Shown here: one piece after another, positions 1-64,000 of the stretch | How the letters are laid out: each line of letters opens with the position of its first letter | Numbering within the stretch: position 1 is the stretch's first letter | Assembly (NCBI RefSeq): GCF_001984055.1 | Contig: NZ_LYVO01000025.1 | Span: forward strand, 1 to 64,000 | Source: Variovorax sp. KK3 | GTDB lineage: Bacteria > Pseudomonadota > Gammaproteobacteria > Burkholderiales > Burkholderiaceae_C | Reading direction: 5' to 3' | Length of the DNA: 64,000 nt | Notes under the pieces: generated by a model | Databases searched by the model: none | Seen by the model: only the letters and a program-made list of their open reading frames with translations | Told to the model about the DNA's origin: nothing | Position numbers and translations under genes: made by a program

Positions 1-106
1 CGCGAGCACCGCAGGGAAGCCGTAGCGAAGCGGAGGCCGCCACAGTGAAGCGACGCCGGCACACCCGCAGCCGCCTTTGCAGCGCGCACACCCAAAAACC
101 AGAAGC

Positions 107-135
107 AAAAAAACGCAGCCTACTGATTGGCCTGC
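107..135 (-). terminator. Possible intrinsic terminator of the 120..3645 unit
   Basis: On the minus strand a short stem, formed by GGCCTGC-complement and GCAGCC-complement segments at 129..135 and 115..120 with one bulged base, spans the stop codon of the NTF2-like gene. It is followed directly by a run of seven T (107..113 on the plus strand is all A). This is the expected layout of a rho-independent terminator and marks the end of the leftmost operon. The stem is short, so it may be weak. Confidence 0.45.
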
Positions 136-509
136 AACATCGCAGCCATCTTCTGATGAATCAGGTTGATCGCTTTCAACGGCCGGATCATCACCTTGAA
201 ATCGACGACGTGCCCCGTCTCGTCCCACTGAATCATGTCGACCCCGTTGACGACGATGCCCTCGATCTCGACCTGAAACTCCAGCACCGCGTCACGCGCC
301 CCAACGACCTCGCGCACATAGCGGAACGAGGGATTGAAGAAGACCGCGAACGCAGCGGACAGGTACTGCGTCGTCACCGCCTTCCCACGCTGCGGCGTAT
401 GCACCACCGGCGAATGAAAGACGACCTGGTCCGACAGCAACGCGTCGAGCCCGCGCGCGTTGCGGGTGCGTACCAGTTCGTGCCAGGTGGCGAGCGTGTC
501 TTGGGTCAT
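120..509 (-). CDS. SnoaL/NTF2-like fold protein
   Basis: 129 aa if started at the ATG at 509, which has a GGAG ribosome site just upstream; the open frame extends further but that part is arginine-rich and not family-like. The sequence has the NTF2/SnoaL pattern: an N-terminal helix (TWHELVRTRNARGLDALL), a strand with VVFHSPVV, then alternating strands ending in VDFKVMIRPLKA. Members of this alpha+beta-barrel fold are ring isomerases, dehydratases or scaffolds, so a small-molecule role in the same pathway is likely but unproven. It is the last gene of the minus-strand unit that starts at about 3645 and lies 64 bases beyond the NIPSNAP gene. Confidence 0.7.
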   Translation of the reverse strand: MTQDTLATWHELVRTRNARGLDALLSDQVVFHSPVVHTPQRGKAVTTQYLSAAFAVFFNPSFRYVREVVGARDAVLEFQVEIEGIVVNGVDMIQWDETGHVVDFKVMIRPLKAINLIHQKMAAMLQANQ

Positions 510-573
510 GCGGTGTCTCCGTGGACAGGTCCGGCATTGTGGTCGCCGGCCTCGCATTCGCCAAGCGCGGTGC

Positions 574-909
574 TCAGGTCTTCCAACCCGGCATGGCGAC
601 CGATTTGATCAGCCGCGTCTCCTGCGCCGTGATCAGATGCTCCGATGCACTCATGTATGCCGCGAAGTCCGGGTGCGAGTCGCGTGCCTTGCAGCGCCGT
701 TCGTAGTCGACCAGGTCGTCGTAGCCCCACAGATGCACGAACTGGTTCAGCGGCCCGACGTGGCTCACGTAGAAGCCCAGCGGCGTGCCCAGCGTCTCCA
801 TCAGGATCGGCATCGCCAAGCGATTGAACACGTCCAGAAACTCCGGCATCTTGCGCAGCCGGATGGTGTAGATGCGGTGATCGACCAGGGCCTTAGGCGG
901 GAACGGCAT
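574..909 (-). CDS. NIPSNAP family protein
   Basis: 111 aa, a single ferredoxin-like NIPSNAP domain: opening strand with DHRIYTIRLRKMPEFLDVF, central GFYVSHVGPLNQFVHLWGYDD, and a C-terminal helix. Small NIPSNAP/Dabb-type proteins often sit beside catabolic enzymes in bacteria; their biochemical role is mostly unknown. The ATG at 909 lies inside the 3' end of the upstream flavoprotein gene (17-base overlap), implying translational coupling. A second NIPSNAP gene occurs at 5363..5686 on the other side of the divergent promoter, so each arm of the divergent pair carries one. Confidence 0.8.
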   Translation of the reverse strand: MPFPPKALVDHRIYTIRLRKMPEFLDVFNRLAMPILMETLGTPLGFYVSHVGPLNQFVHLWGYDDLVDYERRCKARDSHPDFAAYMSASEHLITAQETRLIKSVAMPGWKT

Positions 910-2662
910 CGGCTTGCCTCGTGGAAAGGGTGGGAACAGCGGTGGAAGAAAGCGACGGCTCCAGCCCGGCCAGATGGCGGCCGGTGATGTAGCCGAAGGT
1001 CATGATCGGGCCCAGCGTGATGCCGGCGCCCGGGTAGTTGCCGCCCATCACGCTGGCGCGGTCGTTGCCCACAGCGTACAGCCCTTCGATGGGCTGACGC
1101 TGCGCGTCGAGCACACGGCCCACCACGTCGGTGCCGATGCCGTCGAAGGTGCCCAGGTCGCCCATCACGATGCGCAGCGCGTAGTAGGGGCCGTTGCCGA
1201 TCGGCGCCACGCAGGGGTTCGGCTTGTGGTCCGGGTCGGCCAGGTACCGGTTGAACGAGGTGCGGCCGCGGCCGAACTGGCGGTCTTCGCCCTGCGCCGC
1301 GCCTTCGTTGTACTCGCGCACCGCCTGCTCCAGCCCGGCCGGGTCGATGCCGGCGTTCTGCGCCAGCTCGCGCAGCGTCGCGCCCTTGGCCAGGTAGCCG
1401 TTGCGCACGAAGGGGCCCAGCGGCATCGGCGCCGGCTTGGCGTAGCCCAGGCCGTATTTGCTGATCGTGGCCTGGTCGCACACCAGCCACATGCCGGTGT
1501 CCTTGCCCTGCCCTGCCGCGACCATCGCCGCACCCACGTCGTGGTACGAATTCGATTCGTTGGTGAAGCGCGTGCCGTTCTTCAGCACGCCGATGATGCC
1601 GGGCTTGTAGCGGTCCAGCAGGTGCGGGAAGGCGCCGAACTCGCCCTTGCCCAGCGGCACCTTCGAGGTTGGCATCCAGGCCGCCGGCGAGCTGAAGCGG
1701 ATCTCGACGCTCCCGCCCACCTTCTCGGCCATGCGCGCGCCGTCGCCCGTGTTGCCCTTCGGCACCGGCGAGAAATGTTCGCCGCCCGCGCGCACGTGCG
1801 GATAGGCCTTCGCGATGCGCTCGCGGTCGTGCGAGAAGCCGCCGCCCGCCAGCACCACGCCCTTGCGCGCCACGATGCGCTGCAGGCCCTCGGGCCCCTT
1901 CGCCACGGCACCGACCACGCGGCCGTGGTCGACGATGAGTTCCTGCGCCGGCGTGTTCGTGCGAATCGGAATCTTCAGGTCCAGCGCCGTCTTCGCCAGC
2001 CGCGCCGCCAGCGCGTTGCCGCTGGTCACGTTGATGCCGCGGCGGTAGAGCACCAGCTCCTTCACGTGATTGATCAGCCGCTTCACCACGTACTTGAACG
2101 AGTCGAAGGACCTGGTGAACCGGAAGAAATGCTTCAGGTCCGCGTTCGACGAGTTGAACATCATCCCGATGAAGGTGATGGTCGCCAGCGGCCGGCGCAG
2201 GCGCGCCATGTCCGGCCCCAGCCCGCGGATGTCGTAGGGCGCGGCCAGGATCGACCGGCCGATGTCCACGCCGCCCGGCGCGTCGGGGTGGTAGTCGGGA
2301 TAGAGCGTGGGAATGAAGCGCACCTCGGTCTCGCGCTCGAAGAAGTCCACCATCTCCGGGCCCTTGTCGACGAAGGCCTCCACGGCAGGGCCGTCGTACC
2401 AGCGCCCGGTCTCGGCCTTCATGTAGCGGATGACCTCGTCGCGCGTGTCCGCATGGCCTGCCTTCTTCGCATGCGGCGACAGCGGAATCCACAGCACCCC
2501 GCCCGAGAAGGCCGTGGTGCCGCCGAACACCGGCTCCTTTTCGACGACGACCACGTCGAGCCCGCTCTTTCGCGCGGTAATGGCCGTCGACAAGCCGCCG
2601 GCGCCGGAGCCGACGACCAGCACGTCGCATTCGATGGTCGGAAGGTCGGTTGTCCTGGTCAT
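893..2662 (-). CDS. KstD-like FAD-dependent dehydrogenase (3-oxosteroid 1-dehydrogenase family)
   Basis: 589 aa. The Rossmann motif GSGAGG lies at residues 18-23, followed by VVVVEKE, and the C-terminal FAD segment reads AVGNDRASVMGG then YPGAGITLGPIMTFGY, which is characteristic of 3-ketosteroid delta-1-dehydrogenases and related fumarate-reductase-like flavoproteins. Conserved tyrosines appear in NESNSYHDV and GPYYALRIVMGD. The expected reaction is desaturation alpha,beta to a ring ketone; the real substrate is unknown. The ATG at 2662 overlaps the TGA of the flavin-reductase gene by four bases. The same frame stays open upstream only as a shadow of that gene. A paralogue of identical length lies at 34365..36134. 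Confidence 0.85.
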   Translation of the reverse strand: MTRTTDLPTIECDVLVVGSGAGGLSTAITARKSGLDVVVVEKEPVFGGTTAFSGGVLWIPLSPHAKKAGHADTRDEVIRYMKAETGRWYDGPAVEAFVDKGPEMVDFFERETEVRFIPTLYPDYHPDAPGGVDIGRSILAAPYDIRGLGPDMARLRRPLATITFIGMMFNSSNADLKHFFRFTRSFDSFKYVVKRLINHVKELVLYRRGINVTSGNALAARLAKTALDLKIPIRTNTPAQELIVDHGRVVGAVAKGPEGLQRIVARKGVVLAGGGFSHDRERIAKAYPHVRAGGEHFSPVPKGNTGDGARMAEKVGGSVEIRFSSPAAWMPTSKVPLGKGEFGAFPHLLDRYKPGIIGVLKNGTRFTNESNSYHDVGAAMVAAGQGKDTGMWLVCDQATISKYGLGYAKPAPMPLGPFVRNGYLAKGATLRELAQNAGIDPAGLEQAVREYNEGAAQGEDRQFGRGRTSFNRYLADPDHKPNPCVAPIGNGPYYALRIVMGDLGTFDGIGTDVVGRVLDAQRQPIEGLYAVGNDRASVMGGNYPGAGITLGPIMTFGYITGRHLAGLEPSLSSTAVPTLSTRQADAVPA

Positions 2663-3645
2663 GCGTGCACCTCCTGCGATGCGTCGACCGATGCTGCCGC
2701 CCCGCGGCGCAGCTCGTCGAAATAGTGGCTCATCTCGGCTTCGGCCGCATCGGGGTCTCGCTCGCGCATGTGCGTGAGGATCTTCCTGCGCACCGGCACC
2801 AGCTCGGGCCGGGCGCGCAGCGTGGCGTCGGTCTGCAGCACGTGGCGCAGCAGCGTGGTCAGCGTCTCGGCCACCACCACCATCACGTCGTTGTGCGCCG
2901 CCCTGGTGACGAGGCGGAAGAACTCGATGCTGGCCTCGGCGCGCTGCGCCGCGTCGGCGTAGTTCTCGATCTCGCCGATGTTGCGTTCGATCGCATCGAA
3001 GTCTTCCGGAGAGCCGTTCTGGCAGGCCAGGCGCAGCAGCATGCAATTGATGAGGCGGCGGGCCTGGTCCAGGTGCGCCGAGTCGAGCTGGCCGCTGGCC
3101 GCCAGTTCGCGCAGCGACTGCGTGAGCATCATGTAGGCGCCCTTGTAGAACACCAGCGAGGCCTCTTGCCTTCCGTGGTCGAAGCGCGCCACCTGGCCCA
3201 GAAAGAGCACGTGGTCGCCCGCCAGGTGCTCGGCGAACTTGTCGCATTCGAAGGTGGCCACGCTGTTCGCGATCACCGGCAGGCCACGGTGGCCTGGCGT
3301 CCACGCCACGCCTTCGAACTTGTCGGCGATCGCGCCGCTGGCGAATCGCGCCGACAGCTCCTTCTGGTCCTCGGCCAGGATGTTGATGGCGAAGGCGCCG
3401 GCCTGCCGGAAGACATCCAGGCTCTTGCTGGCCACGCGCAGGCCCCACGAAACCAGCGGTGGCTCCAGAGACACCGAGCTGAACGAATTGCAGGTCAGGC
3501 CCACCGGCTTTCCGTCTGCGCCGGTGGTGGTGATGATGGCCACGCCGGTCGGAAAGCTGCCGAGCGCGTTGCGAAACGCGCGCAGGTCGAAGTCGAGGGG
3601 CGGCGCTGCGGACTGCTCGGTCGGCGGAAGGGTCGGGGTCGTCAC
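2659..3645 (-). CDS. Flavin reductase fused to a GntR-type FCD ligand-binding domain
   Basis: 328 aa from the GTG at 3645, chosen because GGAG lies five bases upstream; a GTG two codons earlier overlaps that site. Residues about 20-170 form a RutF/HpaC-type flavin reductase domain (SFPTGVAIITTT, NSFSSVSLEPPL, FAINILAEDQ). Residues about 175-318 match the all-helical FCD domain of FadR-type regulators (LTQSLRELAASG, RRLINCMLLRLAC, FDAIERNIGEI, RPELVPVRRKIL) and closely resemble the regulator at 9407..10168. No winged-helix domain is present. The likely role is supplying reduced flavin to a monooxygenase, with ligand sensing through the FCD part; this is inference. First gene of the minus-strand unit. 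Confidence 0.85.
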   Translation of the reverse strand: MTTPTLPPTEQSAAPPLDFDLRAFRNALGSFPTGVAIITTTGADGKPVGLTCNSFSSVSLEPPLVSWGLRVASKSLDVFRQAGAFAINILAEDQKELSARFASGAIADKFEGVAWTPGHRGLPVIANSVATFECDKFAEHLAGDHVLFLGQVARFDHGRQEASLVFYKGAYMMLTQSLRELAASGQLDSAHLDQARRLINCMLLRLACQNGSPEDFDAIERNIGEIENYADAAQRAEASIEFFRLVTRAAHNDVMVVVAETLTTLLRHVLQTDATLRARPELVPVRRKILTHMRERDPDAAEAEMSHYFDELRRGAAASVDASQEVHA

Positions 3646-3659
3646 AGGCACTCCAAACG

Positions 3660-3688
3660 TTGAATGGTTTGACCATTATAGATATACT
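3660..3688 (+). promoter_or_regulatory. Promoter for the thiolase operon
   Basis: TTGAAT at 3660-3665 and TATACT at 3683-3688 are separated by 17 bases. The operator palindrome occupies the spacer, so a bound regulator should block RNA polymerase. The predicted start is near 3695, leaving a leader of about 35 bases. Confidence 0.6.
3663..3677. promoter_or_regulatory. GntR-type operator, site 1
   Basis: AATGGTTTGACCATT, a perfect inverted repeat of AATGG around TTTGA. It lies between divergent genes at 3645 and 3730 and overlaps both promoters. It is identical to the site at 9293. Confidence 0.8.
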
Positions 3689-3703
3689 GGTCTGCCATTT
3701 CAA
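3675..3703 (-). promoter_or_regulatory. Promoter for the flavin reductase-FCD operon
   Basis: On the minus strand TTGAAA (3703-3698) and a consensus TATAAT (3680-3675) are 17 bases apart. The -10 box shares bases with the operator, giving the string TATAATGGT. Confidence 0.65.
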
Positions 3704-3729
3704 CCAAGCAAACCAAGGGAACCCCACCC

Positions 3730-4923
3730 ATGACTCGTCGAGTTGCCATCATCGGCACCAGCGCGATTCCGGTCGGACGCCACCAGACCAAGGCTGAAGA
3801 GCCGCTTCAGGTGCTGGAGCAGGAGATCATGACCAGGCTGGTGGTCGAAGCGGTCGCGGACGCCGGCGTCGAGAAGAAGGACATCGGCAGCCTGGTGCTG
3901 ACGCTGCCCCGGCCCTACACGCTGCAGAAGTACTTCTCCACCTTCCTCGTGAGCCACCTGCGGCTGCAGTGCACCGGCAGCGTGCTCGAAGTGATGGGCA
4001 ACGGCATGACCGCCGCGGTCTGCTTCGACCGGGCCTGCGACGAGATCCTGCTCGGCCGCACCAACGTCGCGCTCGCGCTCGGCATCAACATGGAGGCGGC
4101 CACGCCGGCGTCGGAACATGCGATGAGCAGCATGCGCACCACCGGCGACGTGGACTTCCATGCCTCCAGCGGCTTCATCCCGATCAGCTGGTACGCCATG
4201 GACGCCATGCGCTACATGCACGAGTACGGCGCCTCGCGCGAGCACTTCGGCGCGGTGGCGGTCAAGAACCGCTGGCACGCCTCGATGAATCCGCTGGCGC
4301 AGTACCGCAAGCCGATGACGCTGCAGGAAGTGCTGGACCAGCGACCGATCGTCGAGCCGCTCGGCCTCTACGACGTGCCGGGCCGCAGCGACGGCGCCGC
4401 CTGCCTGGTGCTGGCCTCCGAAGAGGTGGCCAAGTCGCTCGGCCGCCCCTATGCGCTGGTGCGCGGCCGCGGCTTCTGCCACGACGGCTCGCATCAGATC
4501 AACGAAGTGCCCAACGACATGACCGAGCTGATCGCCGCAAAGCAGGCCTCGGCCACCGCGTATGCGCAGGCCGGCATCGCGGCCAAGGACATCGACGTGG
4601 CCGAGTTCTACGCGCCCTGCACCGTCGTCGAAGTGCTGGTGAGCGAGGCGGTCGGCTTCTTCGGCCGTGGTGAAGGCGCCCCGGCTGCGGCCGAGGGCCG
4701 CACCAAGCTCGGCGGAGACATCCCGATCTCGACCTCGGGCGGACTGACTTCGCGCGGCCACCCCGCCTACGTCACCTCGCTCTACAACTACTGCGAGATG
4801 GCCGACCAGTTGCGCGGGCGCGCGGGCGAGCGCCAGGTCGCGGATGCGCGCCTGGGCATGACGACCGGTGAACTCGGCAACTACAACGCCGCGCTCGTCC
4901 ATGTGATGGAGGCCCAACGATGA
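3730..4923 (+). CDS. SCP2-type thiolase-like protein, probable aldolase partner of DUF35
   Basis: 397 aa thiolase fold. The usual nucleophile segment is replaced by VMGNGMTAAV near residue 90, so there is no cysteine where thiolases have one, and the His-Asp motif is EFYAPC, with Tyr in place of His. These changes are those of Ltp2-type enzymes, which act as aldolases on steroid acyl-CoA side chains together with a DUF35 protein. The C-terminal SGGLTSRGHP motif is kept. The next gene is a DUF35 protein overlapping by four bases, supporting a complex. A CoA-thioester carbon-carbon lyase is the best guess; a true thiolase is less likely. Confidence 0.75.
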   Translation: MTRRVAIIGTSAIPVGRHQTKAEEPLQVLEQEIMTRLVVEAVADAGVEKKDIGSLVLTLPRPYTLQKYFSTFLVSHLRLQCTGSVLEVMGNGMTAAVCFDRACDEILLGRTNVALALGINMEAATPASEHAMSSMRTTGDVDFHASSGFIPISWYAMDAMRYMHEYGASREHFGAVAVKNRWHASMNPLAQYRKPMTLQEVLDQRPIVEPLGLYDVPGRSDGAACLVLASEEVAKSLGRPYALVRGRGFCHDGSHQINEVPNDMTELIAAKQASATAYAQAGIAAKDIDVAEFYAPCTVVEVLVSEAVGFFGRGEGAPAAAEGRTKLGGDIPISTSGGLTSRGHPAYVTSLYNYCEMADQLRGRAGERQVADARLGMTTGELGNYNAALVHVMEAQR

Positions 4924-5342
4924 CCCTCGAGATGATCCTCGTCGCGCGCCCGCGCGCCTACCCGCCGCGCGTGTCGGCCTTCACGCAGACCTTCTGGGAA
5001 GGCCTGCGCGACGGCCGCTGGCAGAGCACCTGCTGCGAAGCCTGCGGCAAATTCACTTTTCCGCCCAAGCCCGTGTGCCCGCACTGCTGGTCGCAGCAGA
5101 TGGCATGGAAGGAACTGGGCCCACGCGGCACGCTGTATTCGTGGACCCGCATCCACGCGGCACCCAAGGTCTTCGTCGACGAGGCGCCCTATGCGGTCTG
5201 CGTGGTCGATCTGGACATCGGCCTGCGCATCGCCACCCGCCTGGTCGAGCGCGAGGACAAGGCCTTCGAGTGCGGCATGCCGGTCGAACTGGTCGTGCTG
5301 CAGTACGAAGACGGGCCCATGCTCGCCTCGCGCCCCCTTTGA
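4920..5342 (+). CDS. DUF35 OB-fold protein with zinc ribbon
   Basis: 140 aa. An N-terminal rubredoxin-like zinc ribbon has Cys at 39, 42, 53 and 56 (CEAC and CPHC), followed by an OB-fold with GPRGTLYSWTRIH and APYAVCVVDLD. DUF35 proteins bind acyl-CoA or stabilise partner thiolases and aldolases. Its ATG overlaps the stop of the thiolase-like gene (ATGA), so the two are translationally coupled and probably form a heteromer. The cysteine spacing is exactly that of the DUF35 protein at 13769..14218. Confidence 0.85.
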   Translation: MTLEMILVARPRAYPPRVSAFTQTFWEGLRDGRWQSTCCEACGKFTFPPKPVCPHCWSQQMAWKELGPRGTLYSWTRIHAAPKVFVDEAPYAVCVVDLDIGLRIATRLVEREDKAFECGMPVELVVLQYEDGPMLASRPL

Positions 5343-5362
5343 ACCCCGCCCAGGAGATCTTC

Positions 5363-5686
5363 ATGTTCTACGAATTCCGCACCTACACTGCCGCCCCGGG
5401 CAAGCTGCCCTCGGTGCTCAAGCGCTTCGAGACCGTCACCGTGCCGCTCTTCGAGAAACACGGCATCCGCCGCATCACGCCCGTCTTCACCGTGGCGGTG
5501 GGCACCGACAACACGCAGCTCAAGTACATCCTGCAATGGGACTCGCACGAGCAGCGCGACCGCGCGTGGGGCGCCTTCCGTGCCGATCCCGATTGGCAGA
5601 AGGCCTTGGCCGAATACGACAAGGACGGCGCGATCGTGGTGAAGATCGCGAACGAACTGCTCGCCGCCGCGCCGTTCTCGGTTTGA
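5363..5686 (+). CDS. NIPSNAP family protein
   Basis: 107 aa starting at the ATG at 5363, with AGGAGA upstream; the longer open frame reads out of frame through the DUF35 gene. The sequence begins MFYEFRTYTAAPGKLPSVL and ends in a helix rich in Ala, with the motif KYILQWDSHEQRDRAWGAF typical of NIPSNAP domains. The function is unknown at family level; it follows the thiolase-like/DUF35 pair in the same operon. Together with the gene at 574..909 it is the second NIPSNAP member in the cluster. Confidence 0.82.
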   Translation: MFYEFRTYTAAPGKLPSVLKRFETVTVPLFEKHGIRRITPVFTVAVGTDNTQLKYILQWDSHEQRDRAWGAFRADPDWQKALAEYDKDGAIVVKIANELLAAAPFSV

Positions 5687-5728
5687 CGGCGGCTCGGGTG
5701 GCGAAGTCATGGTCCTAGAATCCGCGCC

Positions 5729-6487
5729 ATGATCCACGCCGACTTCCGCCCGAAAGAAGCCTCCGAATCCGCCCTGGGGTTCGAGCCCATCGCGCCCTCG
5801 CGCGCCTTCGAGGAAATCGCGGCGCAGATCCGCGAACTCGTGGCCACCGGCCGCCTCAAGCCGGGCGACCGGCTCCCCGCCGAGCGAGACCTCTCCGCCA
5901 AATTCAAGGTCAGCCGCAACACATTGCGAGAAGCGCTTCGCGCGCTCGAGCTGAGCGGCATGATCGAACTGCGCAAGGGCGCCGCCGGCGGCGCCTTCGT
6001 GCTGCCTGGCAGCTCGGGCGTGGTGGTCAACGGCCTGCGCGACCTCTACCACTTGGGCGCCATCACGCCCGGGCACCTCACAGAGGCCCGCGTCTGGCTC
6101 AGCGAGATGGTCGTGCGCGTGGTCTGCGAGCGCATCACCGAGGAAGAGCTGGCCGCGCTCGAGGCCAACGTCGCGGCCGCCACCAAGGCGGACAAGGCAG
6201 GCAACTTCCAGGAACGCGCCGACCTGCACCGCGAATTCCACAACCTGCTGGCCGCTGCCACCCACAACCCAATCGTCCAGATCACGATGGAAGGCGTGAT
6301 GGAAGTGATGCGCGAGTTCGTCAAGGCCATCGGCCCGAGCGTCAACGCCTACACCCTGCCCTCGCGCCGCCGGCTGCTCAAGCACCTGCGCGCACGCGAT
6401 GCCGATGCGGCGGTGGCCGAGATGAGCAAGTTCCTGGAGCGCCTGCAGGCGAACTACATGGAGCTCTGGAACTCGCGCAAGCAATAG
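5729..6487 (+). CDS. GntR/FadR-type transcriptional regulator (FCD domain)
   Basis: 252 aa. Winged helix-turn-helix at about residues 25-95 (LKPGDRLPAERDL, KVSRNTLREALRALELSG, KGAAGGAFVLPG) and a C-terminal FCD domain with the metal/ligand His pattern REFHNLL..ATHNP. It closely resembles the regulator at 17188..18015. A likely -10 box TAGAAT (5716-5721) sits seven bases before the ATG, suggesting a leaderless transcript besides read-through from the thiolase operon. No full copy of the cluster operator is seen directly upstream. It is a candidate regulator for the WWTGG-N5-CCAWW sites. Confidence 0.88.
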   Translation: MIHADFRPKEASESALGFEPIAPSRAFEEIAAQIRELVATGRLKPGDRLPAERDLSAKFKVSRNTLREALRALELSGMIELRKGAAGGAFVLPGSSGVVVNGLRDLYHLGAITPGHLTEARVWLSEMVVRVVCERITEEELAALEANVAAATKADKAGNFQERADLHREFHNLLAAATHNPIVQITMEGVMEVMREFVKAIGPSVNAYTLPSRRRLLKHLRARDADAAVAEMSKFLERLQANYMELWNSRKQ

Positions 6488-6524
6488 GGCGCTGCCCGAA
6501 CGCGCCGAATGCGCCGAATGCGCA

Positions 6525-7988
6525 TTACGCAGCGGCGCCGTTCGCCGCCAGCCGCCCGGCCCGCCGCCCCGACGTCACCGCCCAGCAGATGTGATGGCCG
6601 TTGCCGGCCAACAGCGCCCCGCCCTGCCCCACGGCCCCGGCCGCATAAAGCCTCGGGATCACGCTGTCGTCGGCCCGCAGCACCTGGTGCGAAACGTTCA
6701 CCGCCAGACCGCCGTCGGTGATGACGATGCGGGCCTCCAGCGGGCCGAGCGCATGCAGCGGCGAGCGCCATGCGCGATCTTTCAATGCGTCTTCCAGCGC
6801 TTCGGCGGGCAGCCCCACGGCGTGGGCCAAAGCCTCCGCCGTCTCACCCGTTCCGTACAAGTCCTTGCGATGCCGCCGATAGTCAGGCAGGTAGGCGAAG
6901 GCCACGCCCGGCGCGGTCGAGACAGCGTGCGGCGGCGCCGAGAAGCGCCGCGCCACCGCATCGTCGAACACCAGCCAGGCCTGCCCGCCCGGCTGCGCGG
7001 CGATGGCCAGGCCCGGCGGCTGCTGCTCGTCCACGAAGCGACGGCCGTCCCGATTGACCAGCACCGCGCCACTCTTCAGCAGGGCCGCTTCTGGCCCCAG
7101 CGATGCGGTCATGAAGGACATCACGAAAGGCCTGAAGAGTGCCGCCGGCAGCGTCGCGAGCGCCAACGACATCAGCTTGCCCAGCGCCCACGAAGGCGGC
7201 AGCCGCTGCACCAGGCTGGGCCTGTCCGGCGCGCCGAAGCGCAGGCCGGGGCCGTAAACCACCTCGCCGTTGACGATGCGTGCGCCGATCGCCTCTGCCA
7301 TCCGATGGCCGTCGCCGGTGGCCGTCGGGTTGACGCCCCGGATCGCCGCCAGCTCGGGCCGGAAGCGCGACTTCATCTCCGTGCCGTTGCTGTAGTCCCC
7401 CGCGCAGAGCACCACGCCGCGCCGCGCGACGATCTCGACGCGCCGGCCGTCGACGCGCGCCGCCACGCCGCGCACGCCGCCGTCGTCGGCACGCAGCAGT
7501 TCGAGCACCTCGGCGCCGCACACCAGGCGCACGCCACGCCGCTTCGCCTCCTTCGACAGGTAGTAGGGATAGGCCCGCGAGTTCGGCAGCACGTTGTGCA
7601 TGCGTGGGTGGCGGTGTGGCGGATCGGCCGTGGGCCCGTAGAAGCTCAGGCCCAGCGACATGAGCCAATGCAGCGTGTCGGCCGCGTTGTCCACGAGCAC
7701 ACGGCGCAGTGCGAGGTTGTCCTTCGAGGCGAAGGCGCCCATGAAATGATCCATGTCCTCGAAGTGCTCGTCGGGCGTGTCGACGATGCCGGCGCGCTGC
7801 TGCAGGCGCGAGCCGGCGGCGTTGATGGAGCCGACGGACAGGCGGCTGCTGCCGCCCGGCGCTGTGTTCTTTTCGAGCACCAGCACGCTGGCGCCCGCGG
7901 CGGCGGCCTCGATCGCCGCGGCGAGCCCGGAGGCGCCACCGCCGACCACCACCACGTCGGCGGCGTCGATGCCAACGTGCGGGCTCAA
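6525..7988 (-). CDS. FAD-dependent oxidoreductase, fumarate reductase/KstD-like
   Basis: 487 aa. N-terminal FAD motif GGGASG with VLVLEKN, then PGGSSRLSVGSINAAGS, and a C-terminal FAD segment AAGAVGQGGALLAGNGHH. It is about 100 residues shorter than the two KstD-like proteins and lacks their MTFGY ending, so it is a different subfamily. Start: a TTG at 7988, because the next candidate codons fall inside the FAD motif; no clear ribosome site is seen, and coupling to the amidohydrolase gene that stops at 8000 is likely. Probable desaturase or reductase acting on a ring intermediate. Confidence 0.75.
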   Translation of the reverse strand: MSPHVGIDAADVVVVGGGASGLAAAIEAAAAGASVLVLEKNTAPGGSSRLSVGSINAAGSRLQQRAGIVDTPDEHFEDMDHFMGAFASKDNLALRRVLVDNAADTLHWLMSLGLSFYGPTADPPHRHPRMHNVLPNSRAYPYYLSKEAKRRGVRLVCGAEVLELLRADDGGVRGVAARVDGRRVEIVARRGVVLCAGDYSNGTEMKSRFRPELAAIRGVNPTATGDGHRMAEAIGARIVNGEVVYGPGLRFGAPDRPSLVQRLPPSWALGKLMSLALATLPAALFRPFVMSFMTASLGPEAALLKSGAVLVNRDGRRFVDEQQPPGLAIAAQPGGQAWLVFDDAVARRFSAPPHAVSTAPGVAFAYLPDYRRHRKDLYGTGETAEALAHAVGLPAEALEDALKDRAWRSPLHALGPLEARIVITDGGLAVNVSHQVLRADDSVIPRLYAAGAVGQGGALLAGNGHHICWAVTSGRRAGRLAANGAAA

Positions 7989-7999
7989 GATCTAAGCGC

Positions 8000-9232
8000 T
8001 CAGAACTGGTAGCCGTATTTCGACGCGACTTCCTTGAAGCCGAACACGCGCGCCGCGTTCTCGCCCAGCACCTTGCGGCGCGACACCTCGCTCAGGTGGC
8101 CCATCTGACGCTCGATGGCCTGGGCCGAGTGCGGCCAGGTGCCTTCGTGGTGCGGATAGTCGTTGGCCCACATGAAGCAGTCCTGCAAGCCGTGTTCTTC
8201 CATCAGGCCCAGGCCGGCACGGTCTTCGCCGAAGGTCGCGAAGCCGCGCGCCTTGAAGTAGTCCGACGGCAGCATCTTGAGCTTCGGGCGCACCCAGAAG
8301 TGATGCTTGAGGTAAGCCTCATCCATCGCATCGAGCATCCATGGCACCCAGCCGATACCGGCCTCGACGCTGCCGAAGCGCAGCTCGGGGAAGCGCTCGG
8401 CCACACCGGCCGCGCAGATGTTCACCAACGGCTCGAGCGTGGGCGACAGCGAATGCACCACGTAGTTGACCACCGCGCCGCCGTTGCCGCGCGTGGTGCG
8501 CGGGTCCTTGCCGGTGGAGACGTGGAAGGTGCAGGGCACGCCGGCCTCGACGAAGCGCGCCCACATCGGGTCGAACTCCACCTTGTTGTAGTTGAGCTCG
8601 TTGGTCTTGGGCGGCCCGAAGAGCGGCTTGCACGGCAGCGTGAAATGCCGAAAGCCCAGCTTCAGGCAGCGGTCGATTTCCTTGAGCGTGGCTTCGATGT
8701 TGCCGGTGGCCAGCGCCGCGGCAGGCGACAGGCGCTCCACGTGCGGGCCGAAGTTCTCCCAGGCCCAGGTGTTGTAGACCTCGATCTGCGCGTGGGCGAA
8801 ATCGGGGTCGAACGTGTACCACATGCCCAGGCCCTTGCCCGGGAAGATGATTTCGCCGTCGATGCCGTCGATCTCCAGGTCATGCAGGCGCTGCTCGACG
8901 CTCGGGCCGCGCTCGGATGCGGTGGCGCCGGCCTTGGAGCGGGCCAGGTCTTCGCCTTCGAGCTTGGCCAGGATAAGGCGGTCGGGCTGCTCCGACGCTT
9001 CCATCTTGCGCCACTGCACGCCCTTCTCGTCGATCCACACCTTCGGCAGGCGGTCTCGATATTTGGCGTCGATGCGCTCGGCCCACAGGTTGCCCGGCTC
9101 GTTGGCGTGGGTGTCGGCCGAAATCATCAGGTACTTGTTGTCGGCATGGGGCTGCGGCGACTTCTCCCAGCCGGCCGAGCCGGGTGTGTTCAGGCGCCAT
9201 TGGTTGGCTTCGTTGACGACGATCTCGCTCAT
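8000..9232 (-). CDS. Amidohydrolase-2 family hydrolase/decarboxylase
   Basis: 410 aa from the ATG at 9232, which has GAGGA upstream. The TIM-barrel amidohydrolase-2 pattern is visible: ISADTHANEP near the N-terminus, TFHVSTGKDP in the middle, and a final ANDYPHHEGTWP carrying the conserved Asp. Relatives include metal-dependent decarboxylases (ACMSD-like) and ring hydrolases. It heads a two-gene unit with the flavoprotein at 6525. A strong promoter (TTGACA-16-TAGAAT) with an operator over the -10 box lies just upstream, so it should be among the tightly controlled genes. Confidence 0.82.
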   Translation of the reverse strand: MSEIVVNEANQWRLNTPGSAGWEKSPQPHADNKYLMISADTHANEPGNLWAERIDAKYRDRLPKVWIDEKGVQWRKMEASEQPDRLILAKLEGEDLARSKAGATASERGPSVEQRLHDLEIDGIDGEIIFPGKGLGMWYTFDPDFAHAQIEVYNTWAWENFGPHVERLSPAAALATGNIEATLKEIDRCLKLGFRHFTLPCKPLFGPPKTNELNYNKVEFDPMWARFVEAGVPCTFHVSTGKDPRTTRGNGGAVVNYVVHSLSPTLEPLVNICAAGVAERFPELRFGSVEAGIGWVPWMLDAMDEAYLKHHFWVRPKLKMLPSDYFKARGFATFGEDRAGLGLMEEHGLQDCFMWANDYPHHEGTWPHSAQAIERQMGHLSEVSRRKVLGENAARVFGFKEVASKYGYQF

Positions 9233-9292
9233 GACAGGGGTCCTCGGGTGGGGAGTGTTTGGAAGGTTGAACCGCTTGCTCGGCTGCATTTG

Positions 9293-9307
9293 AATGGTTT
9301 GACCATT
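9293..9307. promoter_or_regulatory. GntR-type operator, site 2
   Basis: AATGGTTTGACCATT, identical to site 1. It overlaps the -10 box of the amidohydrolase promoter. The neighbouring gene on the right (9407) runs in the same direction, so only one unit is controlled here. Confidence 0.8.
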
Positions 9308-9332
9308 CTAAACGGCAAGCGATAGCTGTCAA
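9305..9332 (-). promoter_or_regulatory. Promoter for the amidohydrolase operon
   Basis: On the minus strand a perfect TTGACA (9332-9327) and TAGAAT (9310-9305) are separated by 16 bases. The -10 box overlaps operator site 2. Confidence 0.65.
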
Positions 9333-9406
9333 CCCCCGCGCAGTGCGGAGGGGTCACCGCATGACGCGGGCGAGGCGGATCAGGGGTGGGTGGACCAGCG
9401 GGCGGA

Positions 9407-10168
9407 TCAGCGCACGGACTTGCGCGCCGGTGCGGGCGTGGCTGCTGCCGGCACGGCGTCCATGCCTTCCTGCACGATCGTCAGGTACTCGTCCATGCTC
9501 TTGACCGCCGCCTTGGCGTCGCGTGCACGCAAGGCCTTCAGGATGCGGCGGCGCACGGGCACCAGTTCGGGCCGGGCCTTGCGCCCGGAGGTGTCGATCA
9601 CATAGCGGATGATGTCCGACAGCGAATCGACCAGCATCGCCAGCACCTCGTTGCGCGTGGCGCGGGCGATCAGGCCGAAGAAGCGCACGCCAGCATCGGC
9701 GCGCCGCACCAGGTCTGCGGCGGTGTCGATCTCCTCCATGTTGCGCTCGATGGCGGCGAAGTCTTCCTCCGTCGCACGCTCGCAGGCCAGTTCGATCACC
9801 GCGCCGTTGATGAGGTGCCGCGCCTCGGCCAGGCCGGCCAGCGTCACGCGACCCAGGATCATCAGGTCCTGCAGCGACTGGGTGAGCATGGCCGGGTTGC
9901 CGTCACGGATGAAGGCGCCGCCCTTCACGCCCTTCTGCAGCGAGACCACGCCCGATATCTCGAGCGTGCGCAGCGCCTCGCGCACCGCGGGCCGGCTCAC
10001 TTTGAACTCCACGGCCAGGTCGCGCTCGGCCGGCAGTTTGTCGCCCGGCTTCAGCACGCCGGAAGCGAGGCGCTTGCGGATCTGCTCGCAGATTTCCTCG
10101 AAGACGCGGCGCGTCTTGACCTCCTGGAACGACAAAGCGGGCGTGGTGGACATTGGATCGGTGGACAT
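9407..10168 (-). CDS. GntR/FadR-type transcriptional regulator (FCD domain)
   Basis: 253 aa from the ATG at 10168; other in-frame starts exist at 10153, 10186 and further upstream, none with a clear ribosome site. Winged helix: LKPGDKLPAERDL, KVSRPAVREALRTLEISG, KGVKGGAFI. In the FCD domain the usual Phe-His is replaced by Phe-Phe (VRFFGLIARATRN), so part of the metal-binding histidine set is missing. The same change is seen in the regulator at 37883 and in the FCD half of the flavin reductase fusion. It diverges from the racemase gene with operator site 3 between them, which suggests autoregulation. Confidence 0.86.
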   Translation of the reverse strand: MSTDPMSTTPALSFQEVKTRRVFEEICEQIRKRLASGVLKPGDKLPAERDLAVEFKVSRPAVREALRTLEISGVVSLQKGVKGGAFIRDGNPAMLTQSLQDLMILGRVTLAGLAEARHLINGAVIELACERATEEDFAAIERNMEEIDTAADLVRRADAGVRFFGLIARATRNEVLAMLVDSLSDIIRYVIDTSGRKARPELVPVRRRILKALRARDAKAAVKSMDEYLTIVQEGMDAVPAAATPAPARKSVR

Positions 10169-10222
10169 GTGGTGTTGCGGGAGCATAGCCCAGGGCTCGA
10201 ACGGTCGGACATCCAAACCGCA

Positions 10223-10251
10223 TAGACTTGTAATGGACTGACCATTACACT
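10223..10251 (+). promoter_or_regulatory. Promoter for the racemase/MFS unit
   Basis: TAGACT (10223-10228) and TACACT (10246-10251) with a 17-base spacer that is almost entirely filled by operator site 3. Confidence 0.45.
10232..10246. promoter_or_regulatory. GntR-type operator, site 3
   Basis: AATGGACTGACCATT. The outer arms are perfect, but the inner T of the left arm is A, the only site in the window with that change. It lies between the divergent regulator (10168) and racemase (10328) genes. Confidence 0.75.
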
Positions 10252-10327
10252 TCAAGCGTGCGCGCGGGCCAGCCGGCTCGCGAGGCCTCGCCGCTTGTTC
10301 CGGCCTGACTTCTTTCTGGAAACCAAG

Positions 10328-11443
10328 ATGAATTCCCGATCCTCAACCGGCGCCACCGGCCCCACCGGCCCGCTCCGCGGCCTGCGCGTCATCGAGTTCG
10401 CCGGCATCGGCCCCGGCCCCTTCGCCTGCATGCTGCTGTCCGACATGGGCGCCGACGTCGTCACCATCGACCGCCCGGGCAAGAAGCTGGGCGAGCCGCA
10501 CAACATCACGGGCCGCGGCCGCAGCGTGGTGCTGGCCGACCTGAAGGATGCCGCCGCACGAGAGCAGGTCTTCCAGTTGCTCGAGAAGGCCGACGTGCTG
10601 ATCGAGGGCTACCGCCCCGGCGTGATGGAGCGCCTGGGCTTCGGCCCCGATGCCGTGCTCGCGCGCAACCCGCGCATCGTCTATGGCCGCATGACGGGCT
10701 GGGGCCAGGAAGGCCCGCTCGCACAGGCCGCGGGCCACGACCTCAACTACATCGCCATCAGCGGCGCGCTCCACGCCATCGGCCCGAAGGACGGCGCGCC
10801 GTTGCCGCCGCTCAACCTGGTCGGCGACTACGGCGGCGGCAGCCTCTACCTGATCGTCGGCGTGCTGGCGGCGCTGCGCGAGGCGGGCCTGTCGGGCCGC
10901 GGCCAGGTGGTCGATGCAGCGATGAGCGACGGCGCCGCGTCGCTGATGACCAACTTCGTGAGCCAGCAGATGCGCGGCGTGTTCGGCGAGGAGCGCGGCA
11001 GCAACATGCTGGATGGCGGCGCCCCCTACTACCGCGTGTACGAGACGGCGGACGGCGAGCACGTCACGCTGGGCGCGATCGAGCCGCAGTTCTTCGCCGA
11101 GTTCTGCGAGCGCGTGGGCGTGCCGCCCGACCTGCACCGCGCGCAGAACGACCGCGCGCAGTGGCCGCGGCTGCACGACGAGTTCGCGCGCATCTTCGAG
11201 CAGAAGACGCAGAAGGAATGGATCGCCGTGCTCGAGGGCACCGACGTGTGCTTCGCGCCCGTGCTGCCGTTGTCTCGGGCGCATGCACATCCGCACAACC
11301 AGGCGCGGGGCACCTTCGTCGAGGTGGACGGCGTGCGCCAGCCTGCGCCGGCGCCGCGCTTCTCGCACACGCCGTCGCGCATCCAGGGGCCGGCGCCGAA
11401 GCTGCCCACGCCGGCGGCCGACGTGATCGACCGCTGGCGATGA
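10328..11443 (+). CDS. Alpha-methylacyl-CoA racemase-like CoA-transferase family III protein
   Basis: 371 aa from the ATG at 10328. It has the CaiB/BaiF fold opening (LRGLRVIEFAGIGPGPFA), the racemase-type motif GHDLNYIAISG with the catalytic His, and LVGDYGGGS where AMACR has its catalytic Asp. These point to a 2-methylacyl-CoA racemase more than to a CoA-transferase. Epimerising a methyl-branched side chain before beta-oxidation fits a steroid- or isoprenoid-like substrate. The MFS gene follows with a four-base overlap. A paralogue with the same motifs lies at 31859..33010. Confidence 0.82.
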   Translation: MNSRSSTGATGPTGPLRGLRVIEFAGIGPGPFACMLLSDMGADVVTIDRPGKKLGEPHNITGRGRSVVLADLKDAAAREQVFQLLEKADVLIEGYRPGVMERLGFGPDAVLARNPRIVYGRMTGWGQEGPLAQAAGHDLNYIAISGALHAIGPKDGAPLPPLNLVGDYGGGSLYLIVGVLAALREAGLSGRGQVVDAAMSDGAASLMTNFVSQQMRGVFGEERGSNMLDGGAPYYRVYETADGEHVTLGAIEPQFFAEFCERVGVPPDLHRAQNDRAQWPRLHDEFARIFEQKTQKEWIAVLEGTDVCFAPVLPLSRAHAHPHNQARGTFVEVDGVRQPAPAPRFSHTPSRIQGPAPKLPTPAADVIDRWR

Positions 11444-12606
11444 ACGCCGCGGGCGGAGCGCCGGTCCGCCTGCTGGCGTCGGCCGCCTTCTTCAGCGCCG
11501 CGGCCTTGCGGGTGTGCGATTCGCTGCTGCCGCGCTTCGCGTTCGAATTCAACCGCAGCGCGGGCGACGCAGCCCGCCTCATCGTCGTGTTCGCCGTGGC
11601 CTACGGCCTGATGCAGCTGCTGTCCGGACCGCTCGCGGACCGCTTCGGCAAGCAGCGGCTGATGATCTGCGCCCTGGCCGGCTGCGGCCTGGGCTCGGCC
11701 GCCGCGGCGCTTTCCGGTTCTTTCGACACGCTGCTTGCATGGCGCGCGCTGTGGGGCATGGCGGCCGCCGGCGTGGTGCCGCTCGCCATGGCCTGGATCG
11801 GCGATGCCGTCGCCTACGAGGTGCGGCAGGCCACGCTGGCGCGCCTGCTGCTCGGCACGCTGTCGGGCATGGTGGTGGGCCAGTTGCTCGGTGGCCTGTT
11901 CGCCGAGACGGCGCTCGGCTGGCGCGGCGCGTTCGCGGTGCTCAGCGTGGGCTACTGCGTGGTGGGCGCGCTGCTGTGGCGGGACGCCGCGCGAACGACG
12001 GCGTTGCCGCTGCCTGCAAGCGGCGGCGGCCTGGGCACCGTTCTCGCGCAACCCTGGTCTCGCGTCGTGCTGGTCGCCGTGTTCGTCGAAGGTGTCTTCC
12101 TGCTGGGTGCGCTGAGCTACCTGCCGACCTACCTGCACGTGCGCGAAGGCCTGAGCCTCGCGGCCGCCTCGGCCGTGTCGGCGCTCTACGCCGTCGGCGG
12201 GCTGGTCTACGCCGTCTGCGCTCCGCGCGTGGTCGCCGCCTTCGGCGAAATGCGCATGGCCGCTGCGGGCGGCCTGCTGATGGCTGCGGCGCTGGCCGGC
12301 CTGTGGCTGCTGCCGCACTGGGCCGCGGCCGCGCCCCTGGCGGTGCTGCTCGGCTTCGGCACCTACCTGTACCACAACACCCTGCAGACGCACGCCACGC
12401 AGATGGCGCCGCAGGCGCGCGGCAGCGCCGTCTCGCTCTTCTCCTTCTGCCTTTTCGCGGGCCAGGCGCTCGGCGTGGTGGCTTTCGGCGGCACGGTCGA
12501 CCTGCATGCCTATGCGGCCCTGCTCCTGCTGCCCGCCGCCGCCCTCGCCCTGGCGGGCGCGGTGTTCGCCGCCTTGCTGCGCAGGCGCGTCAGCGCCACG
12601 GGATAG
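11440..12606 (+). CDS. MFS transporter
   Basis: 388 aa, about 12 hydrophobic helices, with the MFS signature between helices 2 and 3 (GPLADRFGKQRLM). It starts at the ATG overlapping the racemase stop codon (ATGA). Probable inner-membrane uptake or efflux of the pathway substrate; the direction cannot be read. It runs tail-to-tail with another MFS gene (12621..13790) only 14 bases away. The two differ clearly in sequence and are not a recent duplication. Confidence 0.82.
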   Translation: MNAAGGAPVRLLASAAFFSAAALRVCDSLLPRFAFEFNRSAGDAARLIVVFAVAYGLMQLLSGPLADRFGKQRLMICALAGCGLGSAAAALSGSFDTLLAWRALWGMAAAGVVPLAMAWIGDAVAYEVRQATLARLLLGTLSGMVVGQLLGGLFAETALGWRGAFAVLSVGYCVVGALLWRDAARTTALPLPASGGGLGTVLAQPWSRVVLVAVFVEGVFLLGALSYLPTYLHVREGLSLAAASAVSALYAVGGLVYAVCAPRVVAAFGEMRMAAAGGLLMAAALAGLWLLPHWAAAAPLAVLLGFGTYLYHNTLQTHATQMAPQARGSAVSLFSFCLFAGQALGVVAFGGTVDLHAYAALLLLPAAALALAGAVFAALLRRRVSATG

Positions 12607-12611
12607 CGAAG

Positions 12612-12633
12612 GCGACGGCTTCAGCGCCGTCGC
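12612..12633. terminator. Hairpin between convergent MFS genes
   Basis: GCGACGGC and GCCGTCGC form a perfect eight-base stem around a six-base loop in the 14-base gap and the start of the minus-strand gene's 3' end. There is no T-run on either side, so it may be a rho-assisted or bidirectional stop signal. Confidence 0.3.
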
Positions 12634-13790
12634 ATGGCGAAGGCGCCGCCCGCCGCCAGCAACGCCGACACCGCCCAGAACACGGCCGCCATGCCGACGG
12701 CCGAGCCCAGCGCGCCGAACAGCATCGGCAGGAAGGTCTGGCTCGCACTGGTGATGGTGGAGCGCACGCCCACCGCCTCGCCGGCGCGGTCTTCGGGCGA
12801 GTGGCTGTGCACCAGCGCCATCGACACCGGCTGGCCGCAGCCCAGGCTCATGCCCAGCAGGAAGGCCGCCAGCATCAGCGGCCCGAAGTCGTGCAGCAGC
12901 GGAAAGGCCAGGTAGCCCAGCGCCGTGACGAGCAGCGCGCCGCCCATCGTGGCCCACTCGCCCGCGCCGCGCGAAATGCGCGGCAGCAGCAGACGAATCG
13001 CGAAGGTGCCGACGCTGAAGGCGCCCATCACCAGGCCCGTGCGGGTGGCGCTCAACCCGGCGCGCACACCCTGCAGCGGCGCGAGGAAGGTGAAAAGATC
13101 CCAGCCCATCGACAACAGGCCGCTGACCAGGAACACCGCACGCAGCGGCCCGTGCGCCAACAGGTCGGCGACGCGCGGCCTCGCCTGCGCACCGTTGCCC
13201 GAGGGCGCCACCGGATAGCGCACTGCCGCGCGGCGCAGCAGGAAGATGCTCGCCAGCGCGAACACACTGAGCGCCAGGTAGGCCCAGCGATGCCCGGCAC
13301 CATCGATCGTCACGCCGGCCAGCATCGGCCCGGCGAGGCCCGACAGCGAGAACGCGATGGCCATGGCCGAGAATGCGTCGGTGCGGCGCCCGGGCGCACT
13401 TGCGCGGCCGATGGCGAGGTTGACGGCCACGTGCGCCGACATGTAGCCCGTGCCGCTCAGCACGCTCGCCGCATAGAGCGATGGCATCGCGGGCCAGGCG
13501 GCGACCACCAGGCCGCTGGCCAAGAGCAACAGGAAGCCGCCGATGGCGAAGGGCTGGTACCCCAGACGGTCGGACCAGCGGCCGATGCGCACCGCCGCCA
13601 GCATCGGCACGATCATCACCAGGCCCAGCAGCGTGCCGATGGCCAGCGGCGACGCGTGCAGCGCCACGGCATGCAGCGTGATCGTGAAGCGCTCACCGGC
13701 GAAGGCCGCGTGCGCGATGCCGAGGGCGACGATCAGCCCGAGCGGCAGGCCGTCCGCGCGGCCCGGCGTCAGGAACCCACGCAGCGCCAC
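12621..13790 (-). CDS. MFS transporter
   Basis: 389 aa if started at the GTG at 13790, which overlaps the DUF35 gene end by 22 bases; this puts the first helix (LPLGLIVALGIAHAAF) about 15 residues in. The open frame runs further back through the DUF35 gene, but that part is a shadow. It has about 12 membrane helices and the helix 2-3 loop VRIGRWSDRLGYQP of the MFS family. It is the last gene of the thiolase-like/DUF35 unit controlled from 15418, so a role in moving the substrate or a product across the inner membrane is likely. The exact start is uncertain. Confidence 0.75.
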   Translation of the reverse strand: MALRGFLTPGRADGLPLGLIVALGIAHAAFAGERFTITLHAVALHASPLAIGTLLGLVMIVPMLAAVRIGRWSDRLGYQPFAIGGFLLLLASGLVVAAWPAMPSLYAASVLSGTGYMSAHVAVNLAIGRASAPGRRTDAFSAMAIAFSLSGLAGPMLAGVTIDGAGHRWAYLALSVFALASIFLLRRAAVRYPVAPSGNGAQARPRVADLLAHGPLRAVFLVSGLLSMGWDLFTFLAPLQGVRAGLSATRTGLVMGAFSVGTFAIRLLLPRISRGAGEWATMGGALLVTALGYLAFPLLHDFGPLMLAAFLLGMSLGCGQPVSMALVHSHSPEDRAGEAVGVRSTITSASQTFLPMLFGALGSAVGMAAVFWAVSALLAAGGAFAMRRR

Positions 13791-14218
13791 TGCATCAGCG
13801 TGAAGGGTGGCTCGGCCTCCGCGTGGTGCTCGAACACGCCTTCCACTTCGGCACCGATCGCCACGTCCTGCATCGGATCGCCGAGCAGGTTGCCCAGCAT
13901 GCGCACGCCGCCGGCAGCCGGCAACTCGACGAGCACCACGAGGTACGGTCCGTGCCCTTTCAGGCAGGCATGCACCGGATGCCATACCCGCTCCCAGCTG
14001 TAGATGCGGCCGCGCGGCGCCACCTCGACCCACTCCGGATCGAATCGATGGCAGCGGTGGCAGAGCCATTCCGGGCCGAACTGCCAGGTGCCGCAGCCGC
14101 CGCAGCGCTGCACCTGCAAGCGGTTCTCGCGCAGGCCGGTCCAGTAGGGCTTCGACAGGCCGTCGCCCTCGGGCACCGGGATCGGCAAGCCGGGCGGCAG
14201 ATAGGTTTGCGTGCTCAC
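13769..14218 (-). CDS. DUF35 OB-fold protein with zinc ribbon
   Basis: 149 aa from the GTG at 14218, which overlaps the stop of the thiolase-like gene (GTGA). The zinc-ribbon cysteines are at residues 39, 42, 53 and 56 (CGGC, CHRC), then an OB-fold with PRGRIYSWERVWHP and YLVVLVELP. Same architecture as 4920..5342. It most likely forms a complex with the thiolase-like protein encoded immediately upstream. Confidence 0.85.
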   Translation of the reverse strand: MSTQTYLPPGLPIPVPEGDGLSKPYWTGLRENRLQVQRCGGCGTWQFGPEWLCHRCHRFDPEWVEVAPRGRIYSWERVWHPVHACLKGHGPYLVVLVELPAAGGVRMLGNLLGDPMQDVAIGAEVEGVFEHHAEAEPPFTLMQWRCVGS

Positions 14219-15396
14219 AGTACCGCCTCCGATCCCAGCATCAGGTTGCTCACGGGCGTGACCATCGGCCCGCCGATGACCAGCGCCACGTCGTTGCGCG
14301 GCGCCTGCGCGGTGGAGGTGCCGCGCACCTGGCGCACCGCCTCCAGCACCAGCTCGAAGCCGTGCATGTAGCACTCGGCCAGATTGCCGCCGCTGGTGTT
14401 GAGCGGCAGCTTGCCGTGGGGCGCCAGCAGGTTGTCGAGTTGCAGGAATTCATTGGCCTCGTCGGGATGGAAGAGCCCGTGCTCCGCCAGCGCCATCAGC
14501 ACGCCGCCGGTGAAGTTCTCGTAGCTCTGCACCACACCCACGTCCTTGGGCGTCACGCCCGCCATCCTGTAGAGATTGGGCGCGACGGTGGCGAAGCTGG
14601 AGCTCGCGTAGTTGGGTGTGTTGTGCGGCACCGCGGCCACGCGCTCGTCCGAGCCGGTGGCAGCGCCGAGCACGTACACGGGCCGGTTCGGGAAGTCCTT
14701 GGCGCGCTCGGCCGGCACCATGATCACCGCGGCGGCGCCGTCGTTCTCCATGCAGCAGTCGAACAGGTGGAAGGGCTCGACGATCCAGCGCGAGTCGTCG
14801 TACTGGGCCTCGGTGAGCGGCTTGCCGTGCATCACCGCGCGCGGGTTGCGCTGCGCGTGGGCATACGAGGCCATGGCGATGGCGCGCAGCGCCTCCTGCT
14901 TCACGCCATGGTCGTGCATGAAGCGACGCGCCTTCATCGCGAACTTCTGGCCCGGCGAAAGCACGCCGTAGGGCGCCTGCCAGGCCATGTCGCCCGAGAT
15001 GGTGGGCGCGGTGGGCGCCTGGCCGAAGCGGCCGAACTGCCCCTGCGCCAGCGCACGAAAGGCCACGACGCAATCCGACAGGCCCGCGGCCACGGCCGCC
15101 GCGCCGTTGGCAATGGCCGCGCAGTTGCCGCCGCCGCCTCCGCCCCACTGCATCGTGGTGGAGCGCAGCTGCTCCAGGCCCAGCGCGGCGGCGAGGCGGG
15201 AGGGATCGTTGCGGTCGTTGCTGTACGAAGCGAAGCCGTCGATGCGGCGCGGGTCCATGCCGGCATCGTGGCAGGCGGAGAGGATGGCCTTGAGCGCCAG
15301 CTTGAATTCGGCATCGGGCGACTGGCCGTGGCGGTAGTAGCTCGTCTCGCCGATGCCGACGATCGCCACGCGGCCGCGCAGTGTTCGGGTGTCCAT
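14215..15396 (-). CDS. SCP2-type thiolase-like protein, probable aldolase partner of DUF35
   Basis: 393 aa from the ATG at 15396; a TTG five codons upstream is possible. Thiolase fold, but the nucleophile region reads MQWGGGGGGN rather than a Cys-Ala-Ser-type motif, and the usual His-Asp motif is QSYENF with Tyr replacing His, as in Ltp2-type aldolases. PLNTSGGNLAE follows in the C-terminal half. It is followed by a coupled DUF35 gene and an MFS gene. Probable acyl-CoA aldolase or hydrolase-like activity, to be distinguished from real thiolysis by the lack of the cysteine. Confidence 0.72.
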   Translation of the reverse strand: MDTRTLRGRVAIVGIGETSYYRHGQSPDAEFKLALKAILSACHDAGMDPRRIDGFASYSNDRNDPSRLAAALGLEQLRSTTMQWGGGGGGNCAAIANGAAAVAAGLSDCVVAFRALAQGQFGRFGQAPTAPTISGDMAWQAPYGVLSPGQKFAMKARRFMHDHGVKQEALRAIAMASYAHAQRNPRAVMHGKPLTEAQYDDSRWIVEPFHLFDCCMENDGAAAVIMVPAERAKDFPNRPVYVLGAATGSDERVAAVPHNTPNYASSSFATVAPNLYRMAGVTPKDVGVVQSYENFTGGVLMALAEHGLFHPDEANEFLQLDNLLAPHGKLPLNTSGGNLAECYMHGFELVLEAVRQVRGTSTAQAPRNDVALVIGGPMVTPVSNLMLGSEAVL

Positions 15397-15417
15397 GCTC
15401 AAAACGTCCAATTTTTA

Positions 15418-15432
15418 AATGGTTGGACCAAT
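15418..15432. promoter_or_regulatory. GntR-type operator, site 4
   Basis: AATGGTTGGACCAAT, between the divergent thiolase-like (15396) and SDR (15497) genes. It overlaps a TTGGAC -35-like box of the plus-strand promoter. Confidence 0.78.
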
Positions 15433-15452
15433 GCTAGCACAGCGCCTATACT
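15423..15452 (+). promoter_or_regulatory. Promoter for the SDR gene
   Basis: TTGGAC (15423-15428) and TATACT (15447-15452), 18 bases apart. The -35 box lies inside operator site 4. Confidence 0.45.
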
Positions 15453-15496
15453 CGCGCGCTCTGGTTTCAACCGATTCACGAAGGAGCCGCGCCGCC

Positions 15497-16252
15497 ATGC
15501 CTACGCAGAGATCCGTTCTCGTCACCGGCGGCGCCGCCGGCATCGGCCTGGCCATCGCGCGCGGTTTCGCGGGGCTGGGGCATCGGGTGCTGCTGGCCGA
15601 CCTCAGCGAGAGCGTTCATGCCGTTGCGGAGCGCTTGTCCACGCCCCACGCGCCTGTGCATGCGGAGCGCGTCGACGTAGGCGATGAGGCGCAATTGCTG
15701 CGCATCGTCGAGCGCGCCAAGGCGCTGTTCGGCGGCTGCGACATCCTGGTCAACTGCGCCGGCATCTCCAGCAAGCGCAACGGCCTGCCCACCCCGCCCA
15801 CGGATGTGACGACGGCCGACTGGGACCGCGTGCTGCGCGTCAACCTCAGTGCGCCCTTCCTGCTGTCGCGCGAGTTGATCCCCGGCATGCGGCAGCGCGG
15901 CTTCGGCCGCATCGTCAACATCGCCTCGCGCGCGGGGCGAACTTATGTCGCACCGGCGGGCGTGGACTATGCGGCATCGAAGGCCGGCCTGATCGGACTC
16001 ACGCGGCACCTGGCGGGCACCTGCGCGCCGGACGGCATCACCGTCAACTGCGTGGCGCCGGGGCGCATCGAGACGGCGCTGTCGTCGTTGTCGGCACCGG
16101 AAGTCATCGCGGCCGCGGCGAAGGCCATTCCCGTGGGGCGCCTCGGAAACACCGACGAGGTGGCCGCGGCCGTGCTCTTCCTGGCGAGCGACGATGCTTC
16201 GTACATCACGGGCGCCTGCCTGGACGTCAACGGCGGCGTGTTCATGACCTGA
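15497..16252 (+). CDS. Short-chain dehydrogenase/reductase (SDR)
   Basis: 251 aa from the ATG at 15497, preceded by AAGGAG ten bases upstream; the open frame begins earlier but without a ribosome site. Classical SDR: cofactor motif TGGAAGIG, NCAG, catalytic Ser in NIASRAG, and YAASK. The last residues GACLDVNGGVFMT are typical of the FabG-like group. Likely oxidises or reduces a hydroxyacyl-CoA or ring hydroxyl. It is transcribed away from the thiolase-like unit and meets the second SDR gene tail-to-tail. Confidence 0.85.
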   Translation: MPTQRSVLVTGGAAGIGLAIARGFAGLGHRVLLADLSESVHAVAERLSTPHAPVHAERVDVGDEAQLLRIVERAKALFGGCDILVNCAGISSKRNGLPTPPTDVTTADWDRVLRVNLSAPFLLSRELIPGMRQRGFGRIVNIASRAGRTYVAPAGVDYAASKAGLIGLTRHLAGTCAPDGITVNCVAPGRIETALSSLSAPEVIAAAAKAIPVGRLGNTDEVAAAVLFLASDDASYITGACLDVNGGVFMT

Positions 16253-16257
16253 GCAGC

Positions 16258-17070
16258 TCACGAAGGCGTCAGCACCTGCCCCCCGCACACCGAGATGCAC
16301 TGCCCCGTCACATAGCCCGAGAGCGGCGTCACCAGAAACTCCAGCACGTTCGCACAATCGTCGACCTCCCCGAAGCGCCGCAACGGAATGCGCTTGAGTT
16401 CCTTCTCGTTCTGCATGCCGCGCTCGGCCGCCTGCTTGCGGATGCGCTCGGTCAGCATCGAACCCGGCGCGATGCAGTTGACGCGAATGCCATCGGGCCC
16501 CAGCTCGGCGGCGAGATAGCGCGTCAGCGTGAGCACCGCTCCCTTGGCGACGGCGTACGGCGCGAGCCGCCCCATGGCACGCGACGGGTCCAGCGCCGCC
16601 AGCGTCGCGACGTTCACGATCACGCCTGAACCTCGGGCCCGCATCGCCGGCACCACTTCCTGGCTGCAGAACAAGGCGCTGCGGTAGTTCACGTCGAGCA
16701 TCGCGTCGGTGTCTTCGTCGGGCATGCGCGAGGCCGTGCTGCGCTCCATCGGCGTGAAGGCGCCGCCGGCGTTGTTGACCAGGATGTCGATGCGGCCGAA
16801 CTCAGCCAGCGTCCGCTCGACGACGGCGCGCGCGCCTTCGCGGCGGCGCAGGTCGGCCTGCACGCCGAGGCCGCGGCAGCCCAGGGCGCGGATCTCTTCG
16901 GGCACGCCCTCTGCCGTGAGCACCTCTCCAAACTCGCGTGCCGATGACAGGTCGACATCGGCGACCACCACGTCGGCGCCGAGCGTCGCGAGCCTGAGCG
17001 CATAGCCGCGTCCGAGCCCGCGTGCCGCGCCGGTGACGATCGCCACCTGGCCTTGAAGAGGTCGCGTCAT
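16258..17070 (-). CDS. Short-chain dehydrogenase/reductase (SDR)
   Basis: 270 aa, classical SDR with GAARGLG, NNAGG and YAVAK. The usual catalytic Ser of the NISS motif is not evident: the segment reads VNVATLAALDPS, so Thr or a shifted Ser would have to substitute. The region between GAARGLG and NNAGG is longer than usual, as in 17-beta-HSD4-type dehydrogenases. It diverges from the regulator at 17188 with operator site 5 between them and ends five bases from the other SDR gene. Probable 3-hydroxyacyl-CoA dehydrogenase; substrate unknown. Confidence 0.8.
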   Translation of the reverse strand: MTRPLQGQVAIVTGAARGLGRGYALRLATLGADVVVADVDLSSAREFGEVLTAEGVPEEIRALGCRGLGVQADLRRREGARAVVERTLAEFGRIDILVNNAGGAFTPMERSTASRMPDEDTDAMLDVNYRSALFCSQEVVPAMRARGSGVIVNVATLAALDPSRAMGRLAPYAVAKGAVLTLTRYLAAELGPDGIRVNCIAPGSMLTERIRKQAAERGMQNEKELKRIPLRRFGEVDDCANVLEFLVTPLSGYVTGQCISVCGGQVLTPS

Positions 17071-17134
17071 GCGGCCGGGTTGGCGGACCGCGAGAAGTCC
17101 GCGAGGATGGTGTTCTGCATGAACTCAGAATATC

Positions 17135-17149
17135 ATTGGTCCAACCATT
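17135..17149. promoter_or_regulatory. GntR-type operator, site 5
   Basis: ATTGGTCCAACCATT, between the divergent SDR (17070) and GntR regulator (17188) genes. It lies just upstream of the regulator's probable -35 region, consistent with autoregulation. Confidence 0.78.
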
Positions 17150-17187
17150 AGGTCAATCAACGCCTCACCGGCGCTACGATCCCGCGC

Positions 17188-18015
17188 ATGCCCAGCTCCC
17201 TCGACCCCGACGGCTTCGACGTCGTCCCCATCAACCCGCAGCGCATCTTCCAGGAAGTGGCCAACCAGTTGCGCCGGCTGATCTCCGAAGGCAAGCTGCG
17301 CCCCGGCGACAAGCTGCCGCCCGAGCGCGAACTGGCCAAACGCTTCGGCGTGAGCCGCAACACCATGCGCGAGGCGCTGCGCGCGCTGGAGCTGAGCGGT
17401 CTGATCGAGCTGCGCCTCGGCGCGACCGGCGGCGCCTTCGTGCTCCCGGGCAGTTCCAACGCGGTGGTCGCCGGCATGCGCGACCTCTACTTCCTGGGCG
17501 CGATCACGCCGCAACATCTGACGGAGGCACGCATCGCCGTCAGCGCGGCCGTCATCCGTGTGGCTTGCGCGCGCATCACCGACGAGGAGATCGATGCCTT
17601 GGAAGCCAACGTGGCAGCCGCCGAACGTGCCCGACAGGCCGGCGACTTCGAGGAGCGCACGCGGCACCACCAGGCCTTTCACGTGATGCTGGCGTGCAGC
17701 ACGCACAACCCCGTGCTGATCGCGACGACGGAGGGGATCATGGAGATCACCCGCCAGTTCGTGAAGGCCATCGGCCCGACCGACGAGCAGAACCACTACA
17801 CGCATCCCTCGCGCAAGCGGCTGCTCAAGCACCTGCGCGCGCGGGACACCGAGAAGGCGGTAGCCGAGATGAGCGCGGCGCTGACCAAGCTGCACCGCGC
17901 CTACATGGTGAAGGCCGAAGCCCCGGGCAATGCGCCTAGCGCGCCAGCACCACCCCCGCCGCCTCCCGGTCCCAGGCCTGCGAAAGGCCGGCCTCGAGTT
18001 CCTGGCGCAGCTTGA
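17188..18015 (+). CDS. GntR/FadR-type transcriptional regulator (FCD domain)
   Basis: 275 aa. Winged helix with LRPGDKLPPEREL, GVSRNTMREALRALELSG and LGATGGAFVLPG; the FCD domain keeps the histidines (AFHVMLACSTHNP). It is very similar to the regulator at 5729. The C-terminus carries an extra proline-rich tail of roughly 25 residues, and this tail overlaps the 3' end of the convergent ligase gene by 80 bases. A -10-like TACGAT ends seven bases before the ATG, suggesting a leaderless mRNA. Operator site 5 upstream makes it a candidate self-controlled regulator of the cluster. Confidence 0.88.
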   Translation: MPSSLDPDGFDVVPINPQRIFQEVANQLRRLISEGKLRPGDKLPPERELAKRFGVSRNTMREALRALELSGLIELRLGATGGAFVLPGSSNAVVAGMRDLYFLGAITPQHLTEARIAVSAAVIRVACARITDEEIDALEANVAAAERARQAGDFEERTRHHQAFHVMLACSTHNPVLIATTEGIMEITRQFVKAIGPTDEQNHYTHPSRKRLLKHLRARDTEKAVAEMSAALTKLHRAYMVKAEAPGNAPSAPAPPPPPPGPRPAKGRPRVPGAA

Positions 18016-19618
18016 ATTTCTCGACCTTCTGGCTCATCGTGGTGGGCATCGCATCGCGGAACTGGATGTAGCGCGGCACCATGAAGTAGGCCATGTTGCG
18101 CTGGCAATGCTCGACGAGTTGCAGCGCGTCGAGTCCCGATCCCGGCTTGGCCACGACCACCGCGGCCACTTCCTCGTCGTTGGCAGCCGTCGCCACCGGG
18201 AACACGGCCGCGTCGGCCACGCCCGGATGCGTGGCGATGATCTGCTCGACCTCGAAGGCCGAGATGTTCTCGCCGCGCCGGCGGATGCAGTCCTTCTTGC
18301 GGTCGACGAAGTACAGGTAGCCGTCGGCATCGCTCATGCCGCGGTCGCCGGTGTGGAACCACAGGTTGCGGCGCGAGTTCAGCGTGGCTTCGGGCATCTT
18401 GTAGTAGCCCATGGTGCCGCGCCAGGGCTCGTCGAAGCGCAGCACCATCTCGCCGACCTCGCCGGGCGGCAGCTCGAGATCGTCGTCGTCGACGATGCGG
18501 ACCTGCACGCCGCGCCGCGGCCGGCCGATGGAGCCGAGCTTGCTGCGCGCGTCCCACTGCGTGAAGGACGTGACCATGCCGTAGTCCGACAGGCCGTAGT
18601 TGTTCATCGCGCACAGGCCGAAGCGCTTCTCGAACTCGGCCGCGTACTTGGGCGTGGGCGCCATGCTCACGAGACGCAGGCAGTTGTCTGCGTCGGCGGG
18701 CGAAGGCGGCTGGCTCCACAGAAAGCTCGACATCGCGCCGAGAAAGTTGGTGATGGTGGCCTTCGACTCCCGGATCTCGCCCCAGAACTTCGACACCGAG
18801 AAGCGCCGCGACATCACGACCGAGGCGCCGCACACCAGCGCCGCGCCCGTGGCGGCCAGCAGCGCATTGTTGTGGAAGAGCGGCAGGCAGACGTAGAAGA
18901 TGTCCGATGCGCGGTAGCCCTGCGCCTCGGCCGCGCTGGTGCCGTAGGTGAGCGCAGCCGCTTGCGACAGCATGCTGCCCTTCGACGGGCCCGTGGTGCC
19001 GGACGTGTAGGCGATCAGCACGAGGTCGCAGAAGCGCGGCGCGACGGGCGGCACGAAGGGCGCCTCGGGCGCACGCTCCACCAGCGCATGAAAGTCGGCG
19101 ACCGCGATCGTGCCGACCGGATCGACCGTGCCTTCGCCGTCGTCACCGGTGCGAACCACGATCACGCGCTTGAGCAGCGGCAGCTCCGCCAATACGTCCT
19201 GCAGGCGCGATGCGAGCGACGCATCGACCACCACCGTCTCGCAATCGGACTGGCCCAGGTAGTAGCGCAACAGCTCGCCGCGCGCGGCGGTGTTGACCGG
19301 CACCGACACCGCGCCGATCTTCGCGATGGCCAGGAACACGGCCAGGTGCTCGGGCGAGTTGCCCATCAGCAGGCCGGTATGGCCGCCCCGCGCGACGCCG
19401 ATGCCGTGCAGCGCGTGTGCGACGCGATCGGTCCAGGCGTCGAGTTCGCCGTAGGTGAAGCGGCGGCCGGTGGCCGTCTCGGTCAGGAACACCTTGTCGG
19501 GCGTTCGCTCGGCGAAGCGCGCGAGCACCTTCGGAAAGGTCAGCTCGGCGAGCGCGTAGGTGTCGGCGGTGACGGCGTTGAGCTCCATGTCGGCGGCGAT
19601 CGCGGCAGGGGTGGTCAT
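17936..19618 (-). CDS. Acyl-CoA synthetase / AMP-dependent ligase
   Basis: 560 aa. ANL-superfamily features: P-loop YTSGTTGPSKGS, NNYGLSDYG in place of the usual YGxTE, FHTGDRGM, and YLYFVDRKKDCIRRRGENIS before the C-terminal domain. It should activate a carboxylic acid to its CoA thioester, probably the entry step or a later re-activation. The start at 19618 overlaps the stop of the Bug-type gene upstream. Its 3' end overlaps the convergent regulator gene by 80 bases. Confidence 0.85.
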   Translation of the reverse strand: MTTPAAIAADMELNAVTADTYALAELTFPKVLARFAERTPDKVFLTETATGRRFTYGELDAWTDRVAHALHGIGVARGGHTGLLMGNSPEHLAVFLAIAKIGAVSVPVNTAARGELLRYYLGQSDCETVVVDASLASRLQDVLAELPLLKRVIVVRTGDDGEGTVDPVGTIAVADFHALVERAPEAPFVPPVAPRFCDLVLIAYTSGTTGPSKGSMLSQAAALTYGTSAAEAQGYRASDIFYVCLPLFHNNALLAATGAALVCGASVVMSRRFSVSKFWGEIRESKATITNFLGAMSSFLWSQPPSPADADNCLRLVSMAPTPKYAAEFEKRFGLCAMNNYGLSDYGMVTSFTQWDARSKLGSIGRPRRGVQVRIVDDDDLELPPGEVGEMVLRFDEPWRGTMGYYKMPEATLNSRRNLWFHTGDRGMSDADGYLYFVDRKKDCIRRRGENISAFEVEQIIATHPGVADAAVFPVATAANDEEVAAVVVAKPGSGLDALQLVEHCQRNMAYFMVPRYIQFRDAMPTTMSQKVEKFKLRQELEAGLSQAWDREAAGVVLAR

Positions 19619-20589
19619 TCGGAGGTGATGTTGTTGCGTTGGATCACGGCCACCCAGCGGTCGTTGTGGCGCTTGAGCAGCGCGGCGAAGTCTTCCGGCG
19701 TGCTGCTGGTGGCGGTGACGCCGGCCTTCTCCATGCTCTCCCGATAGTTGGCATCGGCCACGGCGGTCTTCATCGCGGCGGCGAGCTTGTCCACCACGGG
19801 TTTGGGCGTACCGGCCGGTGCGACGAGGCCGAAGAAGATCTCGGTCGTCAGGTCGGGCTGGCCCACCTCGGCCACGGTCGGGTATTGGGGCAGCGCCGGT
19901 TCGCGCTTGGGGGTGGTCACGGCATAGGCCTTGAGCTTGCCCGCCTTCACCAGCGGCGTGGCGGCCGACGTGGAGGTGAACATCACGTCGACCTGGCCGC
20001 CGAGCTGCGCGTTGACGCCGTCGATCTCACCCTTGTAGGGCACGTGCAGCAGGTCGATGCCGGCCGACTGCTTGAGCAACTCGGCCAGCAGGTGCGGCGC
20101 GCTGCCGTTGCCGGACGACGCGATGCTGATCTTGCCCGGCGAGGCCTTGGCCAGCTTCATCAGCTCGCCGAAGTCCTTGGCGGGCAGATCGGCCTTCGAG
20201 GTCAATGTCCATGACGAGATCGCTGCGAGGCTGACGGACGCGAAGGCCTTGCGCGGATCGTAAGGAGGGCTCTTCGTAATGTGGGGCGTGACGCTCATCG
20301 GGCTGTTTCCGCCCCAGCCCAGCGTATAACCGTCGGGCTGCGCGCGGGCCACCGCGCCCATGCCGATCATGCCGCCGGCGCCGGCGCGGTTCTCCACCAC
20401 GAAGGGCTGGCCCAGCTGCTTCGACAGAAGCGCCGCGATCATGCGTGCAGACAGGTCGGTCGCGCCGCCCGCGGAGAAGGGCACCACGATCGTCACGGGC
20501 TTCGAGGGGTACGCGTCGGGGCCCTGCGCGAACGAGGTCGCGGCGGCCACGAGCATCGCTGCAGCGGCAAGAAGGCGGGCGGGCTTCAT
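19615..20589 (-). CDS. Bug/TctC-type tripartite tricarboxylate transporter substrate-binding protein
   Basis: 324 aa from the ATG at 20589 with AGGAG upstream. Signal peptide MKPARLLAAAAMLVAAATSFAQ, then the Bug pattern YPSKPVTIVVPFSAGGATD, VENRAGAGGMIG, QPDGYTLGWG and LLHVPYKG. Periplasmic; binds a small carboxylate and either feeds a TctAB permease or acts as a sensor. No tctA or tctB gene is present in the window. First gene of the unit with the ligase. Confidence 0.88.
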   Translation of the reverse strand: MKPARLLAAAAMLVAAATSFAQGPDAYPSKPVTIVVPFSAGGATDLSARMIAALLSKQLGQPFVVENRAGAGGMIGMGAVARAQPDGYTLGWGGNSPMSVTPHITKSPPYDPRKAFASVSLAAISSWTLTSKADLPAKDFGELMKLAKASPGKISIASSGNGSAPHLLAELLKQSAGIDLLHVPYKGEIDGVNAQLGGQVDVMFTSTSAATPLVKAGKLKAYAVTTPKREPALPQYPTVAEVGQPDLTTEIFFGLVAPAGTPKPVVDKLAAAMKTAVADANYRESMEKAGVTATSSTPEDFAALLKRHNDRWVAVIQRNNITSE

Positions 20590-20630
20590 CGGGAGGTCTC
20601 CTGGGTTTCCATGAATGTCGTGGGTGCACC

Positions 20631-20646
20631 TATAATAATCCAAATG
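20631..20646 (+). promoter_or_regulatory. -10 box placed for leaderless start of the tandem CoA-transferase
   Basis: A consensus TATAAT (20631-20636) ends seven bases before the ATG at 20644, so transcription would begin at about the start codon. On the opposite strand the same stretch supplies TATTAT for the Bug gene. Confidence 0.55.
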
Positions 20647-20657
20647 GTCCAACCATT
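20643..20657. promoter_or_regulatory. GntR-type operator, site 6, overlapping a start codon
   Basis: AATGGTCCAACCATT, a perfect palindrome. Its second base is the A of the plus-strand ATG, so the operator encodes the first residues of the protein. It lies between divergent genes at 20589 and 20644. Confidence 0.8.
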
Positions 20658-23187
20658 CAATCATTCTGCCAATCCAGGCCTGCTGCAGGGGCTGCGCGTG
20701 GTGGAGTTGTGCGAGCCCGAAGCCGAGTACTGCGGCCTGCTCCTCGCCGGGCTCGGCTCGCACGTCACCAAGGTGGAGCCCCCGGAGGGCGCGGCATCGC
20801 GTCGGCTCGCGCCCTTCGCCGACGACGGCCGCTCGCTCTTTTTCCTGGCCTACGACCGCGACAAATCGTCGGCATTGCTGGACCTGGCAGACCCCGCCGG
20901 CCGTGCTGCCCTGCTGGCGCTGCTGGAAGAAGCCGACGTGTTCCTGTGCGGCGGCCTCGCGCAGCTCGAGGCCGCCACGGGACTCGCACTGCCGGAGCTC
21001 GCGCGACGCTTCCCGGGCCTGGTCACCGCGCGCATCACACCTTTCGGCGACGACGGGCCATGGAAGGACTATCGCGGCAGCGACCTGGTCCACCTGGCAC
21101 TCGGCGGCGTGATGATGAACACCGGCTACGATCCCGACCCCCGCGGCCGCTACGACCTGCCGCCGATCGCGCCGCAGGCCTTCCACGCGAGCCACATCGC
21201 ATGCGAACAAGCGCTGATCGGCATCCTCGGCGCGCTGCTGCACCGCGCACGCACCGGGGAGGGCCAGGACGTGAGCTGCGCCATCCACACGGCGGTGGCG
21301 GTCTCGACCGAGATGGACCTGATGTCATGGGTGATGCGCGCTGCGCACCAGCACCGCCAGACCTGCCGGCATTCGGCCGAGCTGCTCAATCCCGCCACGC
21401 CGATGGCGCAGACGAAGGACGGGCGCTGGAACCTAGGCTGGATGGTGACCGCGGCGGACGAGAAGAAGGTGGTCGAATTCCTGTCGGCCTGGGGCATGGC
21501 GGCCGACCTCACCGGCCCGGACCCGAAGCGCGATCCCAAGCGCCGCGACGTGCCCGGGGCCACGCCCTTCGATCCGCACAAGGCCCATGTCTTCGAGGTG
21601 GTGCAGCGGCTCGTGCGCAGCTTCCGCTTCGACGACCTGCCGTGGCAGCAAGCGCAGGCGCAAGGCCTCATGTGGGCGCCGCTGCGCAAGCCGCACGAGA
21701 ACCTCGACGATGCGCACTGGGCCGCGCGCGGCAGCTACGCGTGGATCGATGGACTGCCCTACCCGCGCAGCAAGTGGATCGGATCGGGCACCTCCTGGGT
21801 GGCTGCACGGCCTGCGCCCGCGCCGGGCGAGCGCCAGCCAACGCAGCACGCCGGTGCCGGCGCCGGCACGCCGCGCACATCGACACCGGCCAGGCTGGCT
21901 TCTTCGCGGCTCGGCAAGCCCTTCGCTTTGCAAGGCATCCGCATCCTCGACTTCTCGTGGTTCCTCGCCTCCGCCGGCGGCACGCGCATGGTCACTGCCC
22001 TCGGTGCGGAGTGCATCAAGGTCGAATGGAAGGACAACCTCGACAGCCGCCTAGGCGCGATGGCGCCGGTGGGGGGCCGCGATGCGCGCCGCGCCACGAC
22101 CGACCCGCTGCCCGGCATCGACGACCCGGCCATGGGCGGCCACTACAACCACAAGAACGCCGGCAAGCGCGGGCTGTCGCTGAACATCCGCGACCCGCGC
22201 GGCCTGGAAATCGCGCGCAGGCTGGTGGCCATCAGCGACGTGGTGGCCGAAGGCTTCTCGCCGGGCGTGATGGACCGCTGGGGGCTGGGCTACGAGGCGA
22301 TGAAGGCGCTCCGACCGGACATCGTCTACGTGCAGCAGTCCGGCATGGGCGCGCACGGCCGCTACGGCCGCATGCGCACGGTCGGTCCGATTGCGGCGGC
22401 CTTCACCGGCATCAGCGAGATGTCCGGCCTGCCCGAGCCCGCGCCGCCGGCCGGCTGGGGTTATTCGTACCTGGACTGGATGGGCGCTTACGGCTTCGCG
22501 CAGGCCATCCTCGCCGGCCTGCTGCATCGCGAGCGTACCGGCCAGGGCCAGTGGATCGACGCCTCGCAGTGCGAGTCGGGCCTGATGCTGACCGGCGTGC
22601 AGTGCCTCGAATGGGCGCTCCACCGCAAGCCCTTCGCACGCACGGGCAACCGCTCGCCTTACGTGCCGGCCGCTCCGCACGGCGCCTACCGCTGCGCCGG
22701 CGACGACCACTGGATCGCGATCGCCTGCTTCGACGACGCCGACTGGCAGGCGCTGGTGCGCGCCGCGGGCGATCCGGCCGCGCTGCGCGATCCGCGCTTC
22801 GCCACGCTCTGTGCGCGCATCGCGAACCAGGACGCGCTCGACCTGGCCGTCGAAGCCTGGACCTGCACCCAGGAGCGCTACGCCTGCATGGCGCTGCTGC
22901 AATCGCAGGGGATCGCCGCCGGCGTCTGCCAGACCGCCGAGGACCGTTGCGAACACGACCCCCAACTGGCGCAGCAACGATGGATGACCGAGGTGACGGC
23001 GCCGCGCATCGGCACTTGGCCGATCACCGAATTGCCGGCGCGGCTGTCGAGAACACCGAGCGACGTCGGCGGACTGCCGCAGCGCGGGGCGCCGGTGTAT
23101 GGGGAGGACAACGAGTACGTGCTGGGCGAGCTGCTGGGCTATGGCACTGCCGACATTCGCGCGCTGACGCGCGAAGGGGTGATCTGA
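20644..23187 (+). CDS. Tandem CoA-transferase family III (CaiB/BaiF) fusion
   Basis: 847 aa, about twice the family length. The first CaiB domain (residues about 10-390) starts LLQGLRVVELCEPEAEYCG and carries GSDLVHLALGG with a candidate catalytic Asp. A Pro/Ala/Gly-rich linker follows, then a second domain (about 420-845) starts FALQGIRILDFSWFLASAGG and has TVGPIAAAFTGIS where an Asp is normally found, so domain 2 may be inactive or structural. Start: the ATG at 20644 fits the first domain; the frame upstream is a shadow of the divergent Bug gene. Transfers CoA between acids, or racemises acyl-CoA. Single-gene unit. Confidence 0.83.
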   Translation: MVQPFNHSANPGLLQGLRVVELCEPEAEYCGLLLAGLGSHVTKVEPPEGAASRRLAPFADDGRSLFFLAYDRDKSSALLDLADPAGRAALLALLEEADVFLCGGLAQLEAATGLALPELARRFPGLVTARITPFGDDGPWKDYRGSDLVHLALGGVMMNTGYDPDPRGRYDLPPIAPQAFHASHIACEQALIGILGALLHRARTGEGQDVSCAIHTAVAVSTEMDLMSWVMRAAHQHRQTCRHSAELLNPATPMAQTKDGRWNLGWMVTAADEKKVVEFLSAWGMAADLTGPDPKRDPKRRDVPGATPFDPHKAHVFEVVQRLVRSFRFDDLPWQQAQAQGLMWAPLRKPHENLDDAHWAARGSYAWIDGLPYPRSKWIGSGTSWVAARPAPAPGERQPTQHAGAGAGTPRTSTPARLASSRLGKPFALQGIRILDFSWFLASAGGTRMVTALGAECIKVEWKDNLDSRLGAMAPVGGRDARRATTDPLPGIDDPAMGGHYNHKNAGKRGLSLNIRDPRGLEIARRLVAISDVVAEGFSPGVMDRWGLGYEAMKALRPDIVYVQQSGMGAHGRYGRMRTVGPIAAAFTGISEMSGLPEPAPPAGWGYSYLDWMGAYGFAQAILAGLLHRERTGQGQWIDASQCESGLMLTGVQCLEWALHRKPFARTGNRSPYVPAAPHGAYRCAGDDHWIAIACFDDADWQALVRAAGDPAALRDPRFATLCARIANQDALDLAVEAWTCTQERYACMALLQSQGIAAGVCQTAEDRCEHDPQLAQQRWMTEVTAPRIGTWPITELPARLSRTPSDVGGLPQRGAPVYGEDNEYVLGELLGYGTADIRALTREGVI

Positions 23188-23274
23188 GCCGGTACGCAAC
23201 GATCGAGGACAGGCTGAACGATCGTGCGATGCCCCGCCCCAGCCTGCCGCCAACGGGGCAGGGAGGCAAGTCCC

Positions 23275-24246
23275 TCAGTCCAACCGAATATCCGTCGACT
23301 GGATGAACTTCTTCCACCGCGCGCTGTCCGCCTGGATGGTCTTTTGCAGATAGGCCGCGCTCGTGTCTTCCGCCGGGTCCACGCCGATGTCGCGCATGCG
23401 CTGGCGCACGGCCGGGTCGGCCAGCATCTTCGCGATCTCTTCGTTGAGCCGCTTCACCGCCTCGGGCGGCGTGCCGGCCGGTGCGCAGATGCTGTACCAG
23501 GTGTCGACCACGAAGCCCTTCACGCCCTCTTCTTCCATGGTCGGCAACTCGGGCGCGGCGCCCAGGCGCTTGGGGCCGGTGACGGCCAATGCCCGCAGCT
23601 TGCCCGCACGCACCTGCGGCAGCACCGAGGTGTCGACGAACAGAAAATCGAGCTGGCCGCCCAGCAGGTCGACGATGGCCGGCCCGCTGCCGCGGTAGGG
23701 CACGTGCACCACCGGCGAGCCGGTGAGCTGGCGGAACATCTCGCCCGACAGGTGCGGCGTGGAGCCGTTGCCGGCCGAGCCGTAGTTGATGCGCCCGGGC
23801 TTCGCCTTGGCCATTGCGATCAGGTCCTTCACCGAATGCACCGGGCTCGATGCATTGACCACCAGCACGTTCGAGTTGGTGAAGATCATCGACACCGGCG
23901 CGAAGTCCTTGACCGGGTCGAAGGGCAGCTTCGAATACAGGTGCGGGTTGATCGCCATCGTGCTGTTGACGGCCATCAGCAGCGTGTAGCCGTCCGGCTG
24001 CGCCTTGGCGACCTGGCCCGCGCCGAGCGCGCCGTTGGCACCGGGCTTGTAGTCGACCACGATGCGCTCGCCCAGCTTGGGGCCCAGCGCCTCGCTCACG
24101 ATGTTGCCGAAGGTGGTGCCCATGCCGCCAGGCGGATACGGCACCACCAGCACGATGGGCTTCTCGGGATAGGCGGCCAGCGCCGGCCATGCGGCGCCCG
24201 CGGCCAGAGACCCGATCGTGATGCGAAGAAACTGCTTGCGGTTCAT
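23275..24246 (-). CDS. Bug/TctC-type substrate-binding protein
   Basis: 323 aa. Signal peptide MNRKQFLRITIGSLAAGAAWPALA, then YPEKPIVLVVPYPPGGMG, VDYKPGANGALG, QPDGYTLLM and VVHVPYRG. Last gene of the minus-strand unit that starts with the nitroreductase; its ATG overlaps the stop of the NTF2-like gene. Periplasmic carboxylate binding is expected. It ends with the DIRLD-type tail also seen in the Bug protein at 43481. Confidence 0.88.
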   Translation of the reverse strand: MNRKQFLRITIGSLAAGAAWPALAAYPEKPIVLVVPYPPGGMGTTFGNIVSEALGPKLGERIVVDYKPGANGALGAGQVAKAQPDGYTLLMAVNSTMAINPHLYSKLPFDPVKDFAPVSMIFTNSNVLVVNASSPVHSVKDLIAMAKAKPGRINYGSAGNGSTPHLSGEMFRQLTGSPVVHVPYRGSGPAIVDLLGGQLDFLFVDTSVLPQVRAGKLRALAVTGPKRLGAAPELPTMEEEGVKGFVVDTWYSICAPAGTPPEAVKRLNEEIAKMLADPAVRQRMRDIGVDPAEDTSAAYLQKTIQADSARWKKFIQSTDIRLD

Positions 24247-24833
24247 GGCTCGATCCCCAATGCGCGTCGTTGCCGGAAGATGAAGTCGTCCTGGTTGCGC
24301 TGCCCGGTCTGCTGCGATGCGGGCGGCGTCGGCTGGTCGGCGGGCACGGGCACGAACTGCTTCCAGTCAGCCACCAGCGTGCGATGCGCGATCTTCCAGC
24401 GGCGATCGTCCCGCCGCTCGAAACGGTCGACGTAGCGCGAGCAGGTCATGAGGTCCATGCCGCCGTCGCCGGTGCCGGCCTTGCCGCCGGCGAGCTGGTC
24501 GAGCGCGGCGCGGGCCTCTGCCGGGTAGCGCTGCGTGGTGCGCACGTAGGTCTCGACCAGCGCGAGGTCGGAGCCGGCAAATTCGATCAGCAGGTTGCTC
24601 ACCGCGTGCATCGAAAACGGAATGGCTGCGTGACGCTTGCTGATCCAGTCGACCAGCCCGTCGACCGGGCCGTCGTAGGCGCCGTGCATGTCGATCGCGT
24701 CGGCATGGAACACGTCGCGGATGCCGCTGAAGTCGAGCCTGTCCACCGCGCGGCACCAGCGGTACATGCAGTCCTGGATCTGCATGCGGTCGGCGATGCG
24801 CTCGGGCGAATAGTCGTCGAGCGTCATCGTCAT
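24243..24833 (-). CDS. SnoaL/NTF2-like fold protein
   Basis: 196 aa. The N-terminal half matches SnoaL_4-type NTF2 domains: IQDCMYRWCRAVDRLDFSGI, VFHADAIDMHGAY, SMHAVSNLLIEF and WKIAHRTLVADW. The last 30 residues are a polar tail. Such proteins can be dehydratases, isomerases or small subunits of dioxygenases; here it is sandwiched between two Bug genes with four-base overlaps on both sides. The start at 24833 (ATG followed two codons later by another ATG) overlaps the upstream stop codon. Confidence 0.75.
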   Translation of the reverse strand: MTMTLDDYSPERIADRMQIQDCMYRWCRAVDRLDFSGIRDVFHADAIDMHGAYDGPVDGLVDWISKRHAAIPFSMHAVSNLLIEFAGSDLALVETYVRTTQRYPAEARAALDQLAGGKAGTGDGGMDLMTCSRYVDRFERRDDRRWKIAHRTLVADWKQFVPVPADQPTPPASQQTGQRNQDDFIFRQRRALGIEP

Positions 24834-25804
24834 TCCGCCTCGATGCCGGCCTTGGCGATCACGCCGGTCCACAGCGCATGATCGCGCTTCATCATGTCGC
24901 CGAAGCTCGCTGCACTGGCGGGGCGCGGGAACATGCCCAAGGCCTTGAGCTTGGCCTGCATGCCCGGCTCGGCGATCGACTTGTTCATCGCGTCGTTGAG
25001 CTTCGCGATCACCTCGGGCGGCGTGCCCGCCGGCGCCGAGAGGCCGAAGAAGGCGTTGACCGCGAAGTTGGGCAGCGTCTCCGAGATGGCCGGCACCTCG
25101 GGCAGCAGCGGGCTGCGCTTCTCGCTCGACACCGCCAGCATCTTCACGCGGCCCGAGCTCACGAAGGAGTTGATCGCGTCCGAAGGCGTGGTCAGCGCCA
25201 CCTTCACTTCGCCGGCCAGCACCGCATTGACCGCCTGCGCCGCGCCCTGGTAAGGCACGAACACCATCTTCAAACCGGCAGCCTGATTGAACGATTCCGT
25301 CGCCAGGTGCGCGAGCGACCCGCGCCCGGCCGACGAGAACTCCAGCTTGCCCGGATTGGCACGCGCGTAGTCCACCAGCTGCTGTATGTTGGTGGCCGGC
25401 ACCACCGGGTTGACCAGGAAGACCATCGGCGTGGCGGCGATCAGCCCGACGGGCGTGAGGTCCTTCTGCGCGTCGTAGTTGGCCGTCTTCTGCAGCATCG
25501 GCGTGGTGACGGTCGAGTTGCCCACCTGCAGCAGCGTGTAGCCGTCGGCCGGCGCGTTCTTGACGAACACGGTGCCCATCGAGCCGCTCGCGCCGAGCCG
25601 GTTCTCCACCACGATGGGCTGGCCCAGGTGGCGCTGCAGCGGCTCCTGCAGCGAGCGCACCAGCACGTCGCCGGTGCCGCCCGCGGCGAAGGGCACGACG
25701 ATCTTGATCGGGCGGCTCGGAAAGGTGTCGGCCTGCGCGCTGCCGAGCGCCAGCGCCGAAAGCGCGAGCGCCGACAAGGCCAGCCATTGGCGTCGGAACA
25801 TCAT
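24830..25804 (-). CDS. Bug/TctC-type substrate-binding protein
   Basis: 324 aa. Hydrophobic signal peptide with repeated ALALSAL, cleaved after a QAD-like site, then FPSRPIKIVVPFAAGGTGD, VENRLGASGSMG, PADGYTLLQ and VFVPYQG. Periplasmic substrate binding. It follows the cysteine-free DUF35 gene by 48 bases in the nitroreductase-headed unit, so one transcript carries two different Bug proteins, possibly of different ligand specificity. Confidence 0.88.
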   Translation of the reverse strand: MMFRRQWLALSALALSALALGSAQADTFPSRPIKIVVPFAAGGTGDVLVRSLQEPLQRHLGQPIVVENRLGASGSMGTVFVKNAPADGYTLLQVGNSTVTTPMLQKTANYDAQKDLTPVGLIAATPMVFLVNPVVPATNIQQLVDYARANPGKLEFSSAGRGSLAHLATESFNQAAGLKMVFVPYQGAAQAVNAVLAGEVKVALTTPSDAINSFVSSGRVKMLAVSSEKRSPLLPEVPAISETLPNFAVNAFFGLSAPAGTPPEVIAKLNDAMNKSIAEPGMQAKLKALGMFPRPASAASFGDMMKRDHALWTGVIAKAGIEAE

Positions 25805-25852
25805 GGTTTGTCTCCTGGAATCGTGGAAAGGAAAAAGGTGCCGCCGGCTCGG

Positions 25853-26239
25853 TCAGCCCGCGGGCTTGAAGACCGGAAAGGCGCGCGAGTCGGGGTGCTG
25901 CCAGTCGACCGCCACGGCCTGGCCGATGGACAGGCTGTCATACGGCGCGTCGATGCGCGCGAGCAGGCGCGGCCCTTCATCGAGTTGCACCAGCGCCATC
26001 GCGTAAGGCACCTTGTCGGCCAGATGCGCTGGGCCGACGCGGCTCAGCGTCAGCGCGAAGATCGTGCCGCGGCCGCTCGCTTCGCGCCACATCACACCGG
26101 CTTCGCTGTACAGGCTCTGTGGTCGCGGATAGAACTGGGCGCGGCCGTTGCCGCGGTCGAACTGCAGCATCAGCCGGCCGTCGCGCAGGCCTTCGACGAA
26201 CGGGGCGCCCACGTCGGGCAAGGTGGGGGTCTTGCTCAT
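25853..26239 (-). CDS. DUF35-like OB-fold protein lacking the zinc ribbon cysteines
   Basis: 128 aa from the ATG at 26239, overlapping the thiolase-like stop codon. It keeps the DUF35 outline (FVEGLRDGRLMLQ near the N-terminus, GRGTIFALTLSRVGP, VPYAMALVQLDEGPRLLARI), but the ribbon segment reads FDRGNGRAQFYPRP and the whole protein has no cysteine. Family members at 4920 and 13769 both keep four cysteines, so the metal site has been lost here while the pairing with a thiolase-like gene is retained. Confidence 0.75.
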   Translation of the reverse strand: MSKTPTLPDVGAPFVEGLRDGRLMLQFDRGNGRAQFYPRPQSLYSEAGVMWREASGRGTIFALTLSRVGPAHLADKVPYAMALVQLDEGPRLLARIDAPYDSLSIGQAVAVDWQHPDSRAFPVFKPAG

Positions 26240-27417
26240 TGGCTCCGCTCCAGCAGCATCACGGTACTGGTGCCCCAGGTGCGGGCGTACTGGATCACGC
26301 CGATGCCCGATAGCATGGCGCTGCCGGCGTCGCGCACCTGCCGCGCACCGGCCTCGCCGAACATCTGGCGCAGGCACTCGACGAGGTTGACGCCACCGCC
26401 GGCCAGGCCGGGCTGGCCGGCCGAGATCTGGCCGCCGCCGGTGTTGAGCGGCAGCTCGCCATGCCATGTCATGTCGTGCGCCATGACGAAGGCGCCGCCC
26501 TCGCCCGGGCCGCAGAAGCCGCATTGCTCCAGCTGCAGGATCAGCGCGATCAGGAAGTCGTCGTACCAGTGCAGCATCTTCACGTCCGACGGCTTCCATC
26601 CCACGGTGCCGAAAGCGCGCGGCGCCACGTCGGTGAAGCCGGTCTTGAGCATGTCGCCGCTGGCTTCCGCCGGGTCGAAGTTGATGCGCTCGGCGTAGGC
26701 GACCGGATGCACGAGCTTCTCGAAGCCCATCTCGCGCGCGCGCCGCGTCGACATGACCAGCACCGCGCTCGCGCCGTCGCAGCGCATCACGCAATCGAGG
26801 ATGCGCAGCGGATCGGAGATGAGCTTCGACTCGAGGTAGTCGCGCTCGGTGAGCGGCTTGCGCAGCACTTCGCAGGCGTTGTCGTTGAGCAGGGCTCCCT
26901 CGCGCTGCGTGACGGCGAGCTTGGCCAGCGCATCGTGCGGCAGGCCGTGGCGCTGGTCGTACACGTTCGACAGCAGCGCGAAGGCCGACAGCGGGCCCGC
27001 GTAGCCGGCCGGGTCGCAGTATTCGGTGCGATGGCCCGACTGCACCGAGCGATCGACGGTGGAGACCGCGTCGGACGCGAGGCACAGCACGATGTCGCAC
27101 AGGCCGGCCTGGATGGCGGCGGCCGCGCGCGCGATGTTGCCGCCCGACGACGCGCCGCCGATCTCGGTGGCCTGGCACCAGGTGACCGAGAGACCCAGCC
27201 CTTCAGCCAGCAGGTTGCTGTAGAACGGGTTGCCGCCTTCGCTCATGGCGAGCGTGGTGGCGAAGCCGTCGATGCGCGAGCGCTCGATGCCCGTCTGCGC
27301 GAGCAGCCGGTCGACGGCCTCGCCGGCCAGCGACAGCGCAGTGCGGCCACTGCGGCGCACCAGCTTGGTTTCGGCATAGCCGACGATGGCGATGCTGCGG
27401 TCTGCGAGGGACTTCAT
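26236..27417 (-). CDS. SCP2-type thiolase-like protein, probable aldolase partner of DUF35
   Basis: 393 aa, thiolase fold. In the nucleophile region TEIGGASSGGN replaces the cysteine motif, and the His-Asp motif is LHWYDDF, with Tyr replacing His. PLNTGGGQISAGQPG in the C-terminal half resembles the usual GGxxxxGHP but has Gln for His. These match Ltp2-like enzymes that work with DUF35 partners. It lies 13 bases after the nitroreductase gene and is coupled to the cysteine-free DUF35 gene. Third such pair in the cluster. Confidence 0.72.
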   Translation of the reverse strand: MKSLADRSIAIVGYAETKLVRRSGRTALSLAGEAVDRLLAQTGIERSRIDGFATTLAMSEGGNPFYSNLLAEGLGLSVTWCQATEIGGASSGGNIARAAAAIQAGLCDIVLCLASDAVSTVDRSVQSGHRTEYCDPAGYAGPLSAFALLSNVYDQRHGLPHDALAKLAVTQREGALLNDNACEVLRKPLTERDYLESKLISDPLRILDCVMRCDGASAVLVMSTRRAREMGFEKLVHPVAYAERINFDPAEASGDMLKTGFTDVAPRAFGTVGWKPSDVKMLHWYDDFLIALILQLEQCGFCGPGEGGAFVMAHDMTWHGELPLNTGGGQISAGQPGLAGGGVNLVECLRQMFGEAGARQVRDAGSAMLSGIGVIQYARTWGTSTVMLLERSQ

Positions 27418-27430
27418 CCGGCCACGCCCC

Positions 27431-28114
27431 TCATGCGTCCACGAACTGCACGGCCTGCTCGAGCGGTGCGCGTGTGGTGCGGAAGCCGTTGGCGGGATGC
27501 GCGGTGTCTTCGTAGCCGAAGGAAATGCCGCACACCATCGGGCGTTCGGCGTCGATGCCGAGCTCCTGCTTGATCAGTGCCGCCTGATGCGCCAGCGCGG
27601 CCTGCGGAATGGCGCCGAGGCCATGGGCCTGCATCGCGAGCAGCACGACCTGCACGTAGCCGCCCACATCGACCGCGCCGTAGACGCCGAGGCCCGGATC
27701 GCTGGTCAGGATGGCGACATGCGGCGCGCCGAAGAAGCGGAAGTTCTCGAGCGTCTGGCGTGCATAGCCTTCCTTGTCGCCGCGCTCCACGCCCACCGCG
27801 CTGTAGAGGCGAAAGCCGCAGTCGCGCCGGCGGTCGAGGTACACGCCGCGGTAGTCGTGCGGAAACGGAAAGTCGGTGGCGCCGCCCTCGCCTGCGCGTT
27901 CGGCGGCGATCAGCTTCGTGCGCAGCCGTTCGGTCGCTTCGCCCGACAGCACGTTGACCTGCCAGGCCTGCGAGTTGCACCAGGAGGCCGCGCGCTGGGC
28001 CGTGCGCAGCACCGATTCGATGGTGGCGCGCTCCACCTGCTGCGGGAGGAAAGCACGACAACTGTGGCGCTGCGCGAGCAGCGAATCCAGCACCTGGGCG
28101 GGGGTTTCGTTCAT
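27431..28114 (-). CDS. Nitroreductase family protein
   Basis: 227 aa, FMN-dependent nitroreductase fold: QRHSCRAFLPQQV at the N-terminus, RTAQRAASWCNSQAWQVNV (typical NSQPW-like FMN contact), GVYGAVDVGGYVQVVLLAMQAHGLG, and GISFGYEDTAHPANGFRT near the end. Could reduce an enone, a quinone or a nitro group using NAD(P)H. It heads the six-gene minus-strand unit 28114..23275, directly behind a strong promoter (TTGACA-17-TATATT) with the operator over its -10 box. Confidence 0.85.
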   Translation of the reverse strand: MNETPAQVLDSLLAQRHSCRAFLPQQVERATIESVLRTAQRAASWCNSQAWQVNVLSGEATERLRTKLIAAERAGEGGATDFPFPHDYRGVYLDRRRDCGFRLYSAVGVERGDKEGYARQTLENFRFFGAPHVAILTSDPGLGVYGAVDVGGYVQVVLLAMQAHGLGAIPQAALAHQAALIKQELGIDAERPMVCGISFGYEDTAHPANGFRTTRAPLEQAVQFVDA

Positions 28115-28143
28115 CGTGAAATGCTAGATTGGTTGCATTGTTG

Positions 28144-28158
28144 AATGGTTAGACCAAT
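28144..28158. promoter_or_regulatory. GntR-type operator, site 7
   Basis: AATGGTTAGACCAAT, between the divergent nitroreductase (28114) and Bug (28247) genes. It overlaps the -10 boxes in both directions: TATATT on the minus strand and TATAAT (28158-28163) on the plus strand. Confidence 0.8.
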
Positions 28159-28184
28159 ATAATAAACTGCGTGCGTGATGTCAA
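28156..28184 (-). promoter_or_regulatory. Promoter for the nitroreductase operon
   Basis: On the minus strand a perfect TTGACA (28184-28179) and TATATT (28161-28156) are 17 bases apart, with the -10 box running into operator site 7. Confidence 0.7.
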
Positions 28185-28246
28185 ACGACCCGCGGCTTGC
28201 GGGCGCACACCGCCGATCGTTCCCACACCCGATGAAGGAGACACAC

Positions 28247-29227
28247 ATGACCGAGTGCCGCATCCAGCGCCGCACCCTGCTTGCCGCCGGCGCAGTTGCC
28301 ATCGCAGCCCCGCCGCTGTGGGCGCAGGAGCCCTACCCGTCGCGCCCGATCAAGATCCTTGTCGGGGCCGGCGCTGGCGGCACCACCGACCTCACGGCCC
28401 GGCTTGTGGGCGAGAAGATGGGCAAGCTGCTCGGCCAACCGGTGGTCATCGAGAACCGGCCCGGGGCATCGGGCACGCTGTCGGTCGCGCAGACCGTCCG
28501 CGCGCCGGCCGACGGCTACACGCTGGTCTGGGTGGGCAACAGCGTGATGGCGATCTCGCCCTATCTCTACAAGGCGCCGGGTTACGACGTGAAGACGGTC
28601 ATCACCGTCGGCCAGGCCACGACCTCGGGCTTCATCCTGGTGGCCTCGCCGACGCTGGGGGTGAACAACGTGAAGGAGCTGGTGGCCTACGGCAAGGCGA
28701 ACCCCGGCAAGCTGAGCTTCGGCTCCAACGGCGTGAACGGCAGCCTGCACCTGCTGGCGGAGTTGCTGAAGAGCGAAGGTGGCTTCGATGCGCTGCACGT
28801 GCCCTACAAGGGCGGCGCGGAATCGGCGGCGGCGATCATGGGCGGCAACATCCACTTCCTGTTCGACGCGCTGTCTTCCAACATTCCGCTGGTGCGCTCG
28901 GGCAAGCTCAAGGCGCTGGCGGTGACCGGGCCGCAGCGCGAGAAGGAATTGCCCGAGGTGCCGACGATGGCCGAGCAGGGCTTTCCGGGGATGACGACCG
29001 AGGTATTTTTCGGGCTCGTGGCGGCGCCGGGTACGCCGCATGCGGTGGTGGTGAAGCTCAACGAGACCCTGAAGACGGCGCTGGCCGATCCGGCGGTGCG
29101 CGAGGCGCTGGAGCGGTCGGGCAATCAGCCGAAGTACAGCACGCCGCAGCAGTTTCGGGCCCTTGTCGACAAGGAGGGGGCGCGGTTCGAGGCGTTGTTG
29201 CAGGCCAAGGGGATTCAGCCGGAGTGA
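28247..29227 (+). CDS. Bug/TctC-type substrate-binding protein
   Basis: 326 aa from the ATG at 28247, preceded by GAAGGAG; the longer frame upstream has no ribosome site. Tat-like or Sec signal (QRRTLLAAGAVAIAAPPLWAQ), then YPSRPIKILVGAGAGGTTD, VIENRPGASGTLS, PADGYTLVW and LHVPYKG. Periplasmic. It is a single-gene unit transcribed away from the nitroreductase operon under operator site 7. Confidence 0.88.
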   Translation: MTECRIQRRTLLAAGAVAIAAPPLWAQEPYPSRPIKILVGAGAGGTTDLTARLVGEKMGKLLGQPVVIENRPGASGTLSVAQTVRAPADGYTLVWVGNSVMAISPYLYKAPGYDVKTVITVGQATTSGFILVASPTLGVNNVKELVAYGKANPGKLSFGSNGVNGSLHLLAELLKSEGGFDALHVPYKGGAESAAAIMGGNIHFLFDALSSNIPLVRSGKLKALAVTGPQREKELPEVPTMAEQGFPGMTTEVFFGLVAAPGTPHAVVVKLNETLKTALADPAVREALERSGNQPKYSTPQQFRALVDKEGARFEALLQAKGIQPE

Positions 29228-29350
29228 ACTGGAGCGCGGAGATTGAGGAGCCAACGGTCGGGGCGGGCTCAGGCCGGCGGGGGACATGAACGGAGTCGGC
29301 CACCCGCCGCCCTCGGCCCGCCCCAGGCGTCGGCCACGCGAACCCTGCAG

Positions 29351-29914
29351 TCAAGCCCCGCGCGCACCCCAGCGAACCACCGCCGCATGCCCCCCACGCC
29401 GAAGCCCATGGCAACTGTCGAGCAAGCGCTCCGCAGATTTCGGATCGTCCATCGGCTCCCCGCGCTGCGCCCGCCGCAACTCCATCGCCGGCCCGATCGC
29501 CTGGAAGGCCGTGGTGGCCATCGGCCCGAGCAGTTCCGTGAGATGCGTGCAACCCAGGTGGCCGGAGAAGCGCTCCTTCACCGCCTTCACGAGGCCGCCC
29601 TTGATCTGCAGCCCTACGAGCCGCCCGTACAAATCGTTGACGTCGCCGCAGTCTGCAAACGGCGCCTGATGCGTACAGGCCTCCGCCGCCACGATGGTGA
29701 AGTGCTCGTCCAGCGTGAGGCGCAGCGACATCAGGTGCACCGGCTCGCCGGCCAGGCGAGGCACGTTGCCGCGCGTGCCGTCCTGGTCGCGCGTGCGCAC
29801 GTCCGACATGCGGCCCTCGACGTCGAACAGGCCATCTTCGCGCTCCCACCCGGTGCATTCGACCCGGCGCGTGTGCAGCAGGGCGCGCGGGGCAGCGGGC
29901 GAAAGCTCTTTCAT
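29351..29914 (-). CDS. DUF2889 family protein
   Basis: 187 aa from the ATG at 29914, inside the end of the CoA-transferase gene. The N-terminal part HTRRVECTGWEREDGLFDVEG is the recognisable DUF2889 signature, followed by SLRLTLDEHFTIVAAEA and a C-terminal helical part. The biochemical function of the family is unknown; it recurs in gene clusters for aromatic and steroid degradation. It shares a transcript with the CoA-transferase upstream, so co-operation on the same CoA intermediate is plausible but unproven. Confidence 0.7.
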   Translation of the reverse strand: MKELSPAAPRALLHTRRVECTGWEREDGLFDVEGRMSDVRTRDQDGTRGNVPRLAGEPVHLMSLRLTLDEHFTIVAAEACTHQAPFADCGDVNDLYGRLVGLQIKGGLVKAVKERFSGHLGCTHLTELLGPMATTAFQAIGPAMELRRAQRGEPMDDPKSAERLLDSCHGLRRGGHAAVVRWGARGA

Positions 29915-31221
29915 CCGGCCGCGGCCTCCACCGCCGCCGGCTCGGGCCGCCGCGCTGCAGCCGCGGGCGCGAGTGCACCACTGGCCTCCAGCGCAGCGAT
30001 GCGCGCGCCGTCGTAGCCCAGCACCTCCGCCAGCACCTCGTTCGTGTGCTGGCCCACGGCCGGTGCGGCCTGCGGGTCGGCCAGCGGCGTGCCGGAGTAC
30101 AGGATCGGCAGGCGCACGTTCGGAATCCATCCGAGCGTCGGATGCTCGATGCGAGTGACCAGCTTGCGCTCCTTCGCCTCGGGCGAGCGCAGCGCGTCGC
30201 CCACGCTGCGCACCTCGCCGCACGGGATCTGCGCGGCGCGCATGCGCGGCTGCCAGTACGACCACGGGTGCTGCACGAACATGTCTTCGAGCAGCTTGAA
30301 GATCTCGTCGCGCCGTGCCATGCGGCCGTTGCGGTCGGCATACACCGGATCGCTCGCCAGGTCCGGCCGCTCCAGCACCTGGCCGGCGAGGCGGTGGAAG
30401 ATCTTGTCGTTACCGCAGTTGATGTAGAAGGGCTTGTCCTGGCTCATGAACACGCCCGATGGGCAGGTGTCGGGGCTCGTGTTGCCGTGCCGCTGCGGAT
30501 GCGCGCCGGTGTACATGTGCTGCATCGCCGCGTAGCCCGTCATCAGCACCGCGTTGTCGAAGAGCGCGATCTCGATCTGCTGGCCCTGGCCCGTGCGGCC
30601 GCGCGAGATCAGGGCACCGAGGATGGCGTTGCAGGCCATCATCGCGGTGCTGATGTCGACCACGGGCGACAGCGTGCGCACGCCCTGGCGGTCGTTGTAG
30701 CCGTTCATCGAGATGAAGCCGCTCTCGGCTTGCGCGATCGGGTCGAAGCCCAGACGGTCGCTGAAGGCGCCCTCGCGCCCGTAGGCCGAGACCGAGCAGT
30801 AGATGATCTTCGGGTTGATCTTCTTCACGCTCGCGTAGTCGAGGCCGAAGCGCTCCATCACGCCGGTGGAGAAGTTCTCGCACAGCACGTCGGCCTGGGC
30901 GATGAGTTCCTTGACCACCGCCACGCCTTCGGGGCTCTTCAAGTTGAGCGCCACGCTGCGCTTGTTGCGGTTGCCCCAGGCGTAGGGCGCGCCCTGCGCG
31001 GGTGCCTCGGGCGGCACGGGCGGGTAGTGGCGGAACTCGTCGCCGCGGCCCGGCGTCTCCACCTTGATCACGTCGGCCCCCATGTCGCCCATGATCATGG
31101 TCGCGAAGGGGCCGGCGAGGAAGTGGCTGAAATCGATGACGCGGATGCCCTCCAGCGCCACGGGCGCGTCGGCGGGGCGCGGCGCGTGCACCGGGAAGTC
31201 GTTTTCGAGGCGTTCGAACAT
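29911..31221 (-). CDS. CoA-transferase family III (CaiB/BaiF)
   Basis: 436 aa from the ATG at 31221. CaiB fold: LEGIRVIDFSHFLAGPFATM, VIKVETPGRGDEFR, GFDPIAQAESG with the catalytic Asp, and RTGQGQQIEIAL. The length is slightly above family size because of an Ala/Pro-rich C-terminal tail. Transfers CoA from a donor thioester to the pathway acid. The promoter TTGACG-18-TATAAT with the operator at its -10 box lies just upstream. The frame stays open far upstream of the ATG only as a shadow. Confidence 0.86.
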   Translation of the reverse strand: MFERLENDFPVHAPRPADAPVALEGIRVIDFSHFLAGPFATMIMGDMGADVIKVETPGRGDEFRHYPPVPPEAPAQGAPYAWGNRNKRSVALNLKSPEGVAVVKELIAQADVLCENFSTGVMERFGLDYASVKKINPKIIYCSVSAYGREGAFSDRLGFDPIAQAESGFISMNGYNDRQGVRTLSPVVDISTAMMACNAILGALISRGRTGQGQQIEIALFDNAVLMTGYAAMQHMYTGAHPQRHGNTSPDTCPSGVFMSQDKPFYINCGNDKIFHRLAGQVLERPDLASDPVYADRNGRMARRDEIFKLLEDMFVQHPWSYWQPRMRAAQIPCGEVRSVGDALRSPEAKERKLVTRIEHPTLGWIPNVRLPILYSGTPLADPQAAPAVGQHTNEVLAEVLGYDGARIAALEASGALAPAAAARRPEPAAVEAAAG

Positions 31222-31242
31222 GGAAGGCGGCCCTAAAGTATC

Positions 31243-31257
31243 ATTGGTAAGACCATT
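31243..31257. promoter_or_regulatory. GntR-type operator, site 8
   Basis: ATTGGTAAGACCATT, between the divergent CoA-transferase (31221) and SnoaL-like (31330) genes. It overlaps TATAAT of the minus-strand promoter, and its last base is the first of TATACT (31257-31262) on the plus strand. Confidence 0.8.
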
Positions 31258-31284
31258 ATACTTACCAAGCTTCGACGCCGTCAA
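31255..31284 (-). promoter_or_regulatory. Promoter for the CoA-transferase/DUF2889 unit
   Basis: On the minus strand TTGACG (31284-31279) and consensus TATAAT (31260-31255), 18 bases apart. The -10 box overlaps operator site 8, as in TATAATGGT at 3680. Confidence 0.68.
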
Positions 31285-31329
31285 CGCCGATGACGCCATC
31301 GACGCACGTTCATCCCCCGGAGAGCTCGC

Positions 31330-31851
31330 ATGCCCGATTTCGAACCGTCCCTTCAGCGTTTGCTCGACGCCCAGGCCATCGCCGAGACCAAGGCGCGCTA
31401 CTGCCGCTACATCGACACCAAGCAATGGCAACGCCTCGCCTCCCTCTTCACGGCCGATTGCCGCTTCGAGGGCCTGGGCTCGGCGCCCGCCGGCGCCGAC
31501 GTGGCAACCTTCGTGCAGGGCGTCTCGACACGGCTCGCCGACACGATCTCGGTGCACCACTGCCACATGCCCGAAATACGATTCCTCACGCCGGGCCATG
31601 CGCGCGCCGTCTGGGCGATGGAGGACTACGTCGAGTGGACCGACGGCGGAACGGTCAAGGAAGCGCCCGGCAGCAAGGGTTTTCGCGGCTACGGCCACTA
31701 CGAAGAGGAATACCGCGCCGCCGACGACGGCGAATGGAAGATCTGCTTCCTGCGCCTGACACGCCTGCGCATCGATCCCGTCGACGCATCGCAGCCGCCC
31801 GCCTTGCCGGGACAGCGGCAGGCGACGCCCGGCTGGCCCGACGCGATCTGA
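31330..31851 (+). CDS. SnoaL/NTF2-like fold protein
   Basis: 173 aa. SnoaL_4-type NTF2 domain: LLDAQAIAETKARYCRYIDT, WQRLASLFTADCRFEGLG, TISVHHCHMPEIRF, and WKICFLRLTRLRID. Related in outline to the protein at 24243 but clearly different in sequence. Probable ring-directed isomerase or hydratase role; only the fold can be claimed. Single-gene unit opposite the CoA-transferase, controlled from operator site 8. Confidence 0.75.
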   Translation: MPDFEPSLQRLLDAQAIAETKARYCRYIDTKQWQRLASLFTADCRFEGLGSAPAGADVATFVQGVSTRLADTISVHHCHMPEIRFLTPGHARAVWAMEDYVEWTDGGTVKEAPGSKGFRGYGHYEEEYRAADDGEWKICFLRLTRLRIDPVDASQPPALPGQRQATPGWPDAI

Positions 31852-31858
31852 ATCGGCG

Positions 31859-33010
31859 TCAGGCGACCACGCCGCGCGCCACCAGCGCGTCGATCTCACC
31901 AGTCGCCAGGCCCCAGCCCTCGAGCGCGGCTCGCGCGTCGACGCCTGGCGCAACGCCGGCATGCGGGATCGCGCTCGGTGTTCGCGAGAAGCGAGGCGCG
32001 GGCGCCGGCTGCACGTGGCCGTCGACCTCGACGAAAGTCCGCCGCGCCACGTTGTGCGGATGGGCCGCGGCCTCGCGCAGGTCCAGCACGGGTGCGAAGC
32101 AGATCTCCGACGAGGCCAGCAGCGCATTCCACTCGTCGCGCGTGCGGGTGCGGAACACCGCCGCCAGCCGCTCGCGCAATGCGGGCCAGTTGGCAGGGTC
32201 CGTGCGGTCCGGCACGCCATCGCGGTCCAGGCCGGTAGCGCGCAGCAGCTCGGCATAGAACTTGGGCTCGGCCGAACCGACCGACACGTACTTGCCGTCC
32301 TTCGTCTCGTACACGCCATAGTGCGGCGCCGCACCGCCCAGCGTGCCGCGCCCGCGGCCCTGCCATTTGCCGCCGGCCATGTAGCTGTAGAAATATGTCA
32401 TGAGCGAGGCGGCGCCGTCGACCATCGCGGCATCGATCACCTGGCCCCGGCCCGAGCGTGCGGCTTCGATCAAGCCGCAGGCGATTCCGAAAGCGAGGTA
32501 CGTGCCGCCGCCGCCGAAGTCGCCCACCAGGTTCAGCGGCACCACGGGCGGGCCATCGGCCGGCCCGATCGCATCGAGCACGCCGGCCAGTGCGATGTAG
32601 TTGATGTCGTGGCCCGGCGCCTGCGCGAGCGGGCCTTCCTGGCCCCAGCCCGTCATGCGGCCGTAGACCAGGCGCGGATTGAGCGCAAGGCATGCGTCGG
32701 GCCCCAGGCCCAGGCGCTCCATCACGCCGGGGCGAAATCCTTCGATCAGCGCATCGGCACGGCCGATCAGTTGCCGCGCCAACGCCGCGCCGTCGTTGCT
32801 CTTGAGGTCCAGCGCGATCGAGCGGCGGTTGCGGTCGGTGAACCAGAATTGCTGCGGCATCGCACGGGGCGCCGGATCGGGCCGGTCGATGCGCAGCACC
32901 TCGGCGCCCATGTCGGCCAGCATCATCGCGGCGAACGGGCCGGGCGCGAGGCCCGCCATCTCGACGACGCGCAGGCCCGCCAGCGGGCCCTGGCGCGCGG
33001 CGGCGGCCAT
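31859..33010 (-). CDS. Alpha-methylacyl-CoA racemase-like CoA-transferase family III protein
   Basis: 383 aa. Opens LAGLRVVEMAGLAPGPFAAM, with the racemase motif GHDINYIALAG carrying the catalytic His and LVGDFGGGG with the catalytic Asp. FAPVLDLREAAAHPHNVAR near the end is typical of AMACR. A second racemase next to 10328..11443 would be useful if two stereocentres of methyl-branched acyl-CoAs must be inverted. The ATG at 33010 touches the stop codon of the small unknown gene upstream (TGATG). Confidence 0.84.
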   Translation of the reverse strand: MAAAARQGPLAGLRVVEMAGLAPGPFAAMMLADMGAEVLRIDRPDPAPRAMPQQFWFTDRNRRSIALDLKSNDGAALARQLIGRADALIEGFRPGVMERLGLGPDACLALNPRLVYGRMTGWGQEGPLAQAPGHDINYIALAGVLDAIGPADGPPVVPLNLVGDFGGGGTYLAFGIACGLIEAARSGRGQVIDAAMVDGAASLMTYFYSYMAGGKWQGRGRGTLGGAAPHYGVYETKDGKYVSVGSAEPKFYAELLRATGLDRDGVPDRTDPANWPALRERLAAVFRTRTRDEWNALLASSEICFAPVLDLREAAAHPHNVARRTFVEVDGHVQPAPAPRFSRTPSAIPHAGVAPGVDARAALEGWGLATGEIDALVARGVVA

Positions 33011-33312
33011 CAATGTGCCCCGGTGGCGCCGGCGGGCACGACCGCGTCCAACGCGTGCGACGCCCGGGTGCGCACGCTGCCCGGCACTTCGTGGACCAAG
33101 GTGGCGGTGCCGTCGACGCAGTAGCCTTCGCCGTCGGGCAGCGGATCGACCAGGCCGCCGTTGGCGGTGAGCAGCATGTCCCAGAGTTCGACCCAGTCGC
33201 CGTCGTGCTCTTCTTCCCACACGTAGCGGGTGACGCGGTAGGTCCGGCCGCGCGCGTCCTCGACGTCGAACTGGCGCTCGGCCACGGTGCGGGTGGCGGA
33301 TGTGGTGGTCAT
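33010..33312 (-). CDS. Small protein of unknown function
   Basis: 100 aa from the ATG at 33312. Not recognised. The middle is acidic and aromatic (VWEEEHDGDWVELWDMLL), there is one Cys, and no signal peptide or membrane helix. The start is supported by a promoter, TTACCA-17-TATGAT, whose -10 box ends six bases before the ATG, so the mRNA may be leaderless. It is coupled to the racemase-like gene by a TGATG junction, suggesting it works with that enzyme. Codon use matches the neighbours. Confidence 0.6.
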   Translation of the reverse strand: MTTTSATRTVAERQFDVEDARGRTYRVTRYVWEEEHDGDWVELWDMLLTANGGLVDPLPDGEGYCVDGTATLVHEVPGSVRTRASHALDAVVPAGATGAH

Positions 33313-33318
33313 CGGGGC

Positions 33319-33347
33319 ATCATACGCCGAGGCCGGTCTTTTGGTAA
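33319..33347 (-). promoter_or_regulatory. Promoter for the small protein/racemase unit
   Basis: On the minus strand TTACCA (33347-33342) and TATGAT (33324-33319), 17 bases apart, the -10 ending six bases before the ATG at 33312. The -35 box lies in operator site 9. Confidence 0.5.
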
Positions 33348-33354
33348 GACCTAT
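33340..33354. promoter_or_regulatory. GntR-type operator, site 9 (degenerate)
   Basis: TTTGGTAAGACCTAT. The TTGGTAAGACC core matches site 8, but the right arm lacks the A of CCA. It lies between divergent genes at 33312 and 33407. Confidence 0.55.
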
Positions 33355-33406
33355 GGACATTTAGGCCATTCCAACCGATCATCCGAAGCCCAAGGAGACT
33401 CCCCAC

Positions 33407-34378
33407 ATGCATCGCCGTACCCTCGTCGCGGGCGCCCTGCTGGCGCTCGCCGCCACCGCCCCGGCCCTGGTCCTGGCCCAGGAGAACTGGCCCGACCGTC
33501 CCATCAAGTTCATCGTGCCCGCCGCGGCCGGCGGCACGAACGACGTGCTCGGCCGCTACATCCAGGAGCCGCTGCAGAAGCTGCTGGGCCAGCCGGTGGT
33601 CATGGAATACAAGCCCGGCGCGGGCGGCGCCATCGCCTCGCAATACGTGGCACAGCAGCCAGCCGACGGGTATACCTTCCTGCTGCACGGCAGCGGCCTG
33701 GTGACCGTGCCGCTGGTGCAGCGCAAGCCCAGCTACGACGCGGTGAAGGACTTCGTGCCCGTGTCGCTGATGGGCACATCGCCGATGGTGCTGATGACGA
33801 ACCCCTCGATGCCCGACTCGCTCGCGCAGTTCGTGCAGCAGGCGCGCGCCAAGCCCGGTTCGCTCGAATGGGGCGCCTCCGCGCTCGGCGGTGTGGGGCA
33901 GCTCGCCATGGTCGCCTTCCACGACGCGGCAGGCATCAAGAACATGGTGATGGTGCCCTACCCCGGCGCCGGCCCCGCCGCGCAGGCCCTGCTGTCGGGG
34001 CAGACCAAGTACATGCTGTCCACGCCTTCCTCGGTGACGGCCGGCTTCGTGAAGGACGGCAAGATGCGCATCCTCGGCGTGTCGACCGGCCAGCGCAGCC
34101 CGCTGCTGCCCGAGGTGCCGAGCATCTCCGAAGCGGTGCCGGGCTATCACACCGAGACTTGGTTCGGCCTGGTCGCGCGCACCGGCACGCCGCCGCAGGT
34201 GGTGGCGAAGCTGGCGGACGCCGTGGCCAAGGTCATCGCCCAGCCGGACATCCAGGAGAAGTTCCGCGCCGTCTACGTGGTGCCGAAGAGCGGCACCAAG
34301 GCACTGGGCGACATCATCCGAGCCGACCACGAACTGTGGGGCAAGGTGGTGAAGGCGAACAACATCACGATGGACTGA
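33407..34378 (+). CDS. Bug/TctC-type substrate-binding protein
   Basis: 323 aa. Signal peptide MHRRTLVAGALLALAATAPALVLAQ, then WPDRPIKFIVPAAAGGTND, MEYKPGAGGAIA, PADGYTFLL and VMVPYPG. Periplasmic. Its last 14 bases overlap the 3' end of the convergent KstD-like gene, an arrangement repeated at 47844..47857 with another Bug gene. Confidence 0.87.
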   Translation: MHRRTLVAGALLALAATAPALVLAQENWPDRPIKFIVPAAAGGTNDVLGRYIQEPLQKLLGQPVVMEYKPGAGGAIASQYVAQQPADGYTFLLHGSGLVTVPLVQRKPSYDAVKDFVPVSLMGTSPMVLMTNPSMPDSLAQFVQQARAKPGSLEWGASALGGVGQLAMVAFHDAAGIKNMVMVPYPGAGPAAQALLSGQTKYMLSTPSSVTAGFVKDGKMRILGVSTGQRSPLLPEVPSISEAVPGYHTETWFGLVARTGTPPQVVAKLADAVAKVIAQPDIQEKFRAVYVVPKSGTKALGDIIRADHELWGKVVKANNITMD

Positions 34379-36134
34379 GCGCGGCTTCGCGCTGCGCTTC
34401 CACCACCATCGAAGCGCCGGCGTCGGCCGCCATGAACTCGGCCGCGATGAAACCGAAGGTCATCGCCGGCCCCAGCGTGATGCCGCCGCCCGGGTAGCCG
34501 CCGCCCATCACGCTGGCGTTGTCGTTGCCCGCGGCGAACAGGCCGGGGATGGCACGGCCTTCTGCGTCCAGCACGCGCGCATGCGCGTCGGTGCGGATGC
34601 CGGCGAAGGTGCCCAGGTCGCCCATCACGATCTTCACCGCATAGAAAGGCCCTTGCGCCACCGGCGCGACGCAGGGATTGGGCTTGTGCGTGCGGTCGCC
34701 CAGGAAGCGGTTGTAGACGCGCCAGCCGCGGCGGAACTGCGGATCCTTTCCGTCCACCGCGCCCACGTTGAATTCGTCCACCGTCTTCTGCAGCGAAGGG
34801 GCGTCGATGCCGGCCTTGTGCGCCAGTTCGGCCAGCGTCGCGCCGCGCAGCAGGTAGCCGCTGCGCAGATGCGCGCCCAGCGGCAGCGGAAAGGGCTTGG
34901 CGAAGCCCAGGCCGTAGCGGCGCAGCGTGCGGTGGTCGGCGATCAGCCATGCCTCGACCTCGCGCCCGCCGGCGCAGTGCTGCTGCATGCGCACGCCGAC
35001 GTCGTGGTACGAGTCGGACTCGTTGGCGAAGCGCAGTCCCTGCCGGTTGACCGCGATCACGCCGGGCTTGTAGCGGTCGATCAGGTGCGGGAACACGCCG
35101 GTGCCGCCACCCTTGCGCGGCACCTGCGAGACAGGAATCCACGCACCGGCGTTCGGTAGCTCGCGCGCCACCTGGCCGCCCACCGATTCGGCCAGCCGCA
35201 GCCCGTCGCCCGTGTTGCCGGGCGGCGCGGGGGAGTGGTGCTCATGGCCGGTCGGTGCATGCGGAAACAGCTCGCCGCGGCGCGCCACGTCCTGCGGGAA
35301 TCCACCCGCCGCCAGCACCACGCCGCGGCGCGCACGCACCGTCACCCGCCGGCCACCGGGCCGGGCGACGACCACGCCGCTCACGCGACCGCCGTCCCCA
35401 TCGCCACCACGCACCAGCGCCACGGCCGGCGACTCGAGCCACATCGGAATGCCGAGCGCGAAGGCGCTTTTCGCGAGCCGCGCCGCGAGCGCGTTGCCAT
35501 TGGTCAGCCGCATCGCGCGGCCATGCACCAGCATCTCCCGGGCATGGGTGAGCAGCCGACGCGCCACGTACACCGCGGACCGCAGCGAGCGCGTGACGTT
35601 GAAGAAATGCGAGATCTCCGCGCTCGAGTTGAACATCATCCCGACGAAGGTGATCTCGCGCAGCGGCGGGCGCAACTGGCGGATGTGCTCGCCGAGTTCG
35701 CGCCCATCCATCGGCGCCGCCATGATCGAGCGGCCCGCCGTGCGGCCACCGGGGCTTTCGGCGTGGTAGTCCGGGTACTCGGGCAGCGGGATCAGCTGCA
35801 CGTCGGTCTGTCGCGTGAAGAAGTCGACCATGCGCGGGCCCTGGGCGAGAAAGGCCTCGACGCGCGCAGCGTCGTAGTGCGCGCCGCATTCGTGGCGCAG
35901 GTAGGTGCGCGCGGCCTCCGGCGTGTCGGGCTCCGGCCTGAACGTGGAGATGGGGTTGTTCGGAATCCACAGCACGCCGCCGGAGCGCGCGGTGGTGCCG
36001 CCGTAGCACGCTTCCTTTTCCACCACCAGCACCTCGAGGCCCAGCTTCTTCGCGGCGACGGCGGCCGCCATGCCGCCCGCACCGCTGCCGACCACGATGA
36101 CGTCGACTTCCTCGATGGCATCGCCGCTCTTCAT
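34365..36134 (-). CDS. KstD-like FAD-dependent dehydrogenase (3-oxosteroid 1-dehydrogenase family)
   Basis: 589 aa, the same length as the paralogue at 893..2662 and alignable throughout. FAD motif GSGAGGMA near residue 16, GGTTARSGGVLWIP, NESDSYHDV, GPFYAVKIVMGD, and the C-terminal AAGNDNASVMGG and ITLGPAMTFGF. Probable delta-1 type dehydrogenation of a ring ketone. Two paralogues under the same operator family suggest two related substrates or two successive desaturations. It is coupled by a four-base overlap to the EthD-like gene upstream. Confidence 0.85.
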   Translation of the reverse strand: MKSGDAIEEVDVIVVGSGAGGMAAAVAAKKLGLEVLVVEKEACYGGTTARSGGVLWIPNNPISTFRPEPDTPEAARTYLRHECGAHYDAARVEAFLAQGPRMVDFFTRQTDVQLIPLPEYPDYHAESPGGRTAGRSIMAAPMDGRELGEHIRQLRPPLREITFVGMMFNSSAEISHFFNVTRSLRSAVYVARRLLTHAREMLVHGRAMRLTNGNALAARLAKSAFALGIPMWLESPAVALVRGGDGDGGRVSGVVVARPGGRRVTVRARRGVVLAAGGFPQDVARRGELFPHAPTGHEHHSPAPPGNTGDGLRLAESVGGQVARELPNAGAWIPVSQVPRKGGGTGVFPHLIDRYKPGVIAVNRQGLRFANESDSYHDVGVRMQQHCAGGREVEAWLIADHRTLRRYGLGFAKPFPLPLGAHLRSGYLLRGATLAELAHKAGIDAPSLQKTVDEFNVGAVDGKDPQFRRGWRVYNRFLGDRTHKPNPCVAPVAQGPFYAVKIVMGDLGTFAGIRTDAHARVLDAEGRAIPGLFAAGNDNASVMGGGYPGGGITLGPAMTFGFIAAEFMAADAGASMVVEAQREAALSPS

Positions 36135-36811
36135 GGCGCCGGCGTGCCGTGGACCAGCAGGGTCACGATGCCGCCCAGCAAGGCCCGGCCATCGTCGCGC
36201 AGCGGCAGGCGGGCATCGGACGCATACGACGCCGTCATCGCCGCCTCGTCGGCGAAGCAGAGTTCGGCGATGCCGTCGACGGCGAGCGTGTCCTCGTCGA
36301 CCGCACGCCCATCGGGCCCGAAGCGCGCCACGACCAGGTGCTGCACGTAGCCGTCCACCTGCGGCAATCGCTTCACCAGGTCGGCATGGCGGCCGAACCA
36401 GCCCTCGCGGAAGGCGGCCGGGCTGGGTGCCGCGCGCTGCAACAACATCCAGCGCCGGAAGCCGCCCTGGGCAGCGCCACGCGCGGGCTCGATGGGCACG
36501 TTCGGCGCGGTGTCGAAGGCGAACAGGCGCTCGCCCGATGCTTGCACCGCGGCGTCGAACTCGCGGCAGGTGGCCGACTGGCGCGCCTCGACACGCGCCG
36601 CCTCGTCGGCGAATGCGAACTCGACGATCGTGTGCAAGCGCTCGGCGCCCGGTGCGATCGAACGCCGCGCCTGGTCGGCGCTCACCGAATCGGTGGGGAT
36701 GTGGCGCAGCACGCGGTAGACATGCGTGCGCGACTGCGGCGGGCGCGGCAGGCGGGGAAGCGCGGCACGCACCGCGGCATCGCCGGCGAGGCAAAGAATG
36801 TGGGTCTGCAT
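36131..36811 (-). CDS. EthD-like dimeric alpha/beta-barrel protein
   Basis: 226 aa from the ATG at 36811; a second ATG at 36823 is possible. The C-terminal half fits the EthD pattern: RRWMLLQRAAPSPAAFREGW, FGRHADLVKRLPQVDGYVQH, and a final AELCFADEAAMTASY. The N-terminal half looks like a second, more diverged copy of the same fold. EthD-type proteins often accompany oxidative pathways; the role is unknown. It starts the unit with the KstD-like gene, next to operator site 10. Confidence 0.68.
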   Translation of the reverse strand: MQTHILCLAGDAAVRAALPRLPRPPQSRTHVYRVLRHIPTDSVSADQARRSIAPGAERLHTIVEFAFADEAARVEARQSATCREFDAAVQASGERLFAFDTAPNVPIEPARGAAQGGFRRWMLLQRAAPSPAAFREGWFGRHADLVKRLPQVDGYVQHLVVARFGPDGRAVDEDTLAVDGIAELCFADEAAMTASYASDARLPLRDDGRALLGGIVTLLVHGTPAP

Positions 36812-36857
36812 GACGGTCCGCATGGCGACATGCGGTGATCGATTTTTGGTCGCATCA

Positions 36858-36886
36858 TTGTATGGTCTTACCATTTACGCCACAAT
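36858..36886 (+). promoter_or_regulatory. Promoter for the MDR gene
   Basis: TTGTAT (36858-36863) and CACAAT (36881-36886), 17 bases apart, with the -10 ending eight bases before the ATG at 36895. Operator site 10 covers the end of the -35 box and most of the spacer. Confidence 0.5.
36861..36875. promoter_or_regulatory. GntR-type operator, site 10
   Basis: TATGGTCTTACCATT, between the divergent EthD-like (36811) and MDR (36895) genes. Confidence 0.75.
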
Positions 36887-36894
36887 GCCGCTCC

Positions 36895-37878
36895 ATGAAA
36901 GCCATCGTCTGCCGCAACTTCGGCCCCGTGGACCAGCTGGACTACGCCGAGTTTCCCGAGCGCACGCTGCTGCCGCACGAAGTGCGCGTGCGCGTGCATG
37001 CCGCCGGCGTCAACTTCCCCGATTCGCTCAAGGTCGAAGGCCTGCACCAGATCAAGCCGCCGCTGCCCTGGGTGCCGGGCAGTGAGATCGGCGGCGTGGT
37101 CGAGGCCGTCGGGGACGAGGTCCGATCGGTCAAGCGTGGCGATCGCGTGATGGGTGTGGGCGATGCGCGCGGCGGTGGCTTCGCCGAGCAGATCGTGCTG
37201 GATGCCGCCCGCGTGCTCGCCCTGCCCTCCGGCATGAGCTTCGAGGAAGCCGCAGCCACGCCGGTGGTCTACGGCACCACGCTCTACGCGCTCAAGCAGC
37301 GCGGCCGGCTCGCCGCCGGTGAATGGTTGCTGGTGCTGGGCGCTGCCGGCGGCGTGGGCCTGGCCACGGTGCAATTGGGCAAGGCGATGGGCGCACGCGT
37401 GATCGCCGCGGCCAGTACGCCCGAGAAGCGCGCACTGTGCCTGGAACACGGTGCCGAACACGCCATCGACTACACACGCGCCGATTGGCGCGAAGAGGTC
37501 AAGGCCCTCACCGCCGGCCGCGGCGTCGACGTGGCCTACGACCCGGTCGGCGGCGACGCCTTCGACGAGGCCGTTCGCTGCATGGCCTTCGACGGCCGCT
37601 ACCTGGTCATCGGCTTCACCTCGGGCCGCATCCCGGAGATCAAGGTGAACTACCCGCTCGTGAAGGGCTTCGACATCCTGGGCGTGCGCTACGACGTGTG
37701 GCGCGACGGCTGCTGGCCCGAGGCCCGCGCCAACCTGCAGCAGGTGCTGGCCTTCTACGAGCAGGGCCGCGTGCGGCCGCTGGTGTCGGGGCGCTATCCG
37801 CTGCCGCGTGCGGTGGAGGCGATGCGGAGCATCACGTCGCGCGGCGTGACGGGCAAGGTGGTGCTGGTGACAGGCTGA
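36895..37878 (+). CDS. NADPH:quinone oxidoreductase-like MDR superfamily protein
   Basis: 327 aa from the ATG at 36895 (family start MKAIVCRNFGPVDQL). GroES-like half with AAGVNFPDSLKVEG and WVPGSEIGGVVEAVG, then the nucleotide-binding motif LVLGAAGGVGLATVQLGKA and AIDYTRADW. There are no structural-zinc cysteines, as in the quinone oxidoreductase/enoyl reductase group. Probably reduces a conjugated enone or enoyl-CoA with NADPH. The mRNA may be leaderless. Confidence 0.85.
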   Translation: MKAIVCRNFGPVDQLDYAEFPERTLLPHEVRVRVHAAGVNFPDSLKVEGLHQIKPPLPWVPGSEIGGVVEAVGDEVRSVKRGDRVMGVGDARGGGFAEQIVLDAARVLALPSGMSFEEAAATPVVYGTTLYALKQRGRLAAGEWLLVLGAAGGVGLATVQLGKAMGARVIAAASTPEKRALCLEHGAEHAIDYTRADWREEVKALTAGRGVDVAYDPVGGDAFDEAVRCMAFDGRYLVIGFTSGRIPEIKVNYPLVKGFDILGVRYDVWRDGCWPEARANLQQVLAFYEQGRVRPLVSGRYPLPRAVEAMRSITSRGVTGKVVLVTG

Positions 37879-37882
37879 GCGC

Positions 37883-38632
37883 TCAGGTGGAGCGCGAGCC
37901 GGCGCGCTTGCTCTTCTTGTCCCGCTCGCTCACCAGGTATTCCGTCACCCGACGCAGATGCGCCGCCATCGCATCCGATGCCGCCTGCGCATCGCGTTGG
38001 CGCATCAGGTCCAGCACGCGCTGGCGCACCACCATGATGTCCTTGTTGGGCCGCGGGTCCACGCTCGCGAGCATGGCGCGGTACACCTCCGACAGCGCGT
38101 CGACCATCATCAGCACCAGCGGGTTGTGCGTGGCCAGCGCGATGATCCGATAGAACTCGATCACCGACTGCGTGTTGCGTGAAGCCCGGCCCAGGCGGAA
38201 CAGGTCGGTGTGCAGGTCGATGTCGCGCTGGATCGCGTCGAACTCCTCGTCGGTCGCGCGCGGGCAGGCCAGGCGGATCGCCACGCAGATGATCTCGGTA
38301 CGCGCCTCCATCACGTTCTCGAGCGAGGCCTGCGCGAGCGACACCATGTCCTGCACCGTCTGCGCGAGGCCGCCGCTGCCGCCGCTCTTGATGAAGAAGC
38401 CGCCCTGGATGCCCTTGCGCGCCTCCACCACGCCCGACACCTCCAGGCTGCGCAGCGCATCGCGCGCGGCTGCGCGGCCGATGCCGAAGCGCTCGGCGAG
38501 TTCGCGCTCGCCGGGCAGCTGATCGCCCGGCTTCAACTCGCCGCTCATCAGCTGGTCGCGGATGCGGTCGCACACGGCTTCGAAACCGCGGCGCGTGCGC
38601 ACGGGTTGAAAGAGCGAATCGTCGTTCGACAT
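37883..38632 (-). CDS. GntR/FadR-type transcriptional regulator (FCD domain)
   Basis: 249 aa. Winged helix LKPGDQLPGEREL, GIGRAAARDALRSLEVSG, KGIQGGFFI; the recognition helix has GRAAARDAL rather than SRNTLREAL as in the other regulators. The FCD domain has IEFYRIIALATHNP, with Tyr in place of the first His. Diverges from the acyl-CoA dehydrogenase operon, with operator site 11 in the 66 bases between them, so autoregulation and control of the operon are likely. It ends four bases from the convergent MDR gene. Confidence 0.87.
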   Translation of the reverse strand: MSNDDSLFQPVRTRRGFEAVCDRIRDQLMSGELKPGDQLPGERELAERFGIGRAAARDALRSLEVSGVVEARKGIQGGFFIKSGGSGGLAQTVQDMVSLAQASLENVMEARTEIICVAIRLACPRATDEEFDAIQRDIDLHTDLFRLGRASRNTQSVIEFYRIIALATHNPLVLMMVDALSEVYRAMLASVDPRPNKDIMVVRQRVLDLMRQRDAQAASDAMAAHLRRVTEYLVSERDKKSKRAGSRST

Positions 38633-38672
38633 GGGTCGGGTCCTTTTCGGGGTTCCACAGTATTGCATATTC

Positions 38673-38687
38673 ATTGGTTGAACCATA
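38673..38687. promoter_or_regulatory. GntR-type operator, site 11
   Basis: ATTGGTTGAACCATA, in the control region shared by the regulator (38632) and the nine-gene acyl-CoA operon (38699). It is within 15 bases of the first possible ATG (38690) of the operon. Confidence 0.76.
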
Positions 38688-38698
38688 AGATGATTCAC

Positions 38699-39859
38699 AT
38701 GGACCTCGCCCTGACCCCAGAGCAGCGCGCCTTTCGAGACGAAGTGCGCTCCTTCATCCGGTCGCGCCTGCCAGCGGACATCCGCCAAAGGCTGCGCGCC
38801 GGGCACCCGCCACGCAAGCAGGACACCGTGACCTGGCAGCGCATCCTCAACGAACGCGGCTGGGCCGCGCCGCACTGGCCCAGGCGCTTCGGCGGCGCCG
38901 ACCTGGGTGCGATGGAGCGGCTGATCCTGCTCGACGAGATCTACCGCGCGCCCGCACCGCTGCCGCAGGTGTTCAACGTCGGCATGCTGGGCCCGGTGCT
39001 GATGAAATTCGGCACGCCCGCGCAGTGCGACCACTTCCTGCCGCGGCTGGCCAACCTCGATCTCTGGTTCTGCCAGGGCTTCTCGGAGCCCGGCAGCGGC
39101 TCCGACCTGGCATCGCTGCGCACCGCCGCGCGTCGCGACGGCGACCACTACATCGTCAACGGCCAGAAGATCTGGACCACCACCGCGCACCTGGCCGACT
39201 GGGTGTTCGCGCTGGTGCGCACCGATGCCGAGGCGCGCAAGCAGGAAGGCATCTCCTTCCTGTTGATCGACCTGCGCACGCCCGGCATCACGATCCGTCC
39301 GATCAAGTCCATCGACGGCGAGCATCACCTCAACGAGGTGTTCTTCGACGAGGTGCGCGTGCCCGCCGCCAACCTGGTGGGCCAGGAGAACAGGGGCTGG
39401 GACTGCGCCAAGTTCCTGCTGTCGAACGAGCGCACCGGCATCGCCAACGTCGGCCTGTGCCGCGAGCGGCTCGGGTACGCGCGCGAACTCGCATCGCGTT
39501 TCACGCAGGCTGGCCGGCCACTGCTCGACGACCCCAAGCTGCGCACCGAGATCGCGGTGCTGGAAGCCGAGACGCGCGCATTGGAGATCACCAACTGGCG
39601 CTTTCTGCTCACCGACAGCGAGCAGCAGCGCCTGCCCGCCTTCGCCTCGGTGCTCAAGCTCAAGGGCACCGAGTTGCAGCAGGAAATCAACGCCCTGCTC
39701 GCGCGCATCGCCGGGCCCGGCGGGCTGGAGCGCCGTTCGGCCGAGGACGTGGAACACGGCCCGATCACGCCGCGCTATTTCTACTCGCGCGCGGCGTCCA
39801 TCTACGGCGGCACGACCGAAGTGCAGAAGGACATCCTGGCCAAGGCCATCGTCGGATAG
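38699..39859 (+). CDS. Acyl-CoA dehydrogenase, large-subunit type
   Basis: 386 aa from the ATG at 38699 (another ATG three codons earlier at 38690). ACAD fold: LTPEQRAFRDEVRSFI, GFSEPGSGSDLASL for FAD and substrate contact, NGQKIWTTTAHLAD, and SIYGGTTEVQKDILA near the end. The catalytic Glu of the YEGT motif is Gly here, as in FadE-type enzymes whose base lies elsewhere. The next gene encodes a second, dissimilar ACAD, suggesting a heteromer of the kind used on steroid side chains. Starts the plus-strand operon 38699..47857. Confidence 0.85.
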   Translation: MDLALTPEQRAFRDEVRSFIRSRLPADIRQRLRAGHPPRKQDTVTWQRILNERGWAAPHWPRRFGGADLGAMERLILLDEIYRAPAPLPQVFNVGMLGPVLMKFGTPAQCDHFLPRLANLDLWFCQGFSEPGSGSDLASLRTAARRDGDHYIVNGQKIWTTTAHLADWVFALVRTDAEARKQEGISFLLIDLRTPGITIRPIKSIDGEHHLNEVFFDEVRVPAANLVGQENRGWDCAKFLLSNERTGIANVGLCRERLGYARELASRFTQAGRPLLDDPKLRTEIAVLEAETRALEITNWRFLLTDSEQQRLPAFASVLKLKGTELQQEINALLARIAGPGGLERRSAEDVEHGPITPRYFYSRAASIYGGTTEVQKDILAKAIVG

Positions 39860-39867
39860 GACATCGC

Positions 39868-41007
39868 ATGAATTTCGAACTCGACGAGGACCAGTCGGCG
39901 CTCGCAGAAAGCCTGAAGCGCCTGCTGGCCGACCGCTACAGCTTCGAGAAGCGCCGCGCGCTCGTGGCCTCGGGCGCAACCCATGACGAAGCCGCATGGT
40001 CGACGCTCGCCGAGCTGGGCCTGACCGCATTGCCCGTGCCCGAGGCGCACGGCGGCTTCGGCGGCGGCGCGCGCGACCTGATGCCGGTGATGCAGGCCTT
40101 CGGCCGCGCGCTGTCCATGGAGCCCTATCTGGCCAGCACCGTGCTGGCCGGCACCGCCATCAGGCTGGGCGCCGACGAAGCCACGCAGGCGCGCCTGCTG
40201 CCGGGCCTGGCCAGTGGCGAGCGGCTGCTGGCCTGGGCGCACGACGAGCCCGGCGGGCGGCATGCGCCGCTGTGGGTGGAGACGCGCGCCGAGCGACGCG
40301 ACGGCCGCTGGCTGTTGCACGGCATCAAGTCGAACGTGCTGGCCGCCGGCGCGGCGCGGCAATTCGTCGTCAGCGCGCGCATCGCCGGCGAGCCGGACGA
40401 TGAGCAGGGCTGCGCGCTCTTCCTCGTCGACGCCGAGGGCACCGGCGTGGCGCTGCGCGAGTTCCGCCTGGTCGACGAGACCGCGGCCGGCGAACTCGCG
40501 CTGGACGCCGCCGCCGCAGAGCCGCTCGCCGATCCGCACGACGGCCCGCAGGCCCGCCGCGCCATCGAAGGCACGGTGGCCGCAGGCATCGCCGCCGCCT
40601 GCGCCGACATGAGCGGCGCCGCCGAAGCCGCCTTCGATCTCGCGATGGACTACCTGCGCGTGCGCAAGCAATTCGGCCGATTGATCGGCGAGAACCAGGC
40701 CCTGCGCCACCGCGCTGCCGAGATGCTGGTCGCGCTGGAGATGACCCGCAGCATGGCCATGGCCGCGGCCGTTGCGGCGGACGAGCCCGATGCCGATGAA
40801 GACGGCGCCCTCGACCTGCATCGGGCCAAGCTCTCGGTGGCGCGCAATGCACGGCTGGTGGCGCACGGCGCGATCCAGCTGCACGGCGGCATCGGCATGA
40901 CCGAGGAATACGCGGTCGGCCATTGCCTGCGCCGCATCCATGTGATGGACCAGCTGTTCGGCGATGCCGATGCCCACGCCGCGCGCCTCGCGGCCGCCCT
41001 CCCTTGA
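39868..41007 (+). CDS. Acyl-CoA dehydrogenase, partner-subunit type
   Basis: 379 aa. ACAD fold with LDEDQSALAESLKRLL, AMDYLRVRKQFGRLIGENQ and AIQLHGGIGMTEEYAVGHCLRR. The middle domain is short of the usual EPGSGSD motif (it reads DEPGGRHAPL) and the C-terminal YxGT segment is absent. This is the look of the second chain in alpha2beta2 acyl-CoA dehydrogenases such as FadE28/FadE29-type pairs. It lies eight bases after the first chain. Confidence 0.82.
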   Translation: MNFELDEDQSALAESLKRLLADRYSFEKRRALVASGATHDEAAWSTLAELGLTALPVPEAHGGFGGGARDLMPVMQAFGRALSMEPYLASTVLAGTAIRLGADEATQARLLPGLASGERLLAWAHDEPGGRHAPLWVETRAERRDGRWLLHGIKSNVLAAGAARQFVVSARIAGEPDDEQGCALFLVDAEGTGVALREFRLVDETAAGELALDAAAAEPLADPHDGPQARRAIEGTVAAGIAAACADMSGAAEAAFDLAMDYLRVRKQFGRLIGENQALRHRAAEMLVALEMTRSMAMAAAVAADEPDADEDGALDLHRAKLSVARNARLVAHGAIQLHGGIGMTEEYAVGHCLRRIHVMDQLFGDADAHAARLAAALP

Positions 41008-41017
41008 GACCCGCCCC

Positions 41018-42550
41018 ATGAGCACCACTCCCATGATCTACCTCGACGACCGCGGCATGACGCGCGACGAGGTGCTGCGCGTTGCGCAGCAGGCCGCCGC
41101 AGGCTTCGAGCAGCTCGGCGTGCACGAAGGCGACACCATCGCGCTGCTGCTGCGCAACGACTTCGCCTTCTTCGAGGTGCAGCAGGCCGCCGCCGCGGTC
41201 GGCGCCTACGGAGTGCCGCTCAATTGGCACGGCCGCACGGAAGAAGTCATCTACGTGCTGGAGGATTCGAAGCCCAAGGTGCTCGTGGCGCATGCCGACC
41301 TGCTCGCGCCGATCCGTGCGCTGATTCCACCGGGCATCCAGGTCTTCGTCGTGCCGACGCCGCCGGAGATCCAGCAACGCTACGGCGTCACGGCCGAGGC
41401 ATCGCGGCCGCTGTCCGGCGACACGGTGTGGCGCGACTGGGCCGGACGCTTCGAGCCGCTGCAGGCGCTGCCGCGCCGCGCCCGCGCGACCATGATCTAC
41501 ACCTCCGGCACCACGGGCCACCCCAAGGGCGTGAAGCGTCAGCCCGCCACGCCCGAAGAGAGCAAAGCCTACGTCGAACTGTTCGCGAGCGTCTACGGCC
41601 TGAAGCCCGGCGTGCGCGCGCTCGTGAGCGGCCCGCTGTACCACGCATCCCCCAACGCCTACGGCCGCCAGGCGCTGATGACGGCCGACGTGCTGGTGCT
41701 GCAGTCGAAGTTCGACCCCGAGGAAACGCTGGCGCTGATCGAGAAGCACCGCATCGACAACGCGGTGATGGTGCCGACCATGTTCATCCGCATGCTCAAG
41801 CTGCCAGCCGAGGTGCGAGCGCGCTACGACGTGCGCTCGCTGCGCTGGGTCACGCACACCGGCGCGCCCTGCCCGCGCGAGGTCAAGAAGGACCTGATGG
41901 ACTGGTGGGGCCCGGTGGTCTACGAGACCTACGGCGGCACCGAAGTCGGCACCGCCACGCTCGCCACGCCGCAGGACTGGCTCGAGCACCCCGGCTGCGT
42001 GGGCATGCCCACGCCGGGCACGCGCATGGCCTTCTACGACGAAGAAGGCAAGCGCCTGCCCGAAGGCGAGACCGGCGAGATCTTCGCGCGCGTGCCCGCG
42101 TACGCCGACTTCACCTACCTCAACCATGAAGAGAAGCGCCGCAGCGTGGAACGCGATGGCCTGATCAGCCTGGGCGACGTGGGCTACATGAAGGACGGCC
42201 GCCTTTACCTGTGCGACCGCCGCTCCGACATGGTGATCTTCGGCGGCACCAACATCTACCCGGCCGAGATCGAGATGGTGCTGACCCAGTGCCCCGGCGT
42301 GAAGGACTGCGCCGTGTTCGGCATTCCCGACGAGGACTTCGGCGAATCGCTGGCCGCTGCGGTGGAGCTGATGCCCGGTGCGCAGGTCGGCGTCGACGAG
42401 ATCCGGGCCTACCTGTTGCCGAGGCTCGCCAAGTTCAAGGTGCCCAAGCGCATCGACTTCCACGACACGCTGCCGCGCGAGGACAGCGGCAAGATCTTCA
42501 AGCGCCGTTTGCGCGACCCGTTCTGGCAGAACGCCGGCCGGCAAATTTGA
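41018..42550 (+). CDS. Acyl-CoA synthetase / AMP-dependent ligase
   Basis: 510 aa. P-loop YTSGTTGHPKGVKR, YETYGGTEVG, and CDRRSDMVIFGGTNIYPAEIE, with the C-terminal Lys in LPREDSGKIFKRRLRD. Activates a carboxylic acid to acyl-CoA with ATP. The FadD13/FadD17/CaiC-like length (510 aa) is shorter than the ligase at 17936. Third gene of the operon, placed right after the dehydrogenase pair and before the crotonase, which gives ligase, dehydrogenation and hydration steps in one transcript. Confidence 0.85.
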   Translation: MSTTPMIYLDDRGMTRDEVLRVAQQAAAGFEQLGVHEGDTIALLLRNDFAFFEVQQAAAAVGAYGVPLNWHGRTEEVIYVLEDSKPKVLVAHADLLAPIRALIPPGIQVFVVPTPPEIQQRYGVTAEASRPLSGDTVWRDWAGRFEPLQALPRRARATMIYTSGTTGHPKGVKRQPATPEESKAYVELFASVYGLKPGVRALVSGPLYHASPNAYGRQALMTADVLVLQSKFDPEETLALIEKHRIDNAVMVPTMFIRMLKLPAEVRARYDVRSLRWVTHTGAPCPREVKKDLMDWWGPVVYETYGGTEVGTATLATPQDWLEHPGCVGMPTPGTRMAFYDEEGKRLPEGETGEIFARVPAYADFTYLNHEEKRRSVERDGLISLGDVGYMKDGRLYLCDRRSDMVIFGGTNIYPAEIEMVLTQCPGVKDCAVFGIPDEDFGESLAAAVELMPGAQVGVDEIRAYLLPRLAKFKVPKRIDFHDTLPREDSGKIFKRRLRDPFWQNAGRQI

Positions 42551-42560
42551 GGACCGCTCC

Positions 42561-43439
42561 ATGGGCAAGTGGCTTCGATCCACCGAGCACATCCGCTTCG
42601 AGGTGCGCGAGCGCGTCGCGCGCATCACGCTGAACCGGCCCGACCGGCGAAACGCGCTCTCATGGGAGATGCTGACCGAGCTGCGCGCCGCGCTGCTCGA
42701 AGCCGACGACCTGCGCGCCGTGAGCGTGATCGTGCTCGACGGCGCGGGTCCCGACTTCTGCGCGGGCTACGACATGAAGTCGGCCTATGCACGCTACGCC
42801 GCCGAGGGCGATGCCGCCCTCGACTACCGCAGCGGCAGCGGCTCCTTCGACGACGACGCGTGGAAGCTCGAGCGCTTCCAGGAGCTGCTGCGCACCGCCT
42901 TCGTGCTGCACAAGCCGGTGATCGCCAAGGTGCACGGCCATTGCGTGGCCGGCGGCACCGACCTCGCGCTGTATTGCGACATGGTGATCGCGGCCGACGA
43001 CGCGCGCATCGGCTTCCCGGCCACGCGCGCCATGGGCTCGCCGCCCAACCACATGTGGTTCTACAACGTCGGGCCGCAGTGGGCCAAGCGCCTGCTGCTC
43101 AGCGGCGACGTGGTGAGCGGCGCCGATGCGGCGCGCATCGGGCTCGTGGTGGCCAGCGCGCCGGCCGCGCAGCTCGAAGAGGAAGTGATGGCGCTCGCAG
43201 GTCGCCTCGCCACCGTCGACCCCGATCTGCTGGCCACCAACAAGCGCATCGTCAACCTCGCGCTGGAGCTGGCGGGCGCCGGCACGCTGCCCCGCCTGGC
43301 GGCCGAGATGGACGCGCGCGCGCATCTCTCGCACGCCAAGAAGGAGTTCGACGCCGACGTGGCCGCACACGGCTTCAAGGCCGCGGTGCGCAAGCGCGAC
43401 GAGCCTTTCGGCGACGGCGTCGTGCGGCCGAGTTGGTGA
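42561..43439 (+). CDS. Enoyl-CoA hydratase/isomerase family (crotonase), atypical active site
   Basis: 292 aa. The crotonase fold is clear (ARITLNRPDRRNALSWEM, FCAGYDMKSAY for CoA-ester stabilisation, GHCVAGGTDLALYCD). However, the two Glu residues used for hydration are changed: GGTDLAL has Asp where GGxEL is usual, and IGFPATRAMG has Ala where PE is usual. It may be a different crotonase reaction, such as hydrolysis, isomerisation or ring cleavage. Fourth gene of the operon. Compare the canonical crotonase at 48832. Confidence 0.8.
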   Translation: MGKWLRSTEHIRFEVRERVARITLNRPDRRNALSWEMLTELRAALLEADDLRAVSVIVLDGAGPDFCAGYDMKSAYARYAAEGDAALDYRSGSGSFDDDAWKLERFQELLRTAFVLHKPVIAKVHGHCVAGGTDLALYCDMVIAADDARIGFPATRAMGSPPNHMWFYNVGPQWAKRLLLSGDVVSGADAARIGLVVASAPAAQLEEEVMALAGRLATVDPDLLATNKRIVNLALELAGAGTLPRLAAEMDARAHLSHAKKEFDADVAAHGFKAAVRKRDEPFGDGVVRPSW

Positions 43440-43480
43440 CCGAATCCTGCCCTGCCTGACCTGAATAGAAGGAGACAAGC

Positions 43481-44464
43481 ATGCCGATGCATTTCACGCG
43501 CGCACGCCGCGCGCTTCTTGCCGCCACCCTCGTGCTGGGTGCGGCTCTTCCCGCCGCGGCGCAGAACGCGCCCTTCCCCGCCAAGCCGATCCGCATCGTG
43601 ATCCCGACCGCGCCCGGCGGCAACATGGACGTGCTCGCGCGCCTCTATGCCGCCAAGCTCACCGAGGCCTGGGGGCAGCAGGTCATCGTCGAATCGAAAC
43701 CGGGCGCCAACACCATCCTCGCGACCACCGCGGTCGCCAAATCGCCGGCCGACGGCTACACCGCGCTCTTCACCATCAGCGGCTTCATACAGAACGTCGT
43801 GCTGCAATCGAGCCCGCAGTACAAGATGAGCGACCTCGCGCCGGTGTCGCTAGTGGCCAGCTTCCCGATCGCGCTCGCGGCCAATGCCGCGCTGCCGGCC
43901 AACGACCTGCCGGGCGTGGTGCGGCTCGCGAAGCAGGACCCGGAGAAGTACACCTTCGGCAGCTACGGCGTGGGCTCGGGCGCCCACCTGATCGGCGAGG
44001 GCCTCAACAAGGCCGCGAGCATTCGCATCAAGCATGCCGCCTACAAGGGCGAAGCCGCATCGTTCACCGACGTGGCCAGCGGCGACATCGCACTGGCCTA
44101 CGGCTCGGTCGGCTTCTACGCCAACCAGATCTCGACCGGCAAGGTCAAGCTGATCGCCGTGGCCGCGCCGCATCGGCTCAAGACCTTTCCGGACCTGCCC
44201 ACCTTCGCCGAGCTCGGCTATGCCGACATCAACCTGCCGGGCTGGGGCGCGATGTTCCTGCCCGCTGGCACGCCGGCACCGATCGTCGAGAAATACGTCA
44301 CCGAGATTCGACGCATCACCGCCATGCCCGACGTGGCGGCCAAGATCCATCAGCTGGGATACGAGCCGGTGGCCAACACGAACACCGAGTTCGCGCAGTT
44401 CCTGCAGGACGACCTGAAGCGCTGGACCAAGATCGCGCGCGAGAACGACATACGCCTGGACTGA
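43481..44464 (+). CDS. Bug/TctC-type substrate-binding protein
   Basis: 327 aa. Signal peptide with ARRALLAATLVLGAALPAAAQ, then FPAKPIRIVIPTAPGGNMD, VESKPGANTILA, PADGYTALFT and IKHAAYKG. Preceded by AAGGAG. Periplasmic. It sits inside the acyl-CoA operon, so substrate capture is co-expressed with activation and oxidation enzymes. Confidence 0.87.
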   Translation: MPMHFTRARRALLAATLVLGAALPAAAQNAPFPAKPIRIVIPTAPGGNMDVLARLYAAKLTEAWGQQVIVESKPGANTILATTAVAKSPADGYTALFTISGFIQNVVLQSSPQYKMSDLAPVSLVASFPIALAANAALPANDLPGVVRLAKQDPEKYTFGSYGVGSGAHLIGEGLNKAASIRIKHAAYKGEAASFTDVASGDIALAYGSVGFYANQISTGKVKLIAVAAPHRLKTFPDLPTFAELGYADINLPGWGAMFLPAGTPAPIVEKYVTEIRRITAMPDVAAKIHQLGYEPVANTNTEFAQFLQDDLKRWTKIARENDIRLD

Positions 44465-44479
44465 AAGCTGAACGCTGCC

Positions 44480-45454
44480 ATGAAGAATCGCATCACCGAG
44501 TTGCTCGGCATCCGCTACCCCATCGTCCAGGGCGGCATGCAATGGGTGGGCCGCGCCGAGCTGTGCGCCGCCGTCTCCAACGCCGGCGGCCTGGGCACGC
44601 TGGGCGCGCTGACCCAGCCCACACCCGACGACCTGGGCCGCGAGATCGAGCGCTGCCGCGCGATGACCGACAAGCCCTTCGGCGTGAACGTGACCATGCT
44701 GCCGACGGTCAGCCCACCGCCCTACGAGCGCATCCTCGACGTGATCGTGGAGCACGGCATCCGCATCGTGGAGACGGCGGGGAACGTGCCTGTCGAGGTG
44801 TTCCAGAGGCTGCGTGATGCGGGCATCGTGATCCTGCACAAGTGCACGTCGGTGCGGCATGCGCTGGCCGCCGAGAAGCGCGGCGTGCACGTGGTGAGCA
44901 TCGACGGCTTCGAATGCGCGGGGCATCCGGGCGAGGAAGACGTGCCGGGCCTGGTGCTGATCCCGGCTGCGGTGTCGGCGCTGAGCATTCCCGTGATCGC
45001 CTCGGGTGGTATTGCGGACGGGCGCGGCATGGCGGCGGCGTTGGCGCTCGGTGCGGAAGGCGTGAACATGGGCACGCGTTTCGTCGCCACGCAGGAGGCG
45101 CCGGTGCATGCGAACGTCAAGCACGCCCTGTTGAAGGCACGCGAGAACGACACGCGGCTCATCATGCGCACGCTGCGCAACAGCTCGCGTGTTCTGCTCA
45201 ATCCGGTGTCGGAGGAAGTGCTCGAACTCGAGCACCGGCCCGGCGGTGCGGCGTTCGAGGTGCTGCGGCCGCTGGTCAATGGGCAGCGCGGGCGTGCGGC
45301 GCTGGAGAGCGGCGACGTGACCAACGGCGTGATCTGGGCCGGCATGGTGGCCGGGCTGATCGACGACATTCCGACGTGTGCCGAGTTGATCGAGCGCATG
45401 GTCGCGCAGTGCCGCAAGCGGCTGTCGGCGGCAGCGGCGCTGGCCGCCGCATGA
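44480..45454 (+). CDS. Nitronate monooxygenase/IpdC-like FMN-dependent TIM-barrel protein
   Basis: 324 aa. FMN barrel: LGIRYPIVQGGMQWVG, SNAGGLGTLGALT, FGVNVTMLP, IDGFECAGHPGEED, and VIASGGIADGRGMAAALALGA. The FECAGHPGEED motif is that of the NMO-like subgroup that includes IpdC, a flavin reductase of steroid CD-ring degradation, rather than of true nitronate oxidases. It may reduce or oxidise a cyclic CoA intermediate. Overlaps the kinase gene by four bases. Confidence 0.8.
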   Translation: MKNRITELLGIRYPIVQGGMQWVGRAELCAAVSNAGGLGTLGALTQPTPDDLGREIERCRAMTDKPFGVNVTMLPTVSPPPYERILDVIVEHGIRIVETAGNVPVEVFQRLRDAGIVILHKCTSVRHALAAEKRGVHVVSIDGFECAGHPGEEDVPGLVLIPAAVSALSIPVIASGGIADGRGMAAALALGAEGVNMGTRFVATQEAPVHANVKHALLKARENDTRLIMRTLRNSSRVLLNPVSEEVLELEHRPGGAAFEVLRPLVNGQRGRAALESGDVTNGVIWAGMVAGLIDDIPTCAELIERMVAQCRKRLSAAAALAAA

Positions 45455-46461
45455 CCATCGACGCGACGCGAGAGGCGCTGGCGACCGTGCTCGCCGGCGC
45501 CGGCGCACGCGGCGCGGTGCAATCCCTGGCCCGCCTGACCGGCGGCGCCACCAAGACCACGTGGTCCTTCGACTGGCTCGACGATGAAGGCCGGCATCCG
45601 CTGATCCTGCAGCAGACGCCATCGCGTGCGCAGGACGTCGGCGGCGCAGCACGTCGCCCGCCCAAGCTCACGGCCGAAGAAGATGCGGCGCTGATGATCG
45701 AGGCCCGTGCCGCGGACGTGCCCGCACCGCGCGTCGTGCATGTTCTCGAACCGTCGGACGCGCTCGGCAGCGGCTACATCACCGAACGCATCGACGGCGA
45801 AACGCTCGGCAAGCGCATCGTCTCCGATGCCGCCTTCGACACCGTGCGGCCACGCCTCGCGGCCCAGTGCGGCGAGATCCTTGCCGCCGTCCATCGCATG
45901 CCCACCACGGGCCTGCCCTTCCTCGCCAGGCTCGATGCCGCGGACGAACTCGCCATCTACGGAGGCCTGCTCAGGGAACACGCCTTCGTCCACCCGGCCT
46001 TGTCCTATGCGCTGCGCTGGATCGGCGATCGCCTGCCGCCCGACGCCCCATCGACGGTGGTGCATTCCGACTTTCGCACCGGCAACCTGATCGTCGATCC
46101 GAAGGAAGGCGTGCGCTGCGTGCTCGACTGGGAGATCGCGCGCATCGGCGACCCCATGCACGACCTGGGCGTGCTCTGCATGCGCAGCTGGCGCTTCGGC
46201 GGCCGCGGCGAGGCGGGCGGATTCGGCACGCGCGAAGACCTGTACGCGGCCTACGAGCACGCCAGCGGCATCCGCGTCGACCCGCACCGCGTGCGCTTCT
46301 GGGAAGCGATGTCCAACCTCAAATGGGCCATCTCCTGCGTGCGCCGCGGCCTCGCCCGCGGCGCCGACGGACAGCCCGCGAGCAGCGAACTCGCCGCCGT
46401 CGGCAGGCGGCTCGAAGAACCGTTGTGGGACTTCATGACCCTGGCCACCGCCAAGGACTGA
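45451..46461 (+). CDS. APH-family kinase, LvaA-like
   Basis: 336 aa. Protein-kinase-like phosphotransferase: LTGGATKTTWSFDW nucleotide loop, the catalytic HSDFRTGNLIV, and metal-binding LDWEIARIGDP. In levulinate catabolism LvaA, of this type, phosphorylates a 4-hydroxyacyl-CoA with help from a small protein LvaB; the following gene here is a small DUF6285 protein of similar size. Likely phosphorylates a hydroxyacyl-CoA to make it a good leaving group. It overlaps the NMO-like gene by four bases. Confidence 0.78.
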   Translation: MTIDATREALATVLAGAGARGAVQSLARLTGGATKTTWSFDWLDDEGRHPLILQQTPSRAQDVGGAARRPPKLTAEEDAALMIEARAADVPAPRVVHVLEPSDALGSGYITERIDGETLGKRIVSDAAFDTVRPRLAAQCGEILAAVHRMPTTGLPFLARLDAADELAIYGGLLREHAFVHPALSYALRWIGDRLPPDAPSTVVHSDFRTGNLIVDPKEGVRCVLDWEIARIGDPMHDLGVLCMRSWRFGGRGEAGGFGTREDLYAAYEHASGIRVDPHRVRFWEAMSNLKWAISCVRRGLARGADGQPASSELAAVGRRLEEPLWDFMTLATAKD

Positions 46462-46473
46462 GGAGATACGCCG

Positions 46474-46839
46474 ATGCCCGCCTTCGTCCCTTCCGCCACC
46501 ACGCTGCTGCAGGCCGCAGCCACCGATCTCGAACGCGACGTGCTGCCGGCACTGGCCGGCTTCCCACGCTTTCGCACGCGGGTCATCGTCAACTTGCTGC
46601 GCCTGTTGACCCGCGAACTGGCACTCGGCGCTGCCGCCGATGCGGCCGAGCGGGCACGACTGCAGGCACTGCTCGACGCCGACGCGGACGACCTCCCCGC
46701 GTTGCGCGCGGAACTGGCGCACCGCCTCGAGTCCGGCGCGATCGACCTGGCCGACGATGCCCTGGTGCAGCACCTGCGCGAGACCCTGCGCGACGCGCTC
46801 GCGATCGACCACCCGGGCTGGACCGGCGAGCACGGCTGA
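46474..46839 (+). CDS. DUF6285/LvaB-like small partner protein
   Basis: 121 aa, all-helical, no cysteines or motifs of an enzyme. The sequence (LQAAATDLERDVLPALAG, RFRTRVIVNLLRLLTREL) resembles DUF6285 proteins that follow APH-type kinases in acyl-CoA clusters. LvaB, needed for LvaA kinase activity in levulinate catabolism, has the same size and position. So the probable role is an essential accessory subunit of the kinase encoded 12 bases upstream. Confidence rests on position and outline more than on motifs. Confidence 0.68.
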   Translation: MPAFVPSATTLLQAAATDLERDVLPALAGFPRFRTRVIVNLLRLLTRELALGAAADAAERARLQALLDADADDLPALRAELAHRLESGAIDLADDALVQHLRETLRDALAIDHPGWTGEHG

Positions 46840-46873
46840 ACCTTCTTTGTAGAACGAACGACGGAGACAACCC

Positions 46874-47857
46874 ATGCAGAACACCAACCGGCGCCAGGCC
46901 CTGCGCACCCTCGCGGCCGCATCTTTCGCCCTGGCCGCCAGCGCCTTCGCGCAGGACACCGGCCGCTGGCCCGACAAGCCGCTGCGAATCGTGATCCCCA
47001 CGCCGCCGGGCGGCGCGCTCGACGGCACCGCGCGCCTGATCGCCGAACGCCTGGCGGCCGCGCTGGGGCAGCCGGTGGTGGTCGACAACCGTGCCGGTGC
47101 CAACGGCGCCATCGCCTACGGCCTGGTCGCCAAGGCACCGCCTGATGGCTACACGATGGTGCTGTCGCTCAGCAGCCTGGTGCTCACCAGCCTCATGGCC
47201 AAGTCGCCGGGCTACACGCTGCAGGAGCTGACGCCGATCTCGGTGGTCGCGATGCTGCCCAACAGCTTCGCGGTGGCCAGGCACGTGCCGGCCAACACGC
47301 TGCAGGAGTTCATCGCCTGGGCGCGCCAGCGCAAGGAAGGCGTGGACTACGGCACCAGCGGCCCGGGCAGCTCGGCCAACATCCTGGGCAGCATGTTCGC
47401 GCAGCAGGCGGGCATCGACTTCGTCCACGTCCCCTTCAAGGGCGAAGCCCCTGCGGTGCAGGCCGCATTGGGCGGGCAGATCGCCGGCGTGATCGGCGCG
47501 GCCGGCACGCTGGCCGCGCAGGCCCAGGCGGGCCAGATGAAGCTGCTGGCCGTCGCGCTGGGCAACCGGCTTAAGGACTTCCCCGACGTACCCACTTTCA
47601 GCGAACTGGGCTTCCCGGCCGTCAGCCTCTCGGGCTGGTCGGTGATGGCCATGCCCTCGGCCACGCCGAAGCCCATCGTCGACCGGCTGTCGGCCGATAT
47701 CACGCGCATCGTGCAGACACCCGAGGTGTCGGCGCGCATCTTCGCCTATGGGTTTCAGCCGGAAGGCGGCAGCTCCGATGCGGCGCGCCGCTTCGTGCAG
47801 GACGAGACGACGCGCTGGAACACGGCCATCAAGGCCACCGGCATCACGATGGACTGA
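46874..47857 (+). CDS. Bug/TctC-type substrate-binding protein
   Basis: 327 aa. Signal peptide ending ALAASAFAQ, then WPDKPLRIVIPTPPGGALD, VDNRAGANGAIA, PPDGYTMVL and VHVPFKG. Last gene of the acyl-CoA operon. The final 14 bases overlap the convergent SMP-30 gene; the terminal residues GITMD and the overlap repeat those of the Bug gene at 33407. Confidence 0.87.
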   Translation: MQNTNRRQALRTLAAASFALAASAFAQDTGRWPDKPLRIVIPTPPGGALDGTARLIAERLAAALGQPVVVDNRAGANGAIAYGLVAKAPPDGYTMVLSLSSLVLTSLMAKSPGYTLQELTPISVVAMLPNSFAVARHVPANTLQEFIAWARQRKEGVDYGTSGPGSSANILGSMFAQQAGIDFVHVPFKGEAPAVQAALGGQIAGVIGAAGTLAAQAQAGQMKLLAVALGNRLKDFPDVPTFSELGFPAVSLSGWSVMAMPSATPKPIVDRLSADITRIVQTPEVSARIFAYGFQPEGGSSDAARRFVQDETTRWNTAIKATGITMD

Positions 47858-48818
47858 GGAGTCCGGGGCGGCTCCATCGCGTCATCGCGAGCCGACCCGA
47901 GCGCGAGAGCGTGACGAACGCATCGCGCCGGTCGGCGCCGCCGAAGCAGATGTTGGTGACCGAGCGATCCGGCATCGGCACGCGCTCGACCAGCGCACCG
48001 GCCGGGTCGATGACCGTCACGCCCGCGATGCCGGGCGCGCCGATGGTCGCCACGCAGACCTTGCCGTCGGCCTCCACCGCCAGCGAATCGAACATGCAGT
48101 ACACGGGCGATGCGAACAGCATGTCGCCCGGCGTCAACGCGGGCCAGCCGTGCAAGGCCAGTTCGCCCGGCGCGCTGACTTCGAAGCGCCACACGCGCGC
48201 CGTGACGGTCTCGGCCACGTACAGCCAGCGCCCACCGGGCGACAGGCCGATGCCGTTGGGCGTGAGCATCGGGAACACCACCTCGCGAATGGCCGATCCG
48301 TCGGCCCGTGCGTAGCAGATGCGGCCGCGCTCGAGCGCGTCGACGCCCATCGACCCGAGGTCGGTGAACCAGAAGCCACCGTGCGCGTCGAACACCAGGT
48401 CGTTGGGGCTTTGCAGCGGCCCGCGTTCGGTGCGGTCGTACAGCCGCTCGACGCGGCCGCTCGCGATGTCGATGCGTTCGATGCGGCCACCGCCGTAGTC
48501 GGCTGCGCGGCCATGCGGGTACCGGCCGCCGTTGGGGTCGGTGTGCCACTGCATGCCGCCGTTGTTGCAGACATAGCACGCCCCATCGGGCCCGATCGCC
48601 GCACCGTTGGGGCCGCCGCCCGGCGTGGCGACCGTGTCCACCCGGCCGTCGGGTCGCCAGCGGCTCAACCGGCCCGCGGCGATCTCCACGAACAGCACAG
48701 AGCCGTCTTCGAACGCCACCGGGCCTTCGGGGAATTGCAGGCCGGTGGCGAGGAACGTGACGGCGTCGTTCGCGTCGTTCGCGTCGGTTGCGTTGGTGTG
48801 CTTGTCGGCGTCGCTCAT
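47844..48818 (-). CDS. SMP-30/gluconolactonase family lactonase
   Basis: 324 aa from the ATG at 48818. Beta-propeller with FPEGPVAFEDGSVLFVEI (metal Glu), [56 protein letters not shown] and FDSLAVEADGKVCVAT. A metal-dependent hydrolase of cyclic esters. It is the distal gene of the ten-gene minus-strand operon that starts at 58549 and has a second family member in that same operon at 53107..54036. It follows the crotonase by 13 bases. Confidence 0.86.
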   Translation of the reverse strand: MSDADKHTNATDANDANDAVTFLATGLQFPEGPVAFEDGSVLFVEIAAGRLSRWRPDGRVDTVATPGGGPNGAAIGPDGACYVCNNGGMQWHTDPNGGRYPHGRAADYGGGRIERIDIASGRVERLYDRTERGPLQSPNDLVFDAHGGFWFTDLGSMGVDALERGRICYARADGSAIREVVFPMLTPNGIGLSPGGRWLYVAETVTARVWRFEVSAPGELALHGWPALTPGDMLFASPVYCMFDSLAVEADGKVCVATIGAPGIAGVTVIDPAGALVERVPMPDRSVTNICFGGADRRDAFVTLSRSGRLAMTRWSRPGLLSPS

Positions 48819-48831
48819 CGTGCGTCTCCCT

Positions 48832-49605
48832 TCATCGACCGGTCCAACGCGGCTCGCGCCGCTCGGCGAAGGCGCGCGGCCCCTCGCGGGCATCGGCGCT
48901 GGCCATGACGCGGCGCCCGATGGCGTCGGCCTCGACGCGCAGTGCGGCGTCGTCCAGGTCGTGTGCGCGCCGCGCGAGCGCGAGGCTGGCGCGCACCGCC
49001 AGCGGCGCATTGGCCGCCACCCGCGCCGCGATAGCCAAGGCCTCGGGCAGAAGCCGATCCGCCGGCACCACGCGATTGACCAGGCCTAGCCGCAGCGCCT
49101 CGGCGGCATCGATGGGCTCGCCGGTCGCGATCATCTCCAGCGCCACGCCGCGCGCTACGGCGCGCGGCAGGCGCCACACGCCGCCCGCGACCGCTGCCAG
49201 GCCGCGCTTCACCTCAGGCAGGGCGAAGACGGCGTGCGGCGCCGCGATGGCGAAGTCGCAGGCCAGCACGAGTTCGAAGCCGCCGGCCATCGCCGCGCCG
49301 TTGACCGCCGCGATCCACAGTTTGTCGCGCGGTGCGTGGGTGACGCCGGCGAAGCCGCCCTCGGACGTGGAACGTCCACCGGCCGCGGAGCCGCCGGCCA
49401 GTTCCTTCAGGTCGGCGCCGGCGCAGAAGGCCTTGTCACCGGCACCGGTCAGCACCACGGCCAGCACGGCCGGGTCGCGCTCGACCTCGTGGACCAGCGC
49501 CGCCAGTGCATGGGCGGCTTCGGTGTCGATCGCGTTGCGCGCCTCGGGCCGGTCGAGCGTGATCAGGGCCACGCCGGCCTGGTCCTCACGCCGCACCTTG
49601 CTCAT
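48832..49605 (-). CDS. Enoyl-CoA hydratase (crotonase family)
   Basis: 257 aa. LITLDRPEARNAIDT, FCAGADLKELAGG, NGAAMAGGFELVLACD, and ALPEVKRGLAAVAGG; both catalytic Glu positions (GGFEL and LPE) are kept, in contrast to 42561. Standard hydration of a 2-enoyl-CoA is expected. It overlaps the CoA-transferase gene upstream by four bases. Confidence 0.86.
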   Translation of the reverse strand: MSKVRREDQAGVALITLDRPEARNAIDTEAAHALAALVHEVERDPAVLAVVLTGAGDKAFCAGADLKELAGGSAAGGRSTSEGGFAGVTHAPRDKLWIAAVNGAAMAGGFELVLACDFAIAAPHAVFALPEVKRGLAAVAGGVWRLPRAVARGVALEMIATGEPIDAAEALRLGLVNRVVPADRLLPEALAIAARVAANAPLAVRASLALARRAHDLDDAALRVEADAIGRRVMASADAREGPRAFAERREPRWTGR

Positions 49606-50804
49606 CGCAGCGCTCCTTGCGCGCGCAAGTGCGCGATCTCGTCGTCCGCATAGCCGGCCTCGCGCAGCACCTCGTCGCTGTGCTCGCCGATGGCAGGTGC
49701 ATGGCGCGGGTGGGACTTGGCCGCACCCTCGACCTGGAACGGGCTGCTCACCGTGAGGCCGGTGCCCGGGATGCCTTCGCCGGGCACCAGCGCGCCGCAC
49801 AGGCGCATCTGTTCGTCGTGCAGCGCATCTTCGCTGCGTGCGACCACGCCGACGGTGAGTCCGTCCGCGTCGAAGCGCGCGGTCCACTCTGCGCTGTCGC
49901 GCTCCAGGAAAACCTCGTCGAGCAGCGCCGCGAGCGTCAACGCGTTCCGGCGGCGCTCCGGCAGTGCGGCAAAGCGCGGGTCATCGGCCAGCGCGGGCTG
50001 GTCGATGACGCGCAGGAAGCCCTGCCAGTCGCGCTCTTCGGTGACGAGGCTCAGGATGAACCAGCGCCCGTCGCGGCAACGGTAGAAGTTCGTCAGCGCA
50101 TTGCGCGGCCGGCTGCGCGGCTGGCGGTACACGAGGTGGCCGCCGACCAGCATGCCCTGGATCGCCATCGCGTTGGCCCAGGCGCCGTTGGCCAGCAGCG
50201 AAGTGCTGACCATGCCGCCCTGTCCCGTGCGCTCGCGCTGGTAGAGCGCCGTGACGATGGCGGCGAACAGCGTGACGGCCGTCGGCTGGTCGCCGAGTCC
50301 GTTGGCCGGATTGGCCGGCGGCCCGTCGGCGTCGGGACGCGTGAGGTCCGCGAGGCCGCTGCGGGCCCAGTAGGTGGTGGCGTCGAAGCCGGGCTTGCCG
50401 GCTTCGGGGCCTTCTTCGCCGTAGCCCGTGAGCGAGGCATAGACGAGCCGCGGGTTCAGAGCGCGGATCGTGTCCCAGGCGAGGCCCAGGCGCGGCCGCA
50501 CCGGCAGCGGGTAGTTGGTGATCAGCACGTCGGCATCGCGCGCCAGCCGGTGCAGCACGGCCTGCCCTTCCGGCTTCTTCAGGTCGAGCGCGATGCCGCG
50601 GCGGCTGCGGGCGCCCTGCATCCACAGGTAGTTGTGCTCGGAGTAGGCGAGGTTGGGGTTCAGCACCGTCTTGCGGAAGCCGTCGCCTTCGGGCACCTCG
50701 ACCTTGATCACGTCGGCGCCGAAGTCGGCGAGGATGGTCGCGGACGCGGGGGCGGCGATGTAGCTGGCCACGTCGAGGACCTTGAGGCCTTGGAAGATGG
50801 TCAT
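49602..50804 (-). CDS. CoA-transferase family III (CaiB/BaiF)
   Basis: 400 aa, normal family length. FQGLKVLDVASYIAAPASAT, VIKVEVPEGDGFRK, GFDATTYWARSG with catalytic Asp, and TGQGGMVSTSLL. Transfers CoA to the pathway acid from a CoA donor. In the minus-strand operon, followed by a crotonase with a four-base overlap and preceded, after 52 bases with a palindromic element, by the CrtC-like gene. Confidence 0.86.
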   Translation of the reverse strand: MTIFQGLKVLDVASYIAAPASATILADFGADVIKVEVPEGDGFRKTVLNPNLAYSEHNYLWMQGARSRRGIALDLKKPEGQAVLHRLARDADVLITNYPLPVRPRLGLAWDTIRALNPRLVYASLTGYGEEGPEAGKPGFDATTYWARSGLADLTRPDADGPPANPANGLGDQPTAVTLFAAIVTALYQRERTGQGGMVSTSLLANGAWANAMAIQGMLVGGHLVYRQPRSRPRNALTNFYRCRDGRWFILSLVTEERDWQGFLRVIDQPALADDPRFAALPERRRNALTLAALLDEVFLERDSAEWTARFDADGLTVGVVARSEDALHDEQMRLCGALVPGEGIPGTGLTVSSPFQVEGAAKSHPRHAPAIGEHSDEVLREAGYADDEIAHLRAQGALR

Positions 50805-50820
50805 GGGGTCACCTGCTTTT

Positions 50821-50845
50821 CTCCCTCTCCCTCTGGGAGAGGGAG
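50821..50845. repeat. Perfect 25-base palindromic element in an operon gap
   Basis: CTCCCTCTCCC and GGGAGAGGGAG form an 11-base perfect stem around a three-base loop, between the CoA-transferase and CrtC-like genes. There is no T-run on the correct side of either strand, so it is not a classical terminator. Elements of this purine/pyrimidine form recur in intergenic spaces of many high-GC proteobacteria and may affect mRNA stability. Confidence 0.65.
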
Positions 50846-50856
50846 CAAGACCGAAA

Positions 50857-51903
50857 TCATGCCGTCGCCGCCGCGCGCTCGGAAATCGGCACCCCGTCGT
50901 TCATCACGTCGCAGTACTCCGTCATCCCCAGCACCGTGTGCCCTTCGCAGCTGTATTCGCTGATGCTCTCGGTGATGCGCGTGTAGGTGCTGAAGTCGCT
51001 CGCCCCCACTTTTTTGTGCCGCAACGGCACGGTCGTCAGGATGCGCCCCTTCATCACATAGGTCTGCCGTTCGGTCGTGACATGCGCGGTCAGCGAGCGT
51101 GGAATCCAGGCATCGTCGTACTCAGTGTCGATGCGCCCGTCGATCACGGGCTCGTACACGCCGTCGCGCAGCACGTTGCCGCTGATGCGGTTCGGCCCGC
51201 CCTCGGGCCGGCCCTTGATCGACAGCAGGATGCCGAAGTCGCGCGAGAAGGTGACGGGCAGCCACTTGTACCAAAAGAAGCTGTGCCAGTGCCGCGGCCC
51301 CCACGACTTGTCGCGGTAGCCCGTGCCGTTCGAGAACGCGTGCCGCTCGCCGTCGACCGTGATGTGGCCATTCACCGCCATGTTCTGCTCGGTGTGGCCG
51401 CGGTACACCGCGTGCTCGGGGTCGAGCACGATCGGCCGGCCCTGCAGGTCGACGATCTCGCCGCCATGCATCGGCGACACGCCTTCGAAGTCGAGGTCGA
51501 TGGTCGCCGGCCGCTTCGGATAGCGCTTGAAGGCCGCGCTCGGGTCGGCCATGGCCAGCGGGTCGTCCATGATCAACAGCTCGCCTTCGTAGCGCACGCG
51601 GTGCCGCTTGAAGGGCTCGACCACCTCGAAGGACATGCCGGCCGCGGCCATGCGCTCGTTGCCGGTGATCGCCGGGCGGCCGAACATGAAGCCCACGCGC
51701 CCGTCGGGCAGGTAGACGCAGCAGCTCATCTCCGCATGCCCCTCGTTGGGCCGGTTGCCGATGCGGACCCAGGCGCCGATGCGGCGCGCCGAATCGAAGG
51801 CATTGAAATACATGCTCTCGTTGTAGTGGCCCACGGGCTCGGGCGGATGGGTGTATTCGTCGCGCGGGTCCAGCTTGAGCCGGCTGTCGGGCGGCATGTA
51901 CAT
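50857..51903 (-). CDS. CrtC/DUF7064-like lipocalin-fold protein
   Basis: 348 aa from the ATG at 51903 with AAGGA upstream. Two beta-rich halves; motifs such as NESMYFNAFDSARRIGAWVR, DLDFEGVSPMHGG, NMAVNGHITVDGERHAF and GYRDKSWGPRHW resemble the hydroxyneurosporene-synthase-like (CrtC) group recently split into DUF7064/DUF7065-type domains. These bind or hydrate hydrophobic isoprenoid-like molecules. No signal peptide. It is transcribed together with an acyl-CoA dehydrogenase and a CoA-transferase, suggesting it handles a hydrophobic intermediate. The family call is moderate. Confidence 0.62.
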   Translation of the reverse strand: MYMPPDSRLKLDPRDEYTHPPEPVGHYNESMYFNAFDSARRIGAWVRIGNRPNEGHAEMSCCVYLPDGRVGFMFGRPAITGNERMAAAGMSFEVVEPFKRHRVRYEGELLIMDDPLAMADPSAAFKRYPKRPATIDLDFEGVSPMHGGEIVDLQGRPIVLDPEHAVYRGHTEQNMAVNGHITVDGERHAFSNGTGYRDKSWGPRHWHSFFWYKWLPVTFSRDFGILLSIKGRPEGGPNRISGNVLRDGVYEPVIDGRIDTEYDDAWIPRSLTAHVTTERQTYVMKGRILTTVPLRHKKVGASDFSTYTRITESISEYSCEGHTVLGMTEYCDVMNDGVPISERAAATA

Positions 51904-51914
51904 GAGGTGTCCTT

Positions 51915-53117
51915 TCAGTGATCCGCCAGCTCGAGGCGGGCGATCTGGTTGCGGTGTACTTCGTCGGGTCCGTCGGCAATGCGCAGGCCCCTCGCCTGCG
52001 CATAGGAGCGCGCGAGGATGAAATCCTGCGACAGCCCGGCGGCGCCGTGGGCCTGGATCGCCCAGTCGATCACCTGGCAGGCCATGCTCGGCGCGGCGAC
52101 CTTGATCATGGCGATCTCCTTGCGCGCGCCCTTGATGCCGACCGTGTCCATCTTCCAGGCCGCATGCAGCGTGAGCAGCCGGCACTGGTCGATCAGCACA
52201 CGGGCCTGCGCGATGCGCTCCATGGTCACGGTCTGGTTGGCGATCGGCTTGCCGAACGCGACGCGCTCCTTCGAGCGCGCGCACATCAGCTCCAGGCAGC
52301 GCTCGGCACGGCCCACCAGGCGCATGCAGTGGTGGATGCGTCCCGGCCCCAGCCGGCCCTGGGCGATCTCGAAGCCGCGGTCTTCGCCGAGCAGGATGTT
52401 CTCGACGGGCACGCGAACATCCTCGTACACGACCTCGCTGTGGCCGTGCGGCGCATCGTCCCATCCGAAAACCTGCAGGTTGCGCACGATGCGCACGCCC
52501 GGTGCGTCGCGCGGGATCAGCAGCATGGACTGCTGCCGGTACTTGTCCTCGGTGGCCGCGTTGGTCTTGCCCATGAAGATGATGAGTTCGCAACGCGGGT
52601 CGGTGATGCCCGAGGTCCACCACTTGCGGCCATTGACCACGTAGTGATCGCCGTCGCGCCGGATCTCGGCCTCGATGTTGGTGGCGTCGGAGGACGCAAC
52701 GCCGGGCTCCGTCATCGAGAAGCAGGAGCGGATGCGGCCTTCCAGCAGCGGCGTGAGCCATCGGTCCTGCTGCGCCACAGTGCCGTAGCGCGCCAGGATC
52801 TCCATGTTGCCGCTGTCGGGCGCCGAGCAGTTGAACACCTCGGGGCCGATGGGCGAGCGGCCCATCAGTTCGGCCAGCGGCGCGTAGTCGCTGTTGTTCA
52901 GGCCGGCGCCGTGCTCGCTGTCGGGCAGGAAGAGATTCCAGAGGCCTTCGGCTTTCGCGCGTGCCTTCAGTTCCTCGATGACGGGCGCGACCGCGGTGTG
53001 GCCGGAGGCCGCGGCCTGCTCGTGCACGATGCGCTCGGCCGGGTAGACGTGCGCGTCCATGAAGGCGGTGAGCTGCTCGCGCAGCGCGCGGGTGTGGGGG
53101 CTGTGTTCAAAGTCCAT
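51915..53117 (-). CDS. Acyl-CoA dehydrogenase, ACAD10/11-like
   Basis: 400 aa. [61 protein letters not shown] and [15 protein letters not shown] at the end. The GPDEVH ending is that of the ACAD10/11-type branch, whose animal members are fused to APH-type kinase domains and act on phosphorylated hydroxyacyl-CoAs. Two APH-type kinases occur in this cluster (45451 and 59623). Its start lies 11 bases inside the SMP-30 gene. Confidence 0.84.
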
Positions 53118-54035
53118 CGTTGGCGAAGAAGTGGGGGCGGAGGCCGGGACGCGGCCAGTCGAGCGCGGCGAGCCGGCCGGTGGACGACAGCGTGACGAAC
53201 GCCGTCCCCATGTCCGGCCCGCCGAAGCACAGGTTGGTGGTGAAGCGGTCGGGCAACGGCACGTGCTCGACCGCGCCGCCGTCGGGCGCGATGACCGTGA
53301 TGCCGCCGTTGAAGAGCGTCGCCACGCAGATGCGACCGTCCTCCTCCACCGCCAGCGAATCGAAGAGCTGGTAGCCGGGCAGGCCCGCGACCAGCGTGCC
53401 GCCGTGCGGCGCCAGCGAGCCGGGCGCTCGCGCGACCTGCCCCGGCCCCGTCACGTCGAACGCCCACAGGCGGCCCGGTGCGGTTTCGGCCACGTACAGG
53501 CGCTTGCCGTCGGGCGACAGGCCCACGCCGTTGGGCGTGTTCATCGGGAACACGACCTCGCGGCATTCGCTGCCGTCGGGTCGCGCCCAGCAGATGGCGC
53601 CGTGGTCCATGTCGCGCGGGCGGCGTTTGCCCAGGTCGCTGAACCAGAAGCCGCCGTCGGCGCCGAACACGATGTCGTTGGGGCCCTTGAGCGGAGCCTT
53701 GTCGCTGCGGGTGTAGAGCACGTCGACCTGTCCCGTGCGCAGGTTCACGCGCTGGATCCGGCCGCCGGCGTAGTCGGCGGGCTGCAGGCCAGGGGTCCGT
53801 GTGCCGTCGGCATGGGCGTGCCATTCGTAGCCGCCGCCGTCGCAGACGTAGCAGGCGCCGTCCGGGCCGATGGCGGCGCCGTTCGGGCCGCCGCCGGTCT
53901 GCGCGACGACTTCGCGGCGGCCATCGAGGTGCACGCGCGTCAGGCGTGCCGCCGCGATCTCCACCACCAGCAGCGAGCCGTCGGCCAGCACCACGGGGCC
54001 TTCGGGAAAGTCCAGCGCGTCGGCGACGATGTTCA

Positions 54036-54036
<1 letters not shown>
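53107..54036 (-). CDS. SMP-30/gluconolactonase family lactonase
   Basis: 309 aa. [76 protein letters not shown] and [16 protein letters not shown]. It is closely related to 47844..48818 over the whole length, with a duplication the simplest explanation. Hydrolysis of a lactone formed from a hydroxyacyl intermediate or by Baeyer-Villiger oxidation is a reasonable guess. Confidence 0.86.
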
Positions 54037-54745
<709 letters not shown>

Positions 54746-54749
<4 letters not shown>

Positions 54750-56542
54750 GCGGCCACCTCTTCGAGCGGCGCCGGCGCGCTGCCCAGGTAGGCCGACACC
54801 ACGCCGGGCATGCGCGTCACCTCGCCGGGCGCGCCGTCGGCGATCTTCACGCCATGGTGCAGCACCACCACGCGGTCGACGAAGGACATCAGCATCTTGA
54901 GGTTGTGGTCGACCACGATCAGCGTCATGCCCTTGTCGCGCAGGCCGCGCAGCACCTGTGCCAGCCGCGCCGCCTCGACCTGGTTGAGGCCGGCGGCCGG
55001 CTCGTCGAGCAGCAGCACCTCGGGTTGCGCGGCCAGCGCCATGGCCACGCCCAACAGCTTCTGCTCGCCGTAGGGCAGGCTGCCTGCAATGTCGTCACGC
55101 CGCGCCGGCAGGCCGACCTCGGCCAGGCAGCCCAGCGCATGCGCCATGCGTTCGCGCTCGCGCGCACGCCAGCCTGCCGTGCGCAGCAAGCCGCCCCAGA
55201 AGCCGCCGGGCCGATGCAGGTGGCTGGCGATCGCCATGTTGGCGAGCACGGTCTGGCCGGCGCACAACGCGGTCTGCTGAAAGCTGCGCACCACGCCGAG
55301 CCGCGCCACGCGATGCGCGGGCCGCGCCGCGATGTCCTGGCCGCGCACGCGGATCGCACCGGCACTCACCGGCAGAAAGCCCGAGAGCATGCTGAGCAGC
55401 GTGGTCTTGCCCGCGCCGTTGGGGCCGATGAGCCCGAGGATCTCGCCGGCGCGCACGTCGAAGCTCACGTCCTGCACGGCCTTCAGGCCCTTGAAATGAC
55501 GGCTCACACCGGCGACTTCGAGCACCTTGCCTTCGCGATGCGGCCGCGCGGCCAGCGGTGCCGGTGGCGTGTCTTCGAGGGTGTGCCCCATGCGCGCGGC
55601 GCGCCATCGCGCGAACGCGGGCCGCGCGGTCAGCGAGCCGACCAGTCCGCCCGGCAGCATGCGCACCGCCAGCAGCAGCATGAGCGCGAACGCGGCGAAG
55701 TTCAGGTCGCCGAGGAAGCGCAGGCCTTCGGGAATGATCGCGAACAGCGCCCCGCCCAGCATGGGCCCGACCAGCGTCGCCTTGCCACCGAGCACAACGC
55801 CCAGGATGCCGGTGGCGGAGTAGCTCACGCCCAGCAACGAGGGCGAGAGCACGAACACCTTGGGAATGAGCAGGGCTCCGGCCAGCGAGGCCACGCCGCC
55901 CGACAGCGCGATGTTCAGCACGCGCGAGCGCGCCGTGGCGATGCCCAGCGACTCGGCAAGCGCGGGCGCCTCGCGGATCGCGGTCCAGCCGCGGCCGGTG
56001 GCGCTGTCGCGCAGGTTGCGCAGCAACACGAAGGCGACGGCCAGCGCGGCGACGACCGCGAAGAGGTAGCCCTGCTGCGCATTCCAGCCGACGCCCTGCA
56101 CGAGCGGCAAGGGCGAGGCCGTCACCATCAGTCCCATCGGCCCGCGCGTGATGTCCACCCAGTTGACCACCAGCAGCACGAGGATCTCGGCCACCACCAG
56201 CGTGGCGATGGCGAAGTAGGCGCCGCTCAGGCGTGCGGAGACGATGCCGACGAGCGCGCCGAGCAGCAGCCCCGGCAGGATGCCCAAGGGCACCGCCAGC
56301 CAGTAGTTCAACCCGAGCCGCGCGACCAGGATGCCGACCGTGTAAGCGCCCAGCCCCAGAAAGGCCGCATGCCCGAAGCTCACGTAGCCCAGTTGTCCGA
56401 AGGTGACCGACACGCCGAGCACGAAGATGGCCAGCACGCCGGCGTAGGCCGCGACATCGAGCCAGTACGGCGAGCGGATCACGCTCGCCAGCAGCGCTGC
56501 CACCGCGATGCCGAGCAGCAGGTCGCGCAGCGTGCGGCTCAT
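54746..56542 (-). CDS. LivM-LivG fusion: ABC permease plus ATPase
   Basis: 598 aa. Residues about 1-330 are a LivM-type permease (GYVSFGHAAFLGLGAYT, GPMGLMVTASPLP, multiple membrane helices). Residues about 345-590 are a LivG-type ATPase with Walker A GPNGAGKTT, signature LPYGEQK and Walker B VLLLDEP, ending RMPGVVSAYLG. One polypeptide thus supplies both a channel subunit and an ATPase. The start at 56542 overlaps the LivH stop codon; the frame upstream is a LivH shadow. Confidence 0.9.
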
Positions 56543-57405
56543 CGCGCGGCTCCCGCCAGGCCCTGCGGCCGCACGAGCAGCACCAGCAGCATCAACGAAT
56601 AGACGGTGGCCGCGGCCATGCCTTCTTCCATCACGAGCCCCAGCATCGCTTCGATGACGCCGACGGCCAGCGCGCACAGCACAGCGCCACCCGCGCTGCC
56701 CAGGCCGCCCAGCACCACGATGACGAAGGCCTTGATCAGCACGGCCTGGCCCAGCATCGGCGAATAGGACGTGATCGGCGCCAGCAGCGCGCCGCCGAGT
56801 CCGCCGACCACCGCGGCCAGCAGGAAGGCCCGCGTGCCCACCGACTTGACGTCGATGCCCACCACGCGCGCGGCATGCTCGCTCTGCGCGAGCGCGCGCA
56901 TCTCGGTGCCGAAGCGGGTGCGGCGCGCGAGCAGGTCCAGCGCCACCAGCGCGGCGATGCTGGCGACGATGACGAAGAGGCGCTGCGAGCTGAGCCCGAC
57001 GCCGGCCAACTCGAAGCGCCCCTGCAGTCCGTCGACGCGCGCGGGCGCCGGCCCCCACACCGAGAGCACCGCCTGGTTGAAGAGCACGCCCACCGCGAAG
57101 GTGGTGAGCAGGATGTCGGTACGGCCCTCGGTGCGGCGCAACAGCGGCGACACCGCCAGCGCGTCGAAGACCCAACCCACCAGCGCGCCGACCAGCATCG
57201 CGAGCGGCAAGGCGGCCAGGTACGGCAGCCCGAGCAGCTTGTTCGCCAGCACCACGGTGAGCGCGCCCAGCATCACCACTTCGCCATGGCCGAAGTTGAT
57301 GATGTGCAGCACGCCGAACGCGAGCGTCAGGCCCAGCGCGATCAGCGCGTAGCCGAAGCCGATCGAGAGGCCGTTCAGCAGTTGCTGCAGGAGTGCTTGG
57401 GTCAT
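56539..57405 (-). CDS. livH: Branched-chain amino acid-type ABC permease LivH
   Basis: 288 aa, about eight membrane helices: LLNGLSIGFGYALIALGLTLAFG, INFGHGEVVMLGA, and VLGGLGSAGGAVLCALAVGVIEA. Inner-membrane channel subunit pairing with the LivM half of the next protein. Lies 25 bases after the binding-protein gene. Confidence 0.9.
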   Translation of the reverse strand: MTQALLQQLLNGLSIGFGYALIALGLTLAFGVLHIINFGHGEVVMLGALTVVLANKLLGLPYLAALPLAMLVGALVGWVFDALAVSPLLRRTEGRTDILLTTFAVGVLFNQAVLSVWGPAPARVDGLQGRFELAGVGLSSQRLFVIVASIAALVALDLLARRTRFGTEMRALAQSEHAARVVGIDVKSVGTRAFLLAAVVGGLGGALLAPITSYSPMLGQAVLIKAFVIVVLGGLGSAGGAVLCALAVGVIEAMLGLVMEEGMAAATVYSLMLLVLLVRPQGLAGAAR

Positions 57406-57430
57406 GCCAGGTCGATCCCGTGCTGCCGCG

Positions 57431-58549
57431 TCACTCGTTCACGGTGATCTTGCCGTCCTTGACTTCGAGGACGACCCACTTGTCCGATGTGGCTTGGTTC
57501 GCGGGGAACTTGACCTGGCCACGCGGCGAATCCCAAGTGCCTTGCCGCAGCGTGGTCGCGAGCTTGGCGGTGTCGGTCACGGTGCCGGCCGAGCGGATGG
57601 CCTGGCCGAGGATCCACATGCTCTCGAAGCCCAGGAAGTCGACCTTGCCCGGAGCCGCCTTGTGCTTGGCGTGGTAGGCGGCGACGAACTTGCGGTTGGT
57701 CTCGGTGTTCATGGTCGGCGCCCAGATGTCGAGCGTGAAGGCGCCCTCGGCCGCAGGCCCCGCCACCTGCAGCAGTGCCGGGGACACGGAGCCCGGCAGG
57801 ATGCAGCGCTTGGCCTTCACGCCGGCCTCGGCCAGCGTGCGCAGCAGGCTGCCGCCCTGCTCCGGTGCCGAGAAGGCCATGCACACCACGTCGGGGTTGG
57901 CGGCCTTCACACGCGACGCGAGCGTGCTGAAGTCGGTCTGCTTCAATATCTCGTAGAGCTCGGTGGCGACGACGGCGCTGCCGAAACTCTCCTTCATGCT
58001 GGCGATGATCGAGCGGCCGTAGTCGCCGTTCTCCACCACCACCGCCATGCGCTGGGGCTTCACCTTGTCCTTCAGGTACTGGTTGAAGACCTGGCCATCG
58101 GTGGCCACCAGCGGGTTGAAGCGGAAGGCACGGTCGTACTCGGTGACCTGCGGCGCCTTGGTGACGGCGGCCAGGAACATCGCACCGCCTTGCTGCGCGA
58201 CCTGCGTCACGCCGAGCGACACCGCGGTGTTGATGGCGCCCACGATCACCGGCACCTTGTCTTCGCTGAGCAGCTTGCGCGCAGCGGCGACGGCATCGGC
58301 CGGTTGGTAGTTGTCGTCGTACACCACCAGCTTGAGCGGGCGTCCGTCGAGCACGCCGCCATTGGCGTTGATCATCTCGGCCGCGATCTCCGCGCCGTTG
58401 CGGCCTTGCTGCCCCAGCATGGTCTTGATGGGGTAGAGCACGCCGATCTTGACCTCTTGCGCCACCGCCGGTGCGCCCGAGATCAGGCCAGCGAGTGCGC
58501 ACGCGGCGACGAGGCCTCGCAGGGCCGTGGGCAGAAAAATGCGCATCAT
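57431..58549 (-). CDS. ABC transporter substrate-binding protein, Leu/Ile/Val type
   Basis: 372 aa from the ATG at 58549 with AAGGAG seven bases upstream. Signal peptide RIFLPTALRGLVAACALAG, cleaved near VAQ, then VKIGVLYPIKTMLGQQG, GAEIAAEMINANGGVLDGR, VYDDNYQPADAVAAARKL and FNQYLKDKVKPQRM of the Peripla_BP_6 family. Periplasmic receptor for the LivH/LivMG/LivF importer. First gene of the ten-gene minus-strand operon, under operator site 12. Confidence 0.88.
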   Translation of the reverse strand: MMRIFLPTALRGLVAACALAGLISGAPAVAQEVKIGVLYPIKTMLGQQGRNGAEIAAEMINANGGVLDGRPLKLVVYDDNYQPADAVAAARKLLSEDKVPVIVGAINTAVSLGVTQVAQQGGAMFLAAVTKAPQVTEYDRAFRFNPLVATDGQVFNQYLKDKVKPQRMAVVVENGDYGRSIIASMKESFGSAVVATELYEILKQTDFSTLASRVKAANPDVVCMAFSAPEQGGSLLRTLAEAGVKAKRCILPGSVSPALLQVAGPAAEGAFTLDIWAPTMNTETNRKFVAAYHAKHKAAPGKVDFLGFESMWILGQAIRSAGTVTDTAKLATTLRQGTWDSPRGQVKFPANQATSDKWVVLEVKDGKITVNE

Positions 58550-58562
58550 CGGTTGTCTCCTT

Positions 58563-58577
58563 ATTGGTTCTACCATT
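58563..58577. promoter_or_regulatory. GntR-type operator, site 12
   Basis: ATTGGTTCTACCATT upstream of the ABC transporter operon. On the minus strand it overlaps a TTTAAT -10-like box (58580-58575), forming TTTAATGGT in the manner of TATAATGGT at sites 1 and 8. A further ATTGG half-site follows at 58583-58587. Confidence 0.76.
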
Positions 58578-58627
58578 AAATTATTGGTTGGCCGCGGATC
58601 ACATCGGGGAAAGTACGGAGTGGCGGG

Positions 58628-59626
58628 TCATCGATGCGACACGCGCAGCCAGGCCTTCCCCACCGTCGCGCGGCCTTGCAATGCCGCCAGCGCTTGCGGT
58701 GCCTGCTCGAACTCGAACGACGCGCCGGGCATGAGGCGGATACGGCCTTCGGCATGCTGGTCGTAGACCTCGCGCGTGAGCCGCGCCGCGAGGGCGACGT
58801 CGCGCTTGCGCACCTCGCCCCACAGCACGCCGACGGCGCTCGCGTTGTGCAGCAGCAGCCGGTTGGCCGGCAGTTGAGTGAGCGCGCCCCCCGCGAAGCC
58901 GATGACGAGGTAGCGCGCGCCGTAGGCCAGGCAGCGCAGGCTTTGTGCGCCGACCTCACCGCCCACCGGGTCGTAGATCACGTCGGCGCCACTGGGCGCG
59001 AGCCCGCGGAACGCATCGACCCAGGCCGGATCGCCGTAGTTCAGCGCTGCGTCGGCGCCCGCATCGAGGCAGGCCCGCACCTTCTGCGCGCTGCCGGCGG
59101 TGGCGATGACGCGCGCGCCCATCAGCTTGCCCAGCTGCAGCGCGGCGCTGCCCACGCCGCCCGCGCCTGCATGCACGAGCAGGGTTTCGCCGGGCAGCAG
59201 GCGGCCCGCCATGCGCAGCGCGAAGAGCGAGGTCGGATAGTTGCTGCGCAGCGCGAGCGCATCGCCCGGGTCGATGTCCGGCGGAATCGCGACGGCCTCG
59301 CTGCGCGGCACCAGTGCGTACTGCGCGAAGCCACCCTGGCGCGACGAACTGGCGACGCGCGTGCCCAAGGGCAGCTCACCGCCCTCGCCGGCGACGATGG
59401 TGCCGAGGACTTCCGAGCCGGGCGTGAAAGGGAGCGGCGGCTTGACCTGGTACTTGCCACGCACGATCAGCGTGTCGCCGAACGCGAGGCCCGCGGCCTC
59501 GACGCGCACCAGGTACTGGTCGGGCCCGGGCTGGGGCAACTCGACGTCGCGCAAATGCATCTCACCGCGCTCGCTGATGTCTTCGACACGCCAGGCGCGC
59601 ATCGCTTTCGGCAGAGTGTTCGTCAT
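58628..59626 (-). CDS. NADPH:quinone oxidoreductase-like MDR superfamily protein
   Basis: 332 aa. AAGLAFGDTLIVRGKY, FTPGSEVLGTIVAGEGG, LLVHAGAGGVGSAALQLGKL and DVIYDPVGGEVG. Zinc-independent MDR of the same group as 36895..37878. Probably reduces an enone or enoyl-CoA. The ATG at 59626 overlaps the stop of the kinase gene, so the two are translated together. It ends about 80 bases from the binding-protein gene start. Confidence 0.84.
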   Translation of the reverse strand: MTNTLPKAMRAWRVEDISERGEMHLRDVELPQPGPDQYLVRVEAAGLAFGDTLIVRGKYQVKPPLPFTPGSEVLGTIVAGEGGELPLGTRVASSSRQGGFAQYALVPRSEAVAIPPDIDPGDALALRSNYPTSLFALRMAGRLLPGETLLVHAGAGGVGSAALQLGKLMGARVIATAGSAQKVRACLDAGADAALNYGDPAWVDAFRGLAPSGADVIYDPVGGEVGAQSLRCLAYGARYLVIGFAGGALTQLPANRLLLHNASAVGVLWGEVRKRDVALAARLTREVYDQHAEGRIRLMPGASFEFEQAPQALAALQGRATVGKAWLRVSHR

Positions 59627-60708
59627 TCGGATTCCTTCGCGGCGGCCCAGCCGGTCTCTGCGGTGGTCTGCACGCGCGCGGCCACGGCCGCTGCCTTGCT
59701 GTTGGCCGCGTTGCCATCGAGCGCGCGGCGGGCCACGCCCTGCTGGATGGCGGCCAGGCGGAACATGTTGAAGGCCAGGTGGTAGTGCCAGTGCGCGATT
59801 GGCGCACCGCCGAGGCCGACTGCGCGCCCGCTTGCCCGGCAGTAGTCGGCCACGTGTTGCGCTTCGGTCGGGATGCCTTCGGGCAGTGGCTCGAGCCCGG
59901 CCAGCGTGCGGTGCGTCCCGAGTTGCAGCCGCCACGAGAGGCAGTGGTAGGCGAAGTCGACCAGTGGATCGCCAAGGGTCGACAGCTCCCAGTCGAGCAC
60001 GGCGACGATGCGCGGTTCGTGTGCGTGAAAGACCAGGTTGTCGAGCCGGAAGTCGCCGTGCACGAGCTGTGTGCTCTCCTGCGCCGGCACATGCGCGGGC
60101 AGCCATTCGATCAGCCGCTCCATCGCATCGATGCGCGCGGTTTCGCTCGCGCGGTACTGGCGCGTCCATCGATCGAGCTGGCGTTCGACGTAGCGGCCTT
60201 CGCGGCCGAAGTCGGCGAGGCCGCGCGAGCGCCAGTCCACGGCGTGCAACGCCGCCATCACGCGGGCCATCTCGGCATAGTGGGCGCGGCGCTCGCCCGG
60301 AGACATGCCGGGCAGCGTCTGGTCGGTGAGGATGCGGCCTTCGGCGAAGTCCATCAGGTAGAAGCTGCTACCGATGACGGCCGGGTCTTCGCACAGCGCC
60401 AGCGCGCGCGGCACCGGCACGTCGGAGCCTTGCAAGGCGCGCAGCACGCGGAACTCGCGCTCCACCGCATGCGCCGATGGCAGCAGCACGCCCGGCGGCT
60501 TGCGCCGCAGCACCAGTCGGCGCGAACCGGCGTCGACGATGAAGGTCGGGTTCGACTGCCCACCTTCCACTTGGCGCACGCCCAACGCGCCATCGAAGCT
60601 GCCGACCACGCGCCGAATGAATGCATCGAGCGCGGACGCCTGCAGCGCATCGAGCCCGCCGGCTGGTGCAGCAACAGCGTCGGCCGCAGGGGTGGATGAA
60701 TCGTTCAC
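59623..60708 (-). CDS. APH-family kinase, ACAD11-N-terminal-like
   Basis: 361 aa from the GTG at 60708. VEGGQSNPTFIVDAG nucleotide loop, LRRKPPGVLLPSAHAVEREF, the catalytic HGDFRLDNLVFH, and VLDWELSTLGDPLVDFAY. It matches the kinase domain that is fused to acyl-CoA dehydrogenase in ACAD10/11-type proteins and stands alone in bacteria. Substrate likely a hydroxyacyl-CoA; the ACAD10/11-like protein at 51915 could act on the product. A TAGATT box lies ten bases before the GTG, so the leader is minimal. Confidence 0.82.
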   Translation of the reverse strand: MNDSSTPAADAVAAPAGGLDALQASALDAFIRRVVGSFDGALGVRQVEGGQSNPTFIVDAGSRRLVLRRKPPGVLLPSAHAVEREFRVLRALQGSDVPVPRALALCEDPAVIGSSFYLMDFAEGRILTDQTLPGMSPGERRAHYAEMARVMAALHAVDWRSRGLADFGREGRYVERQLDRWTRQYRASETARIDAMERLIEWLPAHVPAQESTQLVHGDFRLDNLVFHAHEPRIVAVLDWELSTLGDPLVDFAYHCLSWRLQLGTHRTLAGLEPLPEGIPTEAQHVADYCRASGRAVGLGGAPIAHWHYHLAFNMFRLAAIQQGVARRALDGNAANSKAAAVAARVQTTAETGWAAAKESE

Positions 60709-60722
60709 TTTGCTGTTTAATC

Positions 60723-60737
60723 TATGGTTGAACCAAT
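60723..60737. promoter_or_regulatory. GntR-type operator, site 13
   Basis: TATGGTTGAACCAAT, between the divergent kinase (60708) and Bug (60791) genes. Its first two bases belong to the TAGATT -10-like box of the minus-strand gene. Last copy of the operator in the window. Confidence 0.76.
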
Positions 60738-60790
60738 GATTTGGCAGCGCATCGTATAGCAGCCCGATCCATCACACAAGGAGACTTCGC

Positions 60791-61771
60791 ATGAACTTCA
60801 ACCGACGCCAGACGCTGGCCGCCCTCGGTGCGATCAGCGCCGGCGGACTGCCGCTCGCCCGCGCGCAAACGCCATCGCCATCGCAGGCATTTCCCTCATC
60901 GGTGATCAGGTTCGTGATTCCGACGCCGGCAGGCGGGGGCCACGACACGATGATGCGGCTCATCGGCCAGAAGCTCACCGAGGCGTGGGGCCAGCCCTGC
61001 ATCGTCGAGTCGAAGCCCGGTGCGAGCGGTGCCATCGCGGCCGCGTCGGTGTCGCAGGCGCCGGCCGATGGCCACACGGTGCTGGTCGGCTACAGCGCGC
61101 TCCTGAGCAACACGGTGCTCATGCCCAAGCCCGGCTATCGCCTCGAAGACCTGCACCCGGTAGGCATGCTGGCGCTCACGCCGATCGCGATCGGCATCCG
61201 CGAGAGCCTGCCGGTGTCGACGCTCAGGCAGTACGTCGCGCTCGCCAAGACGCGCCCCGGCAAGATCTCGTACGGCTCCTATGGCCAGGGCTCGGGCGGC
61301 CACTTCGTCGGCGAGCTGTTCAACATGGCGGCCGGCATCGACACCGTGCACGTGCCCTACAAGGGCGAGGCGCCCGCGCTGCAGGACCTGCTGGGCGGGC
61401 AGATCGACGCGGCCGTCACCTCGGTGGGCGGCGTCAACCGCTACCCCGGCAAGATCAAGCCCCTGGCCGTGGCCAGCGCAGCGCGCTTCCCTGCCTACCC
61501 CGACGTCCCGACCTTCGCCGAACTCGGCTACCCGCAGGTCGACATGCCCGGCTGGGCTGCCGCCTTCGTGCCGGCGAAGACGCCGAAAGCCATCGTCGAC
61601 AAACTGACCGCCGAGATGAGCCGCATCCTCGTGATGCCGGACGTACGCACCAAGCTTCTCGAGCTGGGCTTCGAGCCGATGCCGTGGAACGGCGACAAGA
61701 CCCAGCGCTTCATGAAGGACCAGCTGGCGCTGACGCAGAAGCTGGTGGATGCGGGGCGGGTGAAGTTGTAG
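60791..61771 (+). CDS. Bug/TctC-type substrate-binding protein
   Basis: 326 aa, preceded by AAGGAG. Signal peptide MNFNRRQTLAALGAISAGGLPLARAQ (Tat-like RRQ), then FPSSVIRFVIPTPAGGGHD, VESKPGASGAIA, PADGHTVLV and VHVPYKG. Periplasmic. Eighth Bug-type gene of the window and the right end of the operator-controlled region. It ends 12 bases from the convergent PIN-domain gene. Confidence 0.87.
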   Translation: MNFNRRQTLAALGAISAGGLPLARAQTPSPSQAFPSSVIRFVIPTPAGGGHDTMMRLIGQKLTEAWGQPCIVESKPGASGAIAAASVSQAPADGHTVLVGYSALLSNTVLMPKPGYRLEDLHPVGMLALTPIAIGIRESLPVSTLRQYVALAKTRPGKISYGSYGQGSGGHFVGELFNMAAGIDTVHVPYKGEAPALQDLLGGQIDAAVTSVGGVNRYPGKIKPLAVASAARFPAYPDVPTFAELGYPQVDMPGWAAAFVPAKTPKAIVDKLTAEMSRILVMPDVRTKLLELGFEPMPWNGDKTQRFMKDQLALTQKLVDAGRVKL

Positions 61772-61783
61772 CGGTTCAGCGGA

Positions 61784-62218
61784 TTAGCTTCTCGCGCCGA
61801 AGACCTTGACAGCCTGCGCGACGGTGACGATCGGAACCTCTCCGAAACGCTTGAGCGAAAGCAGATCGTCGTCGCCCGTGACAACGAGATCGGCGCGCGC
61901 AGCGATTGCGCACGCCAGCACCGCGTCATCATCGACATCGCGCGAAACCTGCGCATCGAGGGGTCGCGCGGCCACCACCGTCGCTATCCGTCGATAGCTG
62001 GCAAGCATGTGATCCGCACGCGAGCCCGTCGCTTCGACGTACCTCGCCAACTTCTTCTTGGACAGCGTGGCTGCCAGTTCGTCAAGAAGCACGCGACTGG
62101 TGAACAGTTGCACTTCTTTCTCCCCGGCCAGTTCGATCACACGCCCCGGCGGACCTTTCCACAAGAACGCCGATACGAGCACATTGGTGTCGACCACCCA
62201 CCGCGGCCGACGCCTCAT
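61784..62218 (-). CDS. PIN-domain toxin, VapC-like
   Basis: 144 aa. PIN acidic set: VVDTNVLVSAF (Asp), LLDELAATL (Glu), DDDAVLACAIAARAD and LVVTGDDDLL. Putative RNase toxin of a type II toxin-antitoxin pair with the small gene just upstream, overlapping it by four bases. It is unrelated to catabolism and marks a change of content at the end of the cluster. Confidence 0.82.
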   Translation of the reverse strand: MRRRPRWVVDTNVLVSAFLWKGPPGRVIELAGEKEVQLFTSRVLLDELAATLSKKKLARYVEATGSRADHMLASYRRIATVVAARPLDAQVSRDVDDDAVLACAIAARADLVVTGDDDLLSLKRFGEVPIVTVAQAVKVFGARS

Positions 62219-62469
62219 GCCGCCGAGCTGCCCTTGGTGCGTCGTGCGCGGCGCACCGCACCGACCTCGGCTTGAATCTCTTTCATCGAGAGCGGCTTGG
62301 CGCCCGGCGAGCTGCCACGAGCCGCACCCGCCAGCAGCGCCTGCGCGGCGCGGCGCTGCATGGCGTCCTTGAGCATTTCACGCAACGCCTTCGGCGTGAG
62401 CAAGCCTGCGGCCTGCGCTTCGCGAGCGAGGCGGTCGGGCAAATCGAGCTTGACTTCGAGCGTCATCAT
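62215..62469 (-). CDS. Antitoxin-like small protein
   Basis: 84 aa from the ATG at 62469 with AAGGAAG upstream; a second ATG follows directly. The N-terminal VKLDLPDRLAREAQAAGLL suggests a ribbon-helix-helix-like or Phd-like DNA-binding start, and the C-terminal part is basic and Ala-rich. Its role as antitoxin follows from size, order and overlap with the PIN-domain gene. Confidence 0.65.
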   Translation of the reverse strand: MMTLEVKLDLPDRLAREAQAAGLLTPKALREMLKDAMQRRAAQALLAGAARGSSPGAKPLSMKEIQAEVGAVRRARRTKGSSAA

Positions 62470-62580
62470 GACGTTTCTTCCTTGAAGACTGACGAGCGGG
62501 CGATGCGGCTTCGCCCCGTTCAAATCGAGGGTAGCACGCCGACGGCAGGTCTCTGCCCGGTTCCGGCCAGACGCATGTGC

Positions 62581-63474
62581 TCAGCGCGCGACCTCGACAC
62601 CGGCCATCCGCTCCAGCACCTGCACCACGTGCGTCATGTCGTCATCGCCGTGGCCCGCGGCGATGGCGTGATCGAAGAACTGCTTGGTCAGCGCGCTGGT
62701 GAAGGCGGGCGTGCCGGCGGCCTCGGCCTCTTGCAGGAACAGGCGCAGGTCCTTGCGCATGAGCTCGATGCGAAAGCCGAAGTCGAAGCGGCGGTTCACC
62801 ACGTCCTGGCCCAGCAGCGACTCGCTGGCGAAGCTGCGGGCGGTGCTGGCGTTGAGCATCTCCAGCAGGAGGCCGGCTTCCAGCCCGCTCTTGATGCCGA
62901 ACAGCACCGCTTCGGTCGTCGCCACCAGCGTGGCGGCCACCGTCATGTTGTTGACGAGCTTGAGCACCTGGCCCAGTCCGGGCTGCTCGCCCACGTGGAC
63001 CACCTTGCGGCCGAAGGCGCGGAACACCGGCTCGCAGCGCGCGTAGGCCTGCACATCGCCGCCGGCCATCACCGACAACGTACCGGCCTCGGCACCCGGC
63101 ACGCCGCCGGCCAGCGGCGCGTCGAGCGATGCGATGCCGCGTTCTCCCAGGCGCTGCGCCAACGTGCGTGCCATGCTGGGGCCGGTGGTCGAATGGTCCA
63201 CGACCACGCGCACGCGGCTGCCGGCGGCGACGCCGTTCTCACCGACCACCACCTGCGCCACCACGTCCGGCGTGGGCAGGCAGACGAGCACGAGGTCCGC
63301 GCTGTCGCCGACCTGGCGCGGCGAGTCGCAGCGGCGGGCGCCTTGCGCCACCATCGCGGCCGCTGGCGCATCGCTCGTGTCGCAGACGAACACCGCGTGG
63401 CCTGCGCGCAGAAGGTGAGGGACCATGTGCCGCCCCATGGCACCCAGCCCGATGAACCCGATCGTGTCTTGCAT
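62581..63474 (-). CDS. Beta-hydroxyacid dehydrogenase (3-hydroxyisobutyrate dehydrogenase family)
   Basis: 297 aa. NAD-binding IGFIGLGAMGRHM, substrate-side DAPLAGGVPGAEAGTL, and the catalytic Lys in VLKLVNNMT. Oxidises a 3-hydroxyacid or reduces a semialdehyde, such as tartronate semialdehyde or 3-hydroxyisobutyrate. No cluster operator is found upstream; instead two CTTG/CAAG inverted repeats lie in the gap shared with the divergent ABC ATPase gene, so it probably belongs to another regulon. Confidence 0.85.
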   Translation of the reverse strand: MQDTIGFIGLGAMGRHMVPHLLRAGHAVFVCDTSDAPAAAMVAQGARRCDSPRQVGDSADLVLVCLPTPDVVAQVVVGENGVAAGSRVRVVVDHSTTGPSMARTLAQRLGERGIASLDAPLAGGVPGAEAGTLSVMAGGDVQAYARCEPVFRAFGRKVVHVGEQPGLGQVLKLVNNMTVAATLVATTEAVLFGIKSGLEAGLLLEMLNASTARSFASESLLGQDVVNRRFDFGFRIELMRKDLRLFLQEAEAAGTPAFTSALTKQFFDHAIAAGHGDDDMTHVVQVLERMAGVEVAR

Positions 63475-63548
63475 CGCATGTCTCCGTGAAAAAGATGCGG
63501 CGCATGCTAGGCCGGCACGGCAGGCGCCTCAAACGAGAAATCGGCCCG

Positions 63549-63616
63549 GCTTGCGTGAGCGCAGCGCAAGCGAACGCCTTTCGATTCGCGCTTTTCGCTT
63601 GCACAAAGCTCAAGCG
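63549..63616. promoter_or_regulatory. Two inverted repeats in a divergent control region
   Basis: GCTTGCG (63549-63555) with CGCAAGC (63565-63571), and CGCTTG (63596-63601) with CAAGCG (63611-63616). Both share the CTTG/CAAG core and differ completely from the WWTGG-N5-CCAWW sites. They are candidate binding sites of another regulator, for example LysR-type, between genes at 63474 and 63693. Confidence 0.5.
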
Positions 63617-63635
63617 ACGGCGCCGATTTAATCGT

Positions 63636-63664
63636 TTGTTGCGGCACGGCCCGCTGCCTAGCAT
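63636..63664 (+). promoter_or_regulatory. Promoter for the right-edge ABC ATPase gene
   Basis: TTGTTG (63636-63641) and TAGCAT (63659-63664), 17 bases apart; predicted start near 63671, leaving a leader of about 22 bases. Confidence 0.45.
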
Positions 63665-63692
63665 TCGCCCCATTGCAAACACGGAGCGAGAC

Positions 63693-64000
63693 ATGCCAGG
63701 GCACGACGCCACCTCATCACGTCCAGACGCGGACGACGACCTGATCCTCCAGACGCGCGGCCTGACGCGGCGTTTCTTGGGCTTCACCGCCGTGCAGGAC
63801 GTCGACCTGAAGGTGCGCCGCGGCAGCATCCACGCGCTGATCGGCCCCAACGGCGCCGGCAAGTCCACCTGCTTCAACCTGCTGACCAAGTTCCTCGAGC
63901 CCAGCGCCGGCACCATCCACTACAACGGCATCGACATCACGCATGCCGCGCCGGCCACGTTGGCGCAGCGCCGCATGGTGCGCTCGTTCCAGATCTCGGC
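63693..64000 (+). CDS. livG: ABC transporter ATPase, LivG type (partial, cut by window edge)
   Basis: At least 102 residues from the ATG at 63693; the 3' end is outside the window. RRFLGFTAVQDVDLKVRRG, Walker A GPNGAGKST, and RMVRSFQIS (Q-loop) match LivG-type ATPases. An N-terminal extension of about 20 polar residues precedes the domain. It is probably the first gene of a second branched-chain-type ABC transporter transcribed away from the beta-hydroxyacid dehydrogenase gene. Confidence 0.85.
   Translation, partial: MPGHDATSSRPDADDDLILQTRGLTRRFLGFTAVQDVDLKVRRGSIHALIGPNGAGKSTCFNLLTKFLEPSAGTIHYNGIDITHAAPATLAQRRMVRSFQIS

What the first reader, a model, noticed from the sequence alone, without database searches (positions are those of the whole stretch)
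3663..60737. One operator family (WWTGG-TNNNA-CCAWW) controls nearly every unit of a 60 kb catabolic super-cluster
Thirteen near-palindromes occur at 3663, 9293, 10232, 15418, 17135, 20643, 28144, 31243, 33340, 36861, 38673, 58563 and 60723, all in intergenic promoter regions. Ten lie between divergent genes as the shared midpoint. Together they cover the first gene of essentially all units between 120 and 61771; none is seen beyond. The form is known for PdhR/FadR-type GntR regulators, and four FCD-type GntR genes lie inside. Such a dense, scattered single regulon around one apparent pathway looks undescribed. Which regulator binds which site is inference.
Basis: partly seen in the sequence, partly recalled or inferred. 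Interest (0 to 1): 0.92.

Follow-up and report, generated by a model that had tools for sequence, protein, structure and literature searches.

The report
One operator across a giant cluster
In a Variovorax-type bacterium one short DNA switch sits in front of every gene unit of a 61-kilobase breakdown-pathway cluster, and four related sensor proteins encoded inside the cluster are the likely hands on that switch.

Summary
All 13 sites read as stated. They lie at the 5' end of 24 of 24 gene units between 120 and 61771 (22 of 22 if tandem runs are not split at sites); the next unit has none. The exact pattern occurs 14 times in the 7.19 Mb genome: 11 in this window, 1 inside a gene, 2 at loci whose genes join the cluster in sister strains. 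Of 100 genus genomes, 12 with a close orthologue of the GntR at 9407 have 9-14 sites; the other 88 have 0-7. Operator cores are conserved, flanks much less. Many sites overlap sigma70-like promoters, which suggests repression. Regulator and operator partly covary in relatives. Best reading: a FadR-subfamily regulon read by several resident paralogues, perhaps with different central-triplet preferences. Binding and ligands are not shown. Two-regulator versions are known (C. glutamicum GntR1/GntR2, E. coli ExuR/UxuR); size, paralogue number and sub-types make this a new variant. The substrate is unknown, probably cyclic.

The parts
3663..3677 (.). operator AATGGTTTGACCATT, divergent w4 / w5; overlaps two divergent sigma70-like promoters
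9293..9307 (.). operator AATGGTTTGACCATT upstream of w10 (amidohydrolase), tandem genes
10232..10246 (.). operator AATGGACTGACCATT, divergent GntR-A / CoA-transferase; the GGA half-site is present in 18 of the 18 A-type rows with an upstream hit (2 further rows, one a fragment and one a 43% relative, had no hit)
15418..15432 (.). operator AATGGTTGGACCAAT, divergent thiolase / SDR
17135..17149. operator ATTGGTCCAACCATT, divergent SDR / GntR-C (not in the footprint; kept in front of C in G005)
20643..20657 (.). operator AATGGTCCAACCATT, divergent TctC-CoA ligase unit / double CoA-transferase
28144..28158 (.). operator AATGGTTAGACCAAT, divergent six-gene unit / TctC
31243..31257 (.). operator ATTGGTAAGACCATT, divergent CoA-transferase / SnoaL
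33340..33354 (.). operator TTTGGTAAGACCTAT (one mismatch), all 15 bases identical in the 7 orthologous regions compared
36861..36875 (.). operator TATGGTCTTACCATT, divergent EthD-FAD enzyme unit / zinc ADH; a weak one-mismatch neighbour at 36845
38673..38687 (.). operator ATTGGTTGAACCATA, divergent GntR-B / nine-gene acyl-CoA unit
58563..58577 (.). operator ATTGGTTCTACCATT upstream of the ten-gene unit that starts with a periplasmic binding protein, tandem genes; lost in 1 of 4 compared sequences (G005)
60723..60737 (.). operator TATGGTTGAACCAAT, divergent APH-ADH unit / TctC
5729..6487 (+). GntR-FCD regulator D (252 aa), last gene of the unit led by 3663
   Evidence: Pfam PF00392 + PF07729
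9407..10153 (-). GntR-FCD regulator A (248 aa), behind 10232
   Evidence: orthologues
17188..18015 (+). GntR-FCD regulator C (275 aa), behind 17135
37883..38632 (-). GntR-FCD regulator B (249 aa), behind 38673
   Evidence: orthologues
2659..3645 (-). flavin reductase fused to an FCD sensor domain without a DNA-binding domain; its FCD is closest to that of regulator A (43%)

Best explanation
The palindrome is the operator of a local FadR-subfamily (GntR-FCD) regulon. Dimers of the four paralogous regulators encoded inside the cluster bind it where it overlaps the core promoters, usually of both divergent units, and block transcription until pathway intermediates bind their FCD domains. Shown here: the sites, their density, coverage, conservation, frequent overlap with promoter-like sequences, co-occurrence with the regulators, and partial regulator/operator covariation in relatives. 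Inferred: binding, dimers, repression, and ligands (probably pathway acids or CoA thioesters). Also inferred: overlapping use of one operator by several paralogues, each perhaps preferring some central triplets (B with TGA).
For: 24 of 24 units have a site at the 5' end, or 22 of 22 without splitting at sites. 11 of 14 exact genome matches lie in the window. In three relatives of 3-4 contigs every exact site falls into a few clusters (G005 12 of 12 in two, G052 11 of 11 in three, G008 12 of 12 in two); in G121 12 of 14 are on one contig. Of 100 genus genomes, the 12 with an A orthologue (74-100% identity) have 9-14 sites and the other 88 have 0-7; 27 genomes with an A-like hit at E below 1e-36 average 7.0 sites against 0.25 in 73 without. 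In 12 orthologous regions (4-16 sequences each) the commonest base has a mean frequency of 88-100% in the operator core against 58-82% in the rest of the intergenic region. Best promoter score near the operator averages 8.8 against 3.6 with shuffled flanks; 17 of 24 unit starts at p<=0.05; the operator centre is often 10 bases downstream of the -10 start or in the spacer. HTH identity among A-D 46-65%, FCD 27-61%. B-like regulators with SRTA in the recognition helix have AAGGT-N3-ACCTT palindromes in front of their genes in G012 (2) and G014 (3), the only genomes of 100 with more than one. TGA/TCA centres: 46 of 150 sites in genomes with B of type GRAA/SRSS/SRSG against 1 of 69 in the other fetched loci.
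Against: No binding, expression or ligand data. Regulators and sites sit in the same clusters, so co-occurrence alone does not prove that they interact; genomes share ancestry, so counts over them are not independent, and the grouping was made after seeing the data. Of the 27 regulator-positive genomes, 10 have 0-3 sites. The SRTA regulator of G041 has neither WWTGGT nor AAGGT sites, and G032, whose B-like regulator is SRSS, has one AAGGT palindrome in its cluster. 7 of 24 unit starts lack a promoter score above the shuffles, and some best promoters place the operator at the -35 or further away (15418 +, 33340 both ways, 20643 +). Asn after SR, as in C and D, is linked in the literature to A/T at the flanking central bases (the numbering match is mine), yet the sites nearest C are TGG/CCA, so the triplets are not explained by that rule. 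The site at 58563 is lost in G005.
Confidence: 0.85

Rival explanations
1. Four private sub-regulons: each paralogue binds only the sites with its own central triplet, mostly near its own gene, so the 'one operator' is several related operators.
For: Central triplets cluster along the window (adjacent identical pairs 5 of 12, permutation p 0.002). TGA/TCA centres track B-type regulators (46 of 150 against 1 of 69). A, B and C/D differ at the two residues after [SG]R (PA, AA, NT), the first of which I map to a position linked in the literature to central bases.
Against: The core TGGT/ACCA is identical in 11 of 13 sites; C and D have the same recognition residues; the AAG group (31243-36861) contains no regulator gene; identical neighbouring triplets could also come from duplicated promoters.
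Confidence: 0.3
2. One master regulator, inside or outside the cluster, binds all sites, and the other GntR proteins act elsewhere or are idle.
For: All sites share one core. The genome holds a further related GntR on C32 (50% identical to C).
Against: The C32 regulator has no such site in the 16 kb fetched around it. A, B and C each lie behind a site kept in relatives and D is in a site-led unit. Relatives with B-like and D-like regulators but no A orthologue keep a regulon with mostly TGA centres (G141, G146, G014, G046, G032).
Confidence: 0.12
3. The sites are remnants of duplicated promoters or a sequence bias, not functional operators.
For: Several enzyme families are duplicated in the cluster (TctC, thiolase, CoA-transferase), so promoters could have been copied.
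Against: Operator cores are conserved while flanks are not, also where the rest is only 58% conserved, and sites recur in Hydrogenophaga loci; the reversed control gives 0; genus genomes without the regulators average 0.25 sites.
Confidence: 0.03

Closest known systems
Corynebacterium glutamicum GntR1/GntR2 (PMC2230225; start of abstract and passages seen)
   Same: Two FCD-type GntR paralogues share the same 15-bp binding sites; the gntK site spans +4 to -11; sites are 1-2 mismatches from TNGTNNNACNA.
   Different: Two regulators and a gluconate/glucose-uptake regulon; here four paralogues lie within the regulated cluster, 24 units are covered and central triplets are locally sub-typed.
Escherichia coli ExuR/UxuR (PMC9369180; start of abstract and passages seen)
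   Same: Paralogous GntR-family regulators jointly control one catabolic pathway, with cross-regulation and proposed heterodimers.
   Different: Two regulators, hexuronate pathway; regulator A scores far below the NCBIfam ExuR (74.5 of 396) and Uxu-regulator (63.2 of 442) cut-offs.
FadR-subfamily divergons of Suvorova et al. 2015 (PMC4494728; abstract, passages, sections 10 and 15 read)
   Same: Palindromic TKGT-N3-ACMA operator; a single mid-intergenic site usually controls both divergent operons; residues of the recognition helix correlate with operator bases.
   Different: I saw nothing in the parts read on one cluster with four paralogues and 13 sites; the rest of the paper and its supplements were not read.
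PdhR / LldR
   Same: Best NCBIfam hits of regulator A; both are listed with 3-nt central spacing in PMC4494728.
   Different: Scores 105.6 against cut-off 330 and 95.8 against 311: not orthologues by these models.
Acinetobacter p-hydroxyphenylacetate hydroxylase reductase C1 (PDB 5zc2, 5zyr), for the flavin reductase-FCD protein
   Same: Flavin reductase with a C-terminal extension; among the top sequence and fold matches together with 3rh7.
   Different: Here the extension is an FCD domain by Pfam; that the C1 extension is MarR-like and effector-sensing is recalled, not from a call.

Membership tests
FadR-subfamily (GntR-FCD) regulon | Regulator with N-terminal GntR winged helix and C-terminal FCD domain | tested here: met
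   4 of 4 regulators match PF00392 and PF07729 above cut-off
FadR-subfamily (GntR-FCD) regulon | Operator TKGT-N3-ACMA in an A/T-rich palindrome | tested here: met
   11 of 13 exact TGGT-N3-ACCA, 2 of 13 with one mismatch; consensus from PMC4494728
FadR-subfamily (GntR-FCD) regulon | Site in front of the regulator's own transcription unit | tested here: met
   A 10232, B 38673, C 17135; D in the unit led by 3663
FadR-subfamily (GntR-FCD) regulon | Regulator binds the site and is released by a ligand | not testable with these tools
   needs EMSA, footprint or DAP-seq
Shared-operator paralogue regulon (GntR1/GntR2 or ExuR/UxuR kind) | Paralogues with a conserved DNA-binding domain and diverged sensor domain | tested here: met
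   HTH identity 46-65%, FCD 27-61%; HTH higher in 6 of 6 pairs, though for D/C only 65 against 61%
Shared-operator paralogue regulon (GntR1/GntR2 or ExuR/UxuR kind) | Two or more paralogues bind the same sites | not testable with these tools
   inferred only; triplet sub-types leave private sub-regulons open
PdhR, LldR, ExuR or FadR orthologue | Regulator A reaches the NCBIfam cut-off | tested here: not met
   PdhR 105.6 of 330, LldR 95.8 of 311, ExuR 74.5 of 396, FadR 25.2 of 249.2; B, C and D were not put through NCBIfam
Steroid or terpenoid catabolic cluster | Enzymes related to known steroid/terpenoid degradation enzymes | tested here: inconclusive
   Ring dehydrogenase nearest in the PDB to 3-oxosteroid 1-dehydrogenase 7p18 (6e-96) but below the NCBIfam 3-ketosteroid dehydrogenase cut-offs and scoring higher, also below cut-off, with a 4-oxocyclohex-2-ene-1-carboxylate dehydrogenase model; amidohydrolase nearest to PtmU3 and DitZ; CoA ligase nearest to bile acid CoA ligase 4lgc

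The most novel reading that the evidence does not exclude
A graded multi-reader operator: four paralogous sensors of successive intermediates compete for one operator core, the central triplet setting which reader dominates at each of the 24 units, so that a very long pathway is switched on block by block. The same sensor family (FCD) is also fused to a flavin reductase of the regulon without a DNA-binding domain, so that an intermediate might tune enzyme activity as well as transcription.
Probability: 0.3. Interest if true: 0.75.

Novelty: new variant of a known kind. Interest (0 to 1): 0.58.

Why it matters
It gives a clean, testable natural system for how duplicated regulators divide or share one operator: 13 sites plus satellites, four candidate readers, and about twenty sister loci sets with matching changes in regulator and operator. 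It also marks out the boundary of an uncharacterised catabolic pathway (which genes belong, including two further contigs), and hints at an FCD sensor used to control an enzyme directly.

Tried and rejected
Chance: rejected. Motif equally dense in the genome or in genes: rejected. One-mismatch places outside the regulon (C14, C16, C17, C39, C67, C117, C158) were treated as background (control 8); 4-5 kb around those on C14, C16 and C17 were fetched and show a single weak site each; C39, C67, C117 and C158 were not looked at. Outside the genus, the 48 genomes of the same order have 0-15 matches with controls of 0-17, and were not pursued.

A genus-wide search for the AAGGT variant gave 12 of 100 genomes with 1-3 matches; its reversed control gives 0-6 per genome, so single matches are background. 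Only G012 (2) and G014 (3) have more than one, all beside an SRTA regulator; G041 (SRTA) has none, and G032 (SRSS) has one inside its own cluster. A PdhR/LldR/FadR identity for regulator A was rejected by cut-offs. Naming the substrate did not succeed. The flavin reductase-FCD model is of moderate confidence (mean pLDDT 68.8, pTM 0.49) and its fold hits are flavin reductases (50 rows seen), so the fold search says nothing about the FCD half; phmmer of the FCD half alone gave weak GntR hits (7c7e E 0.0007, 6az6 E 0.017). The fusion is not limited to this regulon: 3 of 3 checked genomes with 0 exact sites (G027, G126, G013) carry 47-51% identical fusions.
Full report
What is there. The window is contig C25:1-64000 of a 7.19 Mb draft genome in 239 contigs. 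Named relatives of regulator A are mostly Variovorax, Xenophilus and Hydrogenophaga, and contigs of several genus members match named Variovorax contigs in length (for example G019:C8 and YR216, both 194,172 bases), so the genome belongs to the Variovorax group by inference; the window's own record is unnamed. The 13 stated sites are present letter for letter. Eleven match WWTGGTNNNACCAWW; 10232 and 33340 deviate at one base. A matrix made from the 13 sites finds them at 17.9-27.4 bits; the next hit, 36845, has 12.6 bits. My gene calls (Pfam; w46874-47857 and the three genes at 54036-57405 were not put to Pfam) give 24 transcription units between 120 and 61771 when tandem runs are split at sites, and 24 of 24 have a site at the 5' end; without that split it is 22 of 22, with two sites inside units. 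The next unit (61784-63474, starting a PIN-domain and neighbouring genes) has none. Eleven sites are between divergent genes, two (9293, 58563) between tandem genes.

Genome-wide control. The exact pattern occurs at 14 places in the genome, 11 in the window; the reversed control occurs 0 times. With one mismatch allowed there are 27 places in all against 8 for the control. Of the 3 exact places outside, C62 lies inside an 882-aa gene that I recognise as gyrA (locus L018; not searched) and is taken as chance. C75 and C100 are intergenic and have further one-mismatch sites nearby (C75:16351, 20682; C100:7186). C75 carries MaoC, enoyl-CoA hydratase, SDR, TctC, and a LigXa-type Rieske oxygenase with a reductase, plus thiolase- and OB-fold-like genes not put to Pfam; C100 carries a cupin, a DUF1805 gene and a PRISE-type reductase. 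In sister strains these genes sit in or beside the same cluster, again with sites: for example G021 and G131, G005 and G121. In one search, 5 sites of relatives overlap the first codons of a called gene (w21 or w4 types, ATG inside the operator); the others listed are intergenic.

Comparative test. In 100 genomes of the genus, exact site counts are strongly uneven. All 12 genomes with an orthologue of regulator A (74-100% identity) have 9-14 sites; the other 88 have 0-7. The next richest (G141, G146 with 7; G014, G032 with 6; G046 with 5) have B-like and D-like regulators beside their sites. Taking 27 genomes with an A-like hit below E 1e-36, the mean is 7.0 sites against 0.25 in the other 73; but 10 of the 27 have only 0-3 sites, so a distant GntR relative alone does not bring the motif. 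In G005 12 of 12, G052 11 of 11 and G008 12 of 12 exact sites fall into two or three clusters, and in G121 12 of 14 lie on one contig. In 12 orthologous intergenic regions (all operators but 17135; 4-16 sequences each) the commonest base has a mean frequency of 88-100% in the eight core positions against 58-82% in the rest; one row (G005, 58563) has lost the site. The imperfect sites are conserved too: the GGA half-site in front of regulator A is kept in 18 of the 18 A-type rows with an upstream hit (2 more rows, a fragment and a 43% relative, had none), and 33340 is unchanged at all 15 positions in 7 sequences. Hydrogenophaga loci L129 and L135 have sites in front of the same kinds of genes.

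Promoter geometry. Using recalled sigma70 hexamer frequencies, promoter-like pairs near the operators score 8.8 on average against 3.6 (highest mean of 60 shuffles 4.5) when flanks are shuffled; 17 of 24 unit starts are at p<=0.05 and 7 are not. The shuffle destroys local A/T gradients, so it is a generous null. The clearest cases (3663 both ways, 9293, 20643 leftward, 28144 leftward, 31243 leftward) put the operator just downstream of the -10, over the expected start, or inside the spacer; others (15418 rightward, 33340 both ways) put it at the -35 or upstream, and 20643 rightward downstream of the start. Most of these are places where a repressor would act; repression is therefore the inference, not a result.

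Who reads the operator. Four regulators (D 5729, A 9407, C 17188, B 37883) are GntR-FCD proteins. In 6 of 6 pairs the DNA-binding part is more alike than the sensor part (46-65% against 27-61%; for D/C the gap is small). All keep ER, [SG]R and R[ED]A in the HTH, and differ in the two residues after [SG]R: NT (C, D), PA (A), AA (B). Relatives give a natural experiment: B-like regulators with SRTA have AAGGT-N3-ACCTT palindromes in front of their genes in G012 and G014, the only genomes of 100 with more than one such match; the expected sites were not found for the SRTA regulator of G041, and G032 has one such palindrome with an SRSS regulator. TGA/TCA centres occur in 46 of 150 sites of genomes whose B is GRAA, SRSS or SRSG and in 1 of 69 sites of the other fetched loci; orthologous sites are not independent, loci rather than whole genomes were counted, and the grouping was post hoc. 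Within the window, neighbouring sites share triplets more than expected (5 of 12 adjacent pairs, p 0.002). These facts tie the resident regulators to the operator and suggest partial specialisation, but cannot decide between shared and private use. Judged from the alignment, C and D keep histidines at FCD positions that often bind metal, which A and B lack and the fusion protein keeps in part (the role of these positions is recalled).

Flavin reductase with a sensor. The gene at 2659-3645, in a unit led by 3663, encodes a flavin reductase fused to an FCD domain and no HTH. Its FCD is closest to that of A (43% against 25-28% for the others). Twenty-two full-length relatives, the window's own copy included, are among the fetched loci; 3 come from genomes with 0 exact operators, so the fusion is a wider family. 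A model shows a barrel domain followed by an all-helical domain at moderate confidence. By analogy with the Acinetobacter C1 reductase (among the top matches with 3rh7), effector control of the reductase is a reasonable guess.

What the cluster does. The content (CoA ligases, class III CoA-transferases, thiolase/OB-fold pairs, acyl-CoA dehydrogenases, ring-type flavin dehydrogenases, seven TctC binding proteins among the Pfam-tested genes, and the Rieske oxygenase on C75) indicates CoA-thioester degradation of a cyclic compound. Nearest solved structures are 3-oxosteroid 1-dehydrogenase, PtmU3 and DitZ (their diterpenoid context is recalled), bile acid CoA ligase and a putative phthalate 4,5-dioxygenase. 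The NCBIfam cut-offs for 3-ketosteroid dehydrogenases are not reached. Substrate: unknown; steroid- or terpenoid-like is a lead.

Known or new. The operator form and divergon logic are as surveyed by Suvorova et al.; two FCD-GntR paralogues sharing sites are known in C. glutamicum, and paralogues with cross-regulation in E. coli. New here, as far as the listings show, are the scale (24 units at one locus plus satellites), four paralogues, conserved imperfect sites and triplet sub-types. I file it as a new variant of a known kind.

Noticed in passing
window 2659-3645 (-): Flavin reductase fused to an FCD sensor domain without HTH; 47-51% identical fusions also occur in 3 of 3 checked genus genomes with 0 exact operator sites.
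   Followed up: partly
window 45451-46839 (+): APH-type kinase next to a DUF6285 protein, with acyl-CoA dehydrogenases and a CoA ligase in the same unit; recalled to resemble the LvaAB 4-hydroxyacyl-CoA kinase arrangement.
   Followed up: no
window 20644-23187 (+): 847-aa protein with two matched stretches of the class III CoA-transferase family.
   Followed up: no
window 61784-62469 (-): PIN-domain gene plus a small gene without Pfam match at the edge of the regulated cluster; a toxin-antitoxin pair is inferred.
   Followed up: no
window 36845-36859: A one-mismatch palindrome (12.6 bits) one base upstream of the operator at 36861.
   Followed up: no
L150 10810 to 10967: In G014 three AAGGT-N3-ACCTT palindromes stand within about 160 bases between a B-like GntR gene and a TctC-like gene.
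   Followed up: partly
L137 (Variovorax sp. WDL1): A second, interrupted copy of regulator A: two adjacent reading frames of 93 and 155 aa; probably the same as the split matches on G015:C113.
   Followed up: no
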